A DNA stretch of 64,000 bases from the NCBI RefSeq assembly GCF_004768545.1, contig NZ_CP038634.1:558001-622000 (forward strand). Direction: 5' to 3'. Below are positions 1-64,000 of the stretch, piece by piece. This DNA comes from Cupriavidus oxalaticus. Its GTDB lineage: Bacteria; Pseudomonadota; Gammaproteobacteria; Burkholderiales; Burkholderiaceae. Each line of letters begins with the position of its first letter. The stretch's first letter is position 1. The notes under the pieces were generated by a model. It saw nothing but the letters and a program-made list of their open reading frames with translations. It made no database searches and had not been told where the DNA came from. A program made the position numbers and the translations under genes.

Positions 1-1
1 G

Positions 2-646
2 GTATACCTGCCCGGACGCGGCATGCGCACGGCCGAGGCGCATGCGGCTTCGATCGAGGAACTGGCCGCGGCGCTGGCGGCGGCGATCGCACGCGCGGCG
101 CGCACCGAGGCGCCGCGCTTTGCGCTGTTCGGGCACAGCATGGGCGCCCTGCTCGGCTTCGAAACCGCGCGCGTGCTCGAAACCGTGCACGGCCTTGCGC
201 CCACGGCGCTGGTTGTGTCCGGACGAGGCGCGCCGGCGCTGCCGTCGGCGCGGCCGCCGTTCAGCACGCTGCCTGACGGCGCCTTCGCCGACGTCATCGC
301 GGGGATGGGCGGCATGCCGGCCGAGATCCGCGAAACCCCGGAAGCACTGGCGTTCTTCCTGCCGGTGCTGCGTGCCGACATCGCGCTGTGCGAGCGCTGG
401 CGCTACGTCCGCGGCCCGCGCCTGGGCTGCCCGATCACCGTGCTGGGCGGCCAGGACGATGTCCACGCGCCGCCCGCCACGCTGGCAGCCTGGCGCGACG
501 AAACCCTGCACGATTGCCGCCAGCAGGTCTTCGCGGGTGGGCACTTCTTCCTGCACGACGCGGCGCCCGCGGTGCTGGATGCCGTTGCGCAGGCAGTGCT
601 TGGCACCGCGCCGCTCAGCGGAGAAGCCGGCCATGCGCTTGCCTGA
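2..646 (+). CDS. Type II thioesterase, 5' end outside window
   Basis: An alpha/beta-hydrolase of the type II thioesterase family, which clears misloaded acyl groups from carrier proteins of nonribosomal peptide or polyketide synthases. The frame is open to the left edge: the residues before the first internal Met (VYLPGRG) match the usual family segment LPGR, so the true start lies upstream. The nucleophile elbow GHSMG is at 131-145, the acid is probably the Asp in GGQDD, and the histidine is in GGHFFLH near the end. It overlaps the next gene by 14 bases, so the two are probably translated together. With the following two genes it looks like the tail of a siderophore synthesis locus. Confidence 0.85.
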   Translation, partial: VYLPGRGMRTAEAHAASIEELAAALAAAIARAARTEAPRFALFGHSMGALLGFETARVLETVHGLAPTALVVSGRGAPALPSARPPFSTLPDGAFADVIAGMGGMPAEIRETPEALAFFLPVLRADIALCERWRYVRGPRLGCPITVLGGQDDVHAPPATLAAWRDETLHDCRQQVFAGGHFFLHDAAPAVLDAVAQAVLGTAPLSGEAGHALA

Positions 647-1370
647 CTTCGCCGCACCGTCGCACGGCGACATCCACGTGTGGCACGTGGCGGCCGATGC
701 GCCGGTGGATCCCACCGTGCTTTCTGCTGACGAGCACGCCCGCGCCGCCGCGTTTCGCCAGGCCGCCGACCGCAACCGCTTTACCGCGGCGCGCGCGGCC
801 TTGCGCACGCTGCTGGGCGGCTGCCTGGCCCTGCCGCCCGCCGCCGTCCCGCTGGCCGCCAACGCCTTCGGCAAGCCCGTGCTGGCCACGGCCCCGGAGA
901 ACCCGCCCCTGCACTTCAACGTCAGCCACAGCGGCGCGCGCGCGGTGATCGCGCTGTCGCGCGCGCCGGTCGGCATCGACATCGAAGCCTGGCGTGCCGG
1001 CATGGCCTGGGCGGACTGGCGCGACAGCGCCGCCGTCGCCTGCGCGCCCGATGAAATGCACTGGCTTGCCGGGCTGGCGCAGCGGCAGCCGGAGCACGCC
1101 ATGCTCGGCTTCCTGCGGCTCTGGACCGCCAAGGAAGCGTGCAGCAAGGCGCTCGGCACCGGCCTGTCGGCGTCGCCGCAAGCGGTGCGCGTGGCGCCGC
1201 CCGGCAGCGCCGGATGCGTGCCGCCGCTGGCGCGCGCCGGCGCGGGTGTCTGGTATCTGCACGATGCCGGCGGCGGTTCGCGCTATGTGGCATGCCTGGC
1301 CACGCCGCTCGCGGCGGTGCGCGTCGTGCAACGGCAATACCCGCCGCGGTGCGCCAGCGCCAACCCTTGA
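633..1370 (+). CDS. 4'-phosphopantetheinyl transferase (Sfp type)
   Basis: 245 residues. It would move the phosphopantetheine arm of CoA onto carrier domains of peptide synthetases. The Sfp-family landmarks are present in order: FNVSHS at about residue 95, GIDIE at about 114 (metal-binding acidic pair) and the W-x2-KEA-x2-K block, WTAKEACSKALGTG, at about 164. The ATG at 633 is chosen because it opens just after the GHFFLH end of the thioesterase and sits inside its last codons, a typical coupled overlap; the frame stays open further upstream only as antisense-like filler. Its place between a thioesterase and a diaminobutyrate aminotransferase supports a siderophore role. Confidence 0.9.
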   Translation: MRLPDFAAPSHGDIHVWHVAADAPVDPTVLSADEHARAAAFRQAADRNRFTAARAALRTLLGGCLALPPAAVPLAANAFGKPVLATAPENPPLHFNVSHSGARAVIALSRAPVGIDIEAWRAGMAWADWRDSAAVACAPDEMHWLAGLAQRQPEHAMLGFLRLWTAKEACSKALGTGLSASPQAVRVAPPGSAGCVPPLARAGAGVWYLHDAGGGSRYVACLATPLAAVRVVQRQYPPRCASANP

Positions 1371-1434
1371 TCCAGTCCTTGCAGTCAACGCCCCCAACGC
1401 CCCTGTATCAACGCCCTCCGCTAGGAACGACACC

Positions 1435-2859
1435 ATGACGCCTCCCTCGCTCGCCACGCTCGCCCATGGCCAACCCGCGCCGTTCTCGGCCGGCGCCTTT
1501 GCCCGGCAAGCGCCGATCCGGCTCGACGACAATGCCTACCTGCAGCGCCAGTGCGCCCGCGAATCCAACGCCCGCTCGTATCCGCGCCGCATCCCGCTGG
1601 CGCTGGAACAGGGCTACGGCGTGTACCTGCGCGACACCAGCGGCCAGCTCTTCATCGACTGCCTGGCGGGTGCCGGCACGCTCGCGCTCGGCCACAACCA
1701 CCCGGCGGTGGTGCGCGCGCTGCGCGACACGCTCGACAGCGGCCTGCCGCTGCATACGCTGGACCTGGCCACGCCGGTCAAGGACCGCTTTATCGACGAC
1801 CTGTTCGGCCTGCTGCCGGACGAGTTCGCCGCGCGCGCGCGCATCCAGTTCTGCGGCCCGACCGGTGCCGACGGCATCGAAGCCGCGCTCAAGCTGGCCA
1901 AGACCGCCACCGGCCGCCACACCGTGCTGAGCTTCGCCGGCGGCTACCATGGCATGACCCACGGCACGCTGGCGCTGATGGGCAACCTGGGGCCCAAGGC
2001 GCCGCTGGGCGCGCTCGGCGCCAGCGTGCAGTTCCTGCCTTATCCGTATGACTACCGCTGCCCCTTCGGCCTGCGCGGCGAAGCCGGCATCGATGCCGGG
2101 CTGCGCTATATCGGGCAGATGCTGTCCGATCCCGAGTCCGGCGTGTTGCCGCCGGCAGCGGTGGTGGTAGAAGCGGTGCAAGGCGAAGGCGGCGTGATTC
2201 CCGCGCCGGCACGCTGGCTGCGCGAACTGCGCCGCATCACGCGCGAGCGAGGCATCGCGCTGGTGCTGGACGAAGTGCAGACCGGGCTGGGCCGCACCGG
2301 GCACACCTTCGCGTTCGAGCATGCCGGCATCGTGCCGGACGTGCTGGTGCTGTCCAAGGCGATCGGCGGCGGGCTGCCGATGTCGGTGGTGATCTACGAC
2401 GGCGCGCTCGACGCCTGGCAGCCGGGCGCGCATGCCGGGACCTTCCGCGGCAACCAGCTGGCGATGGCGGCGGGCTCGGCCACCATCCGCACTATCGCTG
2501 CGCAAGGGCTGGTGGCGCATGCCGAGGGCATGGGGCAGCGGCTCGCGACACGGTTGCGCGAGCTGCAGTCGGACTTCGCCGCAATTGGCGAGGTGCGTGG
2601 GCGCGGGCTGATGCTTGGGGTGGAGCTGGTGGATGAGCGTGCCGACCCTGACGTGGTCGGCGCGTACCCCGCCGATGGCGACTTCGCGCGTACCATGCAG
2701 CGCGAATGCCTGCAGCGCGGGCTGATCGTCGAGCTGGGCGGGCGCCATGGGGCGACGGTGCGGTTCCTGCCGCCGCTGGTCATTGACGAGGCTGAGGTGG
2801 ATCTGGTGGGTGAGTTGTTTGGCGAGGCGCTTGGCGCGGCAACGCGGGAGTTACGGTAA
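1435..2859 (+). CDS. dat: Diaminobutyrate--2-oxoglutarate aminotransferase
   Basis: 474 residues, class III PLP-dependent aminotransferase. Family members of this type make L-2,4-diaminobutyrate from aspartate semialdehyde, a building block of ectoine and of many siderophores. The cofactor Asp is in LDEVQTGLGRTG (about D279) and the Schiff-base lysine in SKAIGGGLP (about K308). The ATG at 1435 gives the normal family N terminus (DDNAYLQRQCARESNARSYPR). There is no ectoine gene nearby, while the thioesterase and phosphopantetheinyl transferase lie directly upstream, so siderophore precursor supply is the likelier job. The gene ends 100 bases before a convergent gene, with a GC-rich repeat and hairpin between. 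Confidence 0.85.
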   Translation: MTPPSLATLAHGQPAPFSAGAFARQAPIRLDDNAYLQRQCARESNARSYPRRIPLALEQGYGVYLRDTSGQLFIDCLAGAGTLALGHNHPAVVRALRDTLDSGLPLHTLDLATPVKDRFIDDLFGLLPDEFAARARIQFCGPTGADGIEAALKLAKTATGRHTVLSFAGGYHGMTHGTLALMGNLGPKAPLGALGASVQFLPYPYDYRCPFGLRGEAGIDAGLRYIGQMLSDPESGVLPPAAVVVEAVQGEGGVIPAPARWLRELRRITRERGIALVLDEVQTGLGRTGHTFAFEHAGIVPDVLVLSKAIGGGLPMSVVIYDGALDAWQPGAHAGTFRGNQLAMAAGSATIRTIAAQGLVAHAEGMGQRLATRLRELQSDFAAIGEVRGRGLMLGVELVDERADPDVVGAYPADGDFARTMQRECLQRGLIVELGGRHGATVRFLPPLVIDEAEVDLVGELFGEALGAATRELR

Positions 2860-2876
2860 GCGCGCTTGACACGCGC

Positions 2877-2928
2877 CGGCCCCTCTCCCCCGGCCCCTCT
2901 CCCCCGGCCCCTCTCCCGCAAGCGGGAG
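2877..2928. repeat. Three 14-bp tandem units plus hairpin between convergent genes
   Basis: Three near-identical copies of the 14-mer CGGCCCCTCTCCCC at 2877, 2891 and 2905. The last runs into the inverted repeat CTCCCGC / GCGGGAG (2913-2928). It lies between the aminotransferase (plus) and the CoA ligase (minus), so the hairpin may stop transcription from both sides. No T tract follows, so factor-independent termination is not certain. Confidence 0.55.
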
Positions 2929-2959
2929 CGGGGAGCAAACCAACGGTTAGCGCATCGTG

Positions 2960-4600
<1,641 letters not shown>

Positions 4601-4649
4601 GGCGGTCTCCTCGTTGTTGTGTGCTGCCAGTCGTTGCGTCGGGCGCGCG

Positions 4650-5801
4650 TCAGGCCGGTACCGCTTCGCGCCCCGCGCGTGTGCGCGCGATGATGGTCTT
4701 CATGATCTGCGCGGTGCCGTCGCCGATCTGGAAGCCGAGCACGTCGCGCAGGCGCTGCTCCATCACGCCGCGGTCATAGCCGCCGTGGCCGAACGACAGC
4801 AGGCACTGGTGCACCACGTCGTACGCCAGCTTGGGCGCCCACCACTTGCACATGGCGGCTTCGGCGGTATGCGGCAGGCCGCGGTCCTTCAGCCACAGCG
4901 TCTGCAAACACAGCAGGCGCGCGCCCTGCACCTGGGTCTCGAAGTCTGCCAGCGGGTGCGACACGCCCTGGAACGCCGACAGCGGCTTGCCGAAGGCCTG
5001 GCGCTCGGCCACGTAGGCCCAGGTCTCGTCCAGCGCCGCCTGCGCCACGGCCAGCACCTGCAGGCCGATCAGCGCGCGCGAGAAATCGAAGCCCTGCATC
5101 ACCTGCACAAAGCCTTCGCCCTCCTTGCCGAGCAGATGGCTCGCCGGCACGCGCACGTTCTCGAAGAAGATCGAGCCGCGTCCGATGGCGCGCTGGCCGT
5201 GGCAGTCGAAGCGGTTGCGCGTGATGCCCGGGAGGTCCATCGGCACCAGCAGCGCCGACACGCCGCGCGCGCCCGCCTCGACCGAACCGCTGCGTGCGAA
5301 CACCACCGCGGCATCGGCCTGGTCGGCGGCGGAGATCGAGGTCTTCTCGCCGTTGAGCACATAGTGGTCGCCATCGCGTTCCATGCGCAGCCGCAGGCTG
5401 GCCGCGTCCGAGCCGCCGCGCGGCTCGGTCAGCGCGATCGCCAGCAGCGCTTCGCCGCGCGTCAGGCGCTGCAGCCATGGGCCGGCGATCTCTGGCCGCG
5501 CGTGATGCGCCAGGATCTGCCCGTTCAGCGAGGCCAGCAGGTTGATATACGACAGGCTCAGGTCGGCGCGCGCCACCGCTTCGTGGATCACACCGGCCGC
5601 GAGCGAGCCCATGCCCTGCCCGCCGTATTGTTCCGGCAGCTCGGGCGCGATAAAGCCCATCTCGCCCATCTCTCGCATCAGCGCGCGGTCGAGCACGCGG
5701 GTGCGGTCGCGCTCCAGGTAGCCGGGCGCGACGCGGGCGTCGGCAAAGCGGCGGGCATGTTCGGCCAGCGCCGACAGGTCTTCGTCAAGGTAGGGATTCA
5801 T
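4650..5801 (-). CDS. aliB: Cyclohexanecarboxyl-CoA dehydrogenase (AliB-like acyl-CoA dehydrogenase)
   Basis: 383 residues, FAD-dependent acyl-CoA dehydrogenase, expected to form cyclohex-1-ene-1-carboxyl-CoA. N-terminal helical, middle beta (ALTEPRGGSDAASLR, flavin contact) and C-terminal helical domains are all present. An in-frame ATG at 5822 would add seven residues, but the ATG at 5801 has a GGAG site 6-10 bases upstream, so 5801 is preferred. It is 22 bases behind badI, clearly the same transcript. Assignment as AliB rather than a generic dehydrogenase is by linkage to badI and badH. Confidence 0.8.
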   Translation of the reverse strand: MNPYLDEDLSALAEHARRFADARVAPGYLERDRTRVLDRALMREMGEMGFIAPELPEQYGGQGMGSLAAGVIHEAVARADLSLSYINLLASLNGQILAHHARPEIAGPWLQRLTRGEALLAIALTEPRGGSDAASLRLRMERDGDHYVLNGEKTSISAADQADAAVVFARSGSVEAGARGVSALLVPMDLPGITRNRFDCHGQRAIGRGSIFFENVRVPASHLLGKEGEGFVQVMQGFDFSRALIGLQVLAVAQAALDETWAYVAERQAFGKPLSAFQGVSHPLADFETQVQGARLLCLQTLWLKDRGLPHTAEAAMCKWWAPKLAYDVVHQCLLSFGHGGYDRGVMEQRLRDVLGFQIGDGTAQIMKTIIARTRAGREAVPA

Positions 5802-5822
5802 GGCTGTCTCCGCTGGCTCCAT

Positions 5823-6605
5823 TCACTTCGCGTACTTGCGGAAGTCAGGCTTGCGCTTTTCCTGGAAGGCGCGCACGCCCTCGCGCGATTCCTCGGTGTC
5901 GTAGTAGAGCTTGAGCGCGTACATGCCCATGCCGGCGATGCCGCCCTGGTGCGCGGTGTCCATATTGAACGAGCGCTTGGCGATGGCGATCGCGGTCGGG
6001 CTCTTTTCCAGGATCTCGTCGCACCACTTCTGCACTTCGGCGTCGAGCTGCTCGTGCGGCACCACGGCATTGACCAGCCCCATCGCCAGCGCCTCGGCGG
6101 CGGGATAGCGGCGGCACAGGTACCAGATCTCGCGCGCCTTCTTCTCGCCGACCACGCGAGCCAGGAACGCAGTGCCATAGCCGGGATCGACCGAGCCGAC
6201 ACGCGGGCCAACCTGCCCGAACACCGCCTTGTCCGAGGCGATGGTGAAATCGCAGATCGTGCACAGCACGTTGCCGCCGCCGATGGCATAGCCCTGCACG
6301 CGCGCGATCACCGGCTTGGGCACGTCGCGGATGGCGTTGTGCAGCTCTTCCATCGGCAGGCCGATGGTGCCGCGGCCGTCGTACTGGCCTTCATGCGCGG
6401 ACTGGTCGCCGCCGGTGCAGAAGGCCTTCTCGCCGGCGCCTGCCAGCACGATGGCGCCGATCTCGCGGTCATAGCCGGCGCGGTTGATGGCGTGGATCAG
6501 TTCGTCGCAGGTGCGGCCGCGGAAGGCGTTCATCTTTTCCGGGCGGTTGATGATGATCCAGGCCGCGCCGTTGCGCACTTCATAGCGGATGTCTTCGTAT
6601 TGCAT
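5823..6605 (-). CDS. badI: 2-ketocyclohexanecarboxyl-CoA hydrolase (BadI)
   Basis: 260 residues, crotonase fold. BadI hydrolyses the ring of 2-ketocyclohexanecarboxyl-CoA to give pimeloyl-CoA. The protein agrees with my memory of R. palustris BadI over nearly its whole length: INRPEKMNAFRG, FCTGGDQS, RVQGYAIGGGNVL, GSVDPGYGTAFLARVVG and the tail EKRKPDFRKY. These fit BadI better than general enoyl-CoA hydratases or MenB. The ATG at 6605 (MQYEDIRYE) gives the expected N terminus; the open frame upstream is shadow of badH. Lies between badH and aliB with short gaps. Confidence 0.92.
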   Translation of the reverse strand: MQYEDIRYEVRNGAAWIIINRPEKMNAFRGRTCDELIHAINRAGYDREIGAIVLAGAGEKAFCTGGDQSAHEGQYDGRGTIGLPMEELHNAIRDVPKPVIARVQGYAIGGGNVLCTICDFTIASDKAVFGQVGPRVGSVDPGYGTAFLARVVGEKKAREIWYLCRRYPAAEALAMGLVNAVVPHEQLDAEVQKWCDEILEKSPTAIAIAKRSFNMDTAHQGGIAGMGMYALKLYYDTEESREGVRAFQEKRKPDFRKYAK

Positions 6606-6640
6606 GGTGGTCTCCGTTGTCAGTTCGGGATGGGTTGCGC

Positions 6641-7408
6641 TCAGCCGTTCATGGTCAGGCCGCCCGACACGCTCAGCACCTGTCCGGTGATGAACGACGC
6701 GTCGTCGCCGGCAAAGAACAGCACCGCGCCGGGCAGGTCGTCGGGCTGGCCGATGCGGCCCAGCGGGATCGAGCGGGTGAAGGCTTCCACCAGCTTTTCG
6801 GGGTTGCCCGCGCCCTGCTTGTAGTCTTCGAACAGCGCGGTCTCGGTCGGCCCCGGGCACACCACGTTCACGGTGATGCCGTGGCGCGCATGCTCGCGCG
6901 CGATAGTCTTGGAGAACGACACCAGCCCGCCCTTGCACGCGGCATACACCGCTTCGCCGGAAGACCCCACGCGCGCGGCATCGGAGGCGATATTGACGAT
7001 GCGTCCGCGCTTGCGCGCCACCATGCCGGGCAGCACTGCGTGGTGCATATGCAGCGCGCCGGTCAGGTTGATGGCGATCAGCCGCTCCCACTGCGCCGGC
7101 TCGGTCTTGACGAACGGGCGGAACACGTCCCAGCCGGCGTTGTTGACCAGCACGTCGATCGGGCCCAGCTCCTGCTCCACCGCAGCCACCGCGGCGTCGA
7201 CGCTGGCGCGATCGGTAATGTCGCAGCGCACGGACAATGCGCGGCCGCCGGCATCGCGGATCTGCGCCGCCACGCGTTCGCCTGCCTCCGGGTTCAGGTC
7301 GAGCACGCCGACCGCCGCCCCGGCGCGCGCAAAGCGCAAACAGGTTGCGCCGCCGATACCGCCACCACCGCCGGTCACGATGACCGTCTTGCCTTCGAGT
7401 CCTTGCAC
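6641..7408 (-). CDS. badH: 2-hydroxycyclohexanecarboxyl-CoA dehydrogenase (BadH, SDR family)
   Basis: 255 residues, short-chain dehydrogenase. NAD is bound by the TGGGGGIGG turn (residues 12-20) and NNAG (89-92); the catalytic Ser is near 142, with Tyr155 and Lys159 in YAACK. It would oxidise 2-hydroxycyclohexanecarboxyl-CoA to the keto ester cleaved by BadI. The tail ITGQVLSVSGGLTMNG and the block GRIVNIASDAARVGSSGEAV match BadH as remembered from R. palustris. It is the first gene of the minus-strand operon and faces badR across a 127-base AT-rich gap with a palindromic site. Confidence 0.92.
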   Translation of the reverse strand: MQGLEGKTVIVTGGGGGIGGATCLRFARAGAAVGVLDLNPEAGERVAAQIRDAGGRALSVRCDITDRASVDAAVAAVEQELGPIDVLVNNAGWDVFRPFVKTEPAQWERLIAINLTGALHMHHAVLPGMVARKRGRIVNIASDAARVGSSGEAVYAACKGGLVSFSKTIAREHARHGITVNVVCPGPTETALFEDYKQGAGNPEKLVEAFTRSIPLGRIGQPDDLPGAVLFFAGDDASFITGQVLSVSGGLTMNG

Positions 7409-7470
7409 AGCCGTTCTCCTTTCAGGGTTCCGGTGCTATCGTGCCGGCGATGCCGCCGCCACCTGCCCCG

Positions 7471-7495
7471 TCAATTACGTAAATATATTGACGTA
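7471..7495. promoter_or_regulatory. Palindromic site between badH and badR
   Basis: Inside a GC-poor patch of the divergent gap, TACGT (7476-7480) and ACGTA (7491-7495) form an inverted repeat; TCAAT (7471) and ATTGA (7487-7491) form a second, overlapping one. A MarR dimer binds such palindromes of about 20 bp. A TATAAT at 7493-7498 could be a -10 box for badR. Likely BadR operator; inferred from position and symmetry only. Confidence 0.5.
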
Positions 7496-7535
7496 TAATA
7501 GGAGCGGTCGACGGCTGGCGCAAGGCATCAATACT

Positions 7536-8069
7536 ATGGAAATGACTATGGTTAACCCCGACAAAAATGGCGCACCCCCTACCAGCGCCCGCGCGGAACT
7601 GGCCAACCGGCTGTTCTTTCGCCTATACCAATGCGCAAATATGTTGCATAAAACCGGGTCGCGAGCGGTCGAAGCCGAAGGCCTGACGACGCAGCAGTGG
7701 GCAGTGCTGGGCGCGCTGTCGCGTCCGGAAGCCGCCGATGGCATGAGCGTCGGCGACCTGGCGCGCTACCTGATGGTGAGCCGCCAGAATCTGTCGGGCC
7801 TGGTCAGCCGGATGGAACGGGACGGCCACGTGACGCTGGCGCCGGACGGGCGCGACCGCCGCTCGCGGCTGGTGCGGATGAGCGAGCCGGGCCGCGAGGT
7901 GTGGCTGCACCAGGCGCAGCCGAAGATCCGGCAGTACTACGAGCAGGCGCTGGACGGGTTCTCGACCAACGACCTGACGCATACGCTGCACTACCTGCTG
8001 AAGCTGCTGGACAACATGCGCGCGCTGGATACGCCGGACGGCGGCGATAGCGGCCCGGCGCAGGACTGA
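7536..8069 (+). CDS. badR: MarR family regulator (BadR-like)
   Basis: 177 residues. Winged helix-turn-helix: the region TQQWAVLGALSRPE through GDLARYLMVSRQNLSGLVSRMERDG is the DNA-reading part, followed by DRRSRLV, the wing typical of MarR proteins. In R. palustris a MarR protein, BadR, controls badHI/ali genes and answers to a ring CoA ester; here the gene is divergent from badH, the same logic. Three ATG codons lie close (7536, 7542, 7548); the first is used, with a weak AAGG upstream. Symbol by context. Confidence 0.75.
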   Translation: MEMTMVNPDKNGAPPTSARAELANRLFFRLYQCANMLHKTGSRAVEAEGLTTQQWAVLGALSRPEAADGMSVGDLARYLMVSRQNLSGLVSRMERDGHVTLAPDGRDRRSRLVRMSEPGREVWLHQAQPKIRQYYEQALDGFSTNDLTHTLHYLLKLLDNMRALDTPDGGDSGPAQD

Positions 8070-8308
8070 GGCGGGCCGCTGTATCAGGGCTGATACACAT
8101 CGCGCCGCCACGCGGCGGCCGGCCCTGCGGCATCTCCCGCTACGCGGCGCGCCACGGCCGCTGGCGCGCGATATGCATCGGCATGGGGTTGCTCAGGCAC
8201 CCCGGTGCTGCGCCGGGGAGTCCTGAACCACTGCCCCGGCTTGCGGCGATGGCTTGCGTGCGCGCAGCCGGGACGGCGTTCGATCGATCCTTTACCGGAG
8301 GTCCCGCC

Positions 8309-8602
8309 ATGACCCGCTACATCGTGCTAGCCAGCTTCACCGACCAGGGCATCCGCGCCGTCAAGGACACCACCAAGCGCGCCGCCGCGGTGCGCGAGAT
8401 GGGCGCGCGTTTCGGGGTGCAGATGAAAGACATCTTCTGGACACTGGGCAAATACGACATCGTGCTGACTGTCGAGGCCCAGGATGATGCCAGCATGACC
8501 GCCTTCGGCCTGGCGGTCGGCGCGCTGGGCAACGTGCGCACGCAGACGCTGCGGGCATTCAATGTCGACGAAATGCAGGCGATCCTCGGCAAGATGAGTT
8601 GA
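8309..8602 (+). CDS. GYD domain protein
   Basis: 97 residues with the GYD domain (family PF08734): MTRYIVLASFTDQGIRAVKDT at the start and the naming motif around GKYDIVLTVEAQDD. GGAGG lies 7-12 bases before the ATG. Proteins of this family are small, soluble and of unknown function, possibly ferredoxin-fold dimers. It is a single-gene unit followed by a clear hairpin; no link to its neighbours is visible. Confidence 0.85.
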   Translation: MTRYIVLASFTDQGIRAVKDTTKRAAAVREMGARFGVQMKDIFWTLGKYDIVLTVEAQDDASMTAFGLAVGALGNVRTQTLRAFNVDEMQAILGKMS

Positions 8603-8633
8603 GCCCGCCTTCGCACTGTCCCCGTCATGAAGC

Positions 8634-8660
8634 ACGCCCGCCATGGTGCCTGGCGGGCGT
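8634..8660 (+). terminator. Hairpin after the GYD gene
   Basis: ACGCCCGCC (8634-8642) pairs with GGCGGGCGT (8652-8660) around a 9-base loop, 32 bases after the GYD stop. The tail TTGTCGCTTCTGGCTTG is only moderately T-rich. Confidence 0.6.
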
Positions 8661-8776
8661 TGTCGCTTCTGGCTTGTGTTGTTCTCCTGATATCCGACGG
8701 CCTTGTCAGACGACGCCCGATACCTGGGAGGCGAGACAGAGCAGACACTCATACTGCCAACTTCCGGGAGAGCGCC

Positions 8777-9001
8777 ATGCCAGGCAAGAATATCCACGTC
8801 GTGCCTACCCATAACGGCTGGGCGGTCGAAGCGGAAGGACGCTCCGGCAACCAGCAGCGATTCACTTCGATGGATCATGCGATCGCTACCGGCATGGAGA
8901 AAGCCAGGCGCGCAAAGGTTGAGTTGCTGATCCACGGCAGGGATCACCGGATCATGGAGCGAAGCTCATTTGGAAACGCTCCTGGCGACCTCGACGGGTA
9001 G
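8777..9001 (+). CDS. DUF2188 small protein
   Basis: 74 residues. MPGKNIHVVPTHNGWAVEAEG, then a segment with AIATGMEKARRAKVELLIHGRDHRIMERSSFGN, the layout of DUF2188 (N-terminal histidine-tryptophan strand pair, helix, then the H-G-R-D/G turn). GGAG lies 6-9 bases before the ATG. The frame is open upstream to 8627 with a hydrophobic stretch, but this lies over a terminator hairpin and is not included. Function unknown. Confidence 0.75.
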   Translation: MPGKNIHVVPTHNGWAVEAEGRSGNQQRFTSMDHAIATGMEKARRAKVELLIHGRDHRIMERSSFGNAPGDLDG

Positions 9002-9178
9002 TTGCAGGGCACCACCGGCATCGTGCTTCTGCGACCCTGAATCCGGGCGCTGCCTCCGTGGCCCCTCGAGACCGCGCACGGATCTGCTCCGGATAGCGAC
9101 CGGCATGGCATACCCCACGTCAGGCCGCACACGTACACCAATGCGCTTCGACTACCGCAATGTACGCAGGCCGGACTC

Positions 9179-10237
9179 ATGGACAATCCGATGCGCAACT
9201 TGAAAGGCTTTTACATCCTTCTGGTCGCCGTCACCATTGCGTTCATCTGGATACTGCTGCCCTTCTTCAGCGCGATCCTCTGGGGCACGATACTGGCGAT
9301 CCTGTTTCATCCAATGCAACGCAGGCTGACGGTGCGATTTGGCAACCGGGAAAATCTCGCAGCGCTGACGACGCTGCTTGTTTGCGTGCTATTGGCCATT
9401 GTTCCGGTCTTCCTGATGATTGCCACACTCGCACAGGAAGTGGCGCATGCCTACAACCAGATCAAGACTGGCCAGTGGGACTTCGGGCAGTATTTTCGGA
9501 CTGCCGTACAGGCCCTGCCCGCTTCCGTCGAGAACTGGCTGAACGAAATCGGATTAGCCGACATAGCGGGGTTGCAATCGAAACTGACCGAAGGTGCCGC
9601 ACGGATCAGCCAGTTCATGGCGGCCCAGGCTGTCACCATTGGCCAGAACACCCTGCAGTTCGCCGTCGGCATCGGCATCATGCTGTATCTGGTGTTTTTC
9701 CTGCTGCGTGATGGTACGGTCATTTCCCATCGCATCCGCGAGGCGATACCGCTGAACGACGCGCACACACGCCGGCTGGTCGGCCGATTCACCACCGTAG
9801 TCCGCGCCACGGTCAAGGGTAACGTCGTAGTGGCCGCGGCCCAGGGAATCTTGGGCGGCGTGGCTTTTCTGCTGCTGGGCATCAACGGGGTGTTGCTGTG
9901 GGGGACGCTGATGGCGTTTCTGTCCCTGCTACCGGCCATCGGGGCCGCGCTGGTCTGGGGACCGGCCGCGGTTTATTTCTTGCTGGCGGGCCCTGCCTGG
10001 AAAGGAATCGCGCTCATTGCCATCGGTACCCTTGTCATTGGCGCCGTGGACAACTTGCTCCGTCCTGTCCTGGTCGGCAAGGACACCAAGTTGCCAGACT
10101 GGGTGGTCCTGATATCAACATTGGGCGGCATGTCTGTATTTGGCATCAACGGCTTTGTGATAGGTCCTCTGATTGCTGCGCTGTTTATTTCCTGCTGGGA
10201 TATTTCGGTGATCGAGGATCGCGACGACACGATGTGA
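9179..10237 (+). CDS. AI-2E family membrane protein
   Basis: 352 residues, AI-2E/UPF0118 (PerM/TqsA) family. Two helices at the N terminus (FYILLVAVTIAFIWILLPFFSAILWGTILAILF region), a third near residue 60, a long soluble middle part, then four or five helices with the family blocks GILGGVAFLLLGINGVLLWG and DNLLRPVLVG, ending with GFVIGPLIAALF. Members have been linked to export of autoinducer-2 and to salt or pH tolerance; nothing here tells which. Start could also be the second ATG at 9191. Single gene, promoter not recognised. Confidence 0.85.
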   Translation: MDNPMRNLKGFYILLVAVTIAFIWILLPFFSAILWGTILAILFHPMQRRLTVRFGNRENLAALTTLLVCVLLAIVPVFLMIATLAQEVAHAYNQIKTGQWDFGQYFRTAVQALPASVENWLNEIGLADIAGLQSKLTEGAARISQFMAAQAVTIGQNTLQFAVGIGIMLYLVFFLLRDGTVISHRIREAIPLNDAHTRRLVGRFTTVVRATVKGNVVVAAAQGILGGVAFLLLGINGVLLWGTLMAFLSLLPAIGAALVWGPAAVYFLLAGPAWKGIALIAIGTLVIGAVDNLLRPVLVGKDTKLPDWVVLISTLGGMSVFGINGFVIGPLIAALFISCWDISVIEDRDDTM

Positions 10238-10301
10238 ACGGCCGTCGCCGCCACTCCGGCATCCTGATGCCGCGATTGGCAATAAGCCGATCAAATCCCT
10301 A

Positions 10302-10330
10302 GAAATACGAATTATTCTCATTTATTATTC
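10302..10330. promoter_or_regulatory. Fur-box-like AT-rich site before siderophore receptor
   Basis: The AT-rich stretch 10302-10330, read on the minus strand as AATGAGAATAATTCGTATT, resembles the Fur consensus of repeated NATWAT hexamers in a GC-rich background. It lies 30-60 bases before the receptor start. Supports iron repression; the match is partial. Confidence 0.55.
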
Positions 10331-10360
10331 GGCCTTTCGTTGCTTTCGCCCTGGGCCGTC

Positions 10361-12460
10361 ATGCTTTTCCGCCGTCTTGCCATACCCGCCGCTGCCAGTT
10401 CCCTGCTCCTGCCTCCCGTTGTCTCCCACGCCGCCGACGAACTCACCACGCTGCCATCCGTGACGGTCAGCGCCGCCAGTGACGGGCAAACCGACGTCGG
10501 TTTCGCCACGCGGCGGGCGGCCGGCGTGACCAAGTCGGGCGAATCGGCGGCCGACGCCGCGCAATCGATCACCGTCATCACGCGCGACCTGCTCGACAGC
10601 CAGCAGGCACAGAACCTCAGCGACGCGCTGCAGAATTCAGCCGGCGTGGTCACCAACGCCTATGGCAGGCGCGGCTGGGACGACTTCATCATCCGCGGCC
10701 AGCGTGCATCGGAATCGATCTTTGCCGACGGCCTGCTCGTCGACAGCAACAACCGCGTGGCGCAGGAACTGTTCGGCGTGGAACGCGTGGAAGTGCTCAA
10801 GGGACCGGCCTCGATACTGTTCGGCGCGGTGCAGCCCGGCGGCCTGGTCAACATGGTCAGCAAGCGTCCGCGCGCGGAACTGTTCGGCGAACTGGGGCTT
10901 ACCGTCGGCAACTATGGCTTCCGGCAGATGACGGTCGACGTGGGAACGCCGCTGGCCAGGGACAGCAAGGCTGCGTTCCGCCTGAACGCGCTGTTGATGA
11001 ACAGCGACGATCCGACCGACTACGTCTGGTATCGCAACCGCTGGATCGCGCCGTCCCTGACGCTCGACCTTGGCACGCGCACGGATTTCACGATCCTGGC
11101 CAGCCACAACCAGCGCAACTACGTGCGCCAGCAGGGCCTGCCCGTGAACGGCACCCTGGTGCCGAACCGCAATGGCGTGGTGCCGAGCAACCGCTTCATC
11201 GGCGAACCGAATGCCCCGTCTTATGACGGCGAGCAGAACCGCATCGGCTACGCGCTGACGCACCGCTTCGACTCCGGCTGGACGCTGAACCAGAACCTGC
11301 GCTACCAGGCATCGTCGCTGACCGGCACGCTGGTATCGGCCGGCACGATGGCGGTCAACAGCCAGTCGATGAACCGCAGTGGCACGCAGCAGAGCTTTTC
11401 GGGGAATTCGTTCGGCGTTGACACCAACGTGCAGCGGACCTTTGCGTTTGCGGGGCATGCCCATAGCGTGACCTTCGGCGTCGACTACCGGCATACGAAG
11501 GAAGACCGCCTGCAGAAGACGTGCCGCGTGGCCGCGCTGAACGTCTACAACCCGGTCTATGGCGCCAGCATCAACTGTCCGTCCGCCTATAGCCTCGACG
11601 CGACCGATACGCTGGATGCGGTCGGCCTCTATCTGCGCGACCAGATCCGTCTTGCAGAGCGCTGGACCTTGACTGGCGGCGTGCGCTACGAATCGGCGCG
11701 GACGAGCACATCGGACCGGCTGGCGTCGTCGCGTTCCGTGAATGACAACAATGCCGTCACCGGCAGCGCGGGCGTGATGTACGAGCTGACGAACTGGGCA
11801 CGGCCGTACGCGAGCTTCGCCACGTCGTTCCTGCCGAACGCCGGCACCGATGTCAGCGGCGCCACATTCCAGCCAGAAAAGGGGCGCCAGTACGAAGTGG
11901 GCATCAAGTTCGACATGCCCGCCAAAACCGGCCTGCTGACGCTGGCCGCGTTCGACCTGACACGCACCAATGTGCTCAGCAGCGATCCGGTCAATACGGG
12001 TTTCAGCATGGCCGTCGGCGAACAGCGCTCGCGCGGGCTGGAAGTGGAACTGACACAGGATCTCGGCAATGGCCTCAGCGTGTCGGCGGCCTATGCCTAC
12101 ATCGCAAGCGAAGTCACCGAGGACACCACGGCCGCCAACGTCGGAAAGCCGCTGAACAGCGTGCCCCGGCACAGCTTCTCGGTCTGGAGCCAGTATCGCT
12201 TGCGTGGGGCGCTGGCCGGCTGGTATGTCGGTGCCGGCCTGCGCGGCGAGAGCGCCAAGCGCGGCTACAGCTTCAACTACACCGTGCCGGGCTACACGGT
12301 GGCCGATCTTGCCGTCGGGTACGTGGCATCGCACTGGCGCGCGGCATTCAACGTCAAGAACGTGTTCGACAAGATGTACTACGCGGGAGGCCTGAACAAC
12401 AACGTGTTGCCCGTGGGCAATCCGCGGGTAGCCATGCTCAACGTGACGATGAACTATTGA
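10361..12460 (+). CDS. TonB-dependent ferric siderophore receptor
   Basis: 699 residues, outer-membrane receptor of the FhuA/FpvA type. Signal peptide of about 24 residues ending SHA, then a TonB-box-like LPSVTVSA, the plug domain (QSITVITRDLLDSQQ, RVEVLKGPASILFGAVQPGG, NMVSKRP) and a beta-barrel ending in NVTMNY. ATG at 10361 is preferred to the TTG at 10340 because it starts exactly at the signal peptide (MLFRRL). A Fur-like site precedes it. Plug residues GRRGWDDFIIRGQ are usual for siderophore receptors. It may serve the product of the synthesis genes at the left edge, from which the ali/bad cluster separates it. Confidence 0.9.
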   Translation: MLFRRLAIPAAASSLLLPPVVSHAADELTTLPSVTVSAASDGQTDVGFATRRAAGVTKSGESAADAAQSITVITRDLLDSQQAQNLSDALQNSAGVVTNAYGRRGWDDFIIRGQRASESIFADGLLVDSNNRVAQELFGVERVEVLKGPASILFGAVQPGGLVNMVSKRPRAELFGELGLTVGNYGFRQMTVDVGTPLARDSKAAFRLNALLMNSDDPTDYVWYRNRWIAPSLTLDLGTRTDFTILASHNQRNYVRQQGLPVNGTLVPNRNGVVPSNRFIGEPNAPSYDGEQNRIGYALTHRFDSGWTLNQNLRYQASSLTGTLVSAGTMAVNSQSMNRSGTQQSFSGNSFGVDTNVQRTFAFAGHAHSVTFGVDYRHTKEDRLQKTCRVAALNVYNPVYGASINCPSAYSLDATDTLDAVGLYLRDQIRLAERWTLTGGVRYESARTSTSDRLASSRSVNDNNAVTGSAGVMYELTNWARPYASFATSFLPNAGTDVSGATFQPEKGRQYEVGIKFDMPAKTGLLTLAAFDLTRTNVLSSDPVNTGFSMAVGEQRSRGLEVELTQDLGNGLSVSAAYAYIASEVTEDTTAANVGKPLNSVPRHSFSVWSQYRLRGALAGWYVGAGLRGESAKRGYSFNYTVPGYTVADLAVGYVASHWRAAFNVKNVFDKMYYAGGLNNNVLPVGNPRVAMLNVTMNY

Positions 12461-12472
12461 GCCCGGGAACGA

Positions 12473-12505
12473 GGTGGTGTCTCGCCTGCCATGCGAAACA
12501 CCACC
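12473..12505. terminator. Hairpin between convergent receptor and formate dehydrogenase genes
   Basis: GGTGGTGT (12473-12480) and ACACCACC (12498-12505) form an 8-bp stem in the 55-base gap between the stop codons of two convergent genes. Probably stops both transcripts; no strong T tract. Confidence 0.55.
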
Positions 12506-12515
12506 ATCCTTCCGG

Positions 12516-15338
12516 TCAGACGGATGCTGGCTCCAATATCTGCCCGCCCCCATAGCTCGACTGCACCGGCACCTGCCCGCCCACCGTCATCCTGATCGCG
12601 CAATACTTGAACTCGGGAATCTTGCCGAACGGGTCCAGCGCCGCGTTGGTCAGCTTGTTGATCGCCGCTTCGTAGTAGCAGAACGGCACGAACACGGCGC
12701 CGCGCGGCGTGCCGGCATCGGCGCGCGCATACAGCGTGACTTCGCCGCGGCGCGACGATAGCGTGACCACATCCCCGGGCTTGCCGCCCATTGCATCGAG
12801 ATCCAGCGGATGCACCAGCGCCACCGGGTCCGGCTCGATCGCATCGAGCACGCCGGCGCGACGCGTCATGCTGCCGGTATGCCAGTGCTCCAGCTGGCGC
12901 CCGGTGATCAGCACCATCGGGTAGTCCGCATCAGGGCGCTCCGCCGCCGGAATGATGTCCGCGGGCACGAAACGGCCACGGCCGCTTTCGGTCGGGAAGC
13001 TGTCCGTGAAAATCACGGGCTCGCCCGGATCGCCCTCTTCCTTGCACGGATACGTCACCGCATGTTCGCGCTCCAGCCGCTCCCAGGTCACGCCGCCGAT
13101 GCTCGGCATTGCCTGCCGCATCTCGTTGAACACGTCCACCACGCTGTCATAGTGCCAGTCCAGCCCGAGCTGTGCCGCCATCTGCCGGATGATCCACAGG
13201 TCCTGCCGCGCCTGCCCCGGCGGGTCGAGCGCCTGCCGCCCGAGCTGCACCGTGCGGTCGGTGTTGGTGAAGGTGCCGGTCTTCTCCGGGAACGCCGATG
13301 CCGGCAGCACCACGTCCGCCAGGTACGCCGTCTCGGTCAGGAAGATGTCCTGCACCACGAGGTGGTCGAGCGATGCCAGCGCCTCGCGCGCATGCTCGGC
13401 GTCGGGGTCGGACATCGCCGGGTTTTCGCCCATGATGTACATGCCGCGCACTTCGCCGCGCTCGATCGCCTGCATGACCTCCACCACGGTCAGGCCCGGC
13501 TGGCGGTCCAGCGGCATGCCCCATAGCGCTTCGAAGCTGGCGATCGCCACCGGATCGTCGACGCGCCGGTAGTCGGGATACATCATCGGGATCAGCCCCG
13601 CGTCGGAGGCGCCCTGCACGTTGTTCTGCCCGCGCAGCGGATGCAGCCCGGTGCCGGGCCGTCCGATCTGGCCGGTCATCAGCGCCAGGGCGATCAGGCA
13701 GCGGGCGTTGTCGGTGCCGTGCACGTGCTGCGAAACGCCCATGCCCCAAAGAATCATCGAGCTCTTCGAGGTTGCATAGAGCCGGGCGACTTCGCGGATG
13801 GTTTCGGCGTCGATGCCGCAGATCGGCGCCATCAGCTCGGGACTGTACGCGGCAACGTTGCGCTGCAGTTCGTCGAAGCCGATGGTGCGGCTGTCGATGA
13901 AATCGCGGTCCACCAGGCCCTCGTTGACGATCACATGCATCATCGCGTTGAGCAGCGCCACGTCGGCATCGGGCTTGAACTGCAGGAAGCGCCAGGCGAA
14001 GCGCGCCAGGTCGGAGCGGCGCGGATCGGCCACGATCAGCCTGGTGCCGTTCTTCACGGCGTTCTTGATCCAGCTTGCCGCGACCGGATGGTTCACGGTC
14101 GGGTTGGCGCCGATCACGATCACGACCTCGGCCTTGTCGACATCCATCACCGGATTCGACACCGCGCCCGAGCCGATGCCTTCCAGCAGCGCCGCCACCG
14201 ACGAGGCATGGCACAGCCGCGTGCAATGGTCGACGTTGTTGCTGCCAAAGCCGGTGCGCACCAGCTTCTGGAACAGGTAGGCTTCTTCGTTGCTGCCCTT
14301 GGCCGAGCCGAAGCCCGCCAGCGCGCGCTTGCCATGCGTGTCGCGGATCTGCGCGAGCCTGCCGCCGGCGAGCGCCAGCGCCTCTTCCCAGCTGGCTTCG
14401 CGGAACACGTCCATCACATGGTCGGGATCCATGACGAAATCACCGCGCTTGGGCACGCCTTCGCGGCGCACCAGCGGCACGGTCAGCCGCTGCGGGTGCT
14501 GCACGTAGTCGAAGCCGTAGCGGCCCTTCACGCACAGCCGCTGGTGGTTGGCGGGGCCGTCGCGGCCTTCCACGAACAGGATGCGGTTGTCCTTGACGTT
14601 GTAGGTCAGCTGGCAGCCCACGCCGCAGTACGGGCACACCGATTCGACCTGCTTGTCGGGCACGGCCAGGGCCACGTCGCGCGCCGGCATCAGCGCGCCG
14701 GTCGGGCACGCCTGCACGCATTCGCCGCAGGCGACGCAGGTGGAAGCGCCCATGGGGTCGTCCATGTCGAACACGATGCGGGCCTGATCGCCGCGCAAGG
14801 CCAGTCCGATCACGTCGTTGACCTGCTCGTCACGGCAGGCGCGCAGGCAGCGGGTGCACTGGATACAGGCATCGAGGTTGACGGCGATGGCCGGGTGCGA
14901 CAGGTCAGCCGCCACGCGCTCGCGCGGCGCAAAGCGCGGCTTGCCTACCTCCAGCTTCGTCGCCCACTGGTCGAGTTCGTTGTGGCGCGTGTATTCCGCT
15001 TCCGGCATGTCCGACTGCAGCAGCTCCAGCACGGTGCGCTGGGCGCGGCGGGCGCGTTCTGATTCGGTCTGGACCTGCATGCCCTCGGCGGGATAGCGGC
15101 AGCAGGACGGGGCCAGCACGCGCTCGCCCTGGATCTCGACCATGCAGGCGCGGCAGTTGCCCGCGGCTTCGAGGCCGTCCTTGTAGCACAGGTGCGGGAC
15201 GTCGAAGCCCTCGCGCTGCGCCACCCTGAGCAGGCTTTCGCCGGGTTGCGCGGTGACTTCACGGCCGTTGAGCGTGAAGGTGACGGCCGGCTCGGCGGAT
15301 TCGACAAGCGCGCGTTCGGCGCGGGTCAGTGCATTCAT
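12516..15338 (-). CDS. fdwA: NAD-dependent formate dehydrogenase, catalytic alpha subunit
   Basis: 940 residues, soluble molybdenum or tungsten formate dehydrogenase. Order: plant-type 2Fe-2S domain (Cys51, 62, 65, 79), the NuoG-like His-Cys cluster region, two 4Fe-4S motifs (CIQCTRCLRAC, CVACGECVQACP), a further 4Fe-4S (CPYCGVGCQL), then the bis-MGD catalytic domain with the metal-ligand cysteine at about residue 376 in RLCHASS. This order is that of FdsA/Fdh1A proteins (about 940-990 residues). No extra NuoE-only subunit gene is present; its partner is one fused protein, as in the two-subunit FdwAB or Methylobacterium FDH1 type. Symbol given on that pattern; whether Mo or W is used cannot be read here. 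Confidence 0.9.
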   Translation of the reverse strand: MNALTRAERALVESAEPAVTFTLNGREVTAQPGESLLRVAQREGFDVPHLCYKDGLEAAGNCRACMVEIQGERVLAPSCCRYPAEGMQVQTESERARRAQRTVLELLQSDMPEAEYTRHNELDQWATKLEVGKPRFAPRERVAADLSHPAIAVNLDACIQCTRCLRACRDEQVNDVIGLALRGDQARIVFDMDDPMGASTCVACGECVQACPTGALMPARDVALAVPDKQVESVCPYCGVGCQLTYNVKDNRILFVEGRDGPANHQRLCVKGRYGFDYVQHPQRLTVPLVRREGVPKRGDFVMDPDHVMDVFREASWEEALALAGGRLAQIRDTHGKRALAGFGSAKGSNEEAYLFQKLVRTGFGSNNVDHCTRLCHASSVAALLEGIGSGAVSNPVMDVDKAEVVIVIGANPTVNHPVAASWIKNAVKNGTRLIVADPRRSDLARFAWRFLQFKPDADVALLNAMMHVIVNEGLVDRDFIDSRTIGFDELQRNVAAYSPELMAPICGIDAETIREVARLYATSKSSMILWGMGVSQHVHGTDNARCLIALALMTGQIGRPGTGLHPLRGQNNVQGASDAGLIPMMYPDYRRVDDPVAIASFEALWGMPLDRQPGLTVVEVMQAIERGEVRGMYIMGENPAMSDPDAEHAREALASLDHLVVQDIFLTETAYLADVVLPASAFPEKTGTFTNTDRTVQLGRQALDPPGQARQDLWIIRQMAAQLGLDWHYDSVVDVFNEMRQAMPSIGGVTWERLEREHAVTYPCKEEGDPGEPVIFTDSFPTESGRGRFVPADIIPAAERPDADYPMVLITGRQLEHWHTGSMTRRAGVLDAIEPDPVALVHPLDLDAMGGKPGDVVTLSSRRGEVTLYARADAGTPRGAVFVPFCYYEAAINKLTNAALDPFGKIPEFKYCAIRMTVGGQVPVQSSYGGGQILEPASV

Positions 15339-15347
15339 GTCAGTCTC

Positions 15348-17057
15348 TCACGCGAGTTCGTGCGGGAAGTACTTGATCACGCAGTCGACGGGATTGGGCG
15401 CGGCCTGCCCCAGCCCGCAGATCGATGCATCGCGCATCACCGCGGACAGGTCGTCCAGCGCGGCGAGGTCCCACTTCGGCTGGTGGATCAGGTCGAGGGC
15501 CTTGGCTGTGCCGGTGCGGCACGGCGTGCATTGCCCGCACGACTCATGCTTGAAGAAGTGCATCAGGTTGCGCGCCGCCTGCGTGGCGCTGTCGTGGTCC
15601 GACAGGATCACCACCGCGGCCGAGCCGATAAAGCAGCCGTACGGCTGCAGCGTGTCGAAATCGAGCGGGATATTGCCCAGCGACGCGGGCAGGATGCCGC
15701 CCGACGCGCCGCCCGGCAGGTAGGCGTAGAAGGCATGGCCGTCGAGCATGCCGCCGCAGTATTCGTCGATCAGCTCGCGCACGGAGATGCCCGCGGGCGC
15801 CAGGTGAACGCCCGGCTTCTTCACGCGTCCGGATACCGAGAACGAGCGCAAGCCCTTGCGCCCGTTGCGTCCCTGCGCGGCGAACCACTCCGCGCCCTTC
15901 TCGATGATGTCGCGCACCCAGTACAGGGTCTCGAAGTTGTGCTCGAGCGTGGGCCGGCCGAACAGGCCCACCTGCGCCACATATGGCGGGCGCAGCCGCG
16001 GCATGCCGCGCTTGCCTTCGATCGACTCGATCATCGCCGACTCTTCGCCGCAGATATACGCGCCTGCACCGCGGCGCAGCTCGATCGCGGGCAGGCCGGG
16101 AATGGGCGGGTCGTCGCGCAGCTGCTGCAGTGCCTCGGCCAGCAACGCACGGCAGCCGGCGTATTCGTCGCGCAGGTAGATATAGATCGCCGACACGTTC
16201 ACGACCGTCGCCGCGATCAGCATGCCTTCCAGGAAGCGGTGCGGATCGCGCTCCAGGTAGACGCGGTCCTTGAAGGTGCCAGGCTCGCCTTCATCGATGT
16301 TCACGGCCATCAGGCGCGGTGCGGCTTCCTTCTGCACGATGCGCCATTTGCGGCCGGTGGGGAAGCCCGCGCCGCCCAGGCCGCGCAGGCCGGAATCTTC
16401 CATCGTGCAGAGCACGGCGGCGGGATCGAGGGTGCCGTCGGCCAGCGACTGCAGCAACCCATAGCCGCCGGCTGCACGGTACGCGCCGTAGCCGATATGG
16501 GGCTCGGGCTCGTGACGCACGGCCCCGGCCTGCACCGCGGCGGCCACCGTGTCGGCGGTGGCACCGTCCACGGGATTCTGTCCGACCAGTGCCGCGGGCG
16601 CCTTCTCGCAACGGCCGATGCAGGGGGCTGCGATCACGCGCACGTCGGTGCCGAGCAAGGCGGGCAGCTTGTCGATCAGCGCGCGGGCACCGGCCAGTTC
16701 GCAGGCGATGCCCTCGCAAACGCGCACCGTCAGCGCGGGCGGCGCCGCGATCTGTCCGTCCGCATCCTCGCGCACCACGTCGAAATGGTGGTAGAAGGTG
16801 GCGACCTCGTACACCTCGGTCATCGATAGCCTCAGCTCGCTCGCGAGCGCGACCAGGTGGGGCATCGCAAGCTGGCCATAGCGGTCGTTGATGCAATGCA
16901 GGTGTTCGATCAGCAGGTCGCGGCGGCGCGGCATGTCGCCCAGCGCCACGCGCACTTCGGCCAGCGCGGCCGCGTCGACCTGGCGGCCCTTGGGCTGGCG
17001 GCGCTTGCGCTGCCGGCCGAGCCCGGTCGCCTCAAGGGGGATGACAACCTGGTTCAT
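15348..17057 (-). CDS. fdwB: Formate dehydrogenase beta subunit (NuoE-NuoF fusion, NADH-forming)
   Basis: 569 residues. The first 170 are NuoE-like with a 2Fe-2S site (VCEGIACELAG, then CIGRCEKAP). The rest is NuoF-like: NAD/FMN loop GLGGAGFPTGRKW, FMN-binding INIDEGEPGTFKDR-like segment, GAGAYICGEESAMIESIEGKRG region, and the 4Fe-4S ligand set ESCGQCTPCRTG. It takes electrons from the alpha subunit and reduces NAD. Stop lies 9 bases before the alpha start, so one operon, beta first. The size is that of Fdh1B/FdwB proteins. In this window it can use formate released from oxalate. Confidence 0.92.
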   Translation of the reverse strand: MNQVVIPLEATGLGRQRKRRQPKGRQVDAAALAEVRVALGDMPRRRDLLIEHLHCINDRYGQLAMPHLVALASELRLSMTEVYEVATFYHHFDVVREDADGQIAAPPALTVRVCEGIACELAGARALIDKLPALLGTDVRVIAAPCIGRCEKAPAALVGQNPVDGATADTVAAAVQAGAVRHEPEPHIGYGAYRAAGGYGLLQSLADGTLDPAAVLCTMEDSGLRGLGGAGFPTGRKWRIVQKEAAPRLMAVNIDEGEPGTFKDRVYLERDPHRFLEGMLIAATVVNVSAIYIYLRDEYAGCRALLAEALQQLRDDPPIPGLPAIELRRGAGAYICGEESAMIESIEGKRGMPRLRPPYVAQVGLFGRPTLEHNFETLYWVRDIIEKGAEWFAAQGRNGRKGLRSFSVSGRVKKPGVHLAPAGISVRELIDEYCGGMLDGHAFYAYLPGGASGGILPASLGNIPLDFDTLQPYGCFIGSAAVVILSDHDSATQAARNLMHFFKHESCGQCTPCRTGTAKALDLIHQPKWDLAALDDLSAVMRDASICGLGQAAPNPVDCVIKYFPHELA

Positions 17058-17155
17058 GGCGGTGCCTGGATCTTTTGTGGATGTCGGAAGGCCGATCAGG
17101 AAGGTGCCTCGCGGGCCACCCTCCTGTCGTGCTTCATTTTTCTCGTATTGTGCTA

Positions 17156-17198
17156 CCGGGGCGGGTGCCCGTGCAGGTATCGCGGCCGCCCGCCCCGG
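17156..17198. terminator. Long GC hairpin after oxlT
   Basis: CCGGGGCGGG (17156-17165) and CCCGCCCCGG (17189-17198) form a 10-bp stem 40-80 bases beyond the oxlT stop, in the 180-base gap before fdwB. It would separate oxlT from the formate dehydrogenase operon on the same strand. No T tract, so it may be Rho-assisted or a promoter feature. Confidence 0.45.
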
Positions 17199-17237
17199 CT
17201 ACTACCGGCGCCCGCAGGCGCCGCAAGGCTCTCTTCA

Positions 17238-18557
17238 TCAGGTCAGGTCTTCCGGCACGGTACGGTAGCCCATCGGTGCCGAGGTATTGGCGTGGACATA
17301 CTTGCGGGCATGGGCTTCGCGCATTGGCTTGAGCACGAACAGCGCCATGATCGCAGTCAATGCCGCCATGCCCGAGGCCACCATGAAGACCGCATGCCAG
17401 CTGCCCGTGGCGGCCGTGATCACGCTGGAGAACGGCACCAGCAGCGCGGCCGTGCCCTTGGCGGTGTACAGCAGGCCGGCGTTGGTCGCGGCAAACTTCG
17501 GCCCGAAGGTGTCGCCGCAGGTGGCCGGGAACAGGCTGTAGATCTCACCCCAGGCGAAGAACACCACGCCGGTCAGGATCACGAAGGCAACCGGATGGTG
17601 GCCGTACTTCGACAGCAGCAGGATACCGACGGCCTCGACCCCGAAGGCAAAGAACATGGTGCGTTCGCGGCCGATATGGTCGGAGATCCAGCCGAAGAAC
17701 GGTCGCGTCAGGCCGTTGAGCACGCGGTCGATGGTCAGTGCGAAGGTCAGCGCGGGCAAGGTCAGGCCAAGGATCGAGATCGGGGCCTCGTGCAGGCCGA
17801 AGTCCTTGGCGATCGGACCGAGCTGGGCGGTGGCCATCAGGCCGCCGGCGGCCATCATCACGAACATCGCGTACATGACCCAGAAGATCGGCGACTTCAG
17901 CACCTCGCGCGGCGAAGCGTTGTAGGTGGCGGCAGCCTTCAGCGTGGTCTTGACCTCGCTCAGGATCTTGGCCGACGGCGGGAACAGGGCCATGCCCAGG
18001 ATGAACACGACCAGGCCCTGGCCAAGACCGAACCACAGGAACGCGGCTTCATAGCCCGACGTCTTGATCATGTTGGCGATGGGCACCACGGTCAGCGCGG
18101 AGCCCGCGCCAAACCCGGCCGCCGTGATCCCTGCCGCCAGCCCACGGCGATTGGGGAACCACTTCAGCGCGTTACCCACGCAAGTGCCATACACAGCGCC
18201 AGCACCCAGGCCGCCGATTGCCGCCGCGACGTACAGCATCGGCAGCGAGGATGCCACCGAGTTCAGCGCCCAGGCAACGGCGCAGAGCAGGCCGCCGCCC
18301 ACCACTACCGGGCGCGGGCCGTACTTGTCGACGAGGTAGCCCTCGATCGGTACCAGCCAGGTTTCCGTCACGACGAAGATGGTGAATGCCACCTGGATCG
18401 CGGTGCGGCCCCAGTGGTATTTATCGTCGATCGGGTTGACGAACAGCGTCCAGCCGTACTGCATGTTGGCGATCATTGCCATGCAGATTACGCCGAAGAC
18501 CAATTGCACCCACGGCGACGCAAAGCGCGACGTGGACTCCCTTTGCTGCAGTTCCAT
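17238..18557 (-). CDS. oxlT: Oxalate/formate antiporter (OFA family MFS)
   Basis: 439 residues, 12 predicted membrane helices, OFA branch of the major facilitator superfamily. Landmarks: NMQYGWTLFVNPI in helix 1 (family signature), GYLVDKYGPRPVVVGG loop, AVYGTCVGNALKWFPNRRGLAAG, LGPIAKDFGL, and DHIGRERTMF in the second half. OxlT of Oxalobacter swaps oxalate for formate; the nearby oxc, frc and formate dehydrogenases fit that. AAGGAG precedes the ATG, and the shared operator motif sits 101 bases upstream. A decayed second copy lies at 20904-21239. Confidence 0.85.
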   Translation of the reverse strand: MELQQRESTSRFASPWVQLVFGVICMAMIANMQYGWTLFVNPIDDKYHWGRTAIQVAFTIFVVTETWLVPIEGYLVDKYGPRPVVVGGGLLCAVAWALNSVASSLPMLYVAAAIGGLGAGAVYGTCVGNALKWFPNRRGLAAGITAAGFGAGSALTVVPIANMIKTSGYEAAFLWFGLGQGLVVFILGMALFPPSAKILSEVKTTLKAAATYNASPREVLKSPIFWVMYAMFVMMAAGGLMATAQLGPIAKDFGLHEAPISILGLTLPALTFALTIDRVLNGLTRPFFGWISDHIGRERTMFFAFGVEAVGILLLSKYGHHPVAFVILTGVVFFAWGEIYSLFPATCGDTFGPKFAATNAGLLYTAKGTAALLVPFSSVITAATGSWHAVFMVASGMAALTAIMALFVLKPMREAHARKYVHANTSAPMGYRTVPEDLT

Positions 18558-18658
18558 GATGTCTCCTTATAGCGGCATGCCGCCAAGGTGGAAGATTGGG
18601 CGCCTGAAGACGCCTCTGCGTGACTCTCGGTCTCGAACAGCTTAGCCGTTCTAGTGCT

Positions 18659-18678
18659 ATACGGTATGTGATATATCA
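18659..18678. promoter_or_regulatory. Oxalate-regulon operator, site A (oxlT)
   Basis: ATACGGTATGTGATATATCA. Contains the exact core GTATGTGATATATCA with its self-complementary TGATATATCA half. It lies 101 bases before oxlT. Same word as at 28227 and 34012; proposed target of the GntR regulator at 34248-34967. Confidence 0.65.
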
Positions 18679-19254
18679 ACCAAGTCAAGCGTATTTGTTG
18701 CGGCTCTGCAGCAAACTCTGTCCGCAACCTGCGCCGGGCTGCTCGATGCTGCCGCGCCACTATTGCGCGCGTTGCATCAAAGACCGTGCCTCTGGTACCG
18801 GGAATCCTTGGAAATCAAGCAGTTGTCCTGAGCCGGCGCATCAATCGGCGCGCCGGTGGGCAACCATCAGCATGCCGGGGATTGGCGACCGGGGAAACCG
18901 GGGAAAACGGTCGGGTGGGGAAAGTCCCTAGTTTGATACATTCAGACCAACGTGACTCTCGCTTCGCATGCCGGAGCGGAATGCGGGTACGGTTCAGCCG
19001 AAAGTCAGGGAAGATGGGAACGCAAGCGCCGGTGATAAGAGCCTGGCGGGAGGTTCACGATGGGGCGGGGAAGCAGGACAGCGCGCAGGACAACAGCGCA
19101 CCGAAGGGCGGAAAGATGGCGGCCGCAGGATCTTCAAGCCAGGCTTGAGACGACAGGGTCTACGACAAGGTGCCGGCCGCTACATCCTTGTCAAACGCGC
19201 TCAGGGCCCCGCCTGCCATGCGCAGAACGCACGGACGGGCCGGCCCGGCACGGA
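18679..19254. other. Gap without a supportable gene
   Basis: 576 bases between the oxlT operator and the small membrane-protein gene. Frames here are open but show no family motif or ribosome site I could trust. The only local feature is a short GGGGAAA run repeated near 18890-18915. Nothing else seen. Confidence 0.5.
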
Positions 19255-19470
19255 TCAGGCGTACGCCAGTTCGCCGGCAGCAGGCACGACACGCGTCTGG
19301 CGTGCGCGGCCCACTCCGTCGCTTTCCTGGCTCGATCCCAGCCCGGCAAAGCGGCCATGTTCCTGCGCGGTCACCAGCACGTCCATCGGCAGGCGGGTAG
19401 CCAGCATGACGGTCATGGCGACACCGCCGGCAAGCGCGGCCAGGCCAAGGACGAAGAGCAGTGCGACTTC
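19255..19470 (-). CDS. Small single-helix membrane protein, unknown
   Basis: 71 residues if started at the ATG at 19470, which has GGAG about ten bases upstream; an ATG at 19512 would add 14 residues. One hydrophobic segment (VALLFVLGLAALAGGVAMTVML, described here as residues 3-24) is followed by a polar tail of about 45 residues. No family recognised. It lies on the same strand as oxlT with an operator-like site (19541-19560) just upstream, so it may belong to the oxalate regulon, perhaps as a companion of the antiporter. Small and without known relatives: could still be chance. Confidence 0.45.
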   Translation of the reverse strand, partial: EVALLFVLGLAALAGGVAMTVMLATRLPMDVLVTAQEHGRFAGLGSSQESDGVGRARQTRVVPAAGELAYA

Positions 19471-19540
19471 CATTTCAAAAACTCCAGTTGCGTTGTGGTC
19501 AGGAGTTTTCATTATATGCTGCGCCGCACTATGTGTAAAT

Positions 19541-19560
19541 ATCCTGTATGTAATATATCA
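19541..19560. promoter_or_regulatory. Oxalate-regulon operator, site B (variant)
   Basis: Holds GTATGTAATATATCA, 14 of 15 matches to the core. Located 70 bases before the small membrane-protein ATG at 19470 and 51 bases past the LysR stop. Same orientation relative to its gene as sites A, C and D. Confidence 0.5.
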
Positions 19561-19611
19561 GTAAAGAGTTTGCTCCAATACAACAGCGGTTGGACGGCGA
19601 TCCCGCATGCG

Positions 19612-20544
19612 TCACACGGTGGTGGTATCGTGGCGCGCAGCGGTCGCTGTGGCCGGGGGTTCGTACTCCAGGCCGCGCAAAGCGTCCCAGATCGCGGCTG
19701 CGTTGGGCTTCAGCGACCGGCTCTTGCGCCGCACCAGCATGACTGTCGAAGTCACCTGCGGCCGCAATGGCCGCATCACGGCGGCCGGGTTCAGCCCGCC
19801 CGCCTGCGCGCGCGACGGCACGACGCCGATGCCCAGCCCCAGCGCCACCATGCCGAACACCGCGGCAAAGTGCCCGAGCAGCTGCAGCGAGCTGGTCCGC
19901 ACGTGGTAGCTGCTGAGCGCCTTCTCCACCGCCGGCTGCACGCCGCACTGCTGGTCCAGCGTCAGCACGCTGGCATCGCTGAGCTCGCCCCACCCTACCG
20001 AGTCGCGCGCGGCCAGCGGATGCTGCGCGGGCAGCACCGCGTGATAGGGATCGATGCACAGCGGCTCGCAATACAGGTCATCGGCGGCAATCGGATCGGT
20101 GGCGATGCCGAAGTCGACCTCGCCGCTGCGCACGCTCTGCAGCACAGATTCCTGCGAACGGTCCTTCAGGTGGATCGCGATCGCGGGCCACGCCTGCCGG
20201 CAGCCCGCCAGCCAAGCCGGCAACGACATCGAGCTGAGCACCGGGTCCGACGCGATCTGCACCAGCCCCTGGCACGGGCGGCTCGCGCTCTGGCTGTCGC
20301 GCAGCGTCTGCTCGACCTCTTCGATCAGGTGGCAGATGCGCTGCGACAGGTGCAGGCCCGCGTCGGTCAGTTCCACCTGGCGGGTAGTGCGGTCGAACAG
20401 GCGCTGGTCGATTTCTTCTTCCAGCTCGCGCACGCTGCGGCTTACCGCGGACTGCGTCAGGCCGAGTTCGGCGGCCGCGCGCGTAAAGTTCTTGTGCCGC
20501 GCCACCGCGGCGAAGGCCTTCAATTGGGGCAGCGAGATATTCAT
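19612..20544 (-). CDS. LysR family regulator
   Basis: 310 residues. N-terminal helix-turn-helix: MNISLPQLKAFAAVARHKN, FTRAAAELGLTQSAVSRSVRELEEEI; then an effector domain with VDFGIATDP and a GxGIGVVPS turn near 260. The ATG at 20544 has GGGAGG a few bases upstream; a longer frame before it carries no LysR sequence. It resembles regulators of aromatic and organic-acid catabolism. Its promoter side faces the broken antiporter at 20904-21239, so it may once have controlled that gene. Effector unknown. Confidence 0.88.
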   Translation of the reverse strand: MNISLPQLKAFAAVARHKNFTRAAAELGLTQSAVSRSVRELEEEIDQRLFDRTTRQVELTDAGLHLSQRICHLIEEVEQTLRDSQSASRPCQGLVQIASDPVLSSMSLPAWLAGCRQAWPAIAIHLKDRSQESVLQSVRSGEVDFGIATDPIAADDLYCEPLCIDPYHAVLPAQHPLAARDSVGWGELSDASVLTLDQQCGVQPAVEKALSSYHVRTSSLQLLGHFAAVFGMVALGLGIGVVPSRAQAGGLNPAAVMRPLRPQVTSTVMLVRRKSRSLKPNAAAIWDALRGLEYEPPATATAARHDTTTV

Positions 20545-20903
20545 GGCCGCCCTCCCTGACACGCCACGGCGCGGCTCGGGCGCAACCCGAGGTCGGGCGC
20601 GGCGGGATGTCGCGGTGCGGGCACCGATGCATGCGGTCCGGTCATGGCAGTCTCCTTGGATGGGGCGTGGCTGTGTGCAGCCATCGTTGCTGTGGGTATG
20701 GATTTGCTGGTGTCGCGCGGTCGTTGGCCTGATGTCATGGCAACGGCCCGCACGCAGGCAGGCCGTTCTTCCGGGGAACTTAGTCTCCTTCTCTCTGGAT
20801 TCGTGGCAGATAGGCGGCATCCGCGACCTGCAGGCCTTCGGCCTGCCCGGTGATGAATCGCCTGCGCATTGGCGCCAGCAATACCTTGGCCGAGATTCCC
20901 GCT
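20545..20903. other. Gap next to broken antiporter
   Basis: 359 bases upstream of the LysR gene and downstream of the antiporter remnant. No intact gene; the antiporter homology stops at about 20904 and the following codons in that frame match nothing I recognise. Confidence 0.5.
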
Positions 20904-21239
20904 CTCGCGGCCGAACTTGTCCGACAGGAACTCGCACAGCGGCCGCGTGAAGCCGTTGCACAGGTTGTCGATCGACAAGGTCATCGTCAGCAGCGGCAAC
21001 GTGAGCCCCAGCAGCGTCACCGGCATCGACGCAAACCCGTAATCCTTCGCGATCGGGCCCAGTGCTCCCCAGTGATGCCTGGCGTCCATCGGGGATACAA
21101 ACAGGGTCCAGCCATACTGCAGGTTGGCCACCAGCCCCATGCATACCACGCCGATTGCGAGCGGGATCCAACGATTCTGCAGGCCCCGGCCGTTCACATT
21201 TCCGTGAGCGGGCGTGGCCGCCGCTTCATATTGCGCCAT
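20904..21239 (-). pseudogene. Broken second oxalate/formate antiporter
   Basis: From the ATG at 21239 the frame gives an OFA-family start (NRWIPLAIGVVCMGLVANLQ, YGWTLFVSPMDARHHWG), then jumps in frame at about 21067 to LGPIAKDYGFASMPVTLLGL and continues to SDKFGRE. Against the intact OxlT at 17238-18557 the jump removes what corresponds to residues 51-245, about 195 residues and most of helices 2-6, and everything after the GRE motif (about residue 300) is gone too. It cannot make a working transporter. The DNA shows a paralogue lost through an internal deletion plus a 3' truncation. Confidence 0.85.
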
Positions 21240-21360
21240 CTGTTCTTGTCTCCTGGTGCTTGCCAGCTGCGTCCCGGATGGGACACCCTCCCGGGCCTCT
21301 TCGGTGTGGGCCCTTGGTCGCGATGAGATCGGCGCCTGACATTGCGGCATGCAAATCCGG

Positions 21361-21442
21361 GATTGATGCTACTTGAATCTAAGATCAGGACTGCATAAAG
21401 TTTTTTATCGTTTGTATTGATGACCGTTTATATATTGCACGG
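21361..21442. promoter_or_regulatory. LysR promoter block, copy 1
   Basis: AT-rich region before the LysR gene at 21452. It begins GATTGATGCT, has AAAGTTTTTTATCG exactly at 21397-21410 and continues GTTTATATATTGCACGGA to 21443. The same arrangement with equal spacing recurs at 28547-28628. Holds likely LysR binding half-sites and the divergent promoter of the broken antiporter. Confidence 0.6.
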
Positions 21443-21451
21443 AACGATTGA

Positions 21452-22393
21452 ATGAGGAACGCCACGCTGCGGCAACTGAAGGTCTTTGAAACCGTCGCCC
21501 GCCATATGAGCTTTTCACGCGCCGCCGAGGAGCTGCACCTGACGCAGCCGGCCGTGTCAACCCAGGTCCGGCAGCTGGAGCACCATGTCGGCCTGCCGCT
21601 GTTCGAGCAACTCGGCAAGAAGATCTACCTGACGCCGGCAGGGCACGAAATGCTGCATTACAGCCGCAGCATCATCCAGCAGTTCCGCGAAGCCGAAGAC
21701 GCCATGTCGCAACTCAAGGGCATTTCCGGCGGGCGCCTCAACGTGGCGGTGATCAGCGCCGGCGACTATTTCTTTCCGCGGCTGCTGGCGGAGTTCATGG
21801 AGCGCCATGAAGGCGTGACGCTGAACCTTGCCGTGCACAACCGCGAGGAATTGCTGCACCAGCTAGCCGGCAACCTGACTGACCTTGCGGTGATGGTGCG
21901 TCCACCCGAAGGCATGGACACCATCAACGAAGTCTTCGCGCCCCACCCTTACGTCATCGTCGCGGCGCCCAGCCATCCGCTGGTCGGCAAGCGCAACATC
22001 CCGCTGGCGGCATTGGCGGACGAGGCCTTCGTTTCGCGCGAAAAAGGCTCTGATACGTGGAATTCGATGCAGGAAGGCTTTGCCGGGCGGCTGTCCAACC
22101 TTCGCATTGCCATGGAGATCAAGAGTACGGAGACCATCAAGCAGGCGGTGATTGCCAACATGGGCATCGCCTTCCTGTCGGCGCATACGGTCGGGCTCGA
22201 GTTGCAGGCGGGGAAGCTGGCCGTGCTCGATATCGAGGGCTTTCCGGTGATGCTCAACTGGTACGTTGTGCATCGCAAGAACAAGCGGCTGCCGCCGGTG
22301 GCGCTTGCGTTCAAGCAGTTCCTGATGGAGGAAGGCGCCGGACTGATCCAGCGGATTACAGGCGTGGAGGGACTGATTCGACTGGAAGCCTAG
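21452..22393 (+). CDS. LysR family regulator (CbbR-like)
   Basis: 313 residues. DNA-binding part MRNATLRQLKVFETVARHMS, FSRAAEELHLTQPAVSTQVRQLEHHVG; effector domain with GRLNVAVISAGDYFFPRLLAEF and VANMGIAFLSAHT-like end block. The length and the start TLRQLKVFE resemble CbbR-type regulators, which control carbon fixation operons, but no cbb gene is in the window. Divergent from a dead oxalate antiporter, with an AT-rich promoter block that is repeated beyond oxc. A role in oxalate or formate control is an inference. Confidence 0.85.
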   Translation: MRNATLRQLKVFETVARHMSFSRAAEELHLTQPAVSTQVRQLEHHVGLPLFEQLGKKIYLTPAGHEMLHYSRSIIQQFREAEDAMSQLKGISGGRLNVAVISAGDYFFPRLLAEFMERHEGVTLNLAVHNREELLHQLAGNLTDLAVMVRPPEGMDTINEVFAPHPYVIVAAPSHPLVGKRNIPLAALADEAFVSREKGSDTWNSMQEGFAGRLSNLRIAMEIKSTETIKQAVIANMGIAFLSAHTVGLELQAGKLAVLDIEGFPVMLNWYVVHRKNKRLPPVALAFKQFLMEEGAGLIQRITGVEGLIRLEA

Positions 22394-22512
22394 GCTAGCA
22401 ATCCATAAACAATGGATTATGGTTTGGCAGTGAAACTTTAATTATCGTAAATCCTTCGCCGTCCCTATGCTTGTCTCAACCCCACCGCTACGGCGTATCG
22501 AGGAGACAAGCC

Positions 22513-22818
22513 ATGAACCAGGTCCAGACTGACAGCCGCCCCGCCGCCATCACGGTCGGCACCGACAACCGGCCCATCCCGCGCGAGACGCAGCTCGCGG
22601 CCTATAACGCCGCCTTCATCGAGCTGGGCCTGCGTTTCCGCTGGGACGCCGAGATGTATGAATGGCTGTGCGGCATCGAATGCGAAAAGGCCCGCGTCGC
22701 CCGCTACATTGAAGAGCACCACGCCCACCTGCTCGCCGCTTATGATGCGGCCTTCCTCAGCGGGCTGATCTTCGAGAAAAAGAACGAGTACCTGCGCGCG
22801 GTCGGCCATCTCAACTGA
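22513..22818 (+). CDS. Conserved-looking small protein, unknown
   Basis: 101 residues, soluble, charged, no signal peptide (MNQVQTDSRPAAITVG at the start; IECEKARVARYIEEHHAHLL in the middle). AGGAG lies eight bases before the ATG, and a strong terminator follows 19 bases after the stop, so it is a real single-gene unit. I do not recognise the family. The upstream 120 bases are AT-rich with a short palindrome (CCATAAACAATGG, 22405-22417). Confidence 0.65.
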   Translation: MNQVQTDSRPAAITVGTDNRPIPRETQLAAYNAAFIELGLRFRWDAEMYEWLCGIECEKARVARYIEEHHAHLLAAYDAAFLSGLIFEKKNEYLRAVGHLN

Positions 22819-22836
22819 GCAGTCCGATCGGTTACA

Positions 22837-22866
22837 GGCGAGGCGCTTTGGCGGCCTCGCCTTTTT
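22837..22866 (+). terminator. Rho-independent terminator
   Basis: GGCGAGGC (22837-22844) pairs with GCCTCGCC (22854-22861) and is followed by TTTTT (22862-22866). A textbook terminator for the small gene ending at 22818. Confidence 0.9.
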
Positions 22867-22930
22867 ATTGCGGTGCGAACTGCCGACTCGACATTGGCAT
22901 CGACATTGGCTTTGGCGTTCGCGGCGGCGC

Positions 22931-23239
22931 TCACGCAGCGGCATCTTCCACTGTCCGCCGGATCAGCCGCTTGATCCGGGGACGAGGCTTCTGCGCCGCA
23001 AGCCAAAGGTCATGGGCCATCTGCATGCCACTCCACATCTCGCGGCTTGCCCCCAGCGCGTCTTCGAGCCTGATGGCAATGTCAGGTGTAATCGAAGAGT
23101 GTCCGTTGAGGATACGCGAAAGCGTTGCCCGCGTTACGCCGATATGCGCGGCAAACGCCGTGATGGTCATGTCGTCCACGCCTTCAAGCCACTCGGCCAG
23201 GACGGTTCCGGGGTGCGGCGGGTTGTGCATGCGATTCAT
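22931..23239 (-). CDS. higA: HigA family antitoxin
   Basis: 102 residues. MNRMHNPPHPGTVLAEWLEG is the standard HigA start (addiction-module antitoxin, XRE-type helix-turn-helix), followed by the helix-turn-helix ITAFAAHIGVTRATLSRILNGHSSITPDIAIRLEDALG. It would bind and neutralise a HigB endoribonuclease and repress its own operon. The partner gene upstream is damaged (23251-23463), so this is an orphan antitoxin. Start at the ATG at 23239. Confidence 0.88.
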   Translation of the reverse strand: MNRMHNPPHPGTVLAEWLEGVDDMTITAFAAHIGVTRATLSRILNGHSSITPDIAIRLEDALGASREMWSGMQMAHDLWLAAQKPRPRIKRLIRRTVEDAAA

Positions 23240-23250
23240 GATGCGGTCCT

Positions 23251-23463
23251 TCAGTGGTAGTCCTGGTAGTCCACGACGATGGCATCTCTTCCCTCGAACC
23301 TGAATGTCAGCCGCCAGCGGCCATTGACAACGACGGACCAATGGCCAGCCAGGTCTTCAGGCCGGATGGCCTGATCCAATGCACCGAGTTGCCTGCGCAG
23401 CCGATCCGCGTGATGCGGTTGAAGCAGCGCCTTATCGCATAGGCACCGAGCGCTCGTGACCAT
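23251..23463 (-). pseudogene. higB: HigB toxin remnant
   Basis: The end of the frame is unmistakable HigB (HADRLRRQLGALDQAIRPEDL, then GHWSVVVNGRWRLTFRF, EGRDAIVVDYQDYH). Missing are the usual first 15-20 residues (F-x-K-G-L-E type start) and the segment of about a dozen residues between RPEDL and WSV that normally reads like GxRLHPLKG and carries basic residues of the RNase site. The ATG at 23463 could still give 70 residues, but with those parts gone it is unlikely to cut RNA. Stop is 11 bases before higA. Confidence 0.75.
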
Positions 23464-23724
23464 AGCCCGCTGGGCTACGCCCTGCAATGAGATTGCTTCG
23501 CTTGCCGCGCCGGACCAGGGTTGACCACCACATCGACACCGGTCATCACCGGCACCCGATCCGCGGCGGCCGTCATGCGCGCGCAGCCCACTTTGGTGAC
23601 GGCATGAAATTCGCTTGCCATGACGGTGTCGCCGCCATACGGGCGCTTCCGCAGCGGCCAGCGCAGGCATGTGCCGCACCGCTGCCACCACATGGAACCT
23701 ACTCGCCACCACTTCCGCACAGAC

Positions 23725-24243
23725 ATGCCGGCCGGTGAAGCCGCCGGCACCGGGCAGCACTTCCCGGCGGATGCGTCGACCATCCTGCGCCGCGCGGCGA
23801 TTTCCGGGACCTGCGCCAGCCTGGTCTCCACCGGCATGCTCGCCCGTGGCGGCACCGTCGATTGCGGCAGTGCGTTCGCGCCGGTCAATGCGGTCAGCCA
23901 CTGGATCTGGGGCGAACGCGCCATGCATGCCAACCGGCCGTCGGTCCGGCATACCATGCTGGGCTACGTCATCCATCATGCGATGTCGGTGTTCTGGGCC
24001 GTGTTCTATGAAACCGCGGTGGCACGGCATCATGCGCGCGGCGCCGCGGGCACCCTGGCGCTTGGCGGTCTTGGCGTGGCAGCCCTTGCCTGCCTGGTGG
24101 ACCTGACGTGTACGCCGCACCGCCTGACGCCTGGCTTCGAGCGGCGCCTGTCGCCGCGCATGCTGACGCTGGTCTACCTGGCTTTCGGGCTGGCCCTGCC
24201 GCTGGGATCGCTGCTGGTGCGGCACACGGCGCGCAAAGGGTGA
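23725..24243 (+). CDS. Small polytopic membrane protein, unknown
   Basis: 172 residues with about four hydrophobic segments (SGTCASLVSTGMLARGG weak; LGYVIHHAMSVFWAVFYETAV; GTLALGGLGVAALACLVDLT; MLTLVYLAFGLALPLGSLLV). The segment HWIWGERAMHANRPSVRHTM between helices and the polar HRLTPGFERRLSPRM loop look conserved, but I cannot name the family. The ATG at 23725 is the best start in this frame; upstream to 23464 nothing convincing is seen. Single gene. Confidence 0.6.
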   Translation: MPAGEAAGTGQHFPADASTILRRAAISGTCASLVSTGMLARGGTVDCGSAFAPVNAVSHWIWGERAMHANRPSVRHTMLGYVIHHAMSVFWAVFYETAVARHHARGAAGTLALGGLGVAALACLVDLTCTPHRLTPGFERRLSPRMLTLVYLAFGLALPLGSLLVRHTARKG

Positions 24244-24379
24244 GCCCGCAGCGCGCGCAAAGCGCGCGGCGGAGACGATGCGGGGTATGCCGGGGGAAGT
24301 CAGTCGACGGAAGTCAGCGGTTTCGACAACGCGCAATGGCATTGCCGACGCCAAGGCGGTACGGAGCGAAATGCGGGAA

Positions 24380-24399
24380 GCGGCCGGCAAGCCGGCCGC
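24380..24399 (-). terminator. Hairpin after the PAS gene
   Basis: GCGGCCGGC (24380-24388) and GCCGGCCGC (24391-24399) are perfectly complementary, 15 bases beyond the PAS-protein stop on the minus strand. No T tract. Confidence 0.5.
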
Positions 24400-24414
24400 C
24401 CGGATGCAGCGATA

Positions 24415-24852
24415 TCAGGCCTGTTCCTTGACCTGAGTTTCCAGTTCGACCAGCCGCTTCTTCAGCGCCCGCTCTTCCTGGAAGCGCACGGTTTCATCGC
24501 GGATTATGGCGACGATGCCGGTGATGGCCCCCGCGTCATCCTTGAGCAGCGCCACGGTAAAGGCGATCGACAGAGACTTGCCGTCCTTGTCGACCGCGGG
24601 CACCTTGAGCAGGTCATGGCCGTAGCGCGTGATGCCGGTGGCCATGGTCTTGTCATAGCCCTCCCAATGGCGCCCGCGCAGCCGCTCGGGAATGATCAGG
24701 TCGAGCGACTGGCCCATGGCCTCGGCCTGGGTGTAGCCGAACATGCGCTCGGCGGCGGGGTTCCACAGCGTGATGGCGCCCTTGGCGTCCGAGATGATGA
24801 TGGCGTCGCCGATGGCGGACACCAGCTGCGCGTAGTCGATGGGTTCTGGCAT
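24415..24852 (-). CDS. Stand-alone PAS domain protein
   Basis: 145 residues: one PAS fold (YAQLVSAIGDAIIISDAKGA, WNPAAERMFGYTQAEAMGQSL, PERLRGRHWEGYDKTM, then the PAC-like IAFTVALLKDDAGAITGIVAIIRDETVR) and a short coiled tail EERALKKRLVELETQVKEQA. No kinase, cyclase or output domain, so it may act as a sensor or adaptor in trans, or as the cut-off end of a sensor kinase. GGGAG precedes the ATG at 24852. Next to frc on the same strand, but a strong terminator lies between. Confidence 0.8.
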   Translation of the reverse strand: MPEPIDYAQLVSAIGDAIIISDAKGAITLWNPAAERMFGYTQAEAMGQSLDLIIPERLRGRHWEGYDKTMATGITRYGHDLLKVPAVDKDGKSLSIAFTVALLKDDAGAITGIVAIIRDETVRFQEERALKKRLVELETQVKEQA

Positions 24853-24936
24853 GGGAACTCCCTCTCTGTCGGTCATTGCCGGTTGGGGTATGTAGCCATC
24901 AAGGTAGCGCGGCACGGGGCAGCGCTGCAAGCGAAA

Positions 24937-24971
24937 ACGCCGGGGCGGCGCAGTTGGCGCGGCCCCGGCGT
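24937..24971 (-). terminator. Terminator of the oxc-frc operon
   Basis: On the minus strand ACGCCGGGGC (24971-24962) pairs with GCCCCGGCGT (24946-24937) and runs into TTTTCGC, 31 bases beyond the frc stop. A good factor-independent terminator. Confidence 0.75.
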
Positions 24972-25002
24972 ACGCCCCGGCACATGCGCCGGGCGGGCGG
25001 CG

Positions 25003-26253
25003 TCAGATCACCTGGGACTCGCGCAGGCGCTTGATGTCGTCCGCACCGTAGCCCAGGCCGGCCAGCACTTCTTCGCTATGCTCGCCCAGCAGCGGCGAAC
25101 CCGTGATTTCCGGCTTGAGGTCGGAGAACTTGATCGGGCTGCCCACCGTCAGGTAAGTGCCGCGCTCCTTGTGCGGCACCTCGGTGATGCTGCCGCTGGC
25201 GCGCAGCGACGGATCGGCGGCGATCTCCTTCATCGACAGCACCGGCGAGCACGGGATGTCATGCTTGCGCAGGATGTCAACCGCCTCGTACTTGGTCTTG
25301 TCGGCGAGCCAGTCCTCGATGGTCTTGAAGATATCGAAGATATGCGGCTGGCGTGCCTTGGCGGTGCTGTAGTTGGGATCGTCGATCCATTCCGGCTTGC
25401 CCAGCGCCTTGCAGATCGGCTCCCAGGCGTGGCCCTGGATGGTGAAGTAGATATAGGCGTTGGGGTCGGTCTCCCAGCCCTTGCACTTCAGCACCCAGCC
25501 CGGCTGGCCGCCACCGCCCGCGTTGCCGCCGCGCGGCACCACGTCGCTGAACGAGCCGTGCGGATACTGCGGGTACTCTTCCAGGTAGCCCAGGCGGTCC
25601 AGGCGCTGCTGGTCGCGCAGCTTGACGCGGCACAGGTTCAGCACGGCGTCCTGCATCGACACGGCCACCTTCTGGCCCTTGCCGGTCTTGTCGCGGCCGA
25701 TCAGCGCGGTCAGGATGCCGATGGCCAGGTGCATGCCGGTGTTGGAATCGCCCAGCGCCGCGGCGGACACCGTCGGCGGGCCGTCCCAGAAGCCGGTGGT
25801 CGAGGCCGCGCCGCCCGCGCACTGCGCCACGTTCTCATAGACCTTCAGGTCTTCATAGTGGTGGCCGTCGCTGAAGCCCTTGACCGAAGCCACGATCATC
25901 TTCGGGTTCAGCTCGTTGATGCGCTCCCACGAGAAACCCATGCGATCCAGCGCGCCCGGGCCAAAGTTCTCGACCAGCACGTCCGACTCGCGGATCAGCT
26001 GTTCCAGGATCTTCTTGCCTTCCGGCTTCTTCGTATCCAGCGTGAGCGAACGCTTGTTGCTGTTGAGCATGGTGAAGTACAGCGCGTCGACATCGGGGAT
26101 GTCGCGCAGCTGCGTGCGCGTAACATCGCCGGAACCGGGGCGTTCCACCTTGATGACGTCTGCGCCGAACCACGCCAGCAGCTGCGTGCACGCGGGACCG
26201 GCCTGGACGTGCGTGAAGTCGATGATCTTGATGCCGTTGAGTGGGAGGTTCAC
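25003..26253 (-). CDS. frc: Formyl-CoA:oxalate CoA-transferase
   Basis: 416 residues, class III CoA-transferase. It swaps CoA from formyl-CoA to oxalate, giving oxalyl-CoA and formate. The catalytic Asp (Asp169 in Oxalobacter Frc) sits in [10 protein letters not shown], the glycine loop is GGGGQPGW, and the start [22 protein letters not shown] matches Frc proteins. It follows oxc by 40 bases, the classic pair. A second copy at 32734-33966 shares the catalytic parts. GGAG-type site precedes the ATG. Confidence 0.93.
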
Positions 26254-26293
26254 TTTCGTCTCCTATTGGATTAGGGGGTGAAATTCGGATCGA

Positions 26294-28033
26294 TTACTTC
26301 TTGGCCGAGCTTTGCGGATTCAGGTTGGTCAGGCGACCGCTTTCGGTGCCGGCAGCGGGGTCGATGACGGCGTTGACCAGCGTGGGCTTGCCCGACCGCA
26401 GCGCTTCGTTCACCGCGGCTTCGAGTTCCGCCGGCGTGGTAACGTTGGCGCCGACGCCACCGAACGCTTCCATCATCTTGTCGTAGCGCGCACCCGGCAC
26501 GAAGGTCGTGACCGCCGGGTCCTTGCCGCCGGTCGGATTCTTGTCGATGCCCTTGTAGACGCCGTTGTTGTTGAAGATGACGATGCAAACCGGCAGGTTG
26601 TAGCGGCAGATCGTCTCGACTTCCATGCCCGAGAAACCGAACGCACTGTCACCGCACAGCGCCAGCACCGGCTTGCTGGTCTCGACCGCCGCGGCGACCG
26701 CGTAGCCCATGCCCACGCCCATCACGCCCCAGGTACCCACGTCCAGGCGCTTGCGCGGCTCGTACATGTCGATCACGGCACGGGCGTAGTCCAGCGTGTT
26801 GGCGCCTTCGTTGACGAACGAGATGCCCGGGTTCGCCTTGACCACATCCTTCAGCACGCTCAGCGCGCCGTGGAAATTCATCGGCGCGGCATCCCTGGAC
26901 TTGGCCAGGGTCTCGGCCATCTTCGCCAGGTTCTTGTCCTTGCGCTCATCCACCGCGTTCAGCCACTCGGCGGGCGGCCTCGCGAAGTCGTTGCCGACCT
27001 TGCCGAGGATCGCCGACACGCACGAACCGATGTCACCCACCACCGGCGCGGCGATGGCGACGTTGCTGTCCATCTCGGTCGGCGCGATGTCGATCTGGAT
27101 GAATTGCTTCGGGCCACCCCAGGTCTTGCCCTTCCCGTGCGACAGCAGCCAGTTCAGGCGGGCGCCGACCAGCATCACCACGTCGGCTTCAGCCAGCACG
27201 TACGAGCGCGCGGCCGAGGCCGATTGCGGGTGCGTATCGGGCAGCAGGCCCTTGGCCATCGACATCGGCAGGTACGGAATGCCGGTCTTCTCGACCAGGG
27301 CGCGGATATCCGCTTCGGCGCGTGCGTACGCGGCACCCTTGCCCAGCAGGATCAGCGGGCGCTTGGCGCCCTTCAGCAGCGCGACGGCACGGTCGACCGA
27401 GTCCGGCGCAGGCAGTTGGCGCGGGGCCGGATCCACCACCTTGATCAGCGACTTGCGGCCCTTCTCGGCTTCCATCGACTGGCCCAGCAGCCTGGCCGGC
27501 AGGTCCAGGTACACACCGCCCGGACGGCCCGACACGGCGGCACGAATGGCACGCGCGACACCGACACCGATGTCCTCGGCGTGCAGCACGCGGAAGGCAG
27601 CCTTGGCGTGCGGACGGGCGATGGCCAGCTGGTCCATCTCTTCGTAGTCGCCCTGCTGCAAATCGACGATCTCGCGCTCGCTCGAGCCGCTGATCAGGAT
27701 CATCGGGAAGCAGTTGGTGGTCGCATGCGCCAGTGCCGTCAGCCCGTTCAGGAAGCCCGGCGCAGACACGGTCAGGCAAACGCCCGGCTTCTGGGTGAGA
27801 AAGCCGGCAATCGCTGCCGCGTTGCCTGCATTCTGCTCGTGACGGAAGCTGATGACGCGCATGCCGTTGGCCTGCGCCAGCCGAGCCAGATCGGTCACCG
27901 GAATGCCGGGCAGGCCGTAGATGTTTTCAATGCCGTTCAGCTTGAGCGCGTCGATGACCAGATGAAAACCATCGGTCTGTGCCTGATGTTCTTCCGCGGC
28001 GTGACGCTGCAGCTCGTTTCCAACTTCTGCCAT
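26294..28033 (-). CDS. oxc: Oxalyl-CoA decarboxylase
   Basis: 579 residues, thiamine-diphosphate enzyme that turns oxalyl-CoA into formyl-CoA and CO2. N-terminal pyrimidine domain with the conserved Glu region ([32 protein letters not shown]), central ADP-binding domain, and C-terminal ThDP/Mg motif [19 protein letters not shown] with NNNGVYKG. These agree with Oxc of Oxalobacter and Cupriavidus. AAGGAAG precedes the ATG. First gene of oxc-frc; its 660-base upstream region holds two operator-like sites, a leader frame and a repeated LysR block. Confidence 0.95.
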
Positions 28034-28080
28034 GGTTGCTTCCTTCTATACGAATTGACTGGGGTTGGATTTCTTCTACT

Positions 28081-28134
28081 TCAGGGGGTCTGCCGCGGTG
28101 GTGTCTCGGCCCGCTTCGCTACGACTTCGGACAT
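28081..28134 (-). CDS. 17-residue leader frame upstream of oxc
   Basis: ATG at 28134 with GAGGAGA eight bases before it, then MSEVVAKRAETPPRQTP and a TGA at 28081-28083, 47 bases ahead of the oxc ATG. The ribosome site is better than that of oxc itself, and the frame lies downstream of operator C, so it should be in the oxc mRNA. It could be a leader peptide, a remnant, or chance. No known family. Confidence 0.35.
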   Translation of the reverse strand: MSEVVAKRAETPPRQTP

Positions 28135-28226
28135 GCTTGGTCTCCTCGTTGAACTCGTGTTCGTGGTGCGCGGGGACTATCCCCTTGCTTCAACCTCTGC
28201 CGGTTCGTTCAACCGGTCTTGATGAC

Positions 28227-28246
28227 ATACGGTATGTGATATATCA
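28227..28246. promoter_or_regulatory. Oxalate-regulon operator, site C (oxc-frc)
   Basis: Identical 20-mer to site A. The identity with site D reaches further, over about 31 bases starting TCTTGATGAC. It lies 92 bases before the leader frame and 193 before oxc. Here the core overlaps a second inverted repeat ACATAC-G-GTATGT. Confidence 0.7.
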
Positions 28247-28420
28247 GATAACGGCAAGCTCTTTTCCTACTCTGCGACGAACTTTCGTCAGTGCACCGCA
28301 GCAAACCAGCTTCTATCTGCGCTCAAATCGGCACAACTCTTAATCTGTGGGAATCATTCTCCCTTTGCACAGATGCAGGAGTTCAATTCGCTAGCGATTA
28401 GCCTGCGACTTCCAGCCAAT

Positions 28421-28435
28421 AGATATATTACATAC
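28421..28435. promoter_or_regulatory. Oxalate-regulon operator, site H (weak, inverted)
   Basis: AGATATATTACATAC, 13 of 15 matches to the inverted core TGATATATCACATAC. Lies about 175 bases from site C in opposite orientation, as site F does with site D. Could support DNA looping. Confidence 0.35.
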
Positions 28436-28546
28436 AACGTTTTGAGGCGCTTTAAGGCCTTCTGAAATGACTTGCGGGATCCTCAACTTCTCATGCCTGC
28501 CCCTGGCCCACAGCGGCGCCTGGCTTTGTTGCAGCATGAATCTGTG

Positions 28547-28628
28547 GATTGATGCTAACTGAGGCTTAATTAGTCTTGGCTTAAAGTTTTTTATCGTATC
28601 TATTCATGACTGTTTATATATCGCGGAA
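28547..28628. promoter_or_regulatory. LysR promoter block, copy 2 (no LysR gene follows)
   Basis: Starts GATTGATGCT and reaches AAAGTTTTTTATCG with exactly the same 50-base spacing as copy 1 at 21361, then TGTTTATATATCGCGGA where copy 1 has CGTTTATATATTGCACGGA. In copy 1 a LysR gene starts next; here 68 unremarkable bases and the end of pntB follow. So either a LysR target site for leftward oxc transcription, or the stub of a duplicated and deleted LysR locus. Confidence 0.6.
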
Positions 28629-28696
28629 ATGGCATGAATTTGGGTGCAGGGATGGCATCGAGGACCACCGGTGGCATCCCCGCCCGTGGAAAACCC

Positions 28697-30094
28697 CTAC
28701 GCCGGCGTTTCCTCCAGCTGTCGCAGCAGCGCATCGACACTGCCCTTGGCGTCGCCAAACCACATCCGCGTGTTGTCCTTGTAGAACAACGGGTTGTCGA
28801 CCCCCGCGTAGCCCGCTGCCATGCTGCGCTTGGACACCACCACGGTCTTGGCCTTCCACACCTCTAGCACCGGCATGCCGGCAATCGGACTGGCAGGGTC
28901 CTCCAGCGCACCCGGGTTAACGATGTCGTTGGCGCCGACCACCAGCACCACGTCGGCTTTCTCGAAGTCGTCGTTGATCTCTTCCATTTCCAGCACGATG
29001 TCGTACGGCACGCGCGCCTCGGCCAGCAGGACGTTCATGTGCCCCGGCAAGCGGCCGGCCACCGGGTGGATGCCGAAGCGGACGTTGACGCCCTGCGCAC
29101 GCAACCGCCGCGCGATCTCGCTGATGGTGCCCTGCGCCTGCGCCACCGCCATGCCGTAGCCGGGCACGATGATGACCTCGTTGGCATCCTTGAGCAGGCT
29201 GCTGACTTCCTCGCTCGATACCGGCAGCACCTCGCCCTGCTCCGCCGCCGCGCCCTGCGCCTGCACCGCGCCGAAGCCGCCCAGGATCACCGACAGGAAC
29301 TTGCGGTTCATGGCCTTGCACATGATGTAGCTGAGGATGGCGCCGCTCGACCCCACCAGCGCGCCGGTGATGATCAGCAGGTCGTTGCCCAGCATGAAGC
29401 CGGTCGCCGCGGCCGCCCAGCCGGAGTAGCTGTTCAGCATCGACACCACTACCGGCATGTCGGCGCCGCCGATGGCCAGCACCAGGTGCGCGCCGACCAG
29501 CAGCGCGATCACCGTCATCGCTGCCAGCGGCACCAGCCCCTGCTGCACATCCGGCGCGCTGAGGAAGGCATAGCCCAGCCACACGCACACCGCCAGCGCC
29601 CCGGCATTGAGTACGTGGCGGCCCGGCAGCAGCATCGGCTTGCCGCCCATGGTGCCTTGCAGCTTGAGGAAGGCGATGATCGAGCCGGTAAAGGTGACCG
29701 CGCCGATCAGGATGCCGAGGTAGGTCTCGACCTCATGGATCGCCTTCTCCGCGCCGGCCAGCGTGGTCGGCTCCAGGTAGTTGGCGTAGCCGACCAGCAC
29801 CGCGGCCAGCCCGACGAAGCTGTGCAGCACCGCCACCAGCTGCGGCATCTGCGTCATCTCCACGCGTTTGGCCAGCACCGCGCCGGCGATGCCGCCCGCC
29901 AGCATCGCGCCGATGATGATGGGAACGCCGTCGGGCGTGCCGGCCAGCACGGTGGTCACCACCGCGATCACCATGCCGGCGATGCCGAACAGGTTGCCGC
30001 GTTTGGCGGTGGCAGGATGGCTCAGCCCGCTCAGGCTGAGGATGAACAGCGCGCTGGCGCCAAGGTAAGCGATATTGCTGATGCCGGAAGGCAT
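28697..30094 (-). CDS. pntB: NAD(P) transhydrogenase subunit beta
   Basis: 465 residues. About nine membrane helices in the first 270 residues ([21 protein letters not shown] start; [29 protein letters not shown]), then the NADP-binding domain III ([69 protein letters not shown]). With PntA it uses the proton gradient to drive hydride from NADH to NADP. It ends the minus-strand run frc2-FAH-pntA-pntB; 25 bases separate it from pntA. Confidence 0.95.
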
Positions 30095-30119
30095 GGCTCG
30101 GTCTCCTTTGCCTTTGTAT

Positions 30120-31682
30120 TCAGTCGCGCTGGAACATCTTCAGCATGCGCTGCGTGACCAGGAAGCCGCCGGCGATGTTGATGGTCGCAACCAGCACCGC
30201 GCAGCCCGCGATCACCGCCGTCAGCAGCGACGGCTTGCCCAGCTGCACCAGCGCCCCCACCACGATGATCCCGCTGATGGCATTGGTCACGCTCATCAGC
30301 GGCGTGTGCAGCGCGGCGGTGACGTTCCACACCACCTGGTAGCCGACGAAGATCGCCAGCACGAACACGGTGAAGTGCGCCATGAACGCGGGCGGCGCCA
30401 CTGCCCCGAGGGCGAGCAGGGCAATCGCCGCCAGCCCCAGCGCGACCAGCGTCACTCCGGTGCGGTTGCGCGGCGGGGGGGCTTCCGCCTCCACCGGCGG
30501 CGACGCGGCCGGCGCCTGCTGCTGCGGTATCGCCACCGTCAGCGGCGGCGGCGGCCAGGTCACCGCGCCCTGGTGCTGCACCGTGGCGCCGCGGATCATC
30601 TCGTCGTCCATGTTGACCACGAGCTGGCCGTCCTTGCCCGGCGTCAGCTCGGTCAGCAGGTGGCGGATATTGGTGGCGTAGAGCTGGCTCGACTGCGCCG
30701 CCATCCGGCTCGGCAGGTCGGTATAGCCGATGATGGTCACGCCACCGCGGCGCACGCTTTCGCCCGGCACGGTGAGTACGCAGTTGCCGCCCTGCTCGGC
30801 GGCCAGGTCAACCACCACGCTGCCGGCACGCATGAGCCCGACCGTCCCGGCTTCCAGCAGCTTCGGCGCCGGCTTGCCGGGGATCAGCGCGGTGGTGACG
30901 ATGATGTCGACTTCGCGCGCCTGCTCGGCAAAGAGGCGCATCTCCGCCTCGATGAAGGCGGGGCTCATCTCCTTGGCGTAGCCGCCGCTGCCGCTGCCGT
31001 CTTCTTCGATCTCGACGGTCAGGAATTCGGCGCCCAGGCTCTCGATCTGCTGGCGCACCACCGGGCGCGTGTCGAAGGCGCGCACCACCGCGCCCAGGCT
31101 GCGCGCCGCGCCGATCGCCGCCAGCCCCGCCACGCCCGCGCCGATCACCAGCACGCGCGCCGGCGGGATCTTGCCCGCGGCGGTGATCTGCCCGGCAAAG
31201 GGCCGGCCGAAGGCATGCGCGGCCTCGATCACCGCGCGGTAGCCCGCCATATTGGCCATGGAGCTGAGCGCATCCAGCTTCTGCGCGCGAGAGATGCGCG
31301 GCACGCAATCCATCGCCAGCACCGTGGCGCCGCGCTGCGCCAGCCGCTCCAGCATCGGCATCTGCTGCGCCGGCCAGACAAAGCCGATCAGCGTGGCATG
31401 CTTCTTCAGCAGCGCCGCCTCTTCCACGCCCAGGCTGGGGTGGACCTGCGGCGGGCGCACCTTGACCACCACGTCGACCGACGCCCACAGGCTTGCCGCA
31501 TCGACGATGGCGGCGCCGGCGGCGCGGTAGTCGTCGTCCGAGAACGAAGCCTCCTGGCCCGCGCCGGTCTCTACCGCGACCTGGTAGCCGAGCTTGAGCA
31601 GTTCCTTGACCGAGTCCGGGGTGGCGGCAACGCGCCGCTCGCCCGGGTGGACCTCGCGGGGCACACCGATCGTCATTGGCAT
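30120..31682 (-). CDS. pntA: NAD(P) transhydrogenase subunit alpha
   Basis: About 520 residues, undivided form (domain I plus four helices in one chain, as in E. coli). The NAD-binding domain shows [60 protein letters not shown] and the mobile loop near YAKEMSP. A proline/alanine linker then leads to helices in [52 protein letters not shown]. Start is uncertain: GTG at 31691, ATG at 31682 or ATG at 31676; no clear ribosome site decides. Part of the second frc operon. Confidence 0.92.
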
Positions 31683-31718
31683 GGCATTCACCGTATCGAG
31701 TTTTGGGTTGGGTCGCGC

Positions 31719-32501
31719 TCAGCCGCGCACGTGGTTGACCAGCGAGCCGATGCCCGCGATCGACACCTCCACCACGGCGCCGTCTTTCATCGAACCCACG
31801 CCCAGCGAGGTGCCGACGGCAATCACGTCACCGGGCATCAGCGTCAGGTCTTGCGAAATGCGGCTGACCTGCTCTTCCGGCGAGAAGATCATGTCCGACA
31901 GCGGATAGTTCTGCCGCTCTACGCCGTCGAGCCGCGTGACTACGCTGGCGGCGCGCCAGTCAAAGCCGGTGACGATGGCCGGGCCGACGCAGCCGAAGGT
32001 GTCGAAACCCTTGGCGCGCGTCCATTGCGGGAAATTGGGATCGGCGGCGATCAGCTCGGCCGCGGTCACGTCGTTGACGATGGTGTAGCCGAAGATATGG
32101 TCGCCGGCCTCCGACACCGGCACATTGCGCGCCTTCTTGCCGATGACGATGCCAAGCTCGCCCTCGTAGACGATCTTGCCGTCGTAGCTCTTGGGGCGCT
32201 GCACGGCGTCGTTAGGGCCGGCCAGCGACGATGCCGGCTTGATCAGGAACAGCGGGTGCGTCGGCACCGGCTTTTCCAGCTTGCGGGCGAGCGCGTGGAA
32301 GTTGTTCCACAGCGCCACCACCTTGCCGGGCTGGCATGGCGCGACCAGCGTCAGCGCGGCGCGCTCGTGCACGGCGCCGGTGGGCGCGGGATGGTTGAAA
32401 CCGTCGCTATCGTATTCGACCACGCGATTCTGGTCAGGGCCATCGAGACGGCCATGGCCGATGCTGCCGTCGGCGCGGCGAAAGCGTATCCAGGTTTGCA
32501 C
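31719..32501 (-). CDS. Fumarylacetoacetate hydrolase family protein
   Basis: 260 residues, FAH fold. The metal site is visible as E-x-E in YEGELGIVIGKKA and the Asp in NDVTAAELIAAD; the end DVIAVGTSLGVGSMKDGAVVEVSI is typical. Members hydrolyse or isomerise beta-diketo acids, and some decarboxylate or tautomerise oxaloacetate. Here it stands between the second frc and pntAB, so a small dicarboxylate such as oxaloacetate is a reasonable guess, not proof. Short gap (28-37 bases) to pntA. Confidence 0.85.
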   Translation of the reverse strand: MQTWIRFRRADGSIGHGRLDGPDQNRVVEYDSDGFNHPAPTGAVHERAALTLVAPCQPGKVVALWNNFHALARKLEKPVPTHPLFLIKPASSLAGPNDAVQRPKSYDGKIVYEGELGIVIGKKARNVPVSEAGDHIFGYTIVNDVTAAELIAADPNFPQWTRAKGFDTFGCVGPAIVTGFDWRAASVVTRLDGVERQNYPLSDMIFSPEEQVSRISQDLTLMPGDVIAVGTSLGVGSMKDGAVVEVSIAGIGSLVNHVRG

Positions 32502-32609
32502 GGCAATGCTCCTTGCGCAGGCAAAGGCGGGCCTGCCTGCGCCGATATCGGTTGCAGGATCTTGTAAAGGGAAATGGGAATGAGATCAGGGCTGGCGCGT
32601 CCGCCCGTC

Positions 32610-32693
32610 GTTCCCGCGCAGGCGGGAACCCAGTGACTTCAAGAGACGTCGCTGGATTCCCGCCCACGTGCCCCGGGGGGTATGCGCGGGAAT
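32610..32693. repeat. BIME-like paired palindromes
   Basis: Two hairpins in the 232-base gap between FAH and frc2: GTTCCCGC / GCGGGAAC (32610-32629, 4-base loop) and ATTCCCGC / GCGGGAAT (32656-32663 with 32686-32693). They are linked by a CAGTGACTTC...CTGGATTCCCGC spacer. The shape and the CCCGCG-AGGCGGGAA word are those of dispersed repeats common in beta-proteobacterial genomes. May trim or attenuate the frc2-FAH transcript. Confidence 0.6.
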
Positions 32694-32733
32694 GACATCG
32701 GTACGCTCACACACCCGCTCCCGGGCTACCGCC

Positions 32734-33966
32734 TCATACCGCCCCGGCCAGCTTCATCGCCGCGATCTGCGCGGGCGTGCGGCCCAGCCATTCGAGGATC
32801 TCGTCGGTATGCTCGCCCAGCAGCGGCGAGCGCTCCACCTCCACCGGCGATGCCGACATCGTGATCGGGCAGCCCAGCTGCACGTAGTTGCCGCGCTGAG
32901 GATGCTCCAGCTCGACCAGGTAGCCGCGCTGGTACAGCGACTGGTCCTCGATCAGGTCCTTCATCGACAGGATCGGTCCGCACGGCACATCCACCTCGTT
33001 GAGCGCGGCCATCACGTCGAACTTGCTGACCTTGCTGGTCCATTTCTCGATCACGGCGAAGCAGTCGGCCAGGTGCTTGAGGCGCGCTTCGGGCGTGGCG
33101 TAGTCCGGGTTGGTGATCAGGTCCTCGCGGCCGCACAGGCGCATCAGCGGTTCCCAGCCCTGCGGCTGGATGATGACGTAGACGTAGTCATTGGGGCCGC
33201 CCGGTGCGCAGCGCAGCGCCGCGCCCGGCTGGCCGCCGCCCGAGGCATTGCCGGCGCGCGGCACGTGGTCGCCGAACTCCTGGTTCGGGTACTCGCGCAG
33301 CGGGCCGTTGTCCAGGCGCTGCTGGTCGCGCAGCTTGACGCGGCACAGGTTCAACACCGCATCCTGCATCGCCACCTCCACGCGCTGCCCGCGGCCGGTA
33401 TGCTCGCGCTGCAGCAGCGCGGCCAGGATGCCGACCACGCAATGGATGCCGGTGCCCGAGTCGCCGATCTGCGCGCCGGTCACGGTCGGCACGCCTTCGG
33501 CATCGCCGGTGGTCGAGGCCGAGCCGCCCATGCACTGCGCCACGTTTTCATACGCCTTGCAGTCGGCGTACGGCCCCGGGCCGAAGCCCTTGATCGACGC
33601 ATAGACCAGCCGCGGATTCAGGTCCTGCAGGTGCTCCCAGTCGAAGCCGGCGCGCGCCAGCACGCCGGGCCCGAAGTTTTCGATCAGCACGTCGCTGCGC
33701 TGTACCAGGTCTTCGAGCAGCGCCTTGCCTTCGGGCGTCTTCATGTTCAGCGTCAGGCTGCGCTTGTTGGAGTTGAGCATGGTGAAGTACAGGCTGTCGG
33801 CGTTGGGCACGTCGCGCAGCTGGCTGCGGGTAATGTCGCCGCGGCCGGGCATCTCCACCTTGATCACGTCCGCGCCCAGCCACGCCATCAGCTGCGTGGC
33901 CGACGGGCCTGCCTGGACGTGGGTCATGTCCAGGATGCGAACACCTTGCAGTGCCTTGGTTTCCAT
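32734..33966 (-). CDS. Second formyl-CoA transferase family protein
   Basis: 410 residues, class III CoA-transferase close to Frc: [20 protein letters not shown] start, catalytic Asp in [10 protein letters not shown], glycine loop SGGGQPGA (one Gly replaced by Ser against GGGGQPG in the first copy), and [16 protein letters not shown]. It could be a true isozyme or one for another acid such as succinate or malonate. AGGAG precedes the ATG. Operator D lies 45 bases upstream and site F about 187, so it is the best-placed regulon member. Heads frc2-FAH-pntA-pntB. Confidence 0.85.
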
Positions 33967-34011
33967 TGCGAAAGTCTCCTTTTAACCGCTGATTTTGTAG
34001 CTCTTGATGAC

Positions 34012-34031
34012 ATACGGTATGTGATATATCA
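34012..34031. promoter_or_regulatory. Oxalate-regulon operator, site D (frc2)
   Basis: Same 20-mer as sites A and C, 45 bases before the second frc. The bases around it are identical to site C over about 31 positions. Confidence 0.7.
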
Positions 34032-34152
34032 GAAGAGAGCAAGAGGAGATTGGCAGTCGCAGCAGAAATATCGACGATGCGCCGCAGCATAAGCAGAAAA
34101 AGAGACGCTTAGTGCGGGCGATGCCGCAGACATCGGCACTGGATTCTCACAT

Positions 34153-34168
34153 TGATATATCACATACC
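34153..34168. promoter_or_regulatory. Oxalate-regulon operator, site F (inverted)
   Basis: TGATATATCACATACC, exact inverted core plus one base. It lies between the gntR stop and site D, 121 bases from D, opposite orientation. Confidence 0.65.
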
Positions 34169-34247
34169 ATCTGGCGAAATGCATCGATGCCTGCACAAAA
34201 CAAAAACGGCGGACCGAAGTCCGCCGTTTTGCCCTGCCCTGCTCGCC

Positions 34248-34967
34248 TCAGTCGAGGAAGTCGCAGTGCTTCTCCACGTAGTCCGCCAGGTCCAGCGAAT
34301 GCTGCCGCACCAGCCGCTCGGCCAGTTCGGTATCGCGCTTCTCCAGCGCCTCGATGATGCGCAGGTGATCCACGATCGACCTTGCCGCCCGGTCGCTCTG
34401 CGAGATCGTCATCTTCCGGATCGCGCGCACATGGATAAAGATATTGCGGATCGTGTCCATGATGATCTGCGACCTGGACAGCTGCACGATTGCCTGGTGG
34501 AACGCGATATTGGCGTCGGAATACTCCTCGATATGTTCCGCCGGCGTCGAATCGCGGAAGCTGTCGAACATGCGTCGCAGCTGGGCGATTTCCTGGTCGG
34601 TGGCATTCTGCGTGGCAAGGCGCGCCGCCATGCTCTCCAGCGCCGCCCACATCTGGATCATCTCGACGATCTCGCGCTTGGTCTTGCGCATGATGTAGAT
34701 GCCCCGGCGCGGCACGGTGCGCAGGAAGCCTTCCTGCTCCAGCAGTGTCATGGCTTCGCGGATCGGCGTGCGGCTGACGCCCATGGCTTCGCTCAGCACT
34801 CGTTCGTCGAGCCGGATCTCGTCGTGCGACTGGTAGATATCGGCGTCGGCAATGGCCTGCCGCAACATGGCATAGGCCTGGTCGCGCAGGCTCGCGCCGG
34901 CGTTGATCGGTTGCACTGACAAGGTCAGCCCGTTGGGCTGGACGATGGATTGTGGTTGCGCAGACAT
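34248..34967 (-). CDS. GntR family regulator (FadR/FCD subfamily), proposed oxalate regulator
   Basis: 239 residues. Winged helix-turn-helix about residues 26-95 (LRDQAYAMLRQAIADADIY, LSEAMGVSRTPIREAMTLLEQEGF, RRGIYIMRKT), then an all-helical FCD effector domain with metal-ligand-type histidines in AFHQAIVQLS and VDHLRIIEALEKRD. The FCD group senses small organic acids. It lies between frc2 and the PanE-like gene, and repeats of one palindromic word lie before those genes, oxlT, oxc and itself (site E). It is the natural candidate to bind that word; this is inference. Confidence 0.88.
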   Translation of the reverse strand: MSAQPQSIVQPNGLTLSVQPINAGASLRDQAYAMLRQAIADADIYQSHDEIRLDERVLSEAMGVSRTPIREAMTLLEQEGFLRTVPRRGIYIMRKTKREIVEMIQMWAALESMAARLATQNATDQEIAQLRRMFDSFRDSTPAEHIEEYSDANIAFHQAIVQLSRSQIIMDTIRNIFIHVRAIRKMTISQSDRAARSIVDHLRIIEALEKRDTELAERLVRQHSLDLADYVEKHCDFLD

Positions 34968-35120
34968 GGAATATGCTCGTGTGAGACCGGTGGCGCGGCG
35001 GCCGGAATGGCTGCCCGCCGCATTTCCGCACAGCTTAGCAAAACGCCCGACTCATTACGAAAATGCATCAAGCAATACGTTGCGGTCATGCATCGGCACC
35101 GTCAGCGTGCGCGGTCTGTC

Positions 35121-35137
35121 GTATATGGTATATCACA
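35121..35137. promoter_or_regulatory. Oxalate-regulon operator, site E (gntR, weak)
   Basis: GTATATGGTATATCACA; on the minus strand it reads GATTGTGATATACCA, 12 of 15 core matches. Lies 154 bases before the gntR ATG in the 280-base gap to the PanE-like gene. Would allow autoregulation. Confidence 0.4.
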
Positions 35138-35248
35138 ATCGTCTTGCCATTTCTTGCCCAAAAGCGGGCCAGGCGCAACATGGGCGCCGCCCGCTCGGGC
35201 GGGAGGGCCAGACCCATAGCCGCTCCCGTCACCAGCCAACGCCAGCGG

Positions 35249-36226
35249 TTACGCCGCGAGCTTGGCCATCGAGTCGCGCTGCTTGATCAAACCCAGCACG
35301 GCGTCGCACATCGGCGTCGGCTGCCCGACCAGCCGGCCCATTTCCTGCACCACCGTGAGCAGCGGATCGATTTCCATGGCGCGCCCCGCCTCCAGGTCCT
35401 GCAGCATCGAGGTCTTGTGCGCCCCAACCGCTCCCGCCCCGTCGATGCGCCGCTCCACGTCGACGCGGAACTTGACCCCGAAGCGCTCGGCAATGCCCTG
35501 CGCCTCCACCATCATCTGGCGCGACAGCGCGCGCGTGGCCGGGTCCGAGGTAATGACATCGAGCGTGGCATGGGTCAGCGCGCTGATCGGGTTGAAGCAA
35601 AGGTTGCCCCACAGCTTCAGCCAGATCTCGTCGCGGATGTTGTCGCGCACCGGCGCCTCCAGGTCGGCCGCCATCATCATTTCGCTGAGCCGGGTCACGC
35701 GGGCCGAACGGCTGCCATCCGGCTCGCCCAGCGGGAATTTCTTGCCATACACATGCTTGATCACGCCGGGCGCGATGATTTCGGCAGCCGGATAGACCAC
35801 GCAGCCGATCGCGCGCTCCGGCCCGAAGCCGCGCCATTGCCGGCCGCCCGGGTCGACACTTTCCAGCGTCGATCCCGCCAGCTCGCCGCCGTGCTTGTAG
35901 AAATACCAGTAAGGAATGCCATTGACGCCGGTCACGATCGCGGTTTCCGGACCCAGCAGCGGCTGGATCAGGTCTACCACGCCCGGCACCGAATGCGCCT
36001 TAAGCGTAATGAAGACGTAGTCCTGCGGCCCCAGTTCGCGCGGATCGCTGGTGCAGCGCACTCGCGCCGCGCGCTCCTCGCCGTCGATCAGCAGCCGCAC
36101 GCCGTGTTCCTGCATCGCCGCCAGGTGCGGGCCGCGCGCGACGAAGCTGACATCGGCCCCCGCGCGCGCAAGCTGCGCCCCGACATAGCCGCCGATGGCG
36201 CCCGCGCCGTAGATACACACTTTCAT
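35249..36226 (-). CDS. Ketopantoate reductase family protein (PanE/ApbA-like)
   Basis: 325 residues. Rossmann start MKVCIYGAGAIGGYVGAQLA (GxGxxG), NADP-type second strand, the conserved KLWGNLCFNPISALT helix with its Lys, and the tail K-TSMLQDLEAGRAMEIDPLL (family HKTSMLQD motif). PanE makes pantoate from ketopantoate with NADPH; many paralogues reduce other 2-keto acids. Placed beside gntR with an exact operator 33 bases upstream, so it may act on a product of oxalate assimilation such as glyoxylate or tartronate semialdehyde. AAGGAG precedes the ATG. Confidence 0.85.
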   Translation of the reverse strand: MKVCIYGAGAIGGYVGAQLARAGADVSFVARGPHLAAMQEHGVRLLIDGEERAARVRCTSDPRELGPQDYVFITLKAHSVPGVVDLIQPLLGPETAIVTGVNGIPYWYFYKHGGELAGSTLESVDPGGRQWRGFGPERAIGCVVYPAAEIIAPGVIKHVYGKKFPLGEPDGSRSARVTRLSEMMMAADLEAPVRDNIRDEIWLKLWGNLCFNPISALTHATLDVITSDPATRALSRQMMVEAQGIAERFGVKFRVDVERRIDGAGAVGAHKTSMLQDLEAGRAMEIDPLLTVVQEMGRLVGQPTPMCDAVLGLIKQRDSMAKLAA

Positions 36227-36259
36227 TTGCTGTCTCCTTGATGGCTCGATTGGATTTTT

Positions 36260-36274
36260 TGATATATCACATAC
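36260..36274. promoter_or_regulatory. Oxalate-regulon operator, site G (PanE-like)
   Basis: TGATATATCACATAC, exact inverted core, 33 bases before the PanE-like ATG. It ends the regulon on the right; the next gene to the right faces away. Confidence 0.65.
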
Positions 36275-36409
36275 TATATTCCACTGAGCCGCAAAACAAC
36301 CTTTATCTTTGCGGACACATTTAGGCAAGCGGCGCTGCGCTAACATGAAGCTTCGTGCGCCTGGAACGATGCCCGGGCGCCGGTTGCTTACCAACACCGG
36401 AGCCCACTG

Positions 36410-37165
36410 ATGGAATCGTCGCTGGCTTTGCTGCAGGACCCCGCCGCCTGGGCGGCTCTGGCCACGCTGGTGGCCATGGAAATCGTGCTGGGGATCGATA
36501 ACCTGATCTTCATTTCGATCCTGACCAACAAGCTGCCCGCAGAGATGCGCGAGAAGGCGCGCAAGGTCGGCATCAGCCTGGCGCTGCTGATGCGCCTTGG
36601 CTTGCTGGCCACCATCGCCGTCATCGTCAAGCTGACCGAACCGGTCTTCACGATCCTTGGCCAGGGGCTGTCGTGGCGCGACATGATCCTCATCGCCGGC
36701 GGCGCCTTCCTGGTATGGAAGGCCACCCGAGAGATCCATCACCACGTCACCGCCGGCGAGGAAGGCGAACACAATGGCACCGGCAAGGTGGCGCACAGCT
36801 TTGCCGCCGCGATTGGCCAGATCCTGGTGCTCGACCTGGTGTTCTCGATCGACAGCATCATCACCGCGGTTGGCATGACCGAGCATGTCCAGATCATGTT
36901 CGTAGCGGTGATCGCCGCTGTGATGGCGATGCTGTTCGCCGCCACGCCGCTGGCCAACTTTATCAACCGCAACCCGACCATTGTGATGCTGGCGCTGGCC
37001 TTCCTGATGATGATCGGCATGACGCTGATCGCCGAAGGGCTCGGCACGCATGTGCCGAAGGGCTACATCTATACGGCGATGGCGTTCTCGGCCGCGGTGG
37101 AAGGGCTGAACATGCTGGCGCGGCAGCGGCGCCACGCGCGGCGCGCGCGCGGCGAAGCCCACTGA
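36410..37165 (+). CDS. TerC family membrane protein
   Basis: 251 residues, seven helices, TerC/YgdQ-type. [27 protein letters not shown] carries the two family aspartates region (GIDN), repeated in [17 protein letters not shown] (SIDS), as expected for the duplicated half. Members move metal ions, often manganese, and serve tellurite resistance or metal loading of exported enzymes. No yybP-ykoY type riboswitch was found in the 110-base leader. Single gene. Confidence 0.88.
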
Positions 37166-37295
37166 GCGTCAGGCGGCACAATGTGAATCTTGTGCCGCAG
37201 CAGGCTGTAACAGACGGTGTCCGAACTTTTCCCGGGAAACGCCGTCTTTTAGAGTTCTGCTCAACCCTCGGACAAAAAAAGGACGCTTTCGCCAC

Positions 37296-38897
37296 ATGAT
37301 GAACCGCCGAACCCTGCTGGTCTCCGCCACCGCCTCAGCCGCCCTGGCCGCGCTGGGCATTACCCCATCGGTGCTGGCGGCCAGCCGGATCAAGCTCGGC
37401 GAGGCGCAGCCGTTCGGCTTCGACGCCCTGATCGAGCGGGCGCGCGCGCTGGCTGCCAAGCCCTATGCGCCCCCGCCCTCGCCGCCTGCGGACGTGCTGT
37501 CGCGCATCGACTACGATGCCCACGGCAAGATCCGGTTCCGCACCGACGATGCGCTGTTTGCCAACGGCCCGGGCCAGTTCCCCGTCACCTTCTTCCACCT
37601 CGGCACCTACTTCCGCACCCCGGTGCGCATGCATGTGATCGAGCGCGCCAAGGGCGGCGGCGGGCGCGCGCGCGAGATCGTCTATGACGATGCCTACTTC
37701 GACATGCCGGCCGACAGCCCCGCGCACAAGCTGCCGCCCGGCAGCGGCTTCGCGGGCTTCCGTTTCCAGGAAAGCCGCCTCGGCGACCAGAAGACGCGCG
37801 ACTGGCGCAAGAACGACTGGGTCGCCTTCCTGGGCGCCTCCTACTTCCGCGCCATCGGCGACCTGTACCAGTACGGGCTGTCGGCGCGCGGCATCGCCAT
37901 CGACGTGGCCGAGGCCGGGAAGCCCGAGGAATTCCCCGCCTTCACCCATTTCTGGTTCGAGACCCCGGAAGGCAACGGCGATACCGTCACGGTCTACGCC
38001 CTGCTCGACGGCCCCAGCATCTCCGGCGCCTACCGCTTCGTGATGCAGCGCGCCAAGGCCGTGATCATGGACGTGGAATGCGCGCTGTTCCTGCGCAAGG
38101 ACGTCGCGCGGCTGGGACTGGCACCGCTGACCTCGATGTACTGGTTCTCGGAAAGCATCAAGGGCATCACCGACTGGCGCCCGGAAGTCCACGACTCCGA
38201 CGGCCTGGCCATCTGGAACGGCGCCGGCGAGCATATCTGGCGCCCGCTCAACAACCCGCCCCAGACCACGGCATCGGCATTCTCCGACGACAACCCCAAG
38301 GGTTTCGGCCTGCTGCAGCGCGACCGCCTGTTCGACCACTACCAGGACGGCGTCAACTACGAACGCCGCCCGAGTCTGTGGGTCGAGCCGCGCGACGGCT
38401 GGGGTGCGGGTGCCGTGCAACTGGTCGAGCTGCGCACCGACGACGAGATCCACGACAACATCGTCGCCATGTGGGTGCCCAAGGCGCCCGCCAAGGCCGG
38501 CGCCACCTACCGCCTGCGCTACCGCCTGCACTGGCAGGCCGACGAACCGAACCCGTCGCCGCTGGCGCGCTGCGTGGCCACGCGCCTGGGCAACGGCGGC
38601 CAGCCCGGCCAGCCGAGGCCCAAGGGCGTGCGCAAGTTCATGGTCGAGTTCAAGGGCGCGCCGCTGGAAAAGCTGCCGTTCGGCGTCAAGCCCGAAGCCG
38701 TGCTGACCGCTTCGCGCGGCACCTTCTCCTATGTCTTCACCGAAGCCGTGCCCAACAACGTGCCCGGCCACTGGCGCGCCCAGTTCGACCTGACCACCGA
38801 TGGCAAGGGGCCGGTCGACATCCGCCTGTTCCTGCGCCTGGACGGCAAGCCGCTGTCCGAGACATGGCTGTACCAGTACCACCCGCCCCAGGCGTAA
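37296..38897 (+). CDS. opgD: Glucan biosynthesis protein D (OpgD/MdoD)
   Basis: 533 residues, periplasmic OpgD/OpgG family needed for osmoregulated periplasmic glucans. The N terminus NRRTLLVSATASAALAALGI is a Tat signal (twin arginine, then hydrophobic) with cleavage near VLAAS. The body starts FGFDALIERARALAAKPY and has YFRAIGDLYQYGLSARGIAID, LTSMYWFSESIKGITDWRPEVHDSDGLAIWNG region and NDNPKGFGLLQRDR-like block. The Tat signal favours D over G. A GGACG precedes the ATG weakly. Single gene. Confidence 0.9.
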   Translation: MMNRRTLLVSATASAALAALGITPSVLAASRIKLGEAQPFGFDALIERARALAAKPYAPPPSPPADVLSRIDYDAHGKIRFRTDDALFANGPGQFPVTFFHLGTYFRTPVRMHVIERAKGGGGRAREIVYDDAYFDMPADSPAHKLPPGSGFAGFRFQESRLGDQKTRDWRKNDWVAFLGASYFRAIGDLYQYGLSARGIAIDVAEAGKPEEFPAFTHFWFETPEGNGDTVTVYALLDGPSISGAYRFVMQRAKAVIMDVECALFLRKDVARLGLAPLTSMYWFSESIKGITDWRPEVHDSDGLAIWNGAGEHIWRPLNNPPQTTASAFSDDNPKGFGLLQRDRLFDHYQDGVNYERRPSLWVEPRDGWGAGAVQLVELRTDDEIHDNIVAMWVPKAPAKAGATYRLRYRLHWQADEPNPSPLARCVATRLGNGGQPGQPRPKGVRKFMVEFKGAPLEKLPFGVKPEAVLTASRGTFSYVFTEAVPNNVPGHWRAQFDLTTDGKGPVDIRLFLRLDGKPLSETWLYQYHPPQA

Positions 38898-39048
38898 GCC
38901 TCCGTCGTAAGCCCCAGTCAAAAGCCCGCCCCCGGCGCAGCCGCCAGCCGGCGCCGCTTTGCAGGATATTGCGGCGCCGTGATGTCAGGCGCGCTTGAGC
39001 GGGTATGATGGCTGGCTACGACAGTCAAACCGCACCAGCCAGCCTCAC

Positions 39049-39741
39049 ATGATTTCTCAAGAGTTTGCCGGTGCCGCCGAAGGCGGCCAGGCTGCATCGC
39101 TCCCGCGCTCGGAGCGTGCCTACCAGCAACTGCGCGCCGCCATCCAGGCGGGGCAGCTATCTCCCGGCACCCGGCTGCGCGAAGTGGAACTGGCGGAATC
39201 GCTGGGCTTGTCGCGCACCCCGGTGCGCGAAGCGCTGTCGCGGCTGGAATCGGAAGGCCTGGTGGTCAACGAGCCCAACCGGGGCATGATGGTGACGCAG
39301 CTCGACGCCAGCATGGTCAGCGAGCTGTACGTGATGCGCGAGGTGCTGGAAGGCACCGCCGCGGCGCTGGCCGCACGCCATGCCACCGATGTGGAGATTT
39401 CGCTGCTGCGCGATATCGTCGAGCGCGACCTCGCGTTCGCCGACGATCCGGACCGGCTCGCGCAGAACAACCGGCTGTTCCACGAAACCCTGCACCGCTG
39501 CGCCCACAACCGCTACCTGCTGAAGAACCTGCGCTCGCTGCACGAATCGATGGCGCTGCTGGGGCGCACCACGCTGGCGGTGCCCGGCCGCGCGCGCAGC
39601 TCCTATGAAGAGCACACCGCCCTGGTCGAAGCGCTGGAAAAGCGTGATCCGGCGCAGGCCGAGCAGATTGCCCGGCGCCATATCCAGCAGGCCTACAAGG
39701 TGAGGCTGTCGCTTTGGATCCAGGAGCAGTCCGGCAGCTGA
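39049..39741 (+). CDS. GntR family regulator (FCD subfamily)
   Basis: 230 residues. Winged helix part SERAYQQLRAAIQAGQLSPG, LRLREVELAESLGLSRTPVREALSRLESEG, followed by an FCD domain (MREVLEGTAAALAARHATD, LFHETLHRCAHNRYLLKNL, EEHTALVEALEKRDPAQAEQIARRHIQ). A TTG 54 bases upstream could extend it, but TATGAT there looks like a promoter -10 box. Distinct from the regulator at 34248; target unknown. Converges with the exporter gene 19 bases on. Confidence 0.85.
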   Translation: MISQEFAGAAEGGQAASLPRSERAYQQLRAAIQAGQLSPGTRLREVELAESLGLSRTPVREALSRLESEGLVVNEPNRGMMVTQLDASMVSELYVMREVLEGTAAALAARHATDVEISLLRDIVERDLAFADDPDRLAQNNRLFHETLHRCAHNRYLLKNLRSLHESMALLGRTTLAVPGRARSSYEEHTALVEALEKRDPAQAEQIARRHIQQAYKVRLSLWIQEQSGS

Positions 39742-39760
39742 GCTTGCGGGCCAGGGCGCT

Positions 39761-40648
39761 TCAGGCAGCCGCCTGCGCCCGCGCCGTGCGCAGCGTGCCG
39801 ACGCTCAGCACCGCCAGGGCAAGCAGGATCAGCACCACCGCGTACAGCGTCTGCGGCGCGATCACCTCGCCGCCCAGCCAGGCGCCCATCGCCAGCGCCA
39901 CCGGCGGATTGACGTAGACATAGCTCGTCGACAGCGTCTGGCCGACCGTCGCCACCAGGTACATATAGGCAGAGAACGCCACCAGCGAGCCCGCCACCAC
40001 CAGGTAGACCCAGGCCCAGCCGGCCTGCGCGCTGATCGACCCCAGCGACACCGGCCATGGCTCCTGCCGCAGCGCCGACAGCACCATCAGCACCACCCCG
40101 CCGATCAGCATCTCCGCGGCAAAGGCCGCCGCGCCCTGCGGCAGTTCGAGCCGGCGCACCAGCTGCGAGCCGAACGACCAGCTCGCCACCGCCAGCATCA
40201 GCGCCACCACGCCACCCGCGCTGACGCGGAATTCCGCCCCCGCGGTCAGCACCACGATGCCCGCGCTGCCGATCGCAATCGCCACATACTCGTACCACTT
40301 GGGGCGCTGGCCGAAGCAGGCCGCCCAGATCAGCGCAAAGATCGGCATCGAGCCGATCATTACCGTGGTCGCGCCCGACGAGATGGTCTGCTCGGCCATC
40401 GCGGTCAATCCCATGCCGCCTACCAGCAGGAACAGCGCCGGCACCGCGCAGTTGCGCAGCTGCCGCCACGACGGCATCGGCGTGCCGCGCCACGCCAGCC
40501 AGGCGGCCAGCAGCAGGCCCGCGCATAGAAAGCGCGTACCCGTCATGAACAGCGGCGGAAAGCTCTCCAGCGTAAAGCGGATCGCCAGATAGGTCGTACC
40601 CCAGACCACGTAAGTGATCAGCAGGCACATAAGGACAAGCGGGGGCAT
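39761..40648 (-). CDS. EamA family exporter (YedA-like)
   Basis: 295 residues from the ATG at 40648 (a GTG at 40699 would add 17). Ten helices in two EamA halves: ITYVVWGTTYLAIRFTLESFPPL opens the first, SWSFGSQLVRRLELPQG the second, and STSYVYVNPPVALAMGAWLGGE is the usual late motif. This is the drug/metabolite transporter superfamily, closest to YedA as I remember it. Substrate unknown. Confidence 0.85.
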   Translation of the reverse strand: MPPLVLMCLLITYVVWGTTYLAIRFTLESFPPLFMTGTRFLCAGLLLAAWLAWRGTPMPSWRQLRNCAVPALFLLVGGMGLTAMAEQTISSGATTVMIGSMPIFALIWAACFGQRPKWYEYVAIAIGSAGIVVLTAGAEFRVSAGGVVALMLAVASWSFGSQLVRRLELPQGAAAFAAEMLIGGVVLMVLSALRQEPWPVSLGSISAQAGWAWVYLVVAGSLVAFSAYMYLVATVGQTLSTSYVYVNPPVALAMGAWLGGEVIAPQTLYAVVLILLALAVLSVGTLRTARAQAAA

Positions 40649-40786
40649 GGTCGCGGACGGTTCTGCAAAGGCATCCAAGATAGCCTTTGGCCGCGCCACG
40701 ACAAAACGAAAAGGTCTGGCAAGCCTTGTCAGAGTTGCTCACAAGGCACGTCGACCTGCCTTGCGTAAAGCGAGCAGGCAAAACAA

Positions 40787-40830
40787 AACCGGCCGCGTCT
40801 TGCCCGTGGCGGGCGCGCGTCTGGCCGGTT
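40787..40830 (-). terminator. Terminator after the 61-residue gene
   Basis: On the minus strand AACCGGCC (40830-40823) pairs with GGCCGGTT (40794-40787), tail TTTGTTTTGCC. Lies 52 bases past the small gene's stop. Confidence 0.7.
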
Positions 40831-40881
40831 CTACAACGCAGCCACCAGGGCCGCGGGTACTGCAATACCGCTGGAAACTGC

Positions 40882-41067
40882 TTAGCCGTTGGCGTAGACG
40901 ACCTTGGCCTTGCGGGCTTGCGACTGCAGGCGCGCGATGACTTCCTGCACCGCGGCGATGGCGCGCTTGGCGTCATGCACGAAGCCCAGGCTTTGCTTGC
41001 CGAGCTCGCGCTCGATGAGGTCGCGTTCCAGTTGATCGGTCAGCTTGATATCGGATTGGGTGTTCAT
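40882..41067 (-). CDS. Small charged protein, unknown
   Basis: 61 residues: MNTQSDIKLTDQLERDLIER, ELGKQSLGFVHDAKRAIAAV and a basic tail ARLQSQARKAKVVYANG. AAGGAAG precedes the ATG and a terminator follows, so a genuine small gene is likely. Predicted helical, no membrane part. I do not recognise a family. Confidence 0.65.
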   Translation of the reverse strand: MNTQSDIKLTDQLERDLIERELGKQSLGFVHDAKRAIAAVQEVIARLQSQARKAKVVYANG

Positions 41068-41195
41068 GGCTTCCTTCCTTGCTTGTTGCTGCGGGATTAC
41101 CCTCATGGGGTTTTCCCGAATTGTAGCAAAGGAATTGTCGCAACGCAGCATTAGGTAATAGTGCGTATGCGGGAAAGCAACGGCACAACGGAGGC

Positions 41196-41217
41196 GGCCG
41201 CCCGCAGGCGGCCTTTT
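41196..41217 (+). terminator. Rho-independent terminator without an obvious gene
   Basis: GGCCGCC (41196-41202), loop CGCA, GGCGGCC (41207-41213), TTTT (41214-41217) on the plus strand. The 128 bases upstream on that strand are the antisense/leader side of the small gene at 40882-41067 and contain no coding frame I trust. It may end a small RNA or a short attenuated leader of the acetyltransferase gene. Confidence 0.6.
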
Positions 41218-41411
41218 GGACACACTGGGCTAGCCAAGTCACTAAAAAGACTGGCGCATGCTTTACCGGTCACCCATCGACCGAGGGACTGCCACCCGTT
41301 GCTCCCACAGCGGAGAACGCGCCTTATCATCCAGACACATAGACCTGAAGTGACGAGGTGCGACTGCCGCGGCAACGGCAGTCCGCGACTCGGCCAACGG
41401 AGCAGATTGCG

Positions 41412-42302
41412 ATGTCAGGCGACCTGGTGATTCGGAACATGACGCGCGCCGAGCTTGATCAACTGATCGGCTGGGCGGCAACCGAGGGGTGGAACCCCGG
41501 CCTTCACGACGCGGCGCTGTTCTGGGCCACGGATCCGGATGCTTTCATCGCAGCCGAGCTGGATGGGGAGCTGATCGGCGGCGGCGCGATCACGTCCTAC
41601 GGCGGCGCGTTCGGCTTTATGGGTTTCTTTATCGTCCGTCCGGCCTTTCGCGGCCGGGGACTGGGCAACGCGCTGTGGCATGCGCGCCGAGACCGGCTGA
41701 TTGCCCGCCTGCGGCCCGGAGCCACCATCGGGCTGGATGGCGTTTTCGCGATGCAGGATTACTACGCCAGGGGTGGCTTCGTTTTCTCCCATCGCAATCT
41801 GCGCTTTCGTGCCGAGGTACCGGATAGCCCGCCCCAATCGCCCCTCTCGCCGGACGCGTCGCGCCCGGATGACGTGATCGTCCCGCTGGAAGCGGTGCCC
41901 TTCGACGACGTGCTGGCATACGACCGCACGTGCTTTCCCGCCGCGCGCGAGACCTTCCTGCGCGGATGGATCCGGCAGGAGGATGGGCTTGCGCTCGGTT
42001 GTCTGCGACAGGGACGGCTGGGCGGATTCGGCGTGGTGCGCCGGTGCGGGGAAGGCTGCAAGATCGGGCCGCTGTTTGCCGACGACGCCGAAGCGGCCGA
42101 AGCGCTTTACGAACGCCTGGCCGCCTTTGCGTCGGGTGGCCCGTTGTTCCTCGATGTCCCGGAAAACCACCCCGCGGCCATGGCGCTGGCCCATCGGCAC
42201 GGCATGGCGGAAGTCTTCGGCTGCGCGCGCATGTATCTGGGGCCTGCGCCGGGCCTGGTGCACAAGCGCATCTTCGGCATTACTACCTTCGAGCTGGGAT
42301 GA
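41412..42302 (+). CDS. GNAT acetyltransferase, two-domain
   Basis: 296 residues. First domain: LVIRNMTRAELDQLIGWAATEGWNPG start, FIVRPAFRGRGLGNALW acetyl-CoA loop (R-x2-G-x-G-L), DYYARGGFVF. Second half: LGGFGVVRRCGEGCKIGPLFADDAEAAEALY and LFLDVPENHPAAMALAHRHGM, the C-terminal acetyltransferase-like domain found in YitH-type proteins. Its substrate is unknown. The stop codon overlaps the next start (ATGATG over TGA), so both genes are coupled. Confidence 0.85.
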   Translation: MSGDLVIRNMTRAELDQLIGWAATEGWNPGLHDAALFWATDPDAFIAAELDGELIGGGAITSYGGAFGFMGFFIVRPAFRGRGLGNALWHARRDRLIARLRPGATIGLDGVFAMQDYYARGGFVFSHRNLRFRAEVPDSPPQSPLSPDASRPDDVIVPLEAVPFDDVLAYDRTCFPAARETFLRGWIRQEDGLALGCLRQGRLGGFGVVRRCGEGCKIGPLFADDAEAAEALYERLAAFASGGPLFLDVPENHPAAMALAHRHGMAEVFGCARMYLGPAPGLVHKRIFGITTFELG

Positions 42303-43195
42303 TGCAGGCACGCGACCTCGCCGGCTACGGCGGCTCCCCGCCCCATCCACGCTGGCCCGGCGGCTCGCGCGTGGCGGTGCAGTTCGTGCTGAACATCGAG
42401 GAAGGCGCGGAATCGTGCATCCTCAACGGCGATATGCGCTCCGAAGCGTACCTGCACGAACTGCCCGGACGGCCGCCGCGTGAGGCCGGGCGCGACTGGA
42501 GCGTCGAAAGCATGTACGAGTATGGAGCGCGTGCCGGCGTCTGGCGGTTGCTGGATCTGTTCGCCGAGCGCGGCCTGCCGCTGACCGCGTTCGCGGCCGG
42601 TCGCGCGCTGGAGCTCAATCCGCGGATCGGACAGGCACTGAGTGCGGCAGGACACGAGGTTGCAGGGCATGGCTATCGCTGGATCGATTATCGGGACGTC
42701 CCGGAAGATGAGGAGCGGCGCCATATCCGCCTGACCATCGCGGCAATCGAACGCACCTGCGGCAGGCGGCCGGTAGGCTGGTACACCGGGCGGGTCAGCG
42801 CCAACACGCGGCGCCTGGTCCATGAGGAAGGCGGGTTCCTTTACAGCTCGGATGCCTACAACGATGACCTGCCGTACTGGCTCTGCAGCGCCCCACCGCT
42901 GCTGGCAATCCCGTATACGCTGGTCAACAACGACGCGCGCTATCTGCTGCCTGACGGCTTTGCCTCGGGGCAAGATTTCTACCGCTCGCTGCGGGATGCA
43001 TTTGACCAGTTGTGGCACGAGGGGGCGCGCGCGCCGAAGATGATGAGCGTCGGTCTGCATCCCCGCATCAGCGGCCATCCGGCGCGCGCCATGGCGCTGG
43101 CACGCTTCCTTGACGACGTACGCGGCCATGACGCCGTGTGGATCTGCCGCCGGGAAGACATCGCCAGGCACTGGCTGACCGAGCATCCGGCGTAG
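42299..43195 (+). CDS. Polysaccharide deacetylase family, allantoinase PuuE-like
   Basis: 298 residues, NodB/carbohydrate esterase 4 fold. The start RDLAGYGGSPPHPRWPGGSRVAVQFVLNIEEG, region ESMYEYGARAGVWRLLDLF, GHEVAGHGYRWIDY and WYTGRVSANTRRLVHEEGGFLYSSDAYNDDLPYW follow the PuuE-type allantoinase pattern (hydrolysis of allantoin in purine breakdown). The usual first metal-binding D-D motif of deacetylases is replaced by NIEEG, as in PuuE. It is slightly shorter than PuuE and has no purine genes nearby, so the substrate may differ. Start overlaps the acetyltransferase stop by four bases. Confidence 0.75.
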   Translation: MMQARDLAGYGGSPPHPRWPGGSRVAVQFVLNIEEGAESCILNGDMRSEAYLHELPGRPPREAGRDWSVESMYEYGARAGVWRLLDLFAERGLPLTAFAAGRALELNPRIGQALSAAGHEVAGHGYRWIDYRDVPEDEERRHIRLTIAAIERTCGRRPVGWYTGRVSANTRRLVHEEGGFLYSSDAYNDDLPYWLCSAPPLLAIPYTLVNNDARYLLPDGFASGQDFYRSLRDAFDQLWHEGARAPKMMSVGLHPRISGHPARAMALARFLDDVRGHDAVWICRREDIARHWLTEHPA

Positions 43196-43261
43196 CGTGG
43201 CTCCTGGTCGGGCGGGCTACCGACGCGCCCTGGCAAGTGCCTGCCCCTGATCGGCTGACAA

Positions 43262-43292
43262 AACTGAAGGCAGACGTCCGGCTGCCTCAGTT
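43262..43292 (+). terminator. Hairpin after the PuuE-like gene
   Basis: AACTGAAGGCAG (43262-43273) and CTGCCTCAGTT (43282-43292) pair with one bulged A. 66 bases after the stop; no T tract. Confidence 0.5.
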
Positions 43293-43615
43293 GCAATCGG
43301 CTTCGCATTGCGGGAAAAGCGGCAGAAATTGTCAACGAATGGGCAGGTTCGGGTAGTGTCGAACGCTCCCCGCGGCGCTACGATCACCAGACATAGCGAC
43401 CGCCGGCGGCCTGCGTCAGCTTATTCCGTGCCGCCCTCCATCGGCTTCGACGTCCGCGACGGCGTCCTGCATGCAATCTGTGCGTGCCATCCAGGCAGCG
43501 CCCGATCCGGTGACTGCGATCGCACGCTATGTTGACAGGCTGGGCTGTGCCCGCAGCTCCATGGCCTCAACTCCACCAGACACTTCAAAACTCTCAAACC
43601 CTAAGGCGTTAAGAC
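43293..43615. other. Leader region of the dehydrogenase-bktB operon
   Basis: 323 bases without a supportable gene. It must hold the promoter for the next two genes; no clear -35/-10 pair or operator could be singled out. TTAAGACATGG ends it at the start codon. Confidence 0.5.
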
Positions 43616-44470
43616 ATGGCAATCAAGACAGTAGGCATCGTCGGTGCCGGCACCATGGGCAATGGCATCGCCCAGGCCTGCGCAGTGGCCGGCCTGAACG
43701 TGGTGATGGTCGACATCAGCGACGCCGCGGTGCAGAAGGGCGTGGCCACCGTGGCGGGCAGCCTGGACCGGCTGATCAAGAAGGAAAAGCTGACCGAGGC
43801 GCAGAAGGCCGATGCGCTGGCGCGCATCCAGGGCAGCACGTCGTATGACGACCTCAAGGCCACCGACATCGTGATCGAGGCCGCCACCGAGAACTACGAC
43901 CTGAAGGTCAAGATCCTCAGGCAGATCGACGGCATCGTCGGCGAGAACGTGATCATCGCGTCCAACACCTCGTCGATCTCGATCACCAAGCTGGCCGCGG
44001 TGACCTCGCGCGCCGGCCGCTTTATCGGCATGCACTTCTTCAACCCGGTGCCGGTGATGGCCCTGGTCGAACTGATCCGCGGCCTGCAGACCAGCGACGC
44101 CACCCACGCCGCCGTGGAAGCGCTGGCGAAGGAACTGGGCAAGTACCCGATCACGGTCAAGAACAGCCCGGGCTTCGTCGTCAACCGCATCCTGTGCCCG
44201 ATGATCAATGAAGCCTTCTGCGTGCTGGGCGAAGGCCTGGCCTCGCCCGAAGAGATCGACGAAGGCATGAAGCTGGGCTGCAACCACCCGATCGGCCCGC
44301 TGGCGCTGGCCGACATGATCGGCCTGGACACCATGCTGGCCGTGATGGAAGTGCTGTACACCGAATTCGCCGATCCGAAGTACCGTCCGGCAATGCTGAT
44401 GCGCGAGATGGTGGCTGCCGGCTACCTGGGCCGCAAGACCGGCCGCGGCGTGTACGTCTACAGCAAGTAA
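43616..44470 (+). CDS. hbd: 3-hydroxybutyryl-CoA dehydrogenase
   Basis: 284 residues, Hbd/PaaH-type. NAD turn GIVGAGTMGNGIAQ at residues 7-20; catalytic His in GMHFFNPVPVMALVE and the Glu partner in it; NSPGFVVNRIL and GCNHPIGPLALADMIGLD follow. It oxidises or reduces 3-hydroxyacyl-CoA in fatty-acid, butyrate or phenylacetate breakdown and in polyhydroxyalkanoate supply. 35 bases before bktB, so co-transcribed. Confidence 0.92.
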   Translation: MAIKTVGIVGAGTMGNGIAQACAVAGLNVVMVDISDAAVQKGVATVAGSLDRLIKKEKLTEAQKADALARIQGSTSYDDLKATDIVIEAATENYDLKVKILRQIDGIVGENVIIASNTSSISITKLAAVTSRAGRFIGMHFFNPVPVMALVELIRGLQTSDATHAAVEALAKELGKYPITVKNSPGFVVNRILCPMINEAFCVLGEGLASPEEIDEGMKLGCNHPIGPLALADMIGLDTMLAVMEVLYTEFADPKYRPAMLMREMVAAGYLGRKTGRGVYVYSK

Positions 44471-44505
44471 TCGTTACTTGCCCCCTTCTATTGGAGATTT
44501 AGAGC

Positions 44506-45690
44506 ATGACGCGTGAAGTCGTAGTGGTGAGCGGTGTCCGTACCGCGATCGGGACCTTTGGCGGCAGCCTGAAGGACGTGGCGCCGGCCGAACTGGGCGC
44601 GCTGGTGGTGCGCGAGGCGCTGGCCCGCGCGCAGGTATCCGGCGACGACGTCGGCCACGTGGTGTTCGGCAACGTGATCCAGACCGAGCCGCGCGACATG
44701 TACCTGGGCCGCGTTGCCGCGGTCAACGGCGGGGTTTCGATCAACGCGCCCGCGCTGACCGTGAACCGCCTGTGCGGCTCGGGCCTGCAGGCCATCGTCA
44801 GCGCCGCGCAGACCATCCTGCTGGGCGATGCCAACGTCGCCATCGGCGGCGGTGCCGAAAGCATGAGCCGCGCCCCGTACCTGGCGCCCGCGGCCCGCTG
44901 GGGCGCCCGCATGGGCGACGCCGGCCTGGTCGACATGATGCTGGGCGCGCTGCACGACCCGTTCCACCGCATCCACATGGGTGTCACGGCCGAGAACGTG
45001 GCCAGGGAATACGACATTTCGCGTGCGCAGCAGGACGAAGCCGCGCTGGAATCGCACCGCCGCGCGTCCGCCGCGATCAAGGCCGGCTATTTCAGGGACC
45101 AGATCGTCCCGGTGGTGAGCAAGGGCCGCAAGGGCGATGTGACGTTCGACACCGACGAGCACGTGCGCCATGACGCGACCATGGACGACATGACCAAGCT
45201 CAAGCCGGTGTTCGCCAAGGAAAACGGCACCGTCACGGCCGGCAATGCCTCGGGCCTGAACGATGCCGCCGCCGCAGTGGTGATGATGGAGCGCGCCGAG
45301 GCCGAGCGCCGCGGCCTGAAGCCGCTGGCGCGCCTGGTCTCGTACGGCCATGCCGGCGTCGATCCGAAGACCATGGGCATCGGCCCGGTGCCGGCGACGA
45401 AGATCGCGCTGGAACGCGCCGGCCTGCAGGTGTCGGACCTGGACGTGATCGAAGCCAACGAGGCCTTCGCCGCGCAGGCTTGCGCCGTGACCAAGGCGCT
45501 GGGCCTGGACCCGGCCAAGGTCAACCCGAATGGCTCGGGCATCTCGCTGGGCCACCCGATCGGCGCCACCGGCGCGCTGATCACGGTCAAGGCGCTGTAC
45601 GAGCTGCAACGGGTGCAAGGCCGCTACGCGCTGGTGACGATGTGCATCGGCGGCGGGCAGGGCATTGCCGCGATCTTCGAACGCGTCTGA
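44506..45690 (+). CDS. bktB: Beta-ketothiolase BktB
   Basis: 394 residues. Thiolase with Cys90 (NRLCGSGLQA), His350 (GHPIGATG) and Cys380 (CIGGGQG). The whole chain matches C. necator BktB as I recall it with only scattered changes, for example REVVVVSGVRTAIGTFGGSL and KYDISRAQQDEAAL-type regions. BktB joins acetyl-CoA with propionyl-CoA or longer acyl-CoA and supplies 3-hydroxyvalerate units for polyhydroxyalkanoate. GGAG precedes the ATG. This is the best taxonomic marker in the window. Confidence 0.95.
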   Translation: MTREVVVVSGVRTAIGTFGGSLKDVAPAELGALVVREALARAQVSGDDVGHVVFGNVIQTEPRDMYLGRVAAVNGGVSINAPALTVNRLCGSGLQAIVSAAQTILLGDANVAIGGGAESMSRAPYLAPAARWGARMGDAGLVDMMLGALHDPFHRIHMGVTAENVAREYDISRAQQDEAALESHRRASAAIKAGYFRDQIVPVVSKGRKGDVTFDTDEHVRHDATMDDMTKLKPVFAKENGTVTAGNASGLNDAAAAVVMMERAEAERRGLKPLARLVSYGHAGVDPKTMGIGPVPATKIALERAGLQVSDLDVIEANEAFAAQACAVTKALGLDPAKVNPNGSGISLGHPIGATGALITVKALYELQRVQGRYALVTMCIGGGQGIAAIFERV

Positions 45691-45769
45691 GGTTCGACTT
45701 GCGCCTGGATTGCCGATCAAGATGTCAAGGCGATCCAGGTCCTTTGGCAGGTCTGCAGCTTGATTCAGG

Positions 45770-46000
45770 GTGCGCGGCAACGCGTCCGCGCACGCGGCCG
45801 TGATCGTCGATATCGGCGCTCACGTCGAGCGGTACTTCAAGCCTCTTGTCATGAAGCTGCAAAGCCTGCCAGTCCCGAGCGTTGCGGCTGTCAACGGCCT
45901 GGCTGCGGGTGGCGGCGCGTCGCTCGCGCTGGCCTGCGATGTCGTGGTTGCGGCGAAGTCGGCCTACTTCCTGCAGGCGTTCTCGAAGATCGCCATCGAT
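45770..46000 (+). pseudogene. Enoyl-CoA hydratase (PaaG-like) fragment
   Basis: The frame gives DIGAHVERYFKPLVMKLQSL, PVPSVAAVNGLAAGGGASLALACDVVVAAKSAYFLQAFSKIAI, the middle of a PaaG-type hydratase. The normal first 75 residues (with the CAGQDL oxyanion segment) and the last 130 are missing; after SKIAI the frame drifts into unrelated codons and stops at 46066. A dead scrap left behind bktB. Confidence 0.8.
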
Positions 46001-46061
46001 GGCTTCGAGGACGCCGGCATGGCAACGGCTGCAGCCGTACTGGCGGAGTGCGCCCGCTTCA

Positions 46062-46133
46062 GGTAATCAGATCCAGCGCCCGCGTCGTACCCACCAGCCG
46101 TGGCAGCCGTTGCGTCCCCCCATAGCCCGGGAT
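46062..46133 (-). pseudogene. Inverted enoyl-CoA hydratase fragment
   Basis: On the minus strand this 72-base piece reads IPGYGGTQRLPRLVGTTRAL then DLIT, the conserved block of enoyl-CoA hydratases just after the catalytic Glu region. Nothing before or after it in that frame continues the family. It lies head-to-head with the PaaG-like scrap and comes from a different crotonase, so the site has suffered at least two rearrangements. Confidence 0.7.
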
Positions 46134-46206
46134 CAATGGCGGCATGGCCGATGTGCACCTTGACGGCGCCGAGGGCGACGCCACCGCGGACACCGACGCC
46201 GCACAA

Positions 46207-46225
46207 GCCCGCTAAAAAAGCGGGC
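46207..46225. terminator. Hairpin between bktB remnants and fdhE
   Basis: GCCCGCT (46207-46213), loop AAAAA, AGCGGGC (46219-46225). Just beyond the fdhE stop on the minus strand, whose transcript carries the loop as TTTTT. Probable terminator of the fdo operon. Confidence 0.55.
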
Positions 46226-46237
46226 AGCATCCCGTCC

Positions 46238-47107
46238 TCATGCCGGCAGTGCGAAGGGATTGAACCCGGTGCGCTGATAGCCCTCCGCCGTTACGGCATG
46301 GTCCAGGGCCAGCGTGGCAAGATCATCGGCGACGGCCTCGGCTTGCCGGTCGCGTTCCAGTGAGATGACTTTCAGGTATCCGTGACACACGCCGCAGCAT
46401 TCGGCGCGCACCGTGGCTTCGGCGGTGTCGAAGCTGAGGTAGTCAAGGTCCGCAGCGGCACCACAGTTGGTGCATTTCGCCCGCACCATGTGCCAGGCGC
46501 TCTCGCAGAGCGCGCAATGCAGATAGCGCAAGCCCTGGCGATCGCCGGTCAGGATCAGGCTTGCTACAGGCGCACTGCCGCAGGCCGGGCAAGACGCGTG
46601 CTCGGCAGGGCCACAGCCGGGCACGGGCACGGGCGCGGCGCGCACGGCGCTGGCGCGTTGCAGCGAGAGCGCGGCCCAAAGGAAGGGCGCGATCGCCGCC
46701 GGGACGGCGTCGAAGCGACCCAGGGTCAGCGCCTGGGCCGCGCCGAGGCGCTCCTCGTCCGGAAGGCCGCGCAGCACCGCTAGATGCGTGGCGACCGGGG
46801 CGGGGACATCGGGCGCAAGCCGCTCAATCAACCGGTCAAGCAGAAAACCTAGATGCCCCTGCTGCAGAATGGCCCTGGCGCCTGCCGGTCCGGATCCGCC
46901 GGCTTCGGGCACAAGCGATGCCTGCACCTCGGCCACGCGGGCGGCCAAGCGCAGGTAATCGGCGTGATCGTGGCCTTCGGCCAGCGTGCGCAGGCGCGCG
47001 GCGCGGCGGCCGTAAAGACCGGCAAGGTCTGGCTGGATCTGCGGCGCGAAATTCCGGGATGCCTCGCCCGATGGCAGCCCGCCTGGCGGCATCGGATGCG
47101 GGCTCAT
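46238..47107 (-). CDS. fdhE: Formate dehydrogenase accessory protein FdhE
   Basis: 289 residues. C-terminal rubredoxin-like metal sites are clear: CPACGS, CALCES, CTNCGA, CCGVCHG, in the order known for FdhE, which helps assemble the respiratory formate dehydrogenase (iron-binding, cytoplasmic). The N-terminal 150 residues are helical and variable as usual. Its ATG overlaps the fdoI stop by four bases. No fdhD (sulfurtransferase) is in the window. Confidence 0.9.
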
Positions 47108-47769
47108 GACCGACGGCCCTTCGCTTCCACCTCTTTCGCCTCTTTCGCCTTCACCTCGCCATACCAGCGGTCATGGTGCTGCCTGGCCCAGGCCCGTGAA
47201 ACATAGCCCGTCACCATACCAGTGATCGAACCGCGGACCCAGAGGGCCAGATAGATGTGCCCCACAATCAGCAGGATCAGGCCGATCCCTGCGACGGAAT
47301 GGGCCAGGATCGCCAGGCGGAGCACGGGAATCGGGAAATACTCGGCGAAATAGGCGCGCCACATGATCAGCCCGGTGATCAGAAGGGCCAGTATCGAAGC
47401 CATGATGAGCCAGAACAAGACCTTCTGGCCGGCGTTGTACTTGCCTATCCGCAGCGGTTCGCCACCATGCCGGTTCAGGAGCACGTCCCGGACGCGGCGG
47501 AACCAGATCGCGTCGGTGCGCGCGGGCATGTTGTAGCCCACAAAGCGCACGAACATGTAGCAAAGGCCAACGAAAACCGCGATGCCGAGGAACGGGTGGA
47601 GCAGCCGCGCCATCTGCGGCGTGCCAAGGAATCCGCTCATCCAGCTCACCATCGGGAAGAACCACGAGATACCCGAAACCGCAGCGAGGAAGAAGCAGAA
47701 CACCATCGCCCAGTGGCACAGCCGTTCGGCGAACTTCGTGCGCAAGATCCTATCGTTGTTGGTCGCCAT
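47104..47769 (-). CDS. fdoI: Formate dehydrogenase cytochrome b subunit
   Basis: 221 residues, four helices. Haem-ligand histidines are in [30 protein letters not shown] and [26 protein letters not shown], as in FdnI/FdoI. It anchors the enzyme and passes electrons from FdoH to quinone. The ATG at 47769 is preferred over longer frames that run into fdoH. 13 bases behind fdoH; overlaps fdhE. Confidence 0.92.
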
Positions 47770-47782
47770 CTCCGCTCTCCGC

Positions 47783-48673
47783 CTATGCTGCGCCATCATC
47801 CGGGCCATGGTGCCCATCCGATTCGGTGGTGTTGGGGCCGACCGCCATGAAATGCGCCGCCATGCCCACGACCGCCGCCGCGCCAACGACGGCCGCGCCA
47901 GGTTGCAGGCCATCCTTCCAGCCCGAAACGACCGTGCTGATCTTCGGGTCCTTCGGCAAGCCCGCGTAGCGCTTGGGGTCATCGGCATGCTGCAGCACGT
48001 ACATCACGTGGGTGCCGCCGACCCCCGCCGGGTCATACAGTCCCGCCTTGGCAAAGCCGCGCTCGTTCAATTCGGCCACGCGCTCGGCCGCGAGGGACTG
48101 CATCTCTGCCTTCGAGCCGAAGCTGATGGCGCCGGTCGGGCAGGTCTTGACGCACGCAGGCTCCTGCCCGACCGAGACGCGGTCCGAGCACAGCGTGCAC
48201 TTGTAGGCCTTGTTGTCCTTCTTGGAAATGCGCGGCACGTCGAAGGGGCAGCCGGCCACGCAATAGCCGCAGCCGATGCACAGGTCGGACTGGAAGTCGA
48301 CGATGCCGTTCGCATACTGCACGATGGCGCCGGGCACCGGGCAGGCCTTCAGGCAGCCGGGGTCCTCGCAATGCATGCAGCCGTCCTTGCGGATCAGCCA
48401 TTCCAGCTTCCCCGCCTGGTCCTCATGCTCGGTAAAGCGCATCAGGGTCCAGGTGTCGGGCGACAGATCGCGCGGGTTGTCGTAGACGCCGACATTCTCC
48501 TGCACCTCGCCGCGCAGGTCGTTCCATTCGCTGCAGGCGACCTGGCACGCCTTGCAGCCGATGCAGGTCGATACGTCGATCAGCTTGGCCACTTGCATCT
48601 GATGGTCACGGATCCGAGGGGCCGGTGTCAGCTCCGACGAGGCCGAGCGACGGATGATGTTCTGCGAGTTCAT
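47783..48673 (-). CDS. fdoH: Formate dehydrogenase iron-sulfur beta subunit
   Basis: 296 residues with four 4Fe-4S sites: [55 protein letters not shown] plus [10 protein letters not shown]. The C-terminal helix ([20 protein letters not shown]) inserts in the membrane next to FdoI, as in FdnH. It wires FdoG to the cytochrome. Its ATG overlaps the fdoG stop by four bases. Confidence 0.94.
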
Positions 48674-51600
48674 GCCTGTGCTCCCGCCATCTTTTCAATG
48701 TTTACGAGGAATGCCTTGAATTCCGGAGTCTGTGAATTGGCATCGCCAACGCCAGGCGCAAGCGTGTTGGCGAGATAGCCCTTGCGCGTCGCTCCCTCGA
48801 AGCCCCAATGGCACGGGATGCCGATCTGCTCGACCGCCTGCCCGGCCACCTGGAGCGTGCGCATGCGCTTGGTCACCACCGCCTTGGCAGTGATGTAGCC
48901 GCGTTTGGTCGTAATCTTCACCGTGTCGCCATGGGCGATGCCCTTGTCCGCGGCCAGCTTCTCGCCGATCTCGACGAACTGCTCGGGCTGGAGCATGGCG
49001 TTCAGATGCGAGTGCTTGGTCCAGTGGCGGAACAATTCCGTGATCGAATAGGTCGTGGCGACATAGGGAAACTCGGTGCGGTTGCCCATGCGCTGCGCAT
49101 CGTTCTGGAAGATGCGTGCGGTCGGATTGTGGGTGACCTTTGCGTGCAGCGGGTTCTTCCCGATCGGGCTCTCGACCGGCTCGTAATGCTCGGGGAAAGG
49201 GCCGTCGATCATGCCTCCGGCCGAGAACAGGCGCCCCACGCCTTCGGGCAGCATGATGAAAGGTCCGATCGGTGAGCCGGGTGCCGCGGTGAGCGGAAAG
49301 TCGGGCACGTCGGCACCCACCCATGTCTCGCCGTTCCAATGCAGGATCTGGCGCTTGGGGTCCCAGGGGTTCCCCATCTCGTCCATCGAGGCGCGGTTGT
49401 AGAGAATGCGGCGGTTCGCGGGCCAGGACCAGGCCCAGCCCGGCGTGTTGCCGAGACCGGTGTCGGTGTTGTCGCGCCTGGCCATCTGGTTGCCGGCCTC
49501 GGTCCAGGAGCCGGTGAAGATCCAGCAGTAGCTCGAGGTGGTGCCGTCGTCGCGCAGTTGCGCGAACGAATCCAGCAACTGGCCCTTGCGCAGGATCTTT
49601 TTCCCGGTCTCGTCGAATACATCCGCCAGCGCGTAGCCGTTGGCTTCCTTGGCCATTTCCTCGGGATGGGGGCTGCAGGGATCGTGATAGGTCTCCTCGT
49701 CCCAGGTCATGTGCAACACCTGTTCGGGGCAGGCGCCGCCCTCTTTTTCGTAAAGCCGCCGCAGCTCCATCATGATGCCGCCAAGGATGGCCGGATCATG
49801 CCGCGCCTCGCCCGGCGGCTGCTGGCCCGCGTAGTGCCATTGCAGCCAGCGGCCCGAATTCACGACGGTCCCGTCTTCCTCGGCAAAGCAGCTCGACGGC
49901 AGCCTGAAGACCTCGGTCATGATCTCCTCGGTCCTGACGTCGTTGAACTTGCCTTCGTTGCGCCAGAAGTTGGAGGTCTCGGTCACCAGCGGGTCGATGA
50001 CCACCAGGAACTTCAGCTTCGACAGCGCGGCCGAGGACTTGTTCTTGTCAGGCATTGCCGCCAGCGGATTGAACCCCTGGACCACGTAGCCGTTGACCTT
50101 GCCCTCGTACATCAGGTCGAAATAGGCCAGCATGTCGTAGCTGCGGTCCCATTTCGGCAGCAGGTCAAAGGCCCAGTCGTTTGCCGCCGTGGCATGTTTG
50201 CCGAACAGGTTTTTCTGCAGCGAGACGAAAAACTTCGGCAGGTTTTTCCAGTAGTTCACCTGGTCGGGCAACATCGCTTTCGGCGTGGCATCGGCCAGGA
50301 ACTGCCTGAGCGTCTGCTGCCTGTCGGCGGGCAGGTCCATGTAGCCCGGCAGCCGCAGCGACAGCAGGCCCAGGTCGGTATAGCCCTGGATGTTGGAATG
50401 GCCGCGCAGCGCATTCACGCCGCCGCCGGACATGCCGACATTGCCCAGCAGCAGCTGGATCATCGCCGCGCCGCGGATGATCTGCGCGCCGCCGGTGTGG
50501 TGCGTCCAGCCGAGCGCGTAAAGCCAGGTGAGCGTCTTGTCCTTCGCCGAGCACGAGCCGACGATCTCGGCGATCTGCAGGAAATCGGCCTTCCTGACGC
50601 CGGTGATCTCCTCGACCTTCTCCGGCGTGTAGCGTGAGACGTGCCGCTTCAGCAGGTTCAGCACACAGCGCGGATGGCGCATCGAGGGATCGCGTTTCGC
50701 GTTTCCCCGTGCGTCGAGCTCATAGGTCCAGGAGGCTTTGTCGTAGACGAGCTTTTCGGGATTGAAGCCCGAGAACAGCCCTTCGTCGAAGCCGAAATCC
50801 TCGCGCACGATCAGCGGCGCGTTGGTGTAGGCGCGCACGTAGTCATGCTGGATCTTGTCGTTCTGCAGAAGCCAGTTGACCATGCCCATCAGGAAGGCCG
50901 TGTCCGACCCCGCCCGGATCGGCGAGAAGATATCGGCAACCGAGGCCGTGCGGTTGAAGCGCGGATCGATGACGATGACCTTGGCCTTGTTTTTGATCTT
51001 GGCCTCGATCACCCATTTGAAGCCGACCGGGTGGGCCTCGGCCGGGTTGCCGCCCATGACCATGACGACATTGGCATTCTTGATGTCCACCCAGTGGTTC
51101 GTCATCGCGCCGCGGCCGAAGGACGGCCCCAGCGCCGAAACCGTTGGCCCGTGGCACAGGCGCGCCTGGCAGTCCAGCGCCAGCATGCCGAGTGAGCGGG
51201 CGAACTTGAAGTCGAGCACCCCCGTTTCGTTGGAGGCCGCCGACGAGGCGAGCATGCCCGAGCTCAGCCAGCGGTTCACCAGCTGGCCCTTCTCGTTGCG
51301 CGCGATGAAGTTCTTGTCGCGGTCGTCCTTCAGCAGCCGGGCGATGCGCCTGGTCGCTTCGTCCCAGCTGATGCGCACCCACTCCTTCGACCCCGGCGCG
51401 CGGTATTCCGGATACAGCAGCCGGTTCTTTGAATGGACAATGTCCAGCAGCCCCGCGCCCTTGGGGCAGAGCGAGCCACGGCTGACCGGATGATCGGGAT
51501 CCCCCTCGATGTGGAAGATGCGGGGTTTCGCATTCTTTGCGCCGTCACCGAGCGAATACATCAGCAGGCCGCACCCGACCGAGCAATAGGTGCAATTGTT

Positions 51601-51759
51601 GCGCGTCTCCTTCGCACGCAGCAGCTTGTAGGGGCGCACGCCGGCGGGGGCCTGCGCCCAGGCCGTACCCATGCCCAGGGCCGAGGCCGTGACGGCAACG
51701 GGGCCTGCGCCGAGAATCTTGAGGAACCGCCGGCGTCCGATACTGGTGGTGCTTGTCAT
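48670..51759 (-). CDS. fdoG: Membrane-bound formate dehydrogenase, catalytic subunit
   Basis: 1029 residues. Tat signal [20 protein letters not shown], cleavage near AWAQA, so the active site faces the periplasm. 4Fe-4S ligands [13 protein letters not shown] and GSLCPKG; metal ligand at about residue 202 is Cys (ARLCHGPTV), where E. coli FdnG has selenocysteine, so no SECIS is needed. Molybdopterin domains run to [21 protein letters not shown]. Oxidises formate and, through FdoHI, reduces quinone. First gene of fdoGHI-fdhE. It complements the NAD enzyme at 12516-17057. Confidence 0.95.
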
Positions 51760-52088
51760 GTCTCCTCGCCTTGCCGGGCTTGCTGACGTGTCCGCCGAAG
51801 CCTCTGTGCTTATTGTTCCGCGGCTGATGCAAGAGACATCTTGAGCTGACTCGTCGCCTTGGCCGCAATGCTGATCGCAAGGCAGTGGGCATGCGCACAG
51901 CGACCCGGAGAATCGTGCGGCAGGACCAACGCCTTTCGCCCAAAGATATCCGTCCGCTCACTTAAGGTAAATTCAGCGATTCTTTGCCGGTCTATAAGAG
52001 ATTGCTTAAGTAGCGCGGCGGCTACCTCATCAACCCGGCGCGTGCCAGGCCGGTCGACCGTGACGCCGCGGTCCGCTCGCTCAGGTGC
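51760..52088. promoter_or_regulatory. Promoter region of the fdo operon
   Basis: 329 bases with no gene. The only AT-rich part is 51955-52015, where ACTTAAG (51960-51966) and CTTAAGT (52005-52011) form an inverted repeat with centres 45 bases apart, about four helical turns. TATAGA on the minus strand (51996-51991) could be a -10 box. Probable regulator site for fdoG, not identified. Confidence 0.4.
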
Positions 52089-53009
52089 TCACCCGGCCAG
52101 GTGCCGGTGCCTCACGCCGGGAACCGACATGCCAATCTGCAGAATCTCGCCGGCAGTTGAATCGGTCACGTAAAGCGTGCTTGCATCGGGTCCGCCGAAG
52201 GCGACGTTGGTCAGCGAATGGCCAGCAGTGCCACGGATCACCTCGACCGGCTCGGCACGATGATTGAGCACCCAGACATAGGCAAGGCCGGGATTGGCAA
52301 CAAGGAGGCGGCCATCGACATCCATGGCGAGGCCGTCCGGCCCGCTGGGACCATATGACGTAAAGAACTGCCCGGCCTTGGATACGCTGCCGTCCTCCTG
52401 CAAGGGCATGCGCCAGACGCAGTTGCCCCGTGTGACGGCAACGAACAGGAAGCGCTCGTCCGGTGACAGCACGATGCCGTTCGGACTCGGCACGTTGGAA
52501 AGCAGCAGTTCGAGGCGCCCTTCGCCAGTCAGCCGATACACGCGGCCGCTAGGGTCATGCAGCCCCGTTTGCCCCTGGTCCGTGAAATAGATGTTTCCCT
52601 GAGAGTCCAGCGTCAAGTCGTTGACGCCCTTGAAGCTTTCGGTATTCCGGCGCGGCAGGTACGGCCGGACGGTACCCGTTCGCACGTCAACCTCCATCAG
52701 CCCGTTGCGGTAGTCCGTGACAAGCAAGGACCCTGCATTCAGGAATTTCATCCCGTTGGGCTCGCCGTCCCATTCGGCAACCAGGTCCCAATCGCCCTTC
52801 TGGTCGATCCTGAAGATCCGGCCATTGGGAATATCGGTGACGTACAGGTTGCCGGCATCGTCGAAGACGGGGCCTTCCAGGAAGGAATCGCTTTCGCGCC
52901 CTCCCTGGTTCGCCCTGGACCATTCGGTTCGCCGCGGGTGGCGATAGCGGGCAGGCAGGCTGGAGAACGACGACGCTTCACGTATGACCGGCGAATTCAG
53001 TAGAAACAT
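52089..53009 (-). CDS. SMP-30/gluconolactonase family protein
   Basis: 306 residues, six-bladed propeller. Metal and active-site landmarks: FLEGPVFDDAGNLYVTDIPNG (Glu), GVNDLTLDSQGNIYFTDQGQT (Asn/Asp), PNGIVLSPDERFLFVAVT and GPDGLAMDVDGRLLVANPG (Asp). Family members hydrolyse lactones of sugar acids. Here it ends a run with two Bug proteins, a 2-hydroxyacid dehydrogenase and a RraA-like protein, which suggests a sugar-acid or hydroxy-acid pathway. No signal peptide. Confidence 0.87.
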   Translation of the reverse strand: MFLLNSPVIREASSFSSLPARYRHPRRTEWSRANQGGRESDSFLEGPVFDDAGNLYVTDIPNGRIFRIDQKGDWDLVAEWDGEPNGMKFLNAGSLLVTDYRNGLMEVDVRTGTVRPYLPRRNTESFKGVNDLTLDSQGNIYFTDQGQTGLHDPSGRVYRLTGEGRLELLLSNVPSPNGIVLSPDERFLFVAVTRGNCVWRMPLQEDGSVSKAGQFFTSYGPSGPDGLAMDVDGRLLVANPGLAYVWVLNHRAEPVEVIRGTAGHSLTNVAFGGPDASTLYVTDSTAGEILQIGMSVPGVRHRHLAG

Positions 53010-53051
53010 GTCTCGACACCTGTTGATCGTCCTGTTGCAGCGGCGCGCCCA

Positions 53052-54032
53052 TTACTGCTTCTGAAACCCCGTCCCGCGTGCAACCTTCCCCCAGAAGGCG
53101 GTCCTGCTGGCCACTTCGGTCCTGAACGTGCCGGCATCCCAATAGCCCGGCTCGGCACCGATACTTTCAGCATAGGCCTGCATGTCCGGCGTCGCCATCG
53201 CCTTGGACACCTCGTTCTGGATTCGCTCCAGCACGTCGGCGGGCGTGCCCTTGGGCGCCCACAAGCCGGTGAAATTGGTGACACCGTAGCCCTTGACACC
53301 GGCCTCCGCAAAGGTGGGCACGTTGGCCAGCGCGGGCAGGCGTTTCGTGCCGCTGACGGCCAGCACCGCCAGCTTGTTACCCTTGACCTGTCCGATCACG
53401 CCCGGAATAGAAGCCATCTGGAAGTCGACGGTACCGCTCAGCAACGCGATGGTTGCTTCGCCGGCGCCTTTGAATGGCACATGCATGAAGTGCGTTCCCG
53501 CGGCGAGGCCCAAGGCTTCGCTGGCGAAATGCGGAGTCGAGCCCGGCCCGCCCGACCCGTAGGAAACCTTGTCGTCGGACTTCGCCGCGGCAATCAGGTC
53601 GGCCAGCGTCTTGTACTTGCCGTCAGCCTTGACCACCACGCCCATCGGGGCGAACACGTATGCCGCGACAGGTTGCAGGTCCTTTGCGGCATCGAAAGGA
53701 AGCGACTTGAAGATGTGGGGCAACAGCGCGTAGGTCGTATCGTTGGCGAGCAGCGTGTAGCCATCCGGCGCGGCGCGCGCAACCTGGGCCGAGCCGATCG
53801 TTCCGGTCGCGCCTGCCTTGTTTTCGACATAGAAGCTCTGGCCCGTCTGCTCGGTGAGCCGCTGCGCCATCTTGCGGGTGACGGCGTCCACGGCGCCGCC
53901 AGGCGGGTAAGGAACGACGATCTTGACCGGCTTGGCTGGCCACCCCTGGGCTTGCGCCGCCGTCGACATGGCGGCAAGCGCGGCAAGTGCCAGCGCCCGG
54001 AGCAGCGCAGCTCCGATGTTCATCTGTTTCAT
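53052..54032 (-). CDS. Bug/TctC family periplasmic binding protein
   Basis: 326 residues. Signal peptide of about 28 residues ending AQA, then WPAKPVKIVVPYPPGGAVDAVTRKM, YVENKAGATGTIGSAQVARAAPDGYTL, GGPGSTPHFASEAL and VPFKGAGEATIALLSG, the usual Bug blocks around the ligand carboxylates. These proteins bind organic acids; no TctA/TctB transport genes lie in the window, so it may sense or scavenge. Lies 43 bases behind the hydroxyacid dehydrogenase gene. Confidence 0.9.
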   Translation of the reverse strand: MKQMNIGAALLRALALAALAAMSTAAQAQGWPAKPVKIVVPYPPGGAVDAVTRKMAQRLTEQTGQSFYVENKAGATGTIGSAQVARAAPDGYTLLANDTTYALLPHIFKSLPFDAAKDLQPVAAYVFAPMGVVVKADGKYKTLADLIAAAKSDDKVSYGSGGPGSTPHFASEALGLAAGTHFMHVPFKGAGEATIALLSGTVDFQMASIPGVIGQVKGNKLAVLAVSGTKRLPALANVPTFAEAGVKGYGVTNFTGLWAPKGTPADVLERIQNEVSKAMATPDMQAYAESIGAEPGYWDAGTFRTEVASRTAFWGKVARGTGFQKQ

Positions 54033-54075
54033 GCTGTCTCCATCTTGCGAACGTTCTTGTCAGGGAGTACTGCGA

Positions 54076-55020
54076 CTAGTGCGGTCCAAGCGCCGGCTCG
54101 GCCAGCCTGCGCAGGACCGCCAGGGTATTGTTCGCCGCTGCGACACCCATATTGACGTAGGCCGCGCTGGTCACGCCACCGATATGCGGACTGAGCACGA
54201 AGCCCGGCTCTCCCTGGAAGGCATGCGGCACCTGCATCGGCTCGCGCGCAAAGCTGTCCAGGCCGGCAGCGGCGACGTGGCCCGAGCGGACGGCTTCGAG
54301 CAGCGCCGCTTCGTCGATCAACCCGCCGCGCGCAGTGTTGATCAGGATCACGCCACGCTTGCACTGTGCCAGTGTGCCGGCATTGACCATTTCCCTGTTC
54401 TCGGCCGTCAACGGGCATTGCAGCGAGATGACATCCGATCGTCTCCAGATCTCTTCCAGCAGCACGGCTTCGATATGGTCCGGCAAGTCCGTGGCAAACG
54501 GGTCGAAGCCGATCACGCGCATGCCGATGGCGTCGCACATTCTGGCGAACCGCCGCCCGATCGCGCCCAGGCCAATCAGGCCGATGGTCAGGCCATTCAG
54601 CTCCAGGCTCTTGTGCGTGGCTTTGTCCCAGTGGCCGGCATGCATGCGCGCGTCCAGTTGCACCACCGACTTGGCGCACGCAAGCATCAGCGCCAGCGCG
54701 TGTTCTGCAACGGCCGCGGCATTGGCCCCGGCAGCGGCGGTCACCTTGATGCCGCGCGCCTCGGCAGCGGCCTTGTCGATGGTGTCGGTTCCGGTGCCGT
54801 GCTTCGAGATCACCCGCAAGGCGGGGGCCGCGTCCATGACTTCGGCCGTCACGGCGCCATAGCGCACGATGATGCCGACAGGATTGTGCTTCGTTGCCAG
54901 CGCGACGAGGTCGGCGGTCTGGGGTGTCCTGCCGGCGAAAACGACCTGATAGTCGCCCAGCAGCGCCAGGGCTTCCGGTGCCAGGTCCGCACCCGTGACG
55001 ATAATGACTGGCCGGTTCAT
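54076..55020 (-). CDS. D-2-hydroxyacid dehydrogenase (SerA-like)
   Basis: 314 residues. NAD turn GLIGLGAIGRRFARM, catalytic Arg in INTARGGLIDE, Glu in GLDSFAREP and His in LSPHIGGVTS: the Arg-Glu-His set of the family is complete. Reaction would be 2-keto acid to D-2-hydroxy acid; real substrate unknown. The start ATG overlaps the stop of the RraA-like gene by one base (TGATG), so translation is coupled. Confidence 0.9.
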   Translation of the reverse strand: MNRPVIIVTGADLAPEALALLGDYQVVFAGRTPQTADLVALATKHNPVGIIVRYGAVTAEVMDAAPALRVISKHGTGTDTIDKAAAEARGIKVTAAAGANAAAVAEHALALMLACAKSVVQLDARMHAGHWDKATHKSLELNGLTIGLIGLGAIGRRFARMCDAIGMRVIGFDPFATDLPDHIEAVLLEEIWRRSDVISLQCPLTAENREMVNAGTLAQCKRGVILINTARGGLIDEAALLEAVRSGHVAAAGLDSFAREPMQVPHAFQGEPGFVLSPHIGGVTSAAYVNMGVAAANNTLAVLRRLAEPALGPH

Positions 55021-55703
55021 CACAATGCTTCTCCCTCTTTCAGGACGCCGGCGGTCACCAGCGATGCCAGCAGCCACGGCGCGGTGGTATTGCCCTCCTT
55101 TATCTGTTCGATGCGCCTGGCCTCCGCCTCTTCCTTCTTCGCCGCGGCGTCGAGCAGGGCCTCGATCTTCTCGCGCTCCACCACGACCAGGCCATCGGCA
55201 TCGCCGCAGATATAGTCGCCCGGGTTCACCGTCACGCCCCCGACGGAAATCGGGTGTCCGATGCGGCCGCCGACTTCCTTGGTCGGACCATTGGGATTCG
55301 TGCCCACCGAGAAGACCGGGAACTGCATGTCGTCCAGCTCGAGGCTGTCCCGCACGGCGCCATCGAGGACCACACCCGCCAGGCCGCGCTGGCGGGCGGC
55401 ATGCATCATGATGGTTCCCATCAGCGCCGAGGTCTGGTCGCCCTTGCCGTCCACAACCAGCACGTCGCCGGGCTGCGCAAGCGCCAGGGCTGCGTGGATC
55501 ATCAGGTTGTCGCCCGGACGGACTTCGACAGTGAATGCCGGACCGGCGACTTTCATGGTCGGGCGCAGGGCCTTGATCCGGCCGTGCAGGGCGCCGCGGC
55601 GTCCGCCGACATCCGACAGGATAGCGGGCTGGAACCTGGCGGCGCGCGCGATGATGTCAGCGGGTACGCGATCGAACGATTTGATGATGTTGGGCAAAGC
55701 CAT
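55020..55703 (-). CDS. RraA-like aldolase/decarboxylase
   Basis: 227 residues, RraA fold (once annotated as menaquinone methyltransferase). PGDNLMIHAALALAQPGDVLVVDG and GLAGVVLDGAVRDSLEL carry the Arg-Asp site of 4-hydroxy-4-methyl-2-oxoglutarate aldolase / oxaloacetate decarboxylase. In this operon (Bug, hydroxyacid dehydrogenase, lactonase) it probably splits a keto-hydroxy diacid to pyruvate or similar. Role inferred. Near a Bug gene at 55749. Confidence 0.85.
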   Translation of the reverse strand: MALPNIIKSFDRVPADIIARAARFQPAILSDVGGRRGALHGRIKALRPTMKVAGPAFTVEVRPGDNLMIHAALALAQPGDVLVVDGKGDQTSALMGTIMMHAARQRGLAGVVLDGAVRDSLELDDMQFPVFSVGTNPNGPTKEVGGRIGHPISVGGVTVNPGDYICGDADGLVVVEREKIEALLDAAAKKEEAEARRIEQIKEGNTTAPWLLASLVTAGVLKEGEAL

Positions 55704-55748
55704 GACGAACTCCAGCGAAATTTGAGAAATGGTTGGATACGGTGCCGC

Positions 55749-56726
55749 TCAATCCAGCTTTGTGCCGGAGGCTTTGATGACCGCCGCCCAGCGTCCGATG
55801 TCCTGCTTGATCAGCGCGGTGAATGCTTCGGGTGTGCCGCCGAGCACCGATGCCCCTTGTTCGTTCAGCTTGCTGGCGAGTGCCGGGGATTTGAGCGCCT
55901 TGTTGAACTCGGTATTCAGGCGCATCACGATTTCCTTCGGTGTCGCGGCAGGCGCGACGAAGCCGAACCAGGTCGCCGTCTCGAAGCCGGGATAGCCCGA
56001 CTCGGCAACGGTTGGCACCTGGGGCAGGTCTTGCAGGCGCTTCGATGAGGTCACCGCGAGCGGCCGCAGCTTGTTGTTCTTGATATGCCCGAGCAGCGTC
56101 GGCACGGACGCCATGTACAGGTCGACTTGCCCGCCCATCAGGTCATTGACCGCCTGTGCCGCGCCCTTGTACGGCACATGGGTGAACTTCACTTTCGCGG
56201 TGCCTTGCAGTTGCTCGCCACCGAGGTGCGCCACCGTGCCATTGCCCGGCGAAGCAAAATTCAGCGACCCGGGCTTTGCCCTGGCGGACTGGATTGCGTC
56301 CTTCATCGTCTTGTACGGCGAGTTGACGTGCGTCACCAGCACCAGCGGCGCGGAAGCGACCAGGCTGATCGGCGCAAGGTCCTTCAGCGGGTCGTACGGC
56401 AGCCGCTCGTACAGCGAGGGATTGATGGCAAGGTTGCTGGTCTGCCCCAGGGCAATGGTGTAGCCATCGGCAGGCGCCTTGGCTGCCGCGTCCACGCCGA
56501 GGTTGCCGCCGGACCCCGGCTTGTTCTCCACGACAAAGACCCAGCCGGTCGACCTGGCGACGGTAGTGGTCACTTCCCGCGCGATGATGTCGGTGCCGCC
56601 GCCGGCGGGAAACGGGACGATGACCCTGATGGGCTTGCTCGGATACTGCGGCGCGGCATGAGCCGTGGCGGATGCCAACAGGATGCCTGCAATGGCCAGG
56701 AGGCCGCGACGGGATATTGCCTTCAT
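55749..56726 (-). CDS. Bug/TctC family periplasmic binding protein
   Basis: 325 residues. Signal MKAISRRGLLAIAGILLASA ending AHA (twin Arg, possibly Tat); then YPSKPIRVIVPFPAGGGTDIIAREV, VVENKPGSGGNLGVDAAAKAPADGYT, and VPYKGAAQAVNDLMGGQVD. First gene of the run 56726 to 52089, divergent from the IclR gene. Probably binds the substrate or inducer of this pathway. Confidence 0.9.
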   Translation of the reverse strand: MKAISRRGLLAIAGILLASATAHAAPQYPSKPIRVIVPFPAGGGTDIIAREVTTTVARSTGWVFVVENKPGSGGNLGVDAAAKAPADGYTIALGQTSNLAINPSLYERLPYDPLKDLAPISLVASAPLVLVTHVNSPYKTMKDAIQSARAKPGSLNFASPGNGTVAHLGGEQLQGTAKVKFTHVPYKGAAQAVNDLMGGQVDLYMASVPTLLGHIKNNKLRPLAVTSSKRLQDLPQVPTVAESGYPGFETATWFGFVAPAATPKEIVMRLNTEFNKALKSPALASKLNEQGASVLGGTPEAFTALIKQDIGRWAAVIKASGTKLD

Positions 56727-56783
56727 TGGTGTCTCCGAATCTGGTTTCGTTGTGAGGCTTCGTTGTGATTGGATTGTGGTCGA

Positions 56784-56811
56784 CCGTTTCACGTCATACA
56801 ATGCCGTTTCA
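56784..56811. promoter_or_regulatory. Direct repeat in the IclR/Bug divergent promoter
   Basis: CCGTTTCA at 56784-56791 and again at 56804-56811, 20 bases apart (two helical turns), in the 108-base gap between divergent genes. Good candidate for IclR binding; inferred. Confidence 0.45.
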
Positions 56812-56834
56812 TACCGTGCACCGCATTTCGCGTC

Positions 56835-57605
56835 ATGAACCGGAAAAGTGATACACAGGTCGCCTCAACCGGCGATGAGGGGCCGAGCGCCGTGATTGCG
56901 GTGACGCGCGCGTTACGCGTGCTGGAAGCCTTCGGGGTCAATGACCCGCACCTGTCGCTGGCCGAACTGAGCCGGCGCACCGGCATCCACAAGACCACCG
57001 TGCTGCGGCTGGCCCGGACGCTGGCGGCGGACAACTACCTGGTGCAGAAGGAAGACGGCAACTGGCGGCTGGGGCGCGCCGCGGGATGGCTGGGCGCGTG
57101 CTACCAGGCAACGTTCAATGTGCAGGAAGTGGTGGAGCCGGTCCTGCGGGAACTGACGATCCGGACCGGCGAAAGCGCTTCGTTCTACATCCGCGAGGGT
57201 CAGCAGCGCACCTGCCTGCTCCGGGTCGAAGGGCCGCAGGCCATCCGCCATCACGTCAGGATCGGCGCGGCACTGCCGCTGGACAGCGGCTCGCCCGGCC
57301 GGGTCATATTGGCGTTCTCGGGAGAGCCGGGCGAGCCCTATGAAATGATCCGGCGCCGCGGATTCCACCTGTCGCTCGGCGAGCGCGAACCCGAGGTCTC
57401 CAGCGTCTCCGCGCCGGTGTTCGGATTGCACTGGCGCCTGCTGGGCTCGATGTGCATTTCGGGACCGACTTCCCGGCTCAGCGAAGCGCGGTTGCTCGAG
57501 CTGGCGCAGACCGTGGTCGACGCCGCGAACAAGCTGTCGTATGCGATGGCAGGCAGCCAGCGGCCCGCCATGCAGCTGGAAAAGCCGTCGACCTGGCATC
57601 CCTGA
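56835..57605 (+). CDS. IclR family regulator
   Basis: 256 residues. Helix-turn-helix AVTRALRVLEAFGVNDPHLSLAELSRRTGIHKTTVLRLARTLA region, then an IclR effector domain (YIREGQQRTCLLRVEGPQ, LDSGSPGRVILAFSGE). Likely controls the divergent Bug-RraA-dehydrogenase-Bug-lactonase run at 56726-52089. Start at the ATG at 56835 (MNRKSD); the upstream frame has no family residues. Effector unknown. Confidence 0.9.
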   Translation: MNRKSDTQVASTGDEGPSAVIAVTRALRVLEAFGVNDPHLSLAELSRRTGIHKTTVLRLARTLAADNYLVQKEDGNWRLGRAAGWLGACYQATFNVQEVVEPVLRELTIRTGESASFYIREGQQRTCLLRVEGPQAIRHHVRIGAALPLDSGSPGRVILAFSGEPGEPYEMIRRRGFHLSLGEREPEVSSVSAPVFGLHWRLLGSMCISGPTSRLSEARLLELAQTVVDAANKLSYAMAGSQRPAMQLEKPSTWHP

Positions 57606-57631
57606 CGCGCAGGACCCGACGGATTACCGGC

Positions 57632-57735
57632 TCAGAAGAAGTGCCGGATCCCGGTGCGCAGCAGCAGCTGGTTCCGGTTCGAGGAGACCCCGTACAAGGT
57701 CACCGAGCCCTGCGCGAATGCCTGCGCCTCAACAC
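57632..57735 (-). pseudogene. Porin remnant (N-end joined to C-end)
   Basis: On the minus strand the frame reads AQAFAQGSVTLYGVSSNRNQ then LLLRTGIRHFF and stop. GSVTLYGV is the first strand of Gram-negative porins just after the signal peptide, and LRTGIRHFF is their closing strand with terminal Phe. About 300 residues between are gone. So this is an internally deleted porin gene, without its start. Lies between the convergent IclR and exporter genes. Confidence 0.7.
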
Positions 57736-57771
57736 GCACAACAATATTCTTGTCCTGTTATTGAATGGATT

Positions 57772-58731
57772 TCACTGCCCGTGGGCGCGCTCGTGCGCTG
57801 CGCCCGGTTCCGGCGAAGCCGGTGCCCTGGCACGTTGCCCGCGCGTAGCGAGCCAACACAGGATGGAGCCGGCGCAGACCATGGATGCGCCCTTCCAGAA
57901 TGCGATCGACAGCGGCGTGCGCAACAGCATGGCCGCCAGCGCGGCGGAAAGGACCGGGATGAAATAGGAGGCGCCGGCAAGTACCGTGACATTGCCGTGC
58001 AGGATGCCGACGTTCCAGGCAGCGTAGCCAAACCCCATCGCGGAGGCTGCCAGCGCCAGGTACAGGATGGCCTCATAGCTGAACACCATTGCCCCGCCGT
58101 CGCCGGTGAAGTACTTGATCCACAGCGCCAGCGCCGTCAGCATGAAGAACAGCGTGACGCCATTCTTGCCGCCGGCGATGCGGCTGGTCACGGTGCAATA
58201 GGCCGCCCAGATCATGGCGCCCGCAAAGGCCAGCCCGTAGCTGAGCGGGTTGTCCTGGATATTTGCCGCCATCCCGGCGAAGTCCAGTCCCTGGTCGCCG
58301 CCAAGCACCCGGCAAATGCCAAGGACGGCAATCGCAAATCCGGGAACGACCAGCAGGTTCGATTTCTGGCCGTTGAATGCAATGGCGCACAACATGGTAA
58401 AGCTCGGCCACAGGTAGTTGACCATGCCGACCTCGATGGCCTGCCTGCCGCTGTTGGCATAGCCAATGGACAGGGACAGGCACAGCTCATAGGAAACGAA
58501 CAGGAGGCTTCCCCAGATGAGGTAGCGCCGGGGAAATTCACCTGGCTTGACGAAGCCGACAGTCAGCCAGAGCAAGGCCGAGGCAACGGAATACATCATG
58601 GCCGCGCCGCCGGTTGCGCCAAGGCTTTCGCTGACGCCACGAATCAGGCCGACGATCGAACTCCATAACAGGATCGCGATCAGCCCGATGAGTGTTGCCT
58701 GACGCTTGCTTCGGATGACACCTGCTTGCAT
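57772..58731 (-). CDS. yddG: YddG-like aromatic amino acid exporter (EamA family)
   Basis: 319 residues from the ATG at 58731, ten helices. The chain follows E. coli YddG closely as I recall it: KRQATLIGLIAILLWSSIVGLIRGVSE, LLFVSYELCLSLSIGYANS, QAIEVGMVNYLWPSFTMLCAI, AAWNVGILHGNVTVLAG. YddG exports phenylalanine, tyrosine, tryptophan and some toxic aromatics. A GAGG lies upstream; a longer frame to 58800 or beyond has no family residues. Single gene. Confidence 0.88.
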   Translation of the reverse strand: MQAGVIRSKRQATLIGLIAILLWSSIVGLIRGVSESLGATGGAAMMYSVASALLWLTVGFVKPGEFPRRYLIWGSLLFVSYELCLSLSIGYANSGRQAIEVGMVNYLWPSFTMLCAIAFNGQKSNLLVVPGFAIAVLGICRVLGGDQGLDFAGMAANIQDNPLSYGLAFAGAMIWAAYCTVTSRIAGGKNGVTLFFMLTALALWIKYFTGDGGAMVFSYEAILYLALAASAMGFGYAAWNVGILHGNVTVLAGASYFIPVLSAALAAMLLRTPLSIAFWKGASMVCAGSILCWLATRGQRARAPASPEPGAAHERAHGQ

Positions 58732-59075
58732 TGAACGGATGACCTCATGAGGGACGATGGGAGGAAAAAATGCGGGAGCGGACTCCGGCGAGTCGCGCAT
58801 GATACGTGTGTTGCGGCGCGACCGGGCATCGCGCGAGCGCCATGCCCGGTCCCGGACGGGACCCGGGGCATGGCTCGCCATGTCACTCAGCTGTGGCCCG
58901 ACCGGTCCGATACGTCGATCCAGATGGGGCCAGCGCGATGGCTTCGTCCACGCTCTGGAAAGTCGTGACCGAAAGGACCGAAATGGGCTTCGCTGACCAG
59001 CGCACCGATCCGATGGTCCGGATCGGGGCGATTACCCATCTTCCACTCGCGCATCTGGACGCAACAGGCTCGCCA
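58732..59075. other. Gap upstream of the yddG-like gene
   Basis: 344 bases between the exporter start and the hairpin after the next Bug gene. Open frames lack family features. It must carry the exporter promoter, not recognised. Confidence 0.5.
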
Positions 59076-59102
59076 CATGCACGCCCGCATGTGGCGTGCA
59101 TG
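59076..59102 (-). terminator. Hairpin right after the Bug gene
   Basis: CATGCACGCC (59076-59085) pairs with GGCGTGCATG (59093-59102), a 10-bp stem 4 bases from the Bug stop at 59106. No T tract. Likely ends the Bug-DUF1254 operon. Confidence 0.6.
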
Positions 59103-59105
59103 CCG

Positions 59106-60113
59106 CTACTCCAGCACCACGCCATTGCCCTTGATCACCGCGGCCCACTTGCGCACTTCCGCATCGATGAACCGCGCAAATCCGGCACTGTCGCCCGGCT
59201 CGGGCTGCAATCCCAGCGCCGCCAGCTTGCTGCGCATATCCGCGTCGGACAGCACCGCGCTGGCATCCTGGTTGAGCTGGCGCACGATCGCCGCGGGCGT
59301 CCCGGCTGGCGCCATCAGGCCGAACCAGCCGTAGCCGGTCACGCCGGGACAGCCCTGCTCGACTAACGTGGGCGCATCGGGATAGACCGGCGTGCGCTGC
59401 TCCGACGCAACCGCCAGCACCCGCAGCTTGCCCGCCTTGATAAACGGCAGCGCCGTCGTGATGGCGGTCAGCGTGGCATCCACCCGGCCGGCCAGCAGCT
59501 CGGTGTAGGCGGTGGCATCGCCGCGGTAGTGCACGTTCAGCACCTTGAACTTCGCCTGTGCGCCGAACAGTTCCGCCGTCAGGTGCGGCCCCGACCCGGC
59601 GCCGGGCGAGGCAAAGGTCACGCCGTCCGCTTTCGCGCGCGCCAGCTTGACGAAATCCGCGACCGAGCGCGCCGGCGAATCCGCCTTGACGATCAGGAAC
59701 ACCGGGCCGAGCACGCGCGGCCCGACCGCGACGAAATCCTTGTGGATGTCGTATTGCTGCGGCAGCCCGGCCGCCGTATTGATGGCAAACGGCGCGGCGG
59801 CCCACAGCAGCGTGTAGCCGTCGGGGGCGGCGCGCGCCAGCGTTTCGTTGGCGACCCGGGTGCCGGCGCCCGGCTTGTTCTCGACCACGAACTGCTGGCC
59901 ATACTTGCGGCTCAGCGCTTCGGCCAGCAGCCGCGCCGAGGTGTCATTGGACCCGCCGGGGCCATACGGCGAGATCAGCCGCACGGTGCGCGCCGGATAC
60001 GCCTGCGCCAGCGCGGACAGCGGCGCCAGCGCGGGCGCCGCGCCCAGCAGCATCACGTCGCGCATGCGTGCCAGCAGGTCCCTGCGCGATATCTTGTCAG
60101 CAGTCATCGTCAT
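59106..60113 (-). CDS. Bug/TctC family periplasmic binding protein
   Basis: 335 residues. N terminus TADKISRRDLLARMRDVMLLGAAPALAPLSALAQA is a Tat-type signal. Then YPARTVRLISPYGPGGSNDTSARLL, VVENKPGAGTRVANETLARAAPDGYT and FASPGAGSGPHLTAELF. Some Bug positions differ (SNDTSARLL against the usual TD-x3-R). Its ATG overlaps the DUF1254 stop (ATGA), so it is co-translated with it. Last gene of the four-gene operon. Confidence 0.88.
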   Translation of the reverse strand: MTMTADKISRRDLLARMRDVMLLGAAPALAPLSALAQAYPARTVRLISPYGPGGSNDTSARLLAEALSRKYGQQFVVENKPGAGTRVANETLARAAPDGYTLLWAAAPFAINTAAGLPQQYDIHKDFVAVGPRVLGPVFLIVKADSPARSVADFVKLARAKADGVTFASPGAGSGPHLTAELFGAQAKFKVLNVHYRGDATAYTELLAGRVDATLTAITTALPFIKAGKLRVLAVASEQRTPVYPDAPTLVEQGCPGVTGYGWFGLMAPAGTPAAIVRQLNQDASAVLSDADMRSKLAALGLQPEPGDSAGFARFIDAEVRKWAAVIKGNGVVLE

Positions 60114-61468
60114 GCCTCCACGGCCTGGATCCCCGGATACGAAAAGGTCTTGCCAAGGTGCGCCGCGCCCGGCACGTACAGCCGCAGCGCCACGTAGAAG
60201 GGCCCTGCCGGCGCCGGCAGCCAGTTGCCGTGGCGCGCCGCGTCGCGTGGGGCCGCGGCGCCCAGGTGCAGGCGCAGGCTGCCGTCCGGCTCGTAGCGCA
60301 GGCTCGGCGAGCGGTCGCCCAGCGAATAGCGGGCGATCGGGTTCTCCACCAGCATGCAGTCGCCCTTGTCGTACATGGTCAGCGACCAGAACGCGCCCAC
60401 CTGCGGCAGCTGGCCGGCGGGGAACGCCAGCTCGTGCGGCTCGTTCCCGTCGAGCGGGCGGCCGTGCGCATCGCAATCGGCGATGATGTACATGGCCTCT
60501 TCCATGCCGAGCGCGCCGATGTAGTTGCGCGCCACCTGCGCGCGCTCGGCATAGCGCGTGCCGAACGACGCGCCGATCTCGACCGGCAGGTTCCAGCCGC
60601 CGCCCAGCGCGGAAGGCATCGGCCGGGCCAGTTCGGCCAGCACCTGCTCCATGGCAGCGGCCAGCAGCGCCACCTGCGTTTCCTTCAGCGGCACGCCCTC
60701 GCTCGCGGCACCGAGGCCGAGCGCGGCGAAGGCCTGCACTGTCGCCGCCTCGTCTGCTGGCGGCGGGTTCTCGCGCAGCGCGCGGTTCACCACGTCGGCA
60801 TAGCGCCGCACCTGCTGCGGCGACGCGCCGAGGTGTTCGTTGGGCTGCATGCCGACATCGTACGCGCGCACCGCGTCGCCGCCGTCCGGCAGCGTCAGCC
60901 GGAAGCGGTCCTGCAGCGCATGCACCGCGGGCAGGTCGTCCGGGCCGTCCACCAGCAGCCGGCCCAGCAGCCACACCGCATCGGTCGGACAGGCGATGGC
61001 GGTGGCGCCAGCCGGGGCTTCGCCCTGCCAGCCGGGACCGTGCAGCAGGAAGCGCCCGGCCTGCGTGCCGGTGGTGCGACTGCCGATGTAGGCGAACGGG
61101 TTGGTATAGAAATCGAGCAGCCCTAGCACGTAGTAGCGGCCGGCGCTGTCCGGCACCTCCAGCAGCAGCGGTCCCTGCGACAGGTCGAGCCAGGCGTTGC
61201 TGTACAGCGTGTCGTTGTTGGGCGTGACCACCTGCCGGTGCTGCGGCCCGAGCAGCTGGCGCGTGTGGAAGAACTGGTTGACCCAGCGCAGCGTGCCGTC
61301 GGGGCGCGCGTCGGCAAAGGCGCCTTCACGGCGGCGGCGCGGGCAGGTGGCGGCGCGCATGCGCGCCATTTCGTAGAGCGGCAGCGTGTACAGCACTGCC
61401 TCGCGGGCCAGCGCGGGCAGTCGGGAACCGGCGAAAGAATCGGCGGATGAATCGGCGGATTTTGTCAT
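60110..61468 (-). CDS. DUF1254/DUF1214 protein, first copy
   Basis: 452 residues. DUF1254 part: AREAVLYTLPLYEMARMRAATCP, NQFFHTRQLLGPQHRQVVTPNNDTLYSNAWLDLSQGP (family core region), RYYVLGLLDFYTNPFAYIG. DUF1214 part at the C terminus: FWSLTMYDKGDCMLVENPIARYSLGDRSPSLRYEPDGSL and NWLPAPAGPFYVALRLYVP. Function unknown; some relatives are exported, but no signal is seen here. GAGGAG precedes the ATG. Overlaps the Bug gene, 13 bases behind the second copy. Confidence 0.88.
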   Translation of the reverse strand: MTKSADSSADSFAGSRLPALAREAVLYTLPLYEMARMRAATCPRRRREGAFADARPDGTLRWVNQFFHTRQLLGPQHRQVVTPNNDTLYSNAWLDLSQGPLLLEVPDSAGRYYVLGLLDFYTNPFAYIGSRTTGTQAGRFLLHGPGWQGEAPAGATAIACPTDAVWLLGRLLVDGPDDLPAVHALQDRFRLTLPDGGDAVRAYDVGMQPNEHLGASPQQVRRYADVVNRALRENPPPADEAATVQAFAALGLGAASEGVPLKETQVALLAAAMEQVLAELARPMPSALGGGWNLPVEIGASFGTRYAERAQVARNYIGALGMEEAMYIIADCDAHGRPLDGNEPHELAFPAGQLPQVGAFWSLTMYDKGDCMLVENPIARYSLGDRSPSLRYEPDGSLRLHLGAAAPRDAARHGNWLPAPAGPFYVALRLYVPGAAHLGKTFSYPGIQAVEA

Positions 61469-61481
61469 GGAATCTCGCTCC

Positions 61482-62813
61482 TCAGGCAACCCGGCGCACC
61501 GGCGGAATGCGGTACTCGCCCGCGATAAAGGCCGGCGCGGGATGGTACAGGCGCAGGATCAGGTAGAACGGGCCCGCGGGAGCGGGCAGCCAGTTGTCGG
61601 CCTGTTCGGCCTGTTCCGGCCGCCGGTGCGAGATCGGGATGACCAGGCTGCCGTCGGGCTCCATGCGCAAGCCGGGCGTGCGGTCTCCCACGGCGTAGCG
61701 GCCGATCTCGTTGGCGCTGAAGAAGCGGCCCTCACCGTACAGCGAGACCGACCAGAACGCCTGCGCCGGCGGCAGCATGCCGGGCGGGAAGCTCAGTTCG
61801 TATGCCTGCGCCCCATGCAGGGGCTCGCTGTCGGCATCGAAATCGGCCATCGCGTAGATGGCTTCGTCGGCGCGCAACGCGCCCAGGCCCTTCATCGCGG
61901 TGCAGGCGCGCTGCAGCCAGTCGTCGCCATAGACGCCGAGCTTCAGGCTGTAGCCCCAGCTCTTGCGGCCCTGGCTGCGCGTATGCGCCTCGATCAGCTG
62001 CATGGCCTGGCGATACGCGTTCTCCAGGCCGGCGCGGACTTCCGCGCGCAATGCCGTGACGTCGACCTCGCCCTCCAGCTTCAGGCCGGCCTTGCGCAGC
62101 AGCGTGAACGCGCCCAGCTCGCGCTCGGCGGGCGGGTACTCGCGCAACGCATTGAACAGGTTCTGGAAGAAATCGAGCGCCTCGTTGCCGGTATCGCGCC
62201 AGTCGCGCACGCATTGCGGCATGGGCTTGCCCGGCGCCTCGAGCGCGAAGCCGCTTTCGAATGCATGGGCCGCGGCCAGGTCGTCAGGACCCTGCACCAG
62301 CACGCGCCCCAGCAGCCATACCAGCGAGGTCGGACAGGCCACGACATGCTCGCCTTCAGCGTGCTGGCCGGGGCCGACCAGCGTCACCGTGCCGCCTTCG
62401 GCCGGCACGGTGCGCGGGCCCAGGTTCTCGAAGTTGTTGGTCCAGGCATCGAGCAGCTCCACCACGTAGTAGCGGTCGCGCTGTTGGTCGCACTTCGGCA
62501 GCGGCGGCACGCGCAGCGTGACCGCCCCGTCGGCCAGGTTGGCCCAGCCGCAGAAATACAGCAGGTCATTGGCGGGCGTGACGACGTCGCGGTCTTCATG
62601 CGTCCACTGGCGCTCGCTCGCCGACAGCGTGTTGACCGGGGCGCGGCCATAGCCGGTGGCCTCGCTGACTGCGGTCTGCAGCTTGCAGGTACGGATCGTT
62701 TCGACCAGCGGATAGCCGTAGATCGCCAGCGGTATGGCGGCGGCGGCGACCAGCGCTTCCTGGCTGGAGCTGTAGACGGGTGCGGAGAAGAACTGTGGCG
62801 CGGGATGGTTCAT
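61482..62813 (-). CDS. DUF1254/DUF1214 protein, second copy
   Basis: 443 residues with the same two domains: AIPLAIYGYPLVETIRT, VVTPANDLLYFCGWANLADGAVTL, RYYVVELLDAWTNNFENLG; then FWSVSLYGEGRFFSANEIGRYAVGDRTPGLRMEPDGSL and NWLPAPAGPFYLILRLYHP. It differs enough from the first copy to be an old duplication or a hetero-pair. No signal peptide. GGAG precedes the ATG. Between the first Bug gene (47 bases upstream) and the other DUF1254 gene. Confidence 0.88.
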   Translation of the reverse strand: MNHPAPQFFSAPVYSSSQEALVAAAAIPLAIYGYPLVETIRTCKLQTAVSEATGYGRAPVNTLSASERQWTHEDRDVVTPANDLLYFCGWANLADGAVTLRVPPLPKCDQQRDRYYVVELLDAWTNNFENLGPRTVPAEGGTVTLVGPGQHAEGEHVVACPTSLVWLLGRVLVQGPDDLAAAHAFESGFALEAPGKPMPQCVRDWRDTGNEALDFFQNLFNALREYPPAERELGAFTLLRKAGLKLEGEVDVTALRAEVRAGLENAYRQAMQLIEAHTRSQGRKSWGYSLKLGVYGDDWLQRACTAMKGLGALRADEAIYAMADFDADSEPLHGAQAYELSFPPGMLPPAQAFWSVSLYGEGRFFSANEIGRYAVGDRTPGLRMEPDGSLVIPISHRRPEQAEQADNWLPAPAGPFYLILRLYHPAPAFIAGEYRIPPVRRVA

Positions 62814-62860
62814 GCAGGGCTCCGGGAAAAATAGGCGGAAATTGTGGGAACGCGTGCGGC

Positions 62861-63916
62861 TCATTCCTGTGCCGCGCCGCTCGACTTGACCAGCGTGGCC
62901 CAGGCTGGCACATCGCTGCGCATCTGCGCGGCAAAGGCGCTGCGCGGCTGGGGGCTGTAGCGCATGCCGAACGCGTCGGCCTGCGCCTTGATGGCGGGAT
63001 CGCGCATGACGGCGACGGTGGCGCGCTCAAGCTTGTCGACGATCTCGGCCGGCGTGCGCGCGGGGGCGAACAGCGCGAACCAGCTGTCCACGCCGAACGC
63101 CACGCCGGCCTCGGTAAAGGTCGGCACGTCGGGCAGCGCCGGCGAACGCTCGGAGCCGGTAACCGCCAGCGCCCTCACCTTGCCGCTGCGGATCAGCGGC
63201 AGCGTGCCGGCAAGGTCGGACATGGCCACGGGCAGCGTGCCGCCCATCACGTCGGTCAGCATCGGGCTGACGCCCTTATAGGGGATGTGGCGCAGGCGGA
63301 TGCCGCCCAGCACGTTGAGGCTTTCGCCGGCGAGATGGCCGCCGGAGCCGTTGCCCCACGAGCCGTAGGTCAGGTCGGCACCGGGGCGCCTGGCCGCGGC
63401 GATCAGCGCGGGCAGGTCGCGGCCGGTAAAGCCGGGGCCGGCGATCAGCACGTTGCCGCCGTAGAAGAGCCGGCTGACGGGCACGAAGTCGCGCAGCGGG
63501 TCGTAGGGCAGTTTCGGGAAAATGGCTGGTGCGATCGCATGCGTGGCGGAGATGCCAAGCACCAGCGTGTAGCCGTCCGGCGCGGCGCGCGCGACCTGTG
63601 CGGAGCCGATGGTGCCGGTGGCGCCGGCTACGTTCTCCACCACCACGGTCTTGCCGAGTTCCTTCGACAGGCCCGCCGCCAGCAGCCGGCCGACCACATC
63701 GGTGCCGCCGCCCGGCGGGAACGGCACTACCAGCCGGATCGGCTTGTCGGGATAGGTGCCGGGATTGGGGCCGGGATTGGGGCCGGGATTGGGGCCGGGA
63801 TTGGGGCCGGCGTGCGCGGGGGATACCACCCCGCAGAGCGCCACGGCGAGCGCGCCGAGTGCGCCCAGCGCGCGCAGCGCGATGCGCCGCGCCGGCAAGT
63901 GCTTGTGCCTTTGCAT
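62861..63916 (-). CDS. Bug/TctC protein with PNPG repeat
   Basis: 351 residues. Signal MQRHKHLPARRIALRALGAL ending AHA, then GPNPGPNPGPNPGPNPG, then the mature Bug fold (YPDKPIRLVVPFPPGGGTDVVGRLL, VVENVAGATGTIGSAQVARAAPDGYT, IPYKGVSPMLTDVMGG). The repeat sits exactly at the start of the mature protein and lengthens it by about 16 residues against other Bug proteins. First gene of the operon 63916-59106. The bases upstream to 64000 show no promoter I can name. Confidence 0.9.
   Translation of the reverse strand: MQRHKHLPARRIALRALGALGALAVALCGVVSPAHAGPNPGPNPGPNPGPNPGTYPDKPIRLVVPFPPGGGTDVVGRLLAAGLSKELGKTVVVENVAGATGTIGSAQVARAAPDGYTLVLGISATHAIAPAIFPKLPYDPLRDFVPVSRLFYGGNVLIAGPGFTGRDLPALIAAARRPGADLTYGSWGNGSGGHLAGESLNVLGGIRLRHIPYKGVSPMLTDVMGGTLPVAMSDLAGTLPLIRSGKVRALAVTGSERSPALPDVPTFTEAGVAFGVDSWFALFAPARTPAEIVDKLERATVAVMRDPAIKAQADAFGMRYSPQPRSAFAAQMRSDVPAWATLVKSSGAAQE
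63759..63806 (-). repeat. Four tandem 12-mers inside the Bug gene
   Basis: The unit CCGGGATTGGGG occurs four times without a gap (63759, 63771, 63783, 63795) and codes the PNPG repeat. In-frame 12-base units can gain or lose copies by slippage without a frameshift. Confidence 0.85.
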
Positions 63917-64000
63917 GCTTGTCTCCAGTCTTGATTGAGGTACTGCGTCTGGCCGCGGGGCGGCGCCCGTCTGTGCGGGCATCCTGTCCACCGCGTTGCG

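Follow-up and report, generated by a model that had tools for sequence, protein, structure and literature searches.

Background

In Burkholderia phytofirmans PsJN, the genes for the antiporter, oxc and frc are found together and growth on oxalate is lost in an oxc mutant; oxalate use by soil and root bacteria bears on plant colonisation (PMC3886118). A putative complete oxalotrophy operon was described in Cupriavidus oxalaticus Ox1 (PMC9476978). The main texts of both papers make no mention of GntR or of a regulator. Suvorova et al. (2015, PMC4494728) described the operators of the FadR subfamily of GntR regulators as TKGT/ACMA boxes placed 2-3 nt apart, to which a weaker half-site is added at 7-12 nt from the centre; oxalate, formyl, Ralstonia, Cupriavidus and the core of the word discussed below are all absent from the main text of that study.

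Gene content of the oxalate locus

The window, i.e. the whole stretch of 64,000 nucleotides that was analysed, comes from a soil bacterium of the genus Cupriavidus and encodes a cluster of oxalate-related genes on the minus strand:

12516..15338, minus: formate dehydrogenase alpha subunit (TIGR01591, 765 bits, cut-off 666)
15348..17057, minus: NuoE/NuoF-like subunit (best model 361 bits, under its cut-off of 559)
17238..18557, minus: oxlT, oxalate/formate antiporter (TIGR04259, 631 bits, cut-off 335)
19255..19473, minus: gene for a 72-aa protein with a hydrophobic N-terminal stretch and the motif HGRFAGLGS
25003..26253, minus: frc1, formyl-CoA transferase (TIGR03253, 735 bits, cut-off 504)
26294..28033, minus: oxc, oxalyl-CoA decarboxylase (TIGR03254, 1050 bits, cut-off 739)
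28697..30094, minus: pntB, NAD(P) transhydrogenase beta
30120..31691, minus: pntA, NAD(P) transhydrogenase alpha
31719..32501, minus: fumarylacetoacetate-hydrolase-family protein, in the same strand run as frc2
32734..33966, minus: frc2, formyl-CoA transferase (TIGR03253, 637 bits, cut-off 504)
34248..34967, minus: gntR, GntR/FCD regulator of 239 aa, the proposed binder of the word
35249..36226, minus: PanE-like, 2-dehydropantoate-2-reductase-family protein

Thus, oxlT, oxc, frc1 and frc2 all exceed the curated cut-offs of the models for oxalate catabolism (TIGR04259, TIGR03254 and TIGR03253). The NuoE/NuoF-like gene adjoins that of the formate dehydrogenase alpha subunit and is perhaps co-transcribed with oxlT; in two relatives (L187 and L188) a relative of it follows the operators in a stretch without an oxlT match. 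The 72-aa protein, which had no match in a Pfam search, is probably a membrane protein, its hydrophobic stretch being judged by eye. The arrangement of its gene with an operator is repeated in 20 relatives, which were chosen for having this pair of sites.

The GntR protein combines an N-terminal winged helix (PF00392, 47 bits, cut-off 27) with a C-terminal FCD domain (PF07729, 95.1 bits, cut-off 24.3), the architecture that defines the FadR subfamily. Its structural model has a pLDDT of 86, the top matches in PDB are GntR/FCD regulators, and candidate residues for a metal-assisted carboxylate ligand in the FCD domain are invariant. Affiliations with described regulators were rejected, as the protein scored below the cut-offs of PhnR_burk (TIGR03338, 108.2 bits versus 271.5), of the NCBIfam NanR model (67 versus 260), and of both the LldR and GlcC models.

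A repeated candidate operator word

We have identified five exact and three variant copies of the word GTATGTGATATATCA in the window, all eight in intergenic gaps, as the sequence-only reading had maintained:

18664..18678, plus: oxlT operator, exact, inside the oxlT promoter TTGACT - 16 bp - TACCGT (minus strand)
19546..19560, plus: 72-aa-gene operator, one mismatch (14/15), upstream of the gene
28232..28246, plus: oxc-frc1 proximal operator, exact, promoter TTGCCG - 17 bp - TACCGT (minus strand)
28421..28435, minus: oxc distal operator, two mismatches (13/15), inverted, centre 184 bp upstream of the proximal copy
34017..34031, plus: frc2 proximal operator, exact, promoter TTGCTC - 17 bp - TACCGT (minus strand)
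34153..34167, minus: frc2 distal operator, exact, inverted, centre 131 bp upstream of the proximal copy
35121..35135, plus: gntR operator, two mismatches (13/15), with a TGGTATATCA core, upstream of gntR itself and thus a candidate for autoregulation
36260..36274, minus: panE-like operator, exact, directly downstream of a conserved TATAGT

That reading had found every one of these copies, with some corrections now due: 18661, 28227 and 34012 were given for exact copies 3-5 bases too low, 19541 was likewise too low for the copy at 19546, the copy at 28421 is on the minus strand, and that at 35121 agrees in 13 rather than 12 of 15 positions. The word had also been called a palindrome, which holds for its right ten bases, TGATATATCA, and fails for the whole, owing to the extra arm GTATG on one side.

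At up to three mismatches, the window contains 11 matches, three of which (28237-, 35126- and 36255+) are already-counted palindromes read on the opposite strand, against a mean of 0.12 and a maximum of 1 in 100 dinucleotide shuffles of the window; at this threshold the claim that the word occurs nowhere else in the 64 kb is borne out. The entire genome of 7.97 Mb has six exact copies, one copy with one mismatch, three with two (one being the opposite-strand shadow at 28237-) and 15 with three, of which 13 are located outside the cluster, about as many as expected by chance, given 12 matches when the word is reversed. The ten matches with up to two mismatches correspond to nine distinct places, situated before seven units that comprise oxalate genes or their immediate neighbours, gntR included. 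The only exact copy outside the window (C1:360639), of which the sequence-only reading had no knowledge, precedes a distant second oxlT by about 200 bp, and no further matches with up to two mismatches were found in the genome beyond this gene and the oxalate cluster. Across this genome and the relatives, the scatter over unrelated genes that the sequence-only reading had named as speaking against its proposed link of the word to one pathway was not seen.

Promoter geometry

Each site from the relatives was paired with the closest of 13 query proteins at a distance of up to 1.5 kb, which left six of 290 without any. Promoter-proximal copies occupy the interval between a TTG at -35 and a TAnnnT at -10: at fixed offsets, the former is present at 73 of 78 distinct proximal sites versus 9 of 64 distal ones, and the latter at 77 of 78 versus 22 of 64. 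This position suggests repression by GntR, to be relieved once oxalate or a close derivative is available. The -35 offset was found in none of 40 panE-like sites, and a layout of the proximal type was looked for and not seen at the gntR and 72-aa-gene promoters. In aligned upstream regions, the word columns are more conserved than their flanks (frc2, 0.84 versus 0.58; oxc, 0.86 versus 0.71; panE, 0.99 versus 0.67).

Proximal and distal copies are spaced by 110-272 bp in relatives. Among 33 distinct distances in this range no period of 10.0, 10.5 or 11.0 bp was detected; the absence of helical phasing gives DNA looping no support and does not exclude it.

Distribution of the word and GntR in relatives

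In 22 relatives, 126 of 144 word copies are located within 40 kb of gntR. Sixteen of the 18 unlinked copies precede an orthologue of the second oxlT, and the other two, with one mismatch each, lie before an operon of the GMC-oxidoreductase type (L152) and near a LysR gene (L155). A shared candidate operator is placed before the units and its presence is tied to the regulator, as expected of one regulon, albeit with these two copies elsewhere and with limited independence of the genomes. Among 60 genomes of the genus, the word and GntR are both present in the same 56 and both missing from the same four, which also lack Oxc, so that the agreement in these four is accounted for by loss of the entire locus. 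The other 13 of the 17 genus genomes without Oxc retain both.

The family sample comprised 398 genomes, in which the best seven (GntR) or three (Oxc) first-look candidates per genome were scored, so that absences of either protein can be misses. Genomes with Oxc included 123 with both GntR and the word, one with the word only, 29 with GntR only and 52 with neither; the respective numbers for genomes without Oxc were 38, 4, 7 and 144. The word was accordingly missing in 52 of the 53 genomes with oxc and without GntR, 50 of which represent a single genus, meaning that the table holds few independent events. It occurred without GntR in five genomes. Conversely, 36 of 197 GntR-positive genomes had no copy with at most one mismatch; 17 of these were inspected, and 16 of them carried a changed copy around gntR and one did not. 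A copy with up to three mismatches was found within 1.6 kb of 96 of 102 gntR genes, while the reversed word gave 13 sites in all 102 neighbourhoods together. The DNA-reading helix of GntR and the word co-vary, i.e., a changed region is accompanied by a changed word.

Proposed mechanism and alternatives

As the word largely comes and goes with GntR in relatives, it is very probably this protein that turns oxalate use on and off. Its earlier nomination as the binder gains support from the co-occurrence of gene and word, the conserved copy before gntR, the co-variation of helix and word, and the partial fit to a FadR-type operator. We consider it highly probable, judging from genome comparisons, that the word serves the GntR/FCD protein as its operator and that this protein would repress the oxalate-use units until an inducer arrives. 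Without inducer, a GntR dimer would occupy the palindrome TGATATATCA, aided by a third half-site in the GTATG arm, and the promoter-proximal palindrome between the -35 and -10 boxes would keep RNA polymerase off. At oxc and frc2, the second, inverted upstream copy may add cooperative or looped binding, and GntR would also occupy the site before its own gene. On entry, oxalate or one of its near products, for example glyoxylate or formate, would bind the FCD domain, probably via a metal site, and lift repression from seven putative units: oxlT with formate dehydrogenase; the 72-aa protein; oxc-frc1; frc2 with the hydrolase and pntAB; gntR; the panE-like gene; and the second oxlT about 200 kb away.

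It is very unlikely that the word is bound by the linked LysR protein (21452-22393) or by some other factor, with GntR as a mere neighbour. Conservation of this LysR, too, extends to 52 of 60 genus genomes, and the four without the word do not have it, but it is absent as well from four genomes that have both the word and GntR (G042, G046, G047 and G058; G042 and G047 are 86% and 54% complete, respectively), and the word itself is a short A/T-rich palindrome of the FCD type which precedes gntR and changes with the GntR helix. That GntR binds the word but acts as an activator requiring oxalate seems improbable: some FCD regulators do activate, and the distal copies are upstream of promoters, yet the proximal copies occupy the typical position of a repressor site. 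Hardly any credence is given to the idea that part of the conservation reflects promoter sequence (TATATCACATACCGTAT) rather than an operator. The -10 TACYGT indeed overlaps the GTATG arm in proximal copies; distal copies, however, keep the word in spite of their scarce -35 and -10 marks (9 and 22 of 64), and of the 53 oxc-bearing genomes devoid of GntR, 50 of them from a single genus, 52 are devoid of the word too.

From the pathway and the protein family we infer oxalate or a derivative as the signal. That the signal is instead a product (glyoxylate, formate) or a different organic acid, in which case oxalate would be one input among others to a broader regulon for C1/C2 acids, is a serious though not the favoured possibility; formate dehydrogenase, transhydrogenase and a reductase are among the units, and 13 of 17 genus genomes without detected oxc retain GntR and the word, whereas the metabolic targets that recur in relatives are frc, oxc and oxlT. 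In an extended proposal, GntR might be a dedicated oxalate sensor that binds oxalate itself in its FCD domain as a metal chelate and, in several genera of Burkholderiaceae, controls the entire route from uptake to the supply of NADPH; the 72-aa protein, also under its control, would then be a novel part of the transport of oxalate/formate or of formate oxidation. We regard this extended proposal as quite possible but less likely than not.

Oxalate use also bears on soil carbon, and ways of degrading oxalate are wanted for therapy and sensors. With operator, promoter geometry and regulator defined, what these bacteria sense can readily be tested and, if oxalate is the ligand, the GntR/operator pair would be a natural biosensor for it. 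Membership in the regulon moreover provides a context for annotation orphans, namely the 72-aa protein, the PanE-like reductase and the FAA-hydrolase-like protein.

Comparison with known systems

Among the papers listed in searches of an open-access library, none was found on GntR control of oxc/frc, subscription journals and regulon databases such as RegPrecise being outside the scope of the search; relative to those papers, the putative local regulon is new, and its regulator is of a well-known kind. Its GntR and FCD domains and the A/T-rich palindrome with a 2-nt centre resemble those reported for the FadR subfamily (PMC4494728). The core TGRT-AT-AYCA has FadR-type spacing, but its third base is A in 77% of 147 distinct Cupriavidus sites; most operators here thus have TGAT in contrast to the published TKGT (PMC4494728), with TGGT forms at gntR. 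The GTAT(G) arm is centred about 7.5-10 nt from the centre of the palindrome, within the 7-12 nt given for the extra half-site of the subfamily. Its conservation is partly by construction, since sites were found by the whole word; the alignment upstream of panE (0.99 over 15 columns) supports the arm independently of that search.

PmiR of Pseudomonas aeruginosa (7xp0) is among the closest solved structures and is too distant for transfer of its ligand; its pathway is short-chain acid metabolism, unlike oxalate use. TM0439 (3sxy, 3sxk) is a metal-binding FCD regulator, a metal site being a candidate feature of the GntR described here. NanR of E. coli is, as is proposed for the GntR protein of this locus, a GntR/FCD repressor with an operator of more than two half-sites (PMC8012715, PMC4494728), but NanR uses direct repeats and the word of the oxalate locus has a palindromic core.

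Oxalate genes and proposed transcription units

Oxalate-related genes in the window (all on the minus strand) and the models that identify them
OxlT, (-), curated model, 631 bits (cut-off 335)
Oxc, (-), curated model, 1050 bits (cut-off 739)
Frc, two copies, (-), curated model, 637 and 735 bits (cut-off 504)
PntA and PntB, (-), curated models
Formate dehydrogenase alpha, (-), curated model, 765 bits (cut-off 666)
NuoE/NuoF-like subunit adjoining the formate dehydrogenase gene, (-), model scores under cut-offs
PanE-family protein, (-), curated model
GntR regulator, 34248-34967 (-), Pfam GntR and FCD

Same-strand runs, read as operons, would give the units oxlT-fds (fds, formate dehydrogenase genes), the gene of a 72-aa protein, oxc-frc1, frc2-hydrolase-pntA-pntB, gntR, the panE-like gene and oxlT2, a distant second oxlT; further promoters could lie within the oxlT-fds (180 bp) and frc2-hydrolase (232 bp) gaps. 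In two relatives (L187 and L188) an fds gene stands behind operators without an oxlT match in the fetched stretch. A remnant of another oxlT copy (20541-21350 (-); two OxlT-model stretches sharing a frame, 115.8 bits against a cut-off of 335) is divergent from a LysR gene at 21452, and in several relatives a full-length OxlT match adjoins this LysR.

The 72-aa protein (19255-19473 (-)) has a hydrophobic N-terminal stretch, as judged by eye, and the motif HGRFAGLGS. In each of the 20 relatives whose oxlT region was fetched, picked from 22 because the site scan showed the pair of sites, it is present in frame, 71-87 bp downstream of a copy of the candidate operator. A Pfam search gave no match; the 27 database matches probably include the window's own protein, and those with a named organism are all Cupriavidus, apart from one Dyella MAG. 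In some sources the protein is labelled ‘Oxalate:formate antiporter’, which is unlikely to be right, judged by its size; as a guess, it might assist OxlT or formate dehydrogenase.

Distribution of the candidate operator word

The 15-base word GTATGTGATATATCA has five exact copies and three close variants in the window, every one intergenic, in agreement with the sequence-only reading, which had placed them in non-coding gaps. Four of its positions were 3-5 bases too low; it scored the copy at 35121 as 12/15, whereas the actual match is 13/15, and the palindrome it described holds for the right ten bases, TGATATATCA, but not for GTATG, a one-sided extra arm. At up to three mismatches the window holds 11 matches (three being backward readings of palindromes already counted) vs 0.12 expected by chance.

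The genome-wide scan which that reading had proposed (7.97 Mb, 7 contigs, the window being C1:558001-622000) returned six exact copies, a single one-mismatch copy and three copies with two mismatches, of which one is a backward reading. All lie within the oxalate cluster except an exact copy at position 360639 of the window's contig (C1:360639), ~200 bp upstream of the second OxlT-type antiporter, oxlT2. The sequence-only reading was made without knowledge of this copy, which therefore counts as a prediction borne out. Copies with three mismatches (13, scattered) are at chance level, the reversed word giving 12 matches.

Among relatives, the best 80 of 195 loci from a GntR protein scan belong to Cupriavidus, Paraburkholderia and a small number of further genera; with two mismatches allowed, the word is present in 78 of them and missing from L062 and L088. 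De-duplication leaves 290 sites at up to three mismatches, two of them inside a gene matched by a query protein. Assigned to the nearest downstream gene within 1.5 kb among 13 query proteins, the sites precede frc (88), gntR (77), panE (40), oxc (39), a second thiamine-diphosphate enzyme adjoining frc (36) and oxlT (4), with six unassigned. That second enzyme, found between operators and frc in Paraburkholderia and some Cupriavidus (L068:11331-12953 and similar), is acetolactate-synthase-like with scores under model cut-offs, and is possibly a glyoxylate or oxalyl-CoA enzyme.

A census at up to one mismatch, listing every site in those relatives among G001-G025 of the Cupriavidus genomes that carry the word (22), counted 144 copies. 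Of these, 126 have gntR within 40 kb, and the remaining 18 were all retrieved: 16 stand ~150-420 bp upstream of an oxlT2 orthologue and two before other genes. The one-mismatch copies at L152:1933 and L155:2003 are away from any oxalate gene, before a GMC-oxidoreductase-type operon and in a LysR-side gap, respectively.

Promoter geometry

Proximal sites, those nearer the promoter, show TTG at one fixed offset in 73 of 78 distinct cases and TAnnnT on the opposite side in 77, so that the palindrome lies between -35 and -10 boxes 17 bp apart; for distal sites, further upstream, the counts are 9/64 and 22/64, both sets being drawn from related genomes and hence not independent.

Predicted promoters (-35 box, spacer length, -10 box)
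oxc, window, TTGCCG-17-TACCGT
frc2, window, TTGCTC-17-TACCGT
oxlT, window, TTGACT-16-TACCGT
oxlT2, TTGAAC-17-TACTGT

At panE the -35 offset is absent over 40 distinct sites, and the operator directly follows a conserved TATAGT; the layout was also looked for upstream of gntR and the 72-aa gene, which do not show it. In aligned upstream regions of frc2 (n=29), oxc (n=23) and panE (n=33), conservation is higher in the site columns than in the rest. A protein on the palindrome between the two boxes would block polymerase, which makes repression, relieved by an inducer, the likeliest mode. The presence of an inverted distal copy at both oxc and frc2 hints at cooperative binding; a helical phase was sought in the proximal-distal spacing of such pairs and none was found.

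The candidate binder

The word (up to one mismatch) occurs in 56 of 60 Cupriavidus genomes, with one match for the reversed word over all 60, and GntR (86-100% identity) is present in the identical 56 and absent from the identical four. Since these four also have no detected Oxc, the agreement there would equally follow from loss of the entire locus; 13 other genomes without Oxc retain both GntR and word. In a family sample of 398 genomes, scored on the few top first-look candidates of each genome, the 205 with Oxc comprise 123 with GntR and word, 29 with GntR only, one with the word only and 52 with neither; for the 193 without Oxc the counts are 38, 7, 4 and 144. On these counts we consider, with reserve, that the word follows GntR rather than Oxc, 50 of the 53 genomes with Oxc and no GntR belonging to one genus with genomes of ~2 Mb. 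Five genomes carry the word without GntR. Seventeen of the 36 with GntR and no word were examined, and 16 have a changed copy (up to three mismatches) round gntR, one having none. The linked LysR gene is absent from four genomes carrying both word and GntR.

For co-variation, 102 gntR genes were grouped by the seven residues preceding the GVSRTP turn, five loci without a matching motif being dropped. With up to three mismatches allowed, 96 of them have a copy within 1.6 kb; the reversed word gave 13 sites over all 102 neighbourhoods together. RVLSE-type proteins are paired with GTATGTGATATATCA, GTATRTGGTATATCA and close forms, 6 of 11 KELTEAL genes with GTATCTTGTATATCA (five) or GTATCTGGTATATCA (one), and 9 of 10 RQLIQ-type genes with GTATGTGGTATATCT. 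The residue classes are clades, and the co-variation therefore amounts to a few events.

Where database records of a GntR identical to the window's carry an organism name, it is Cupriavidus. In L133-L142 and L145-L148, from genomes of another genus (~5-6 Mb), the GntR near oxc belongs to a second clade (71-75% identical), which has a changed operator of its own; some genomes hold both clades.

Overall, genome-wide placement, promoter geometry and the copies beside gntR are the main lines of support and do not depend on those weakened here. The picture is of a probable oxalate regulon, orderly and putatively regulating itself, whose predicted operator and candidate binder, GntR, are well supported.
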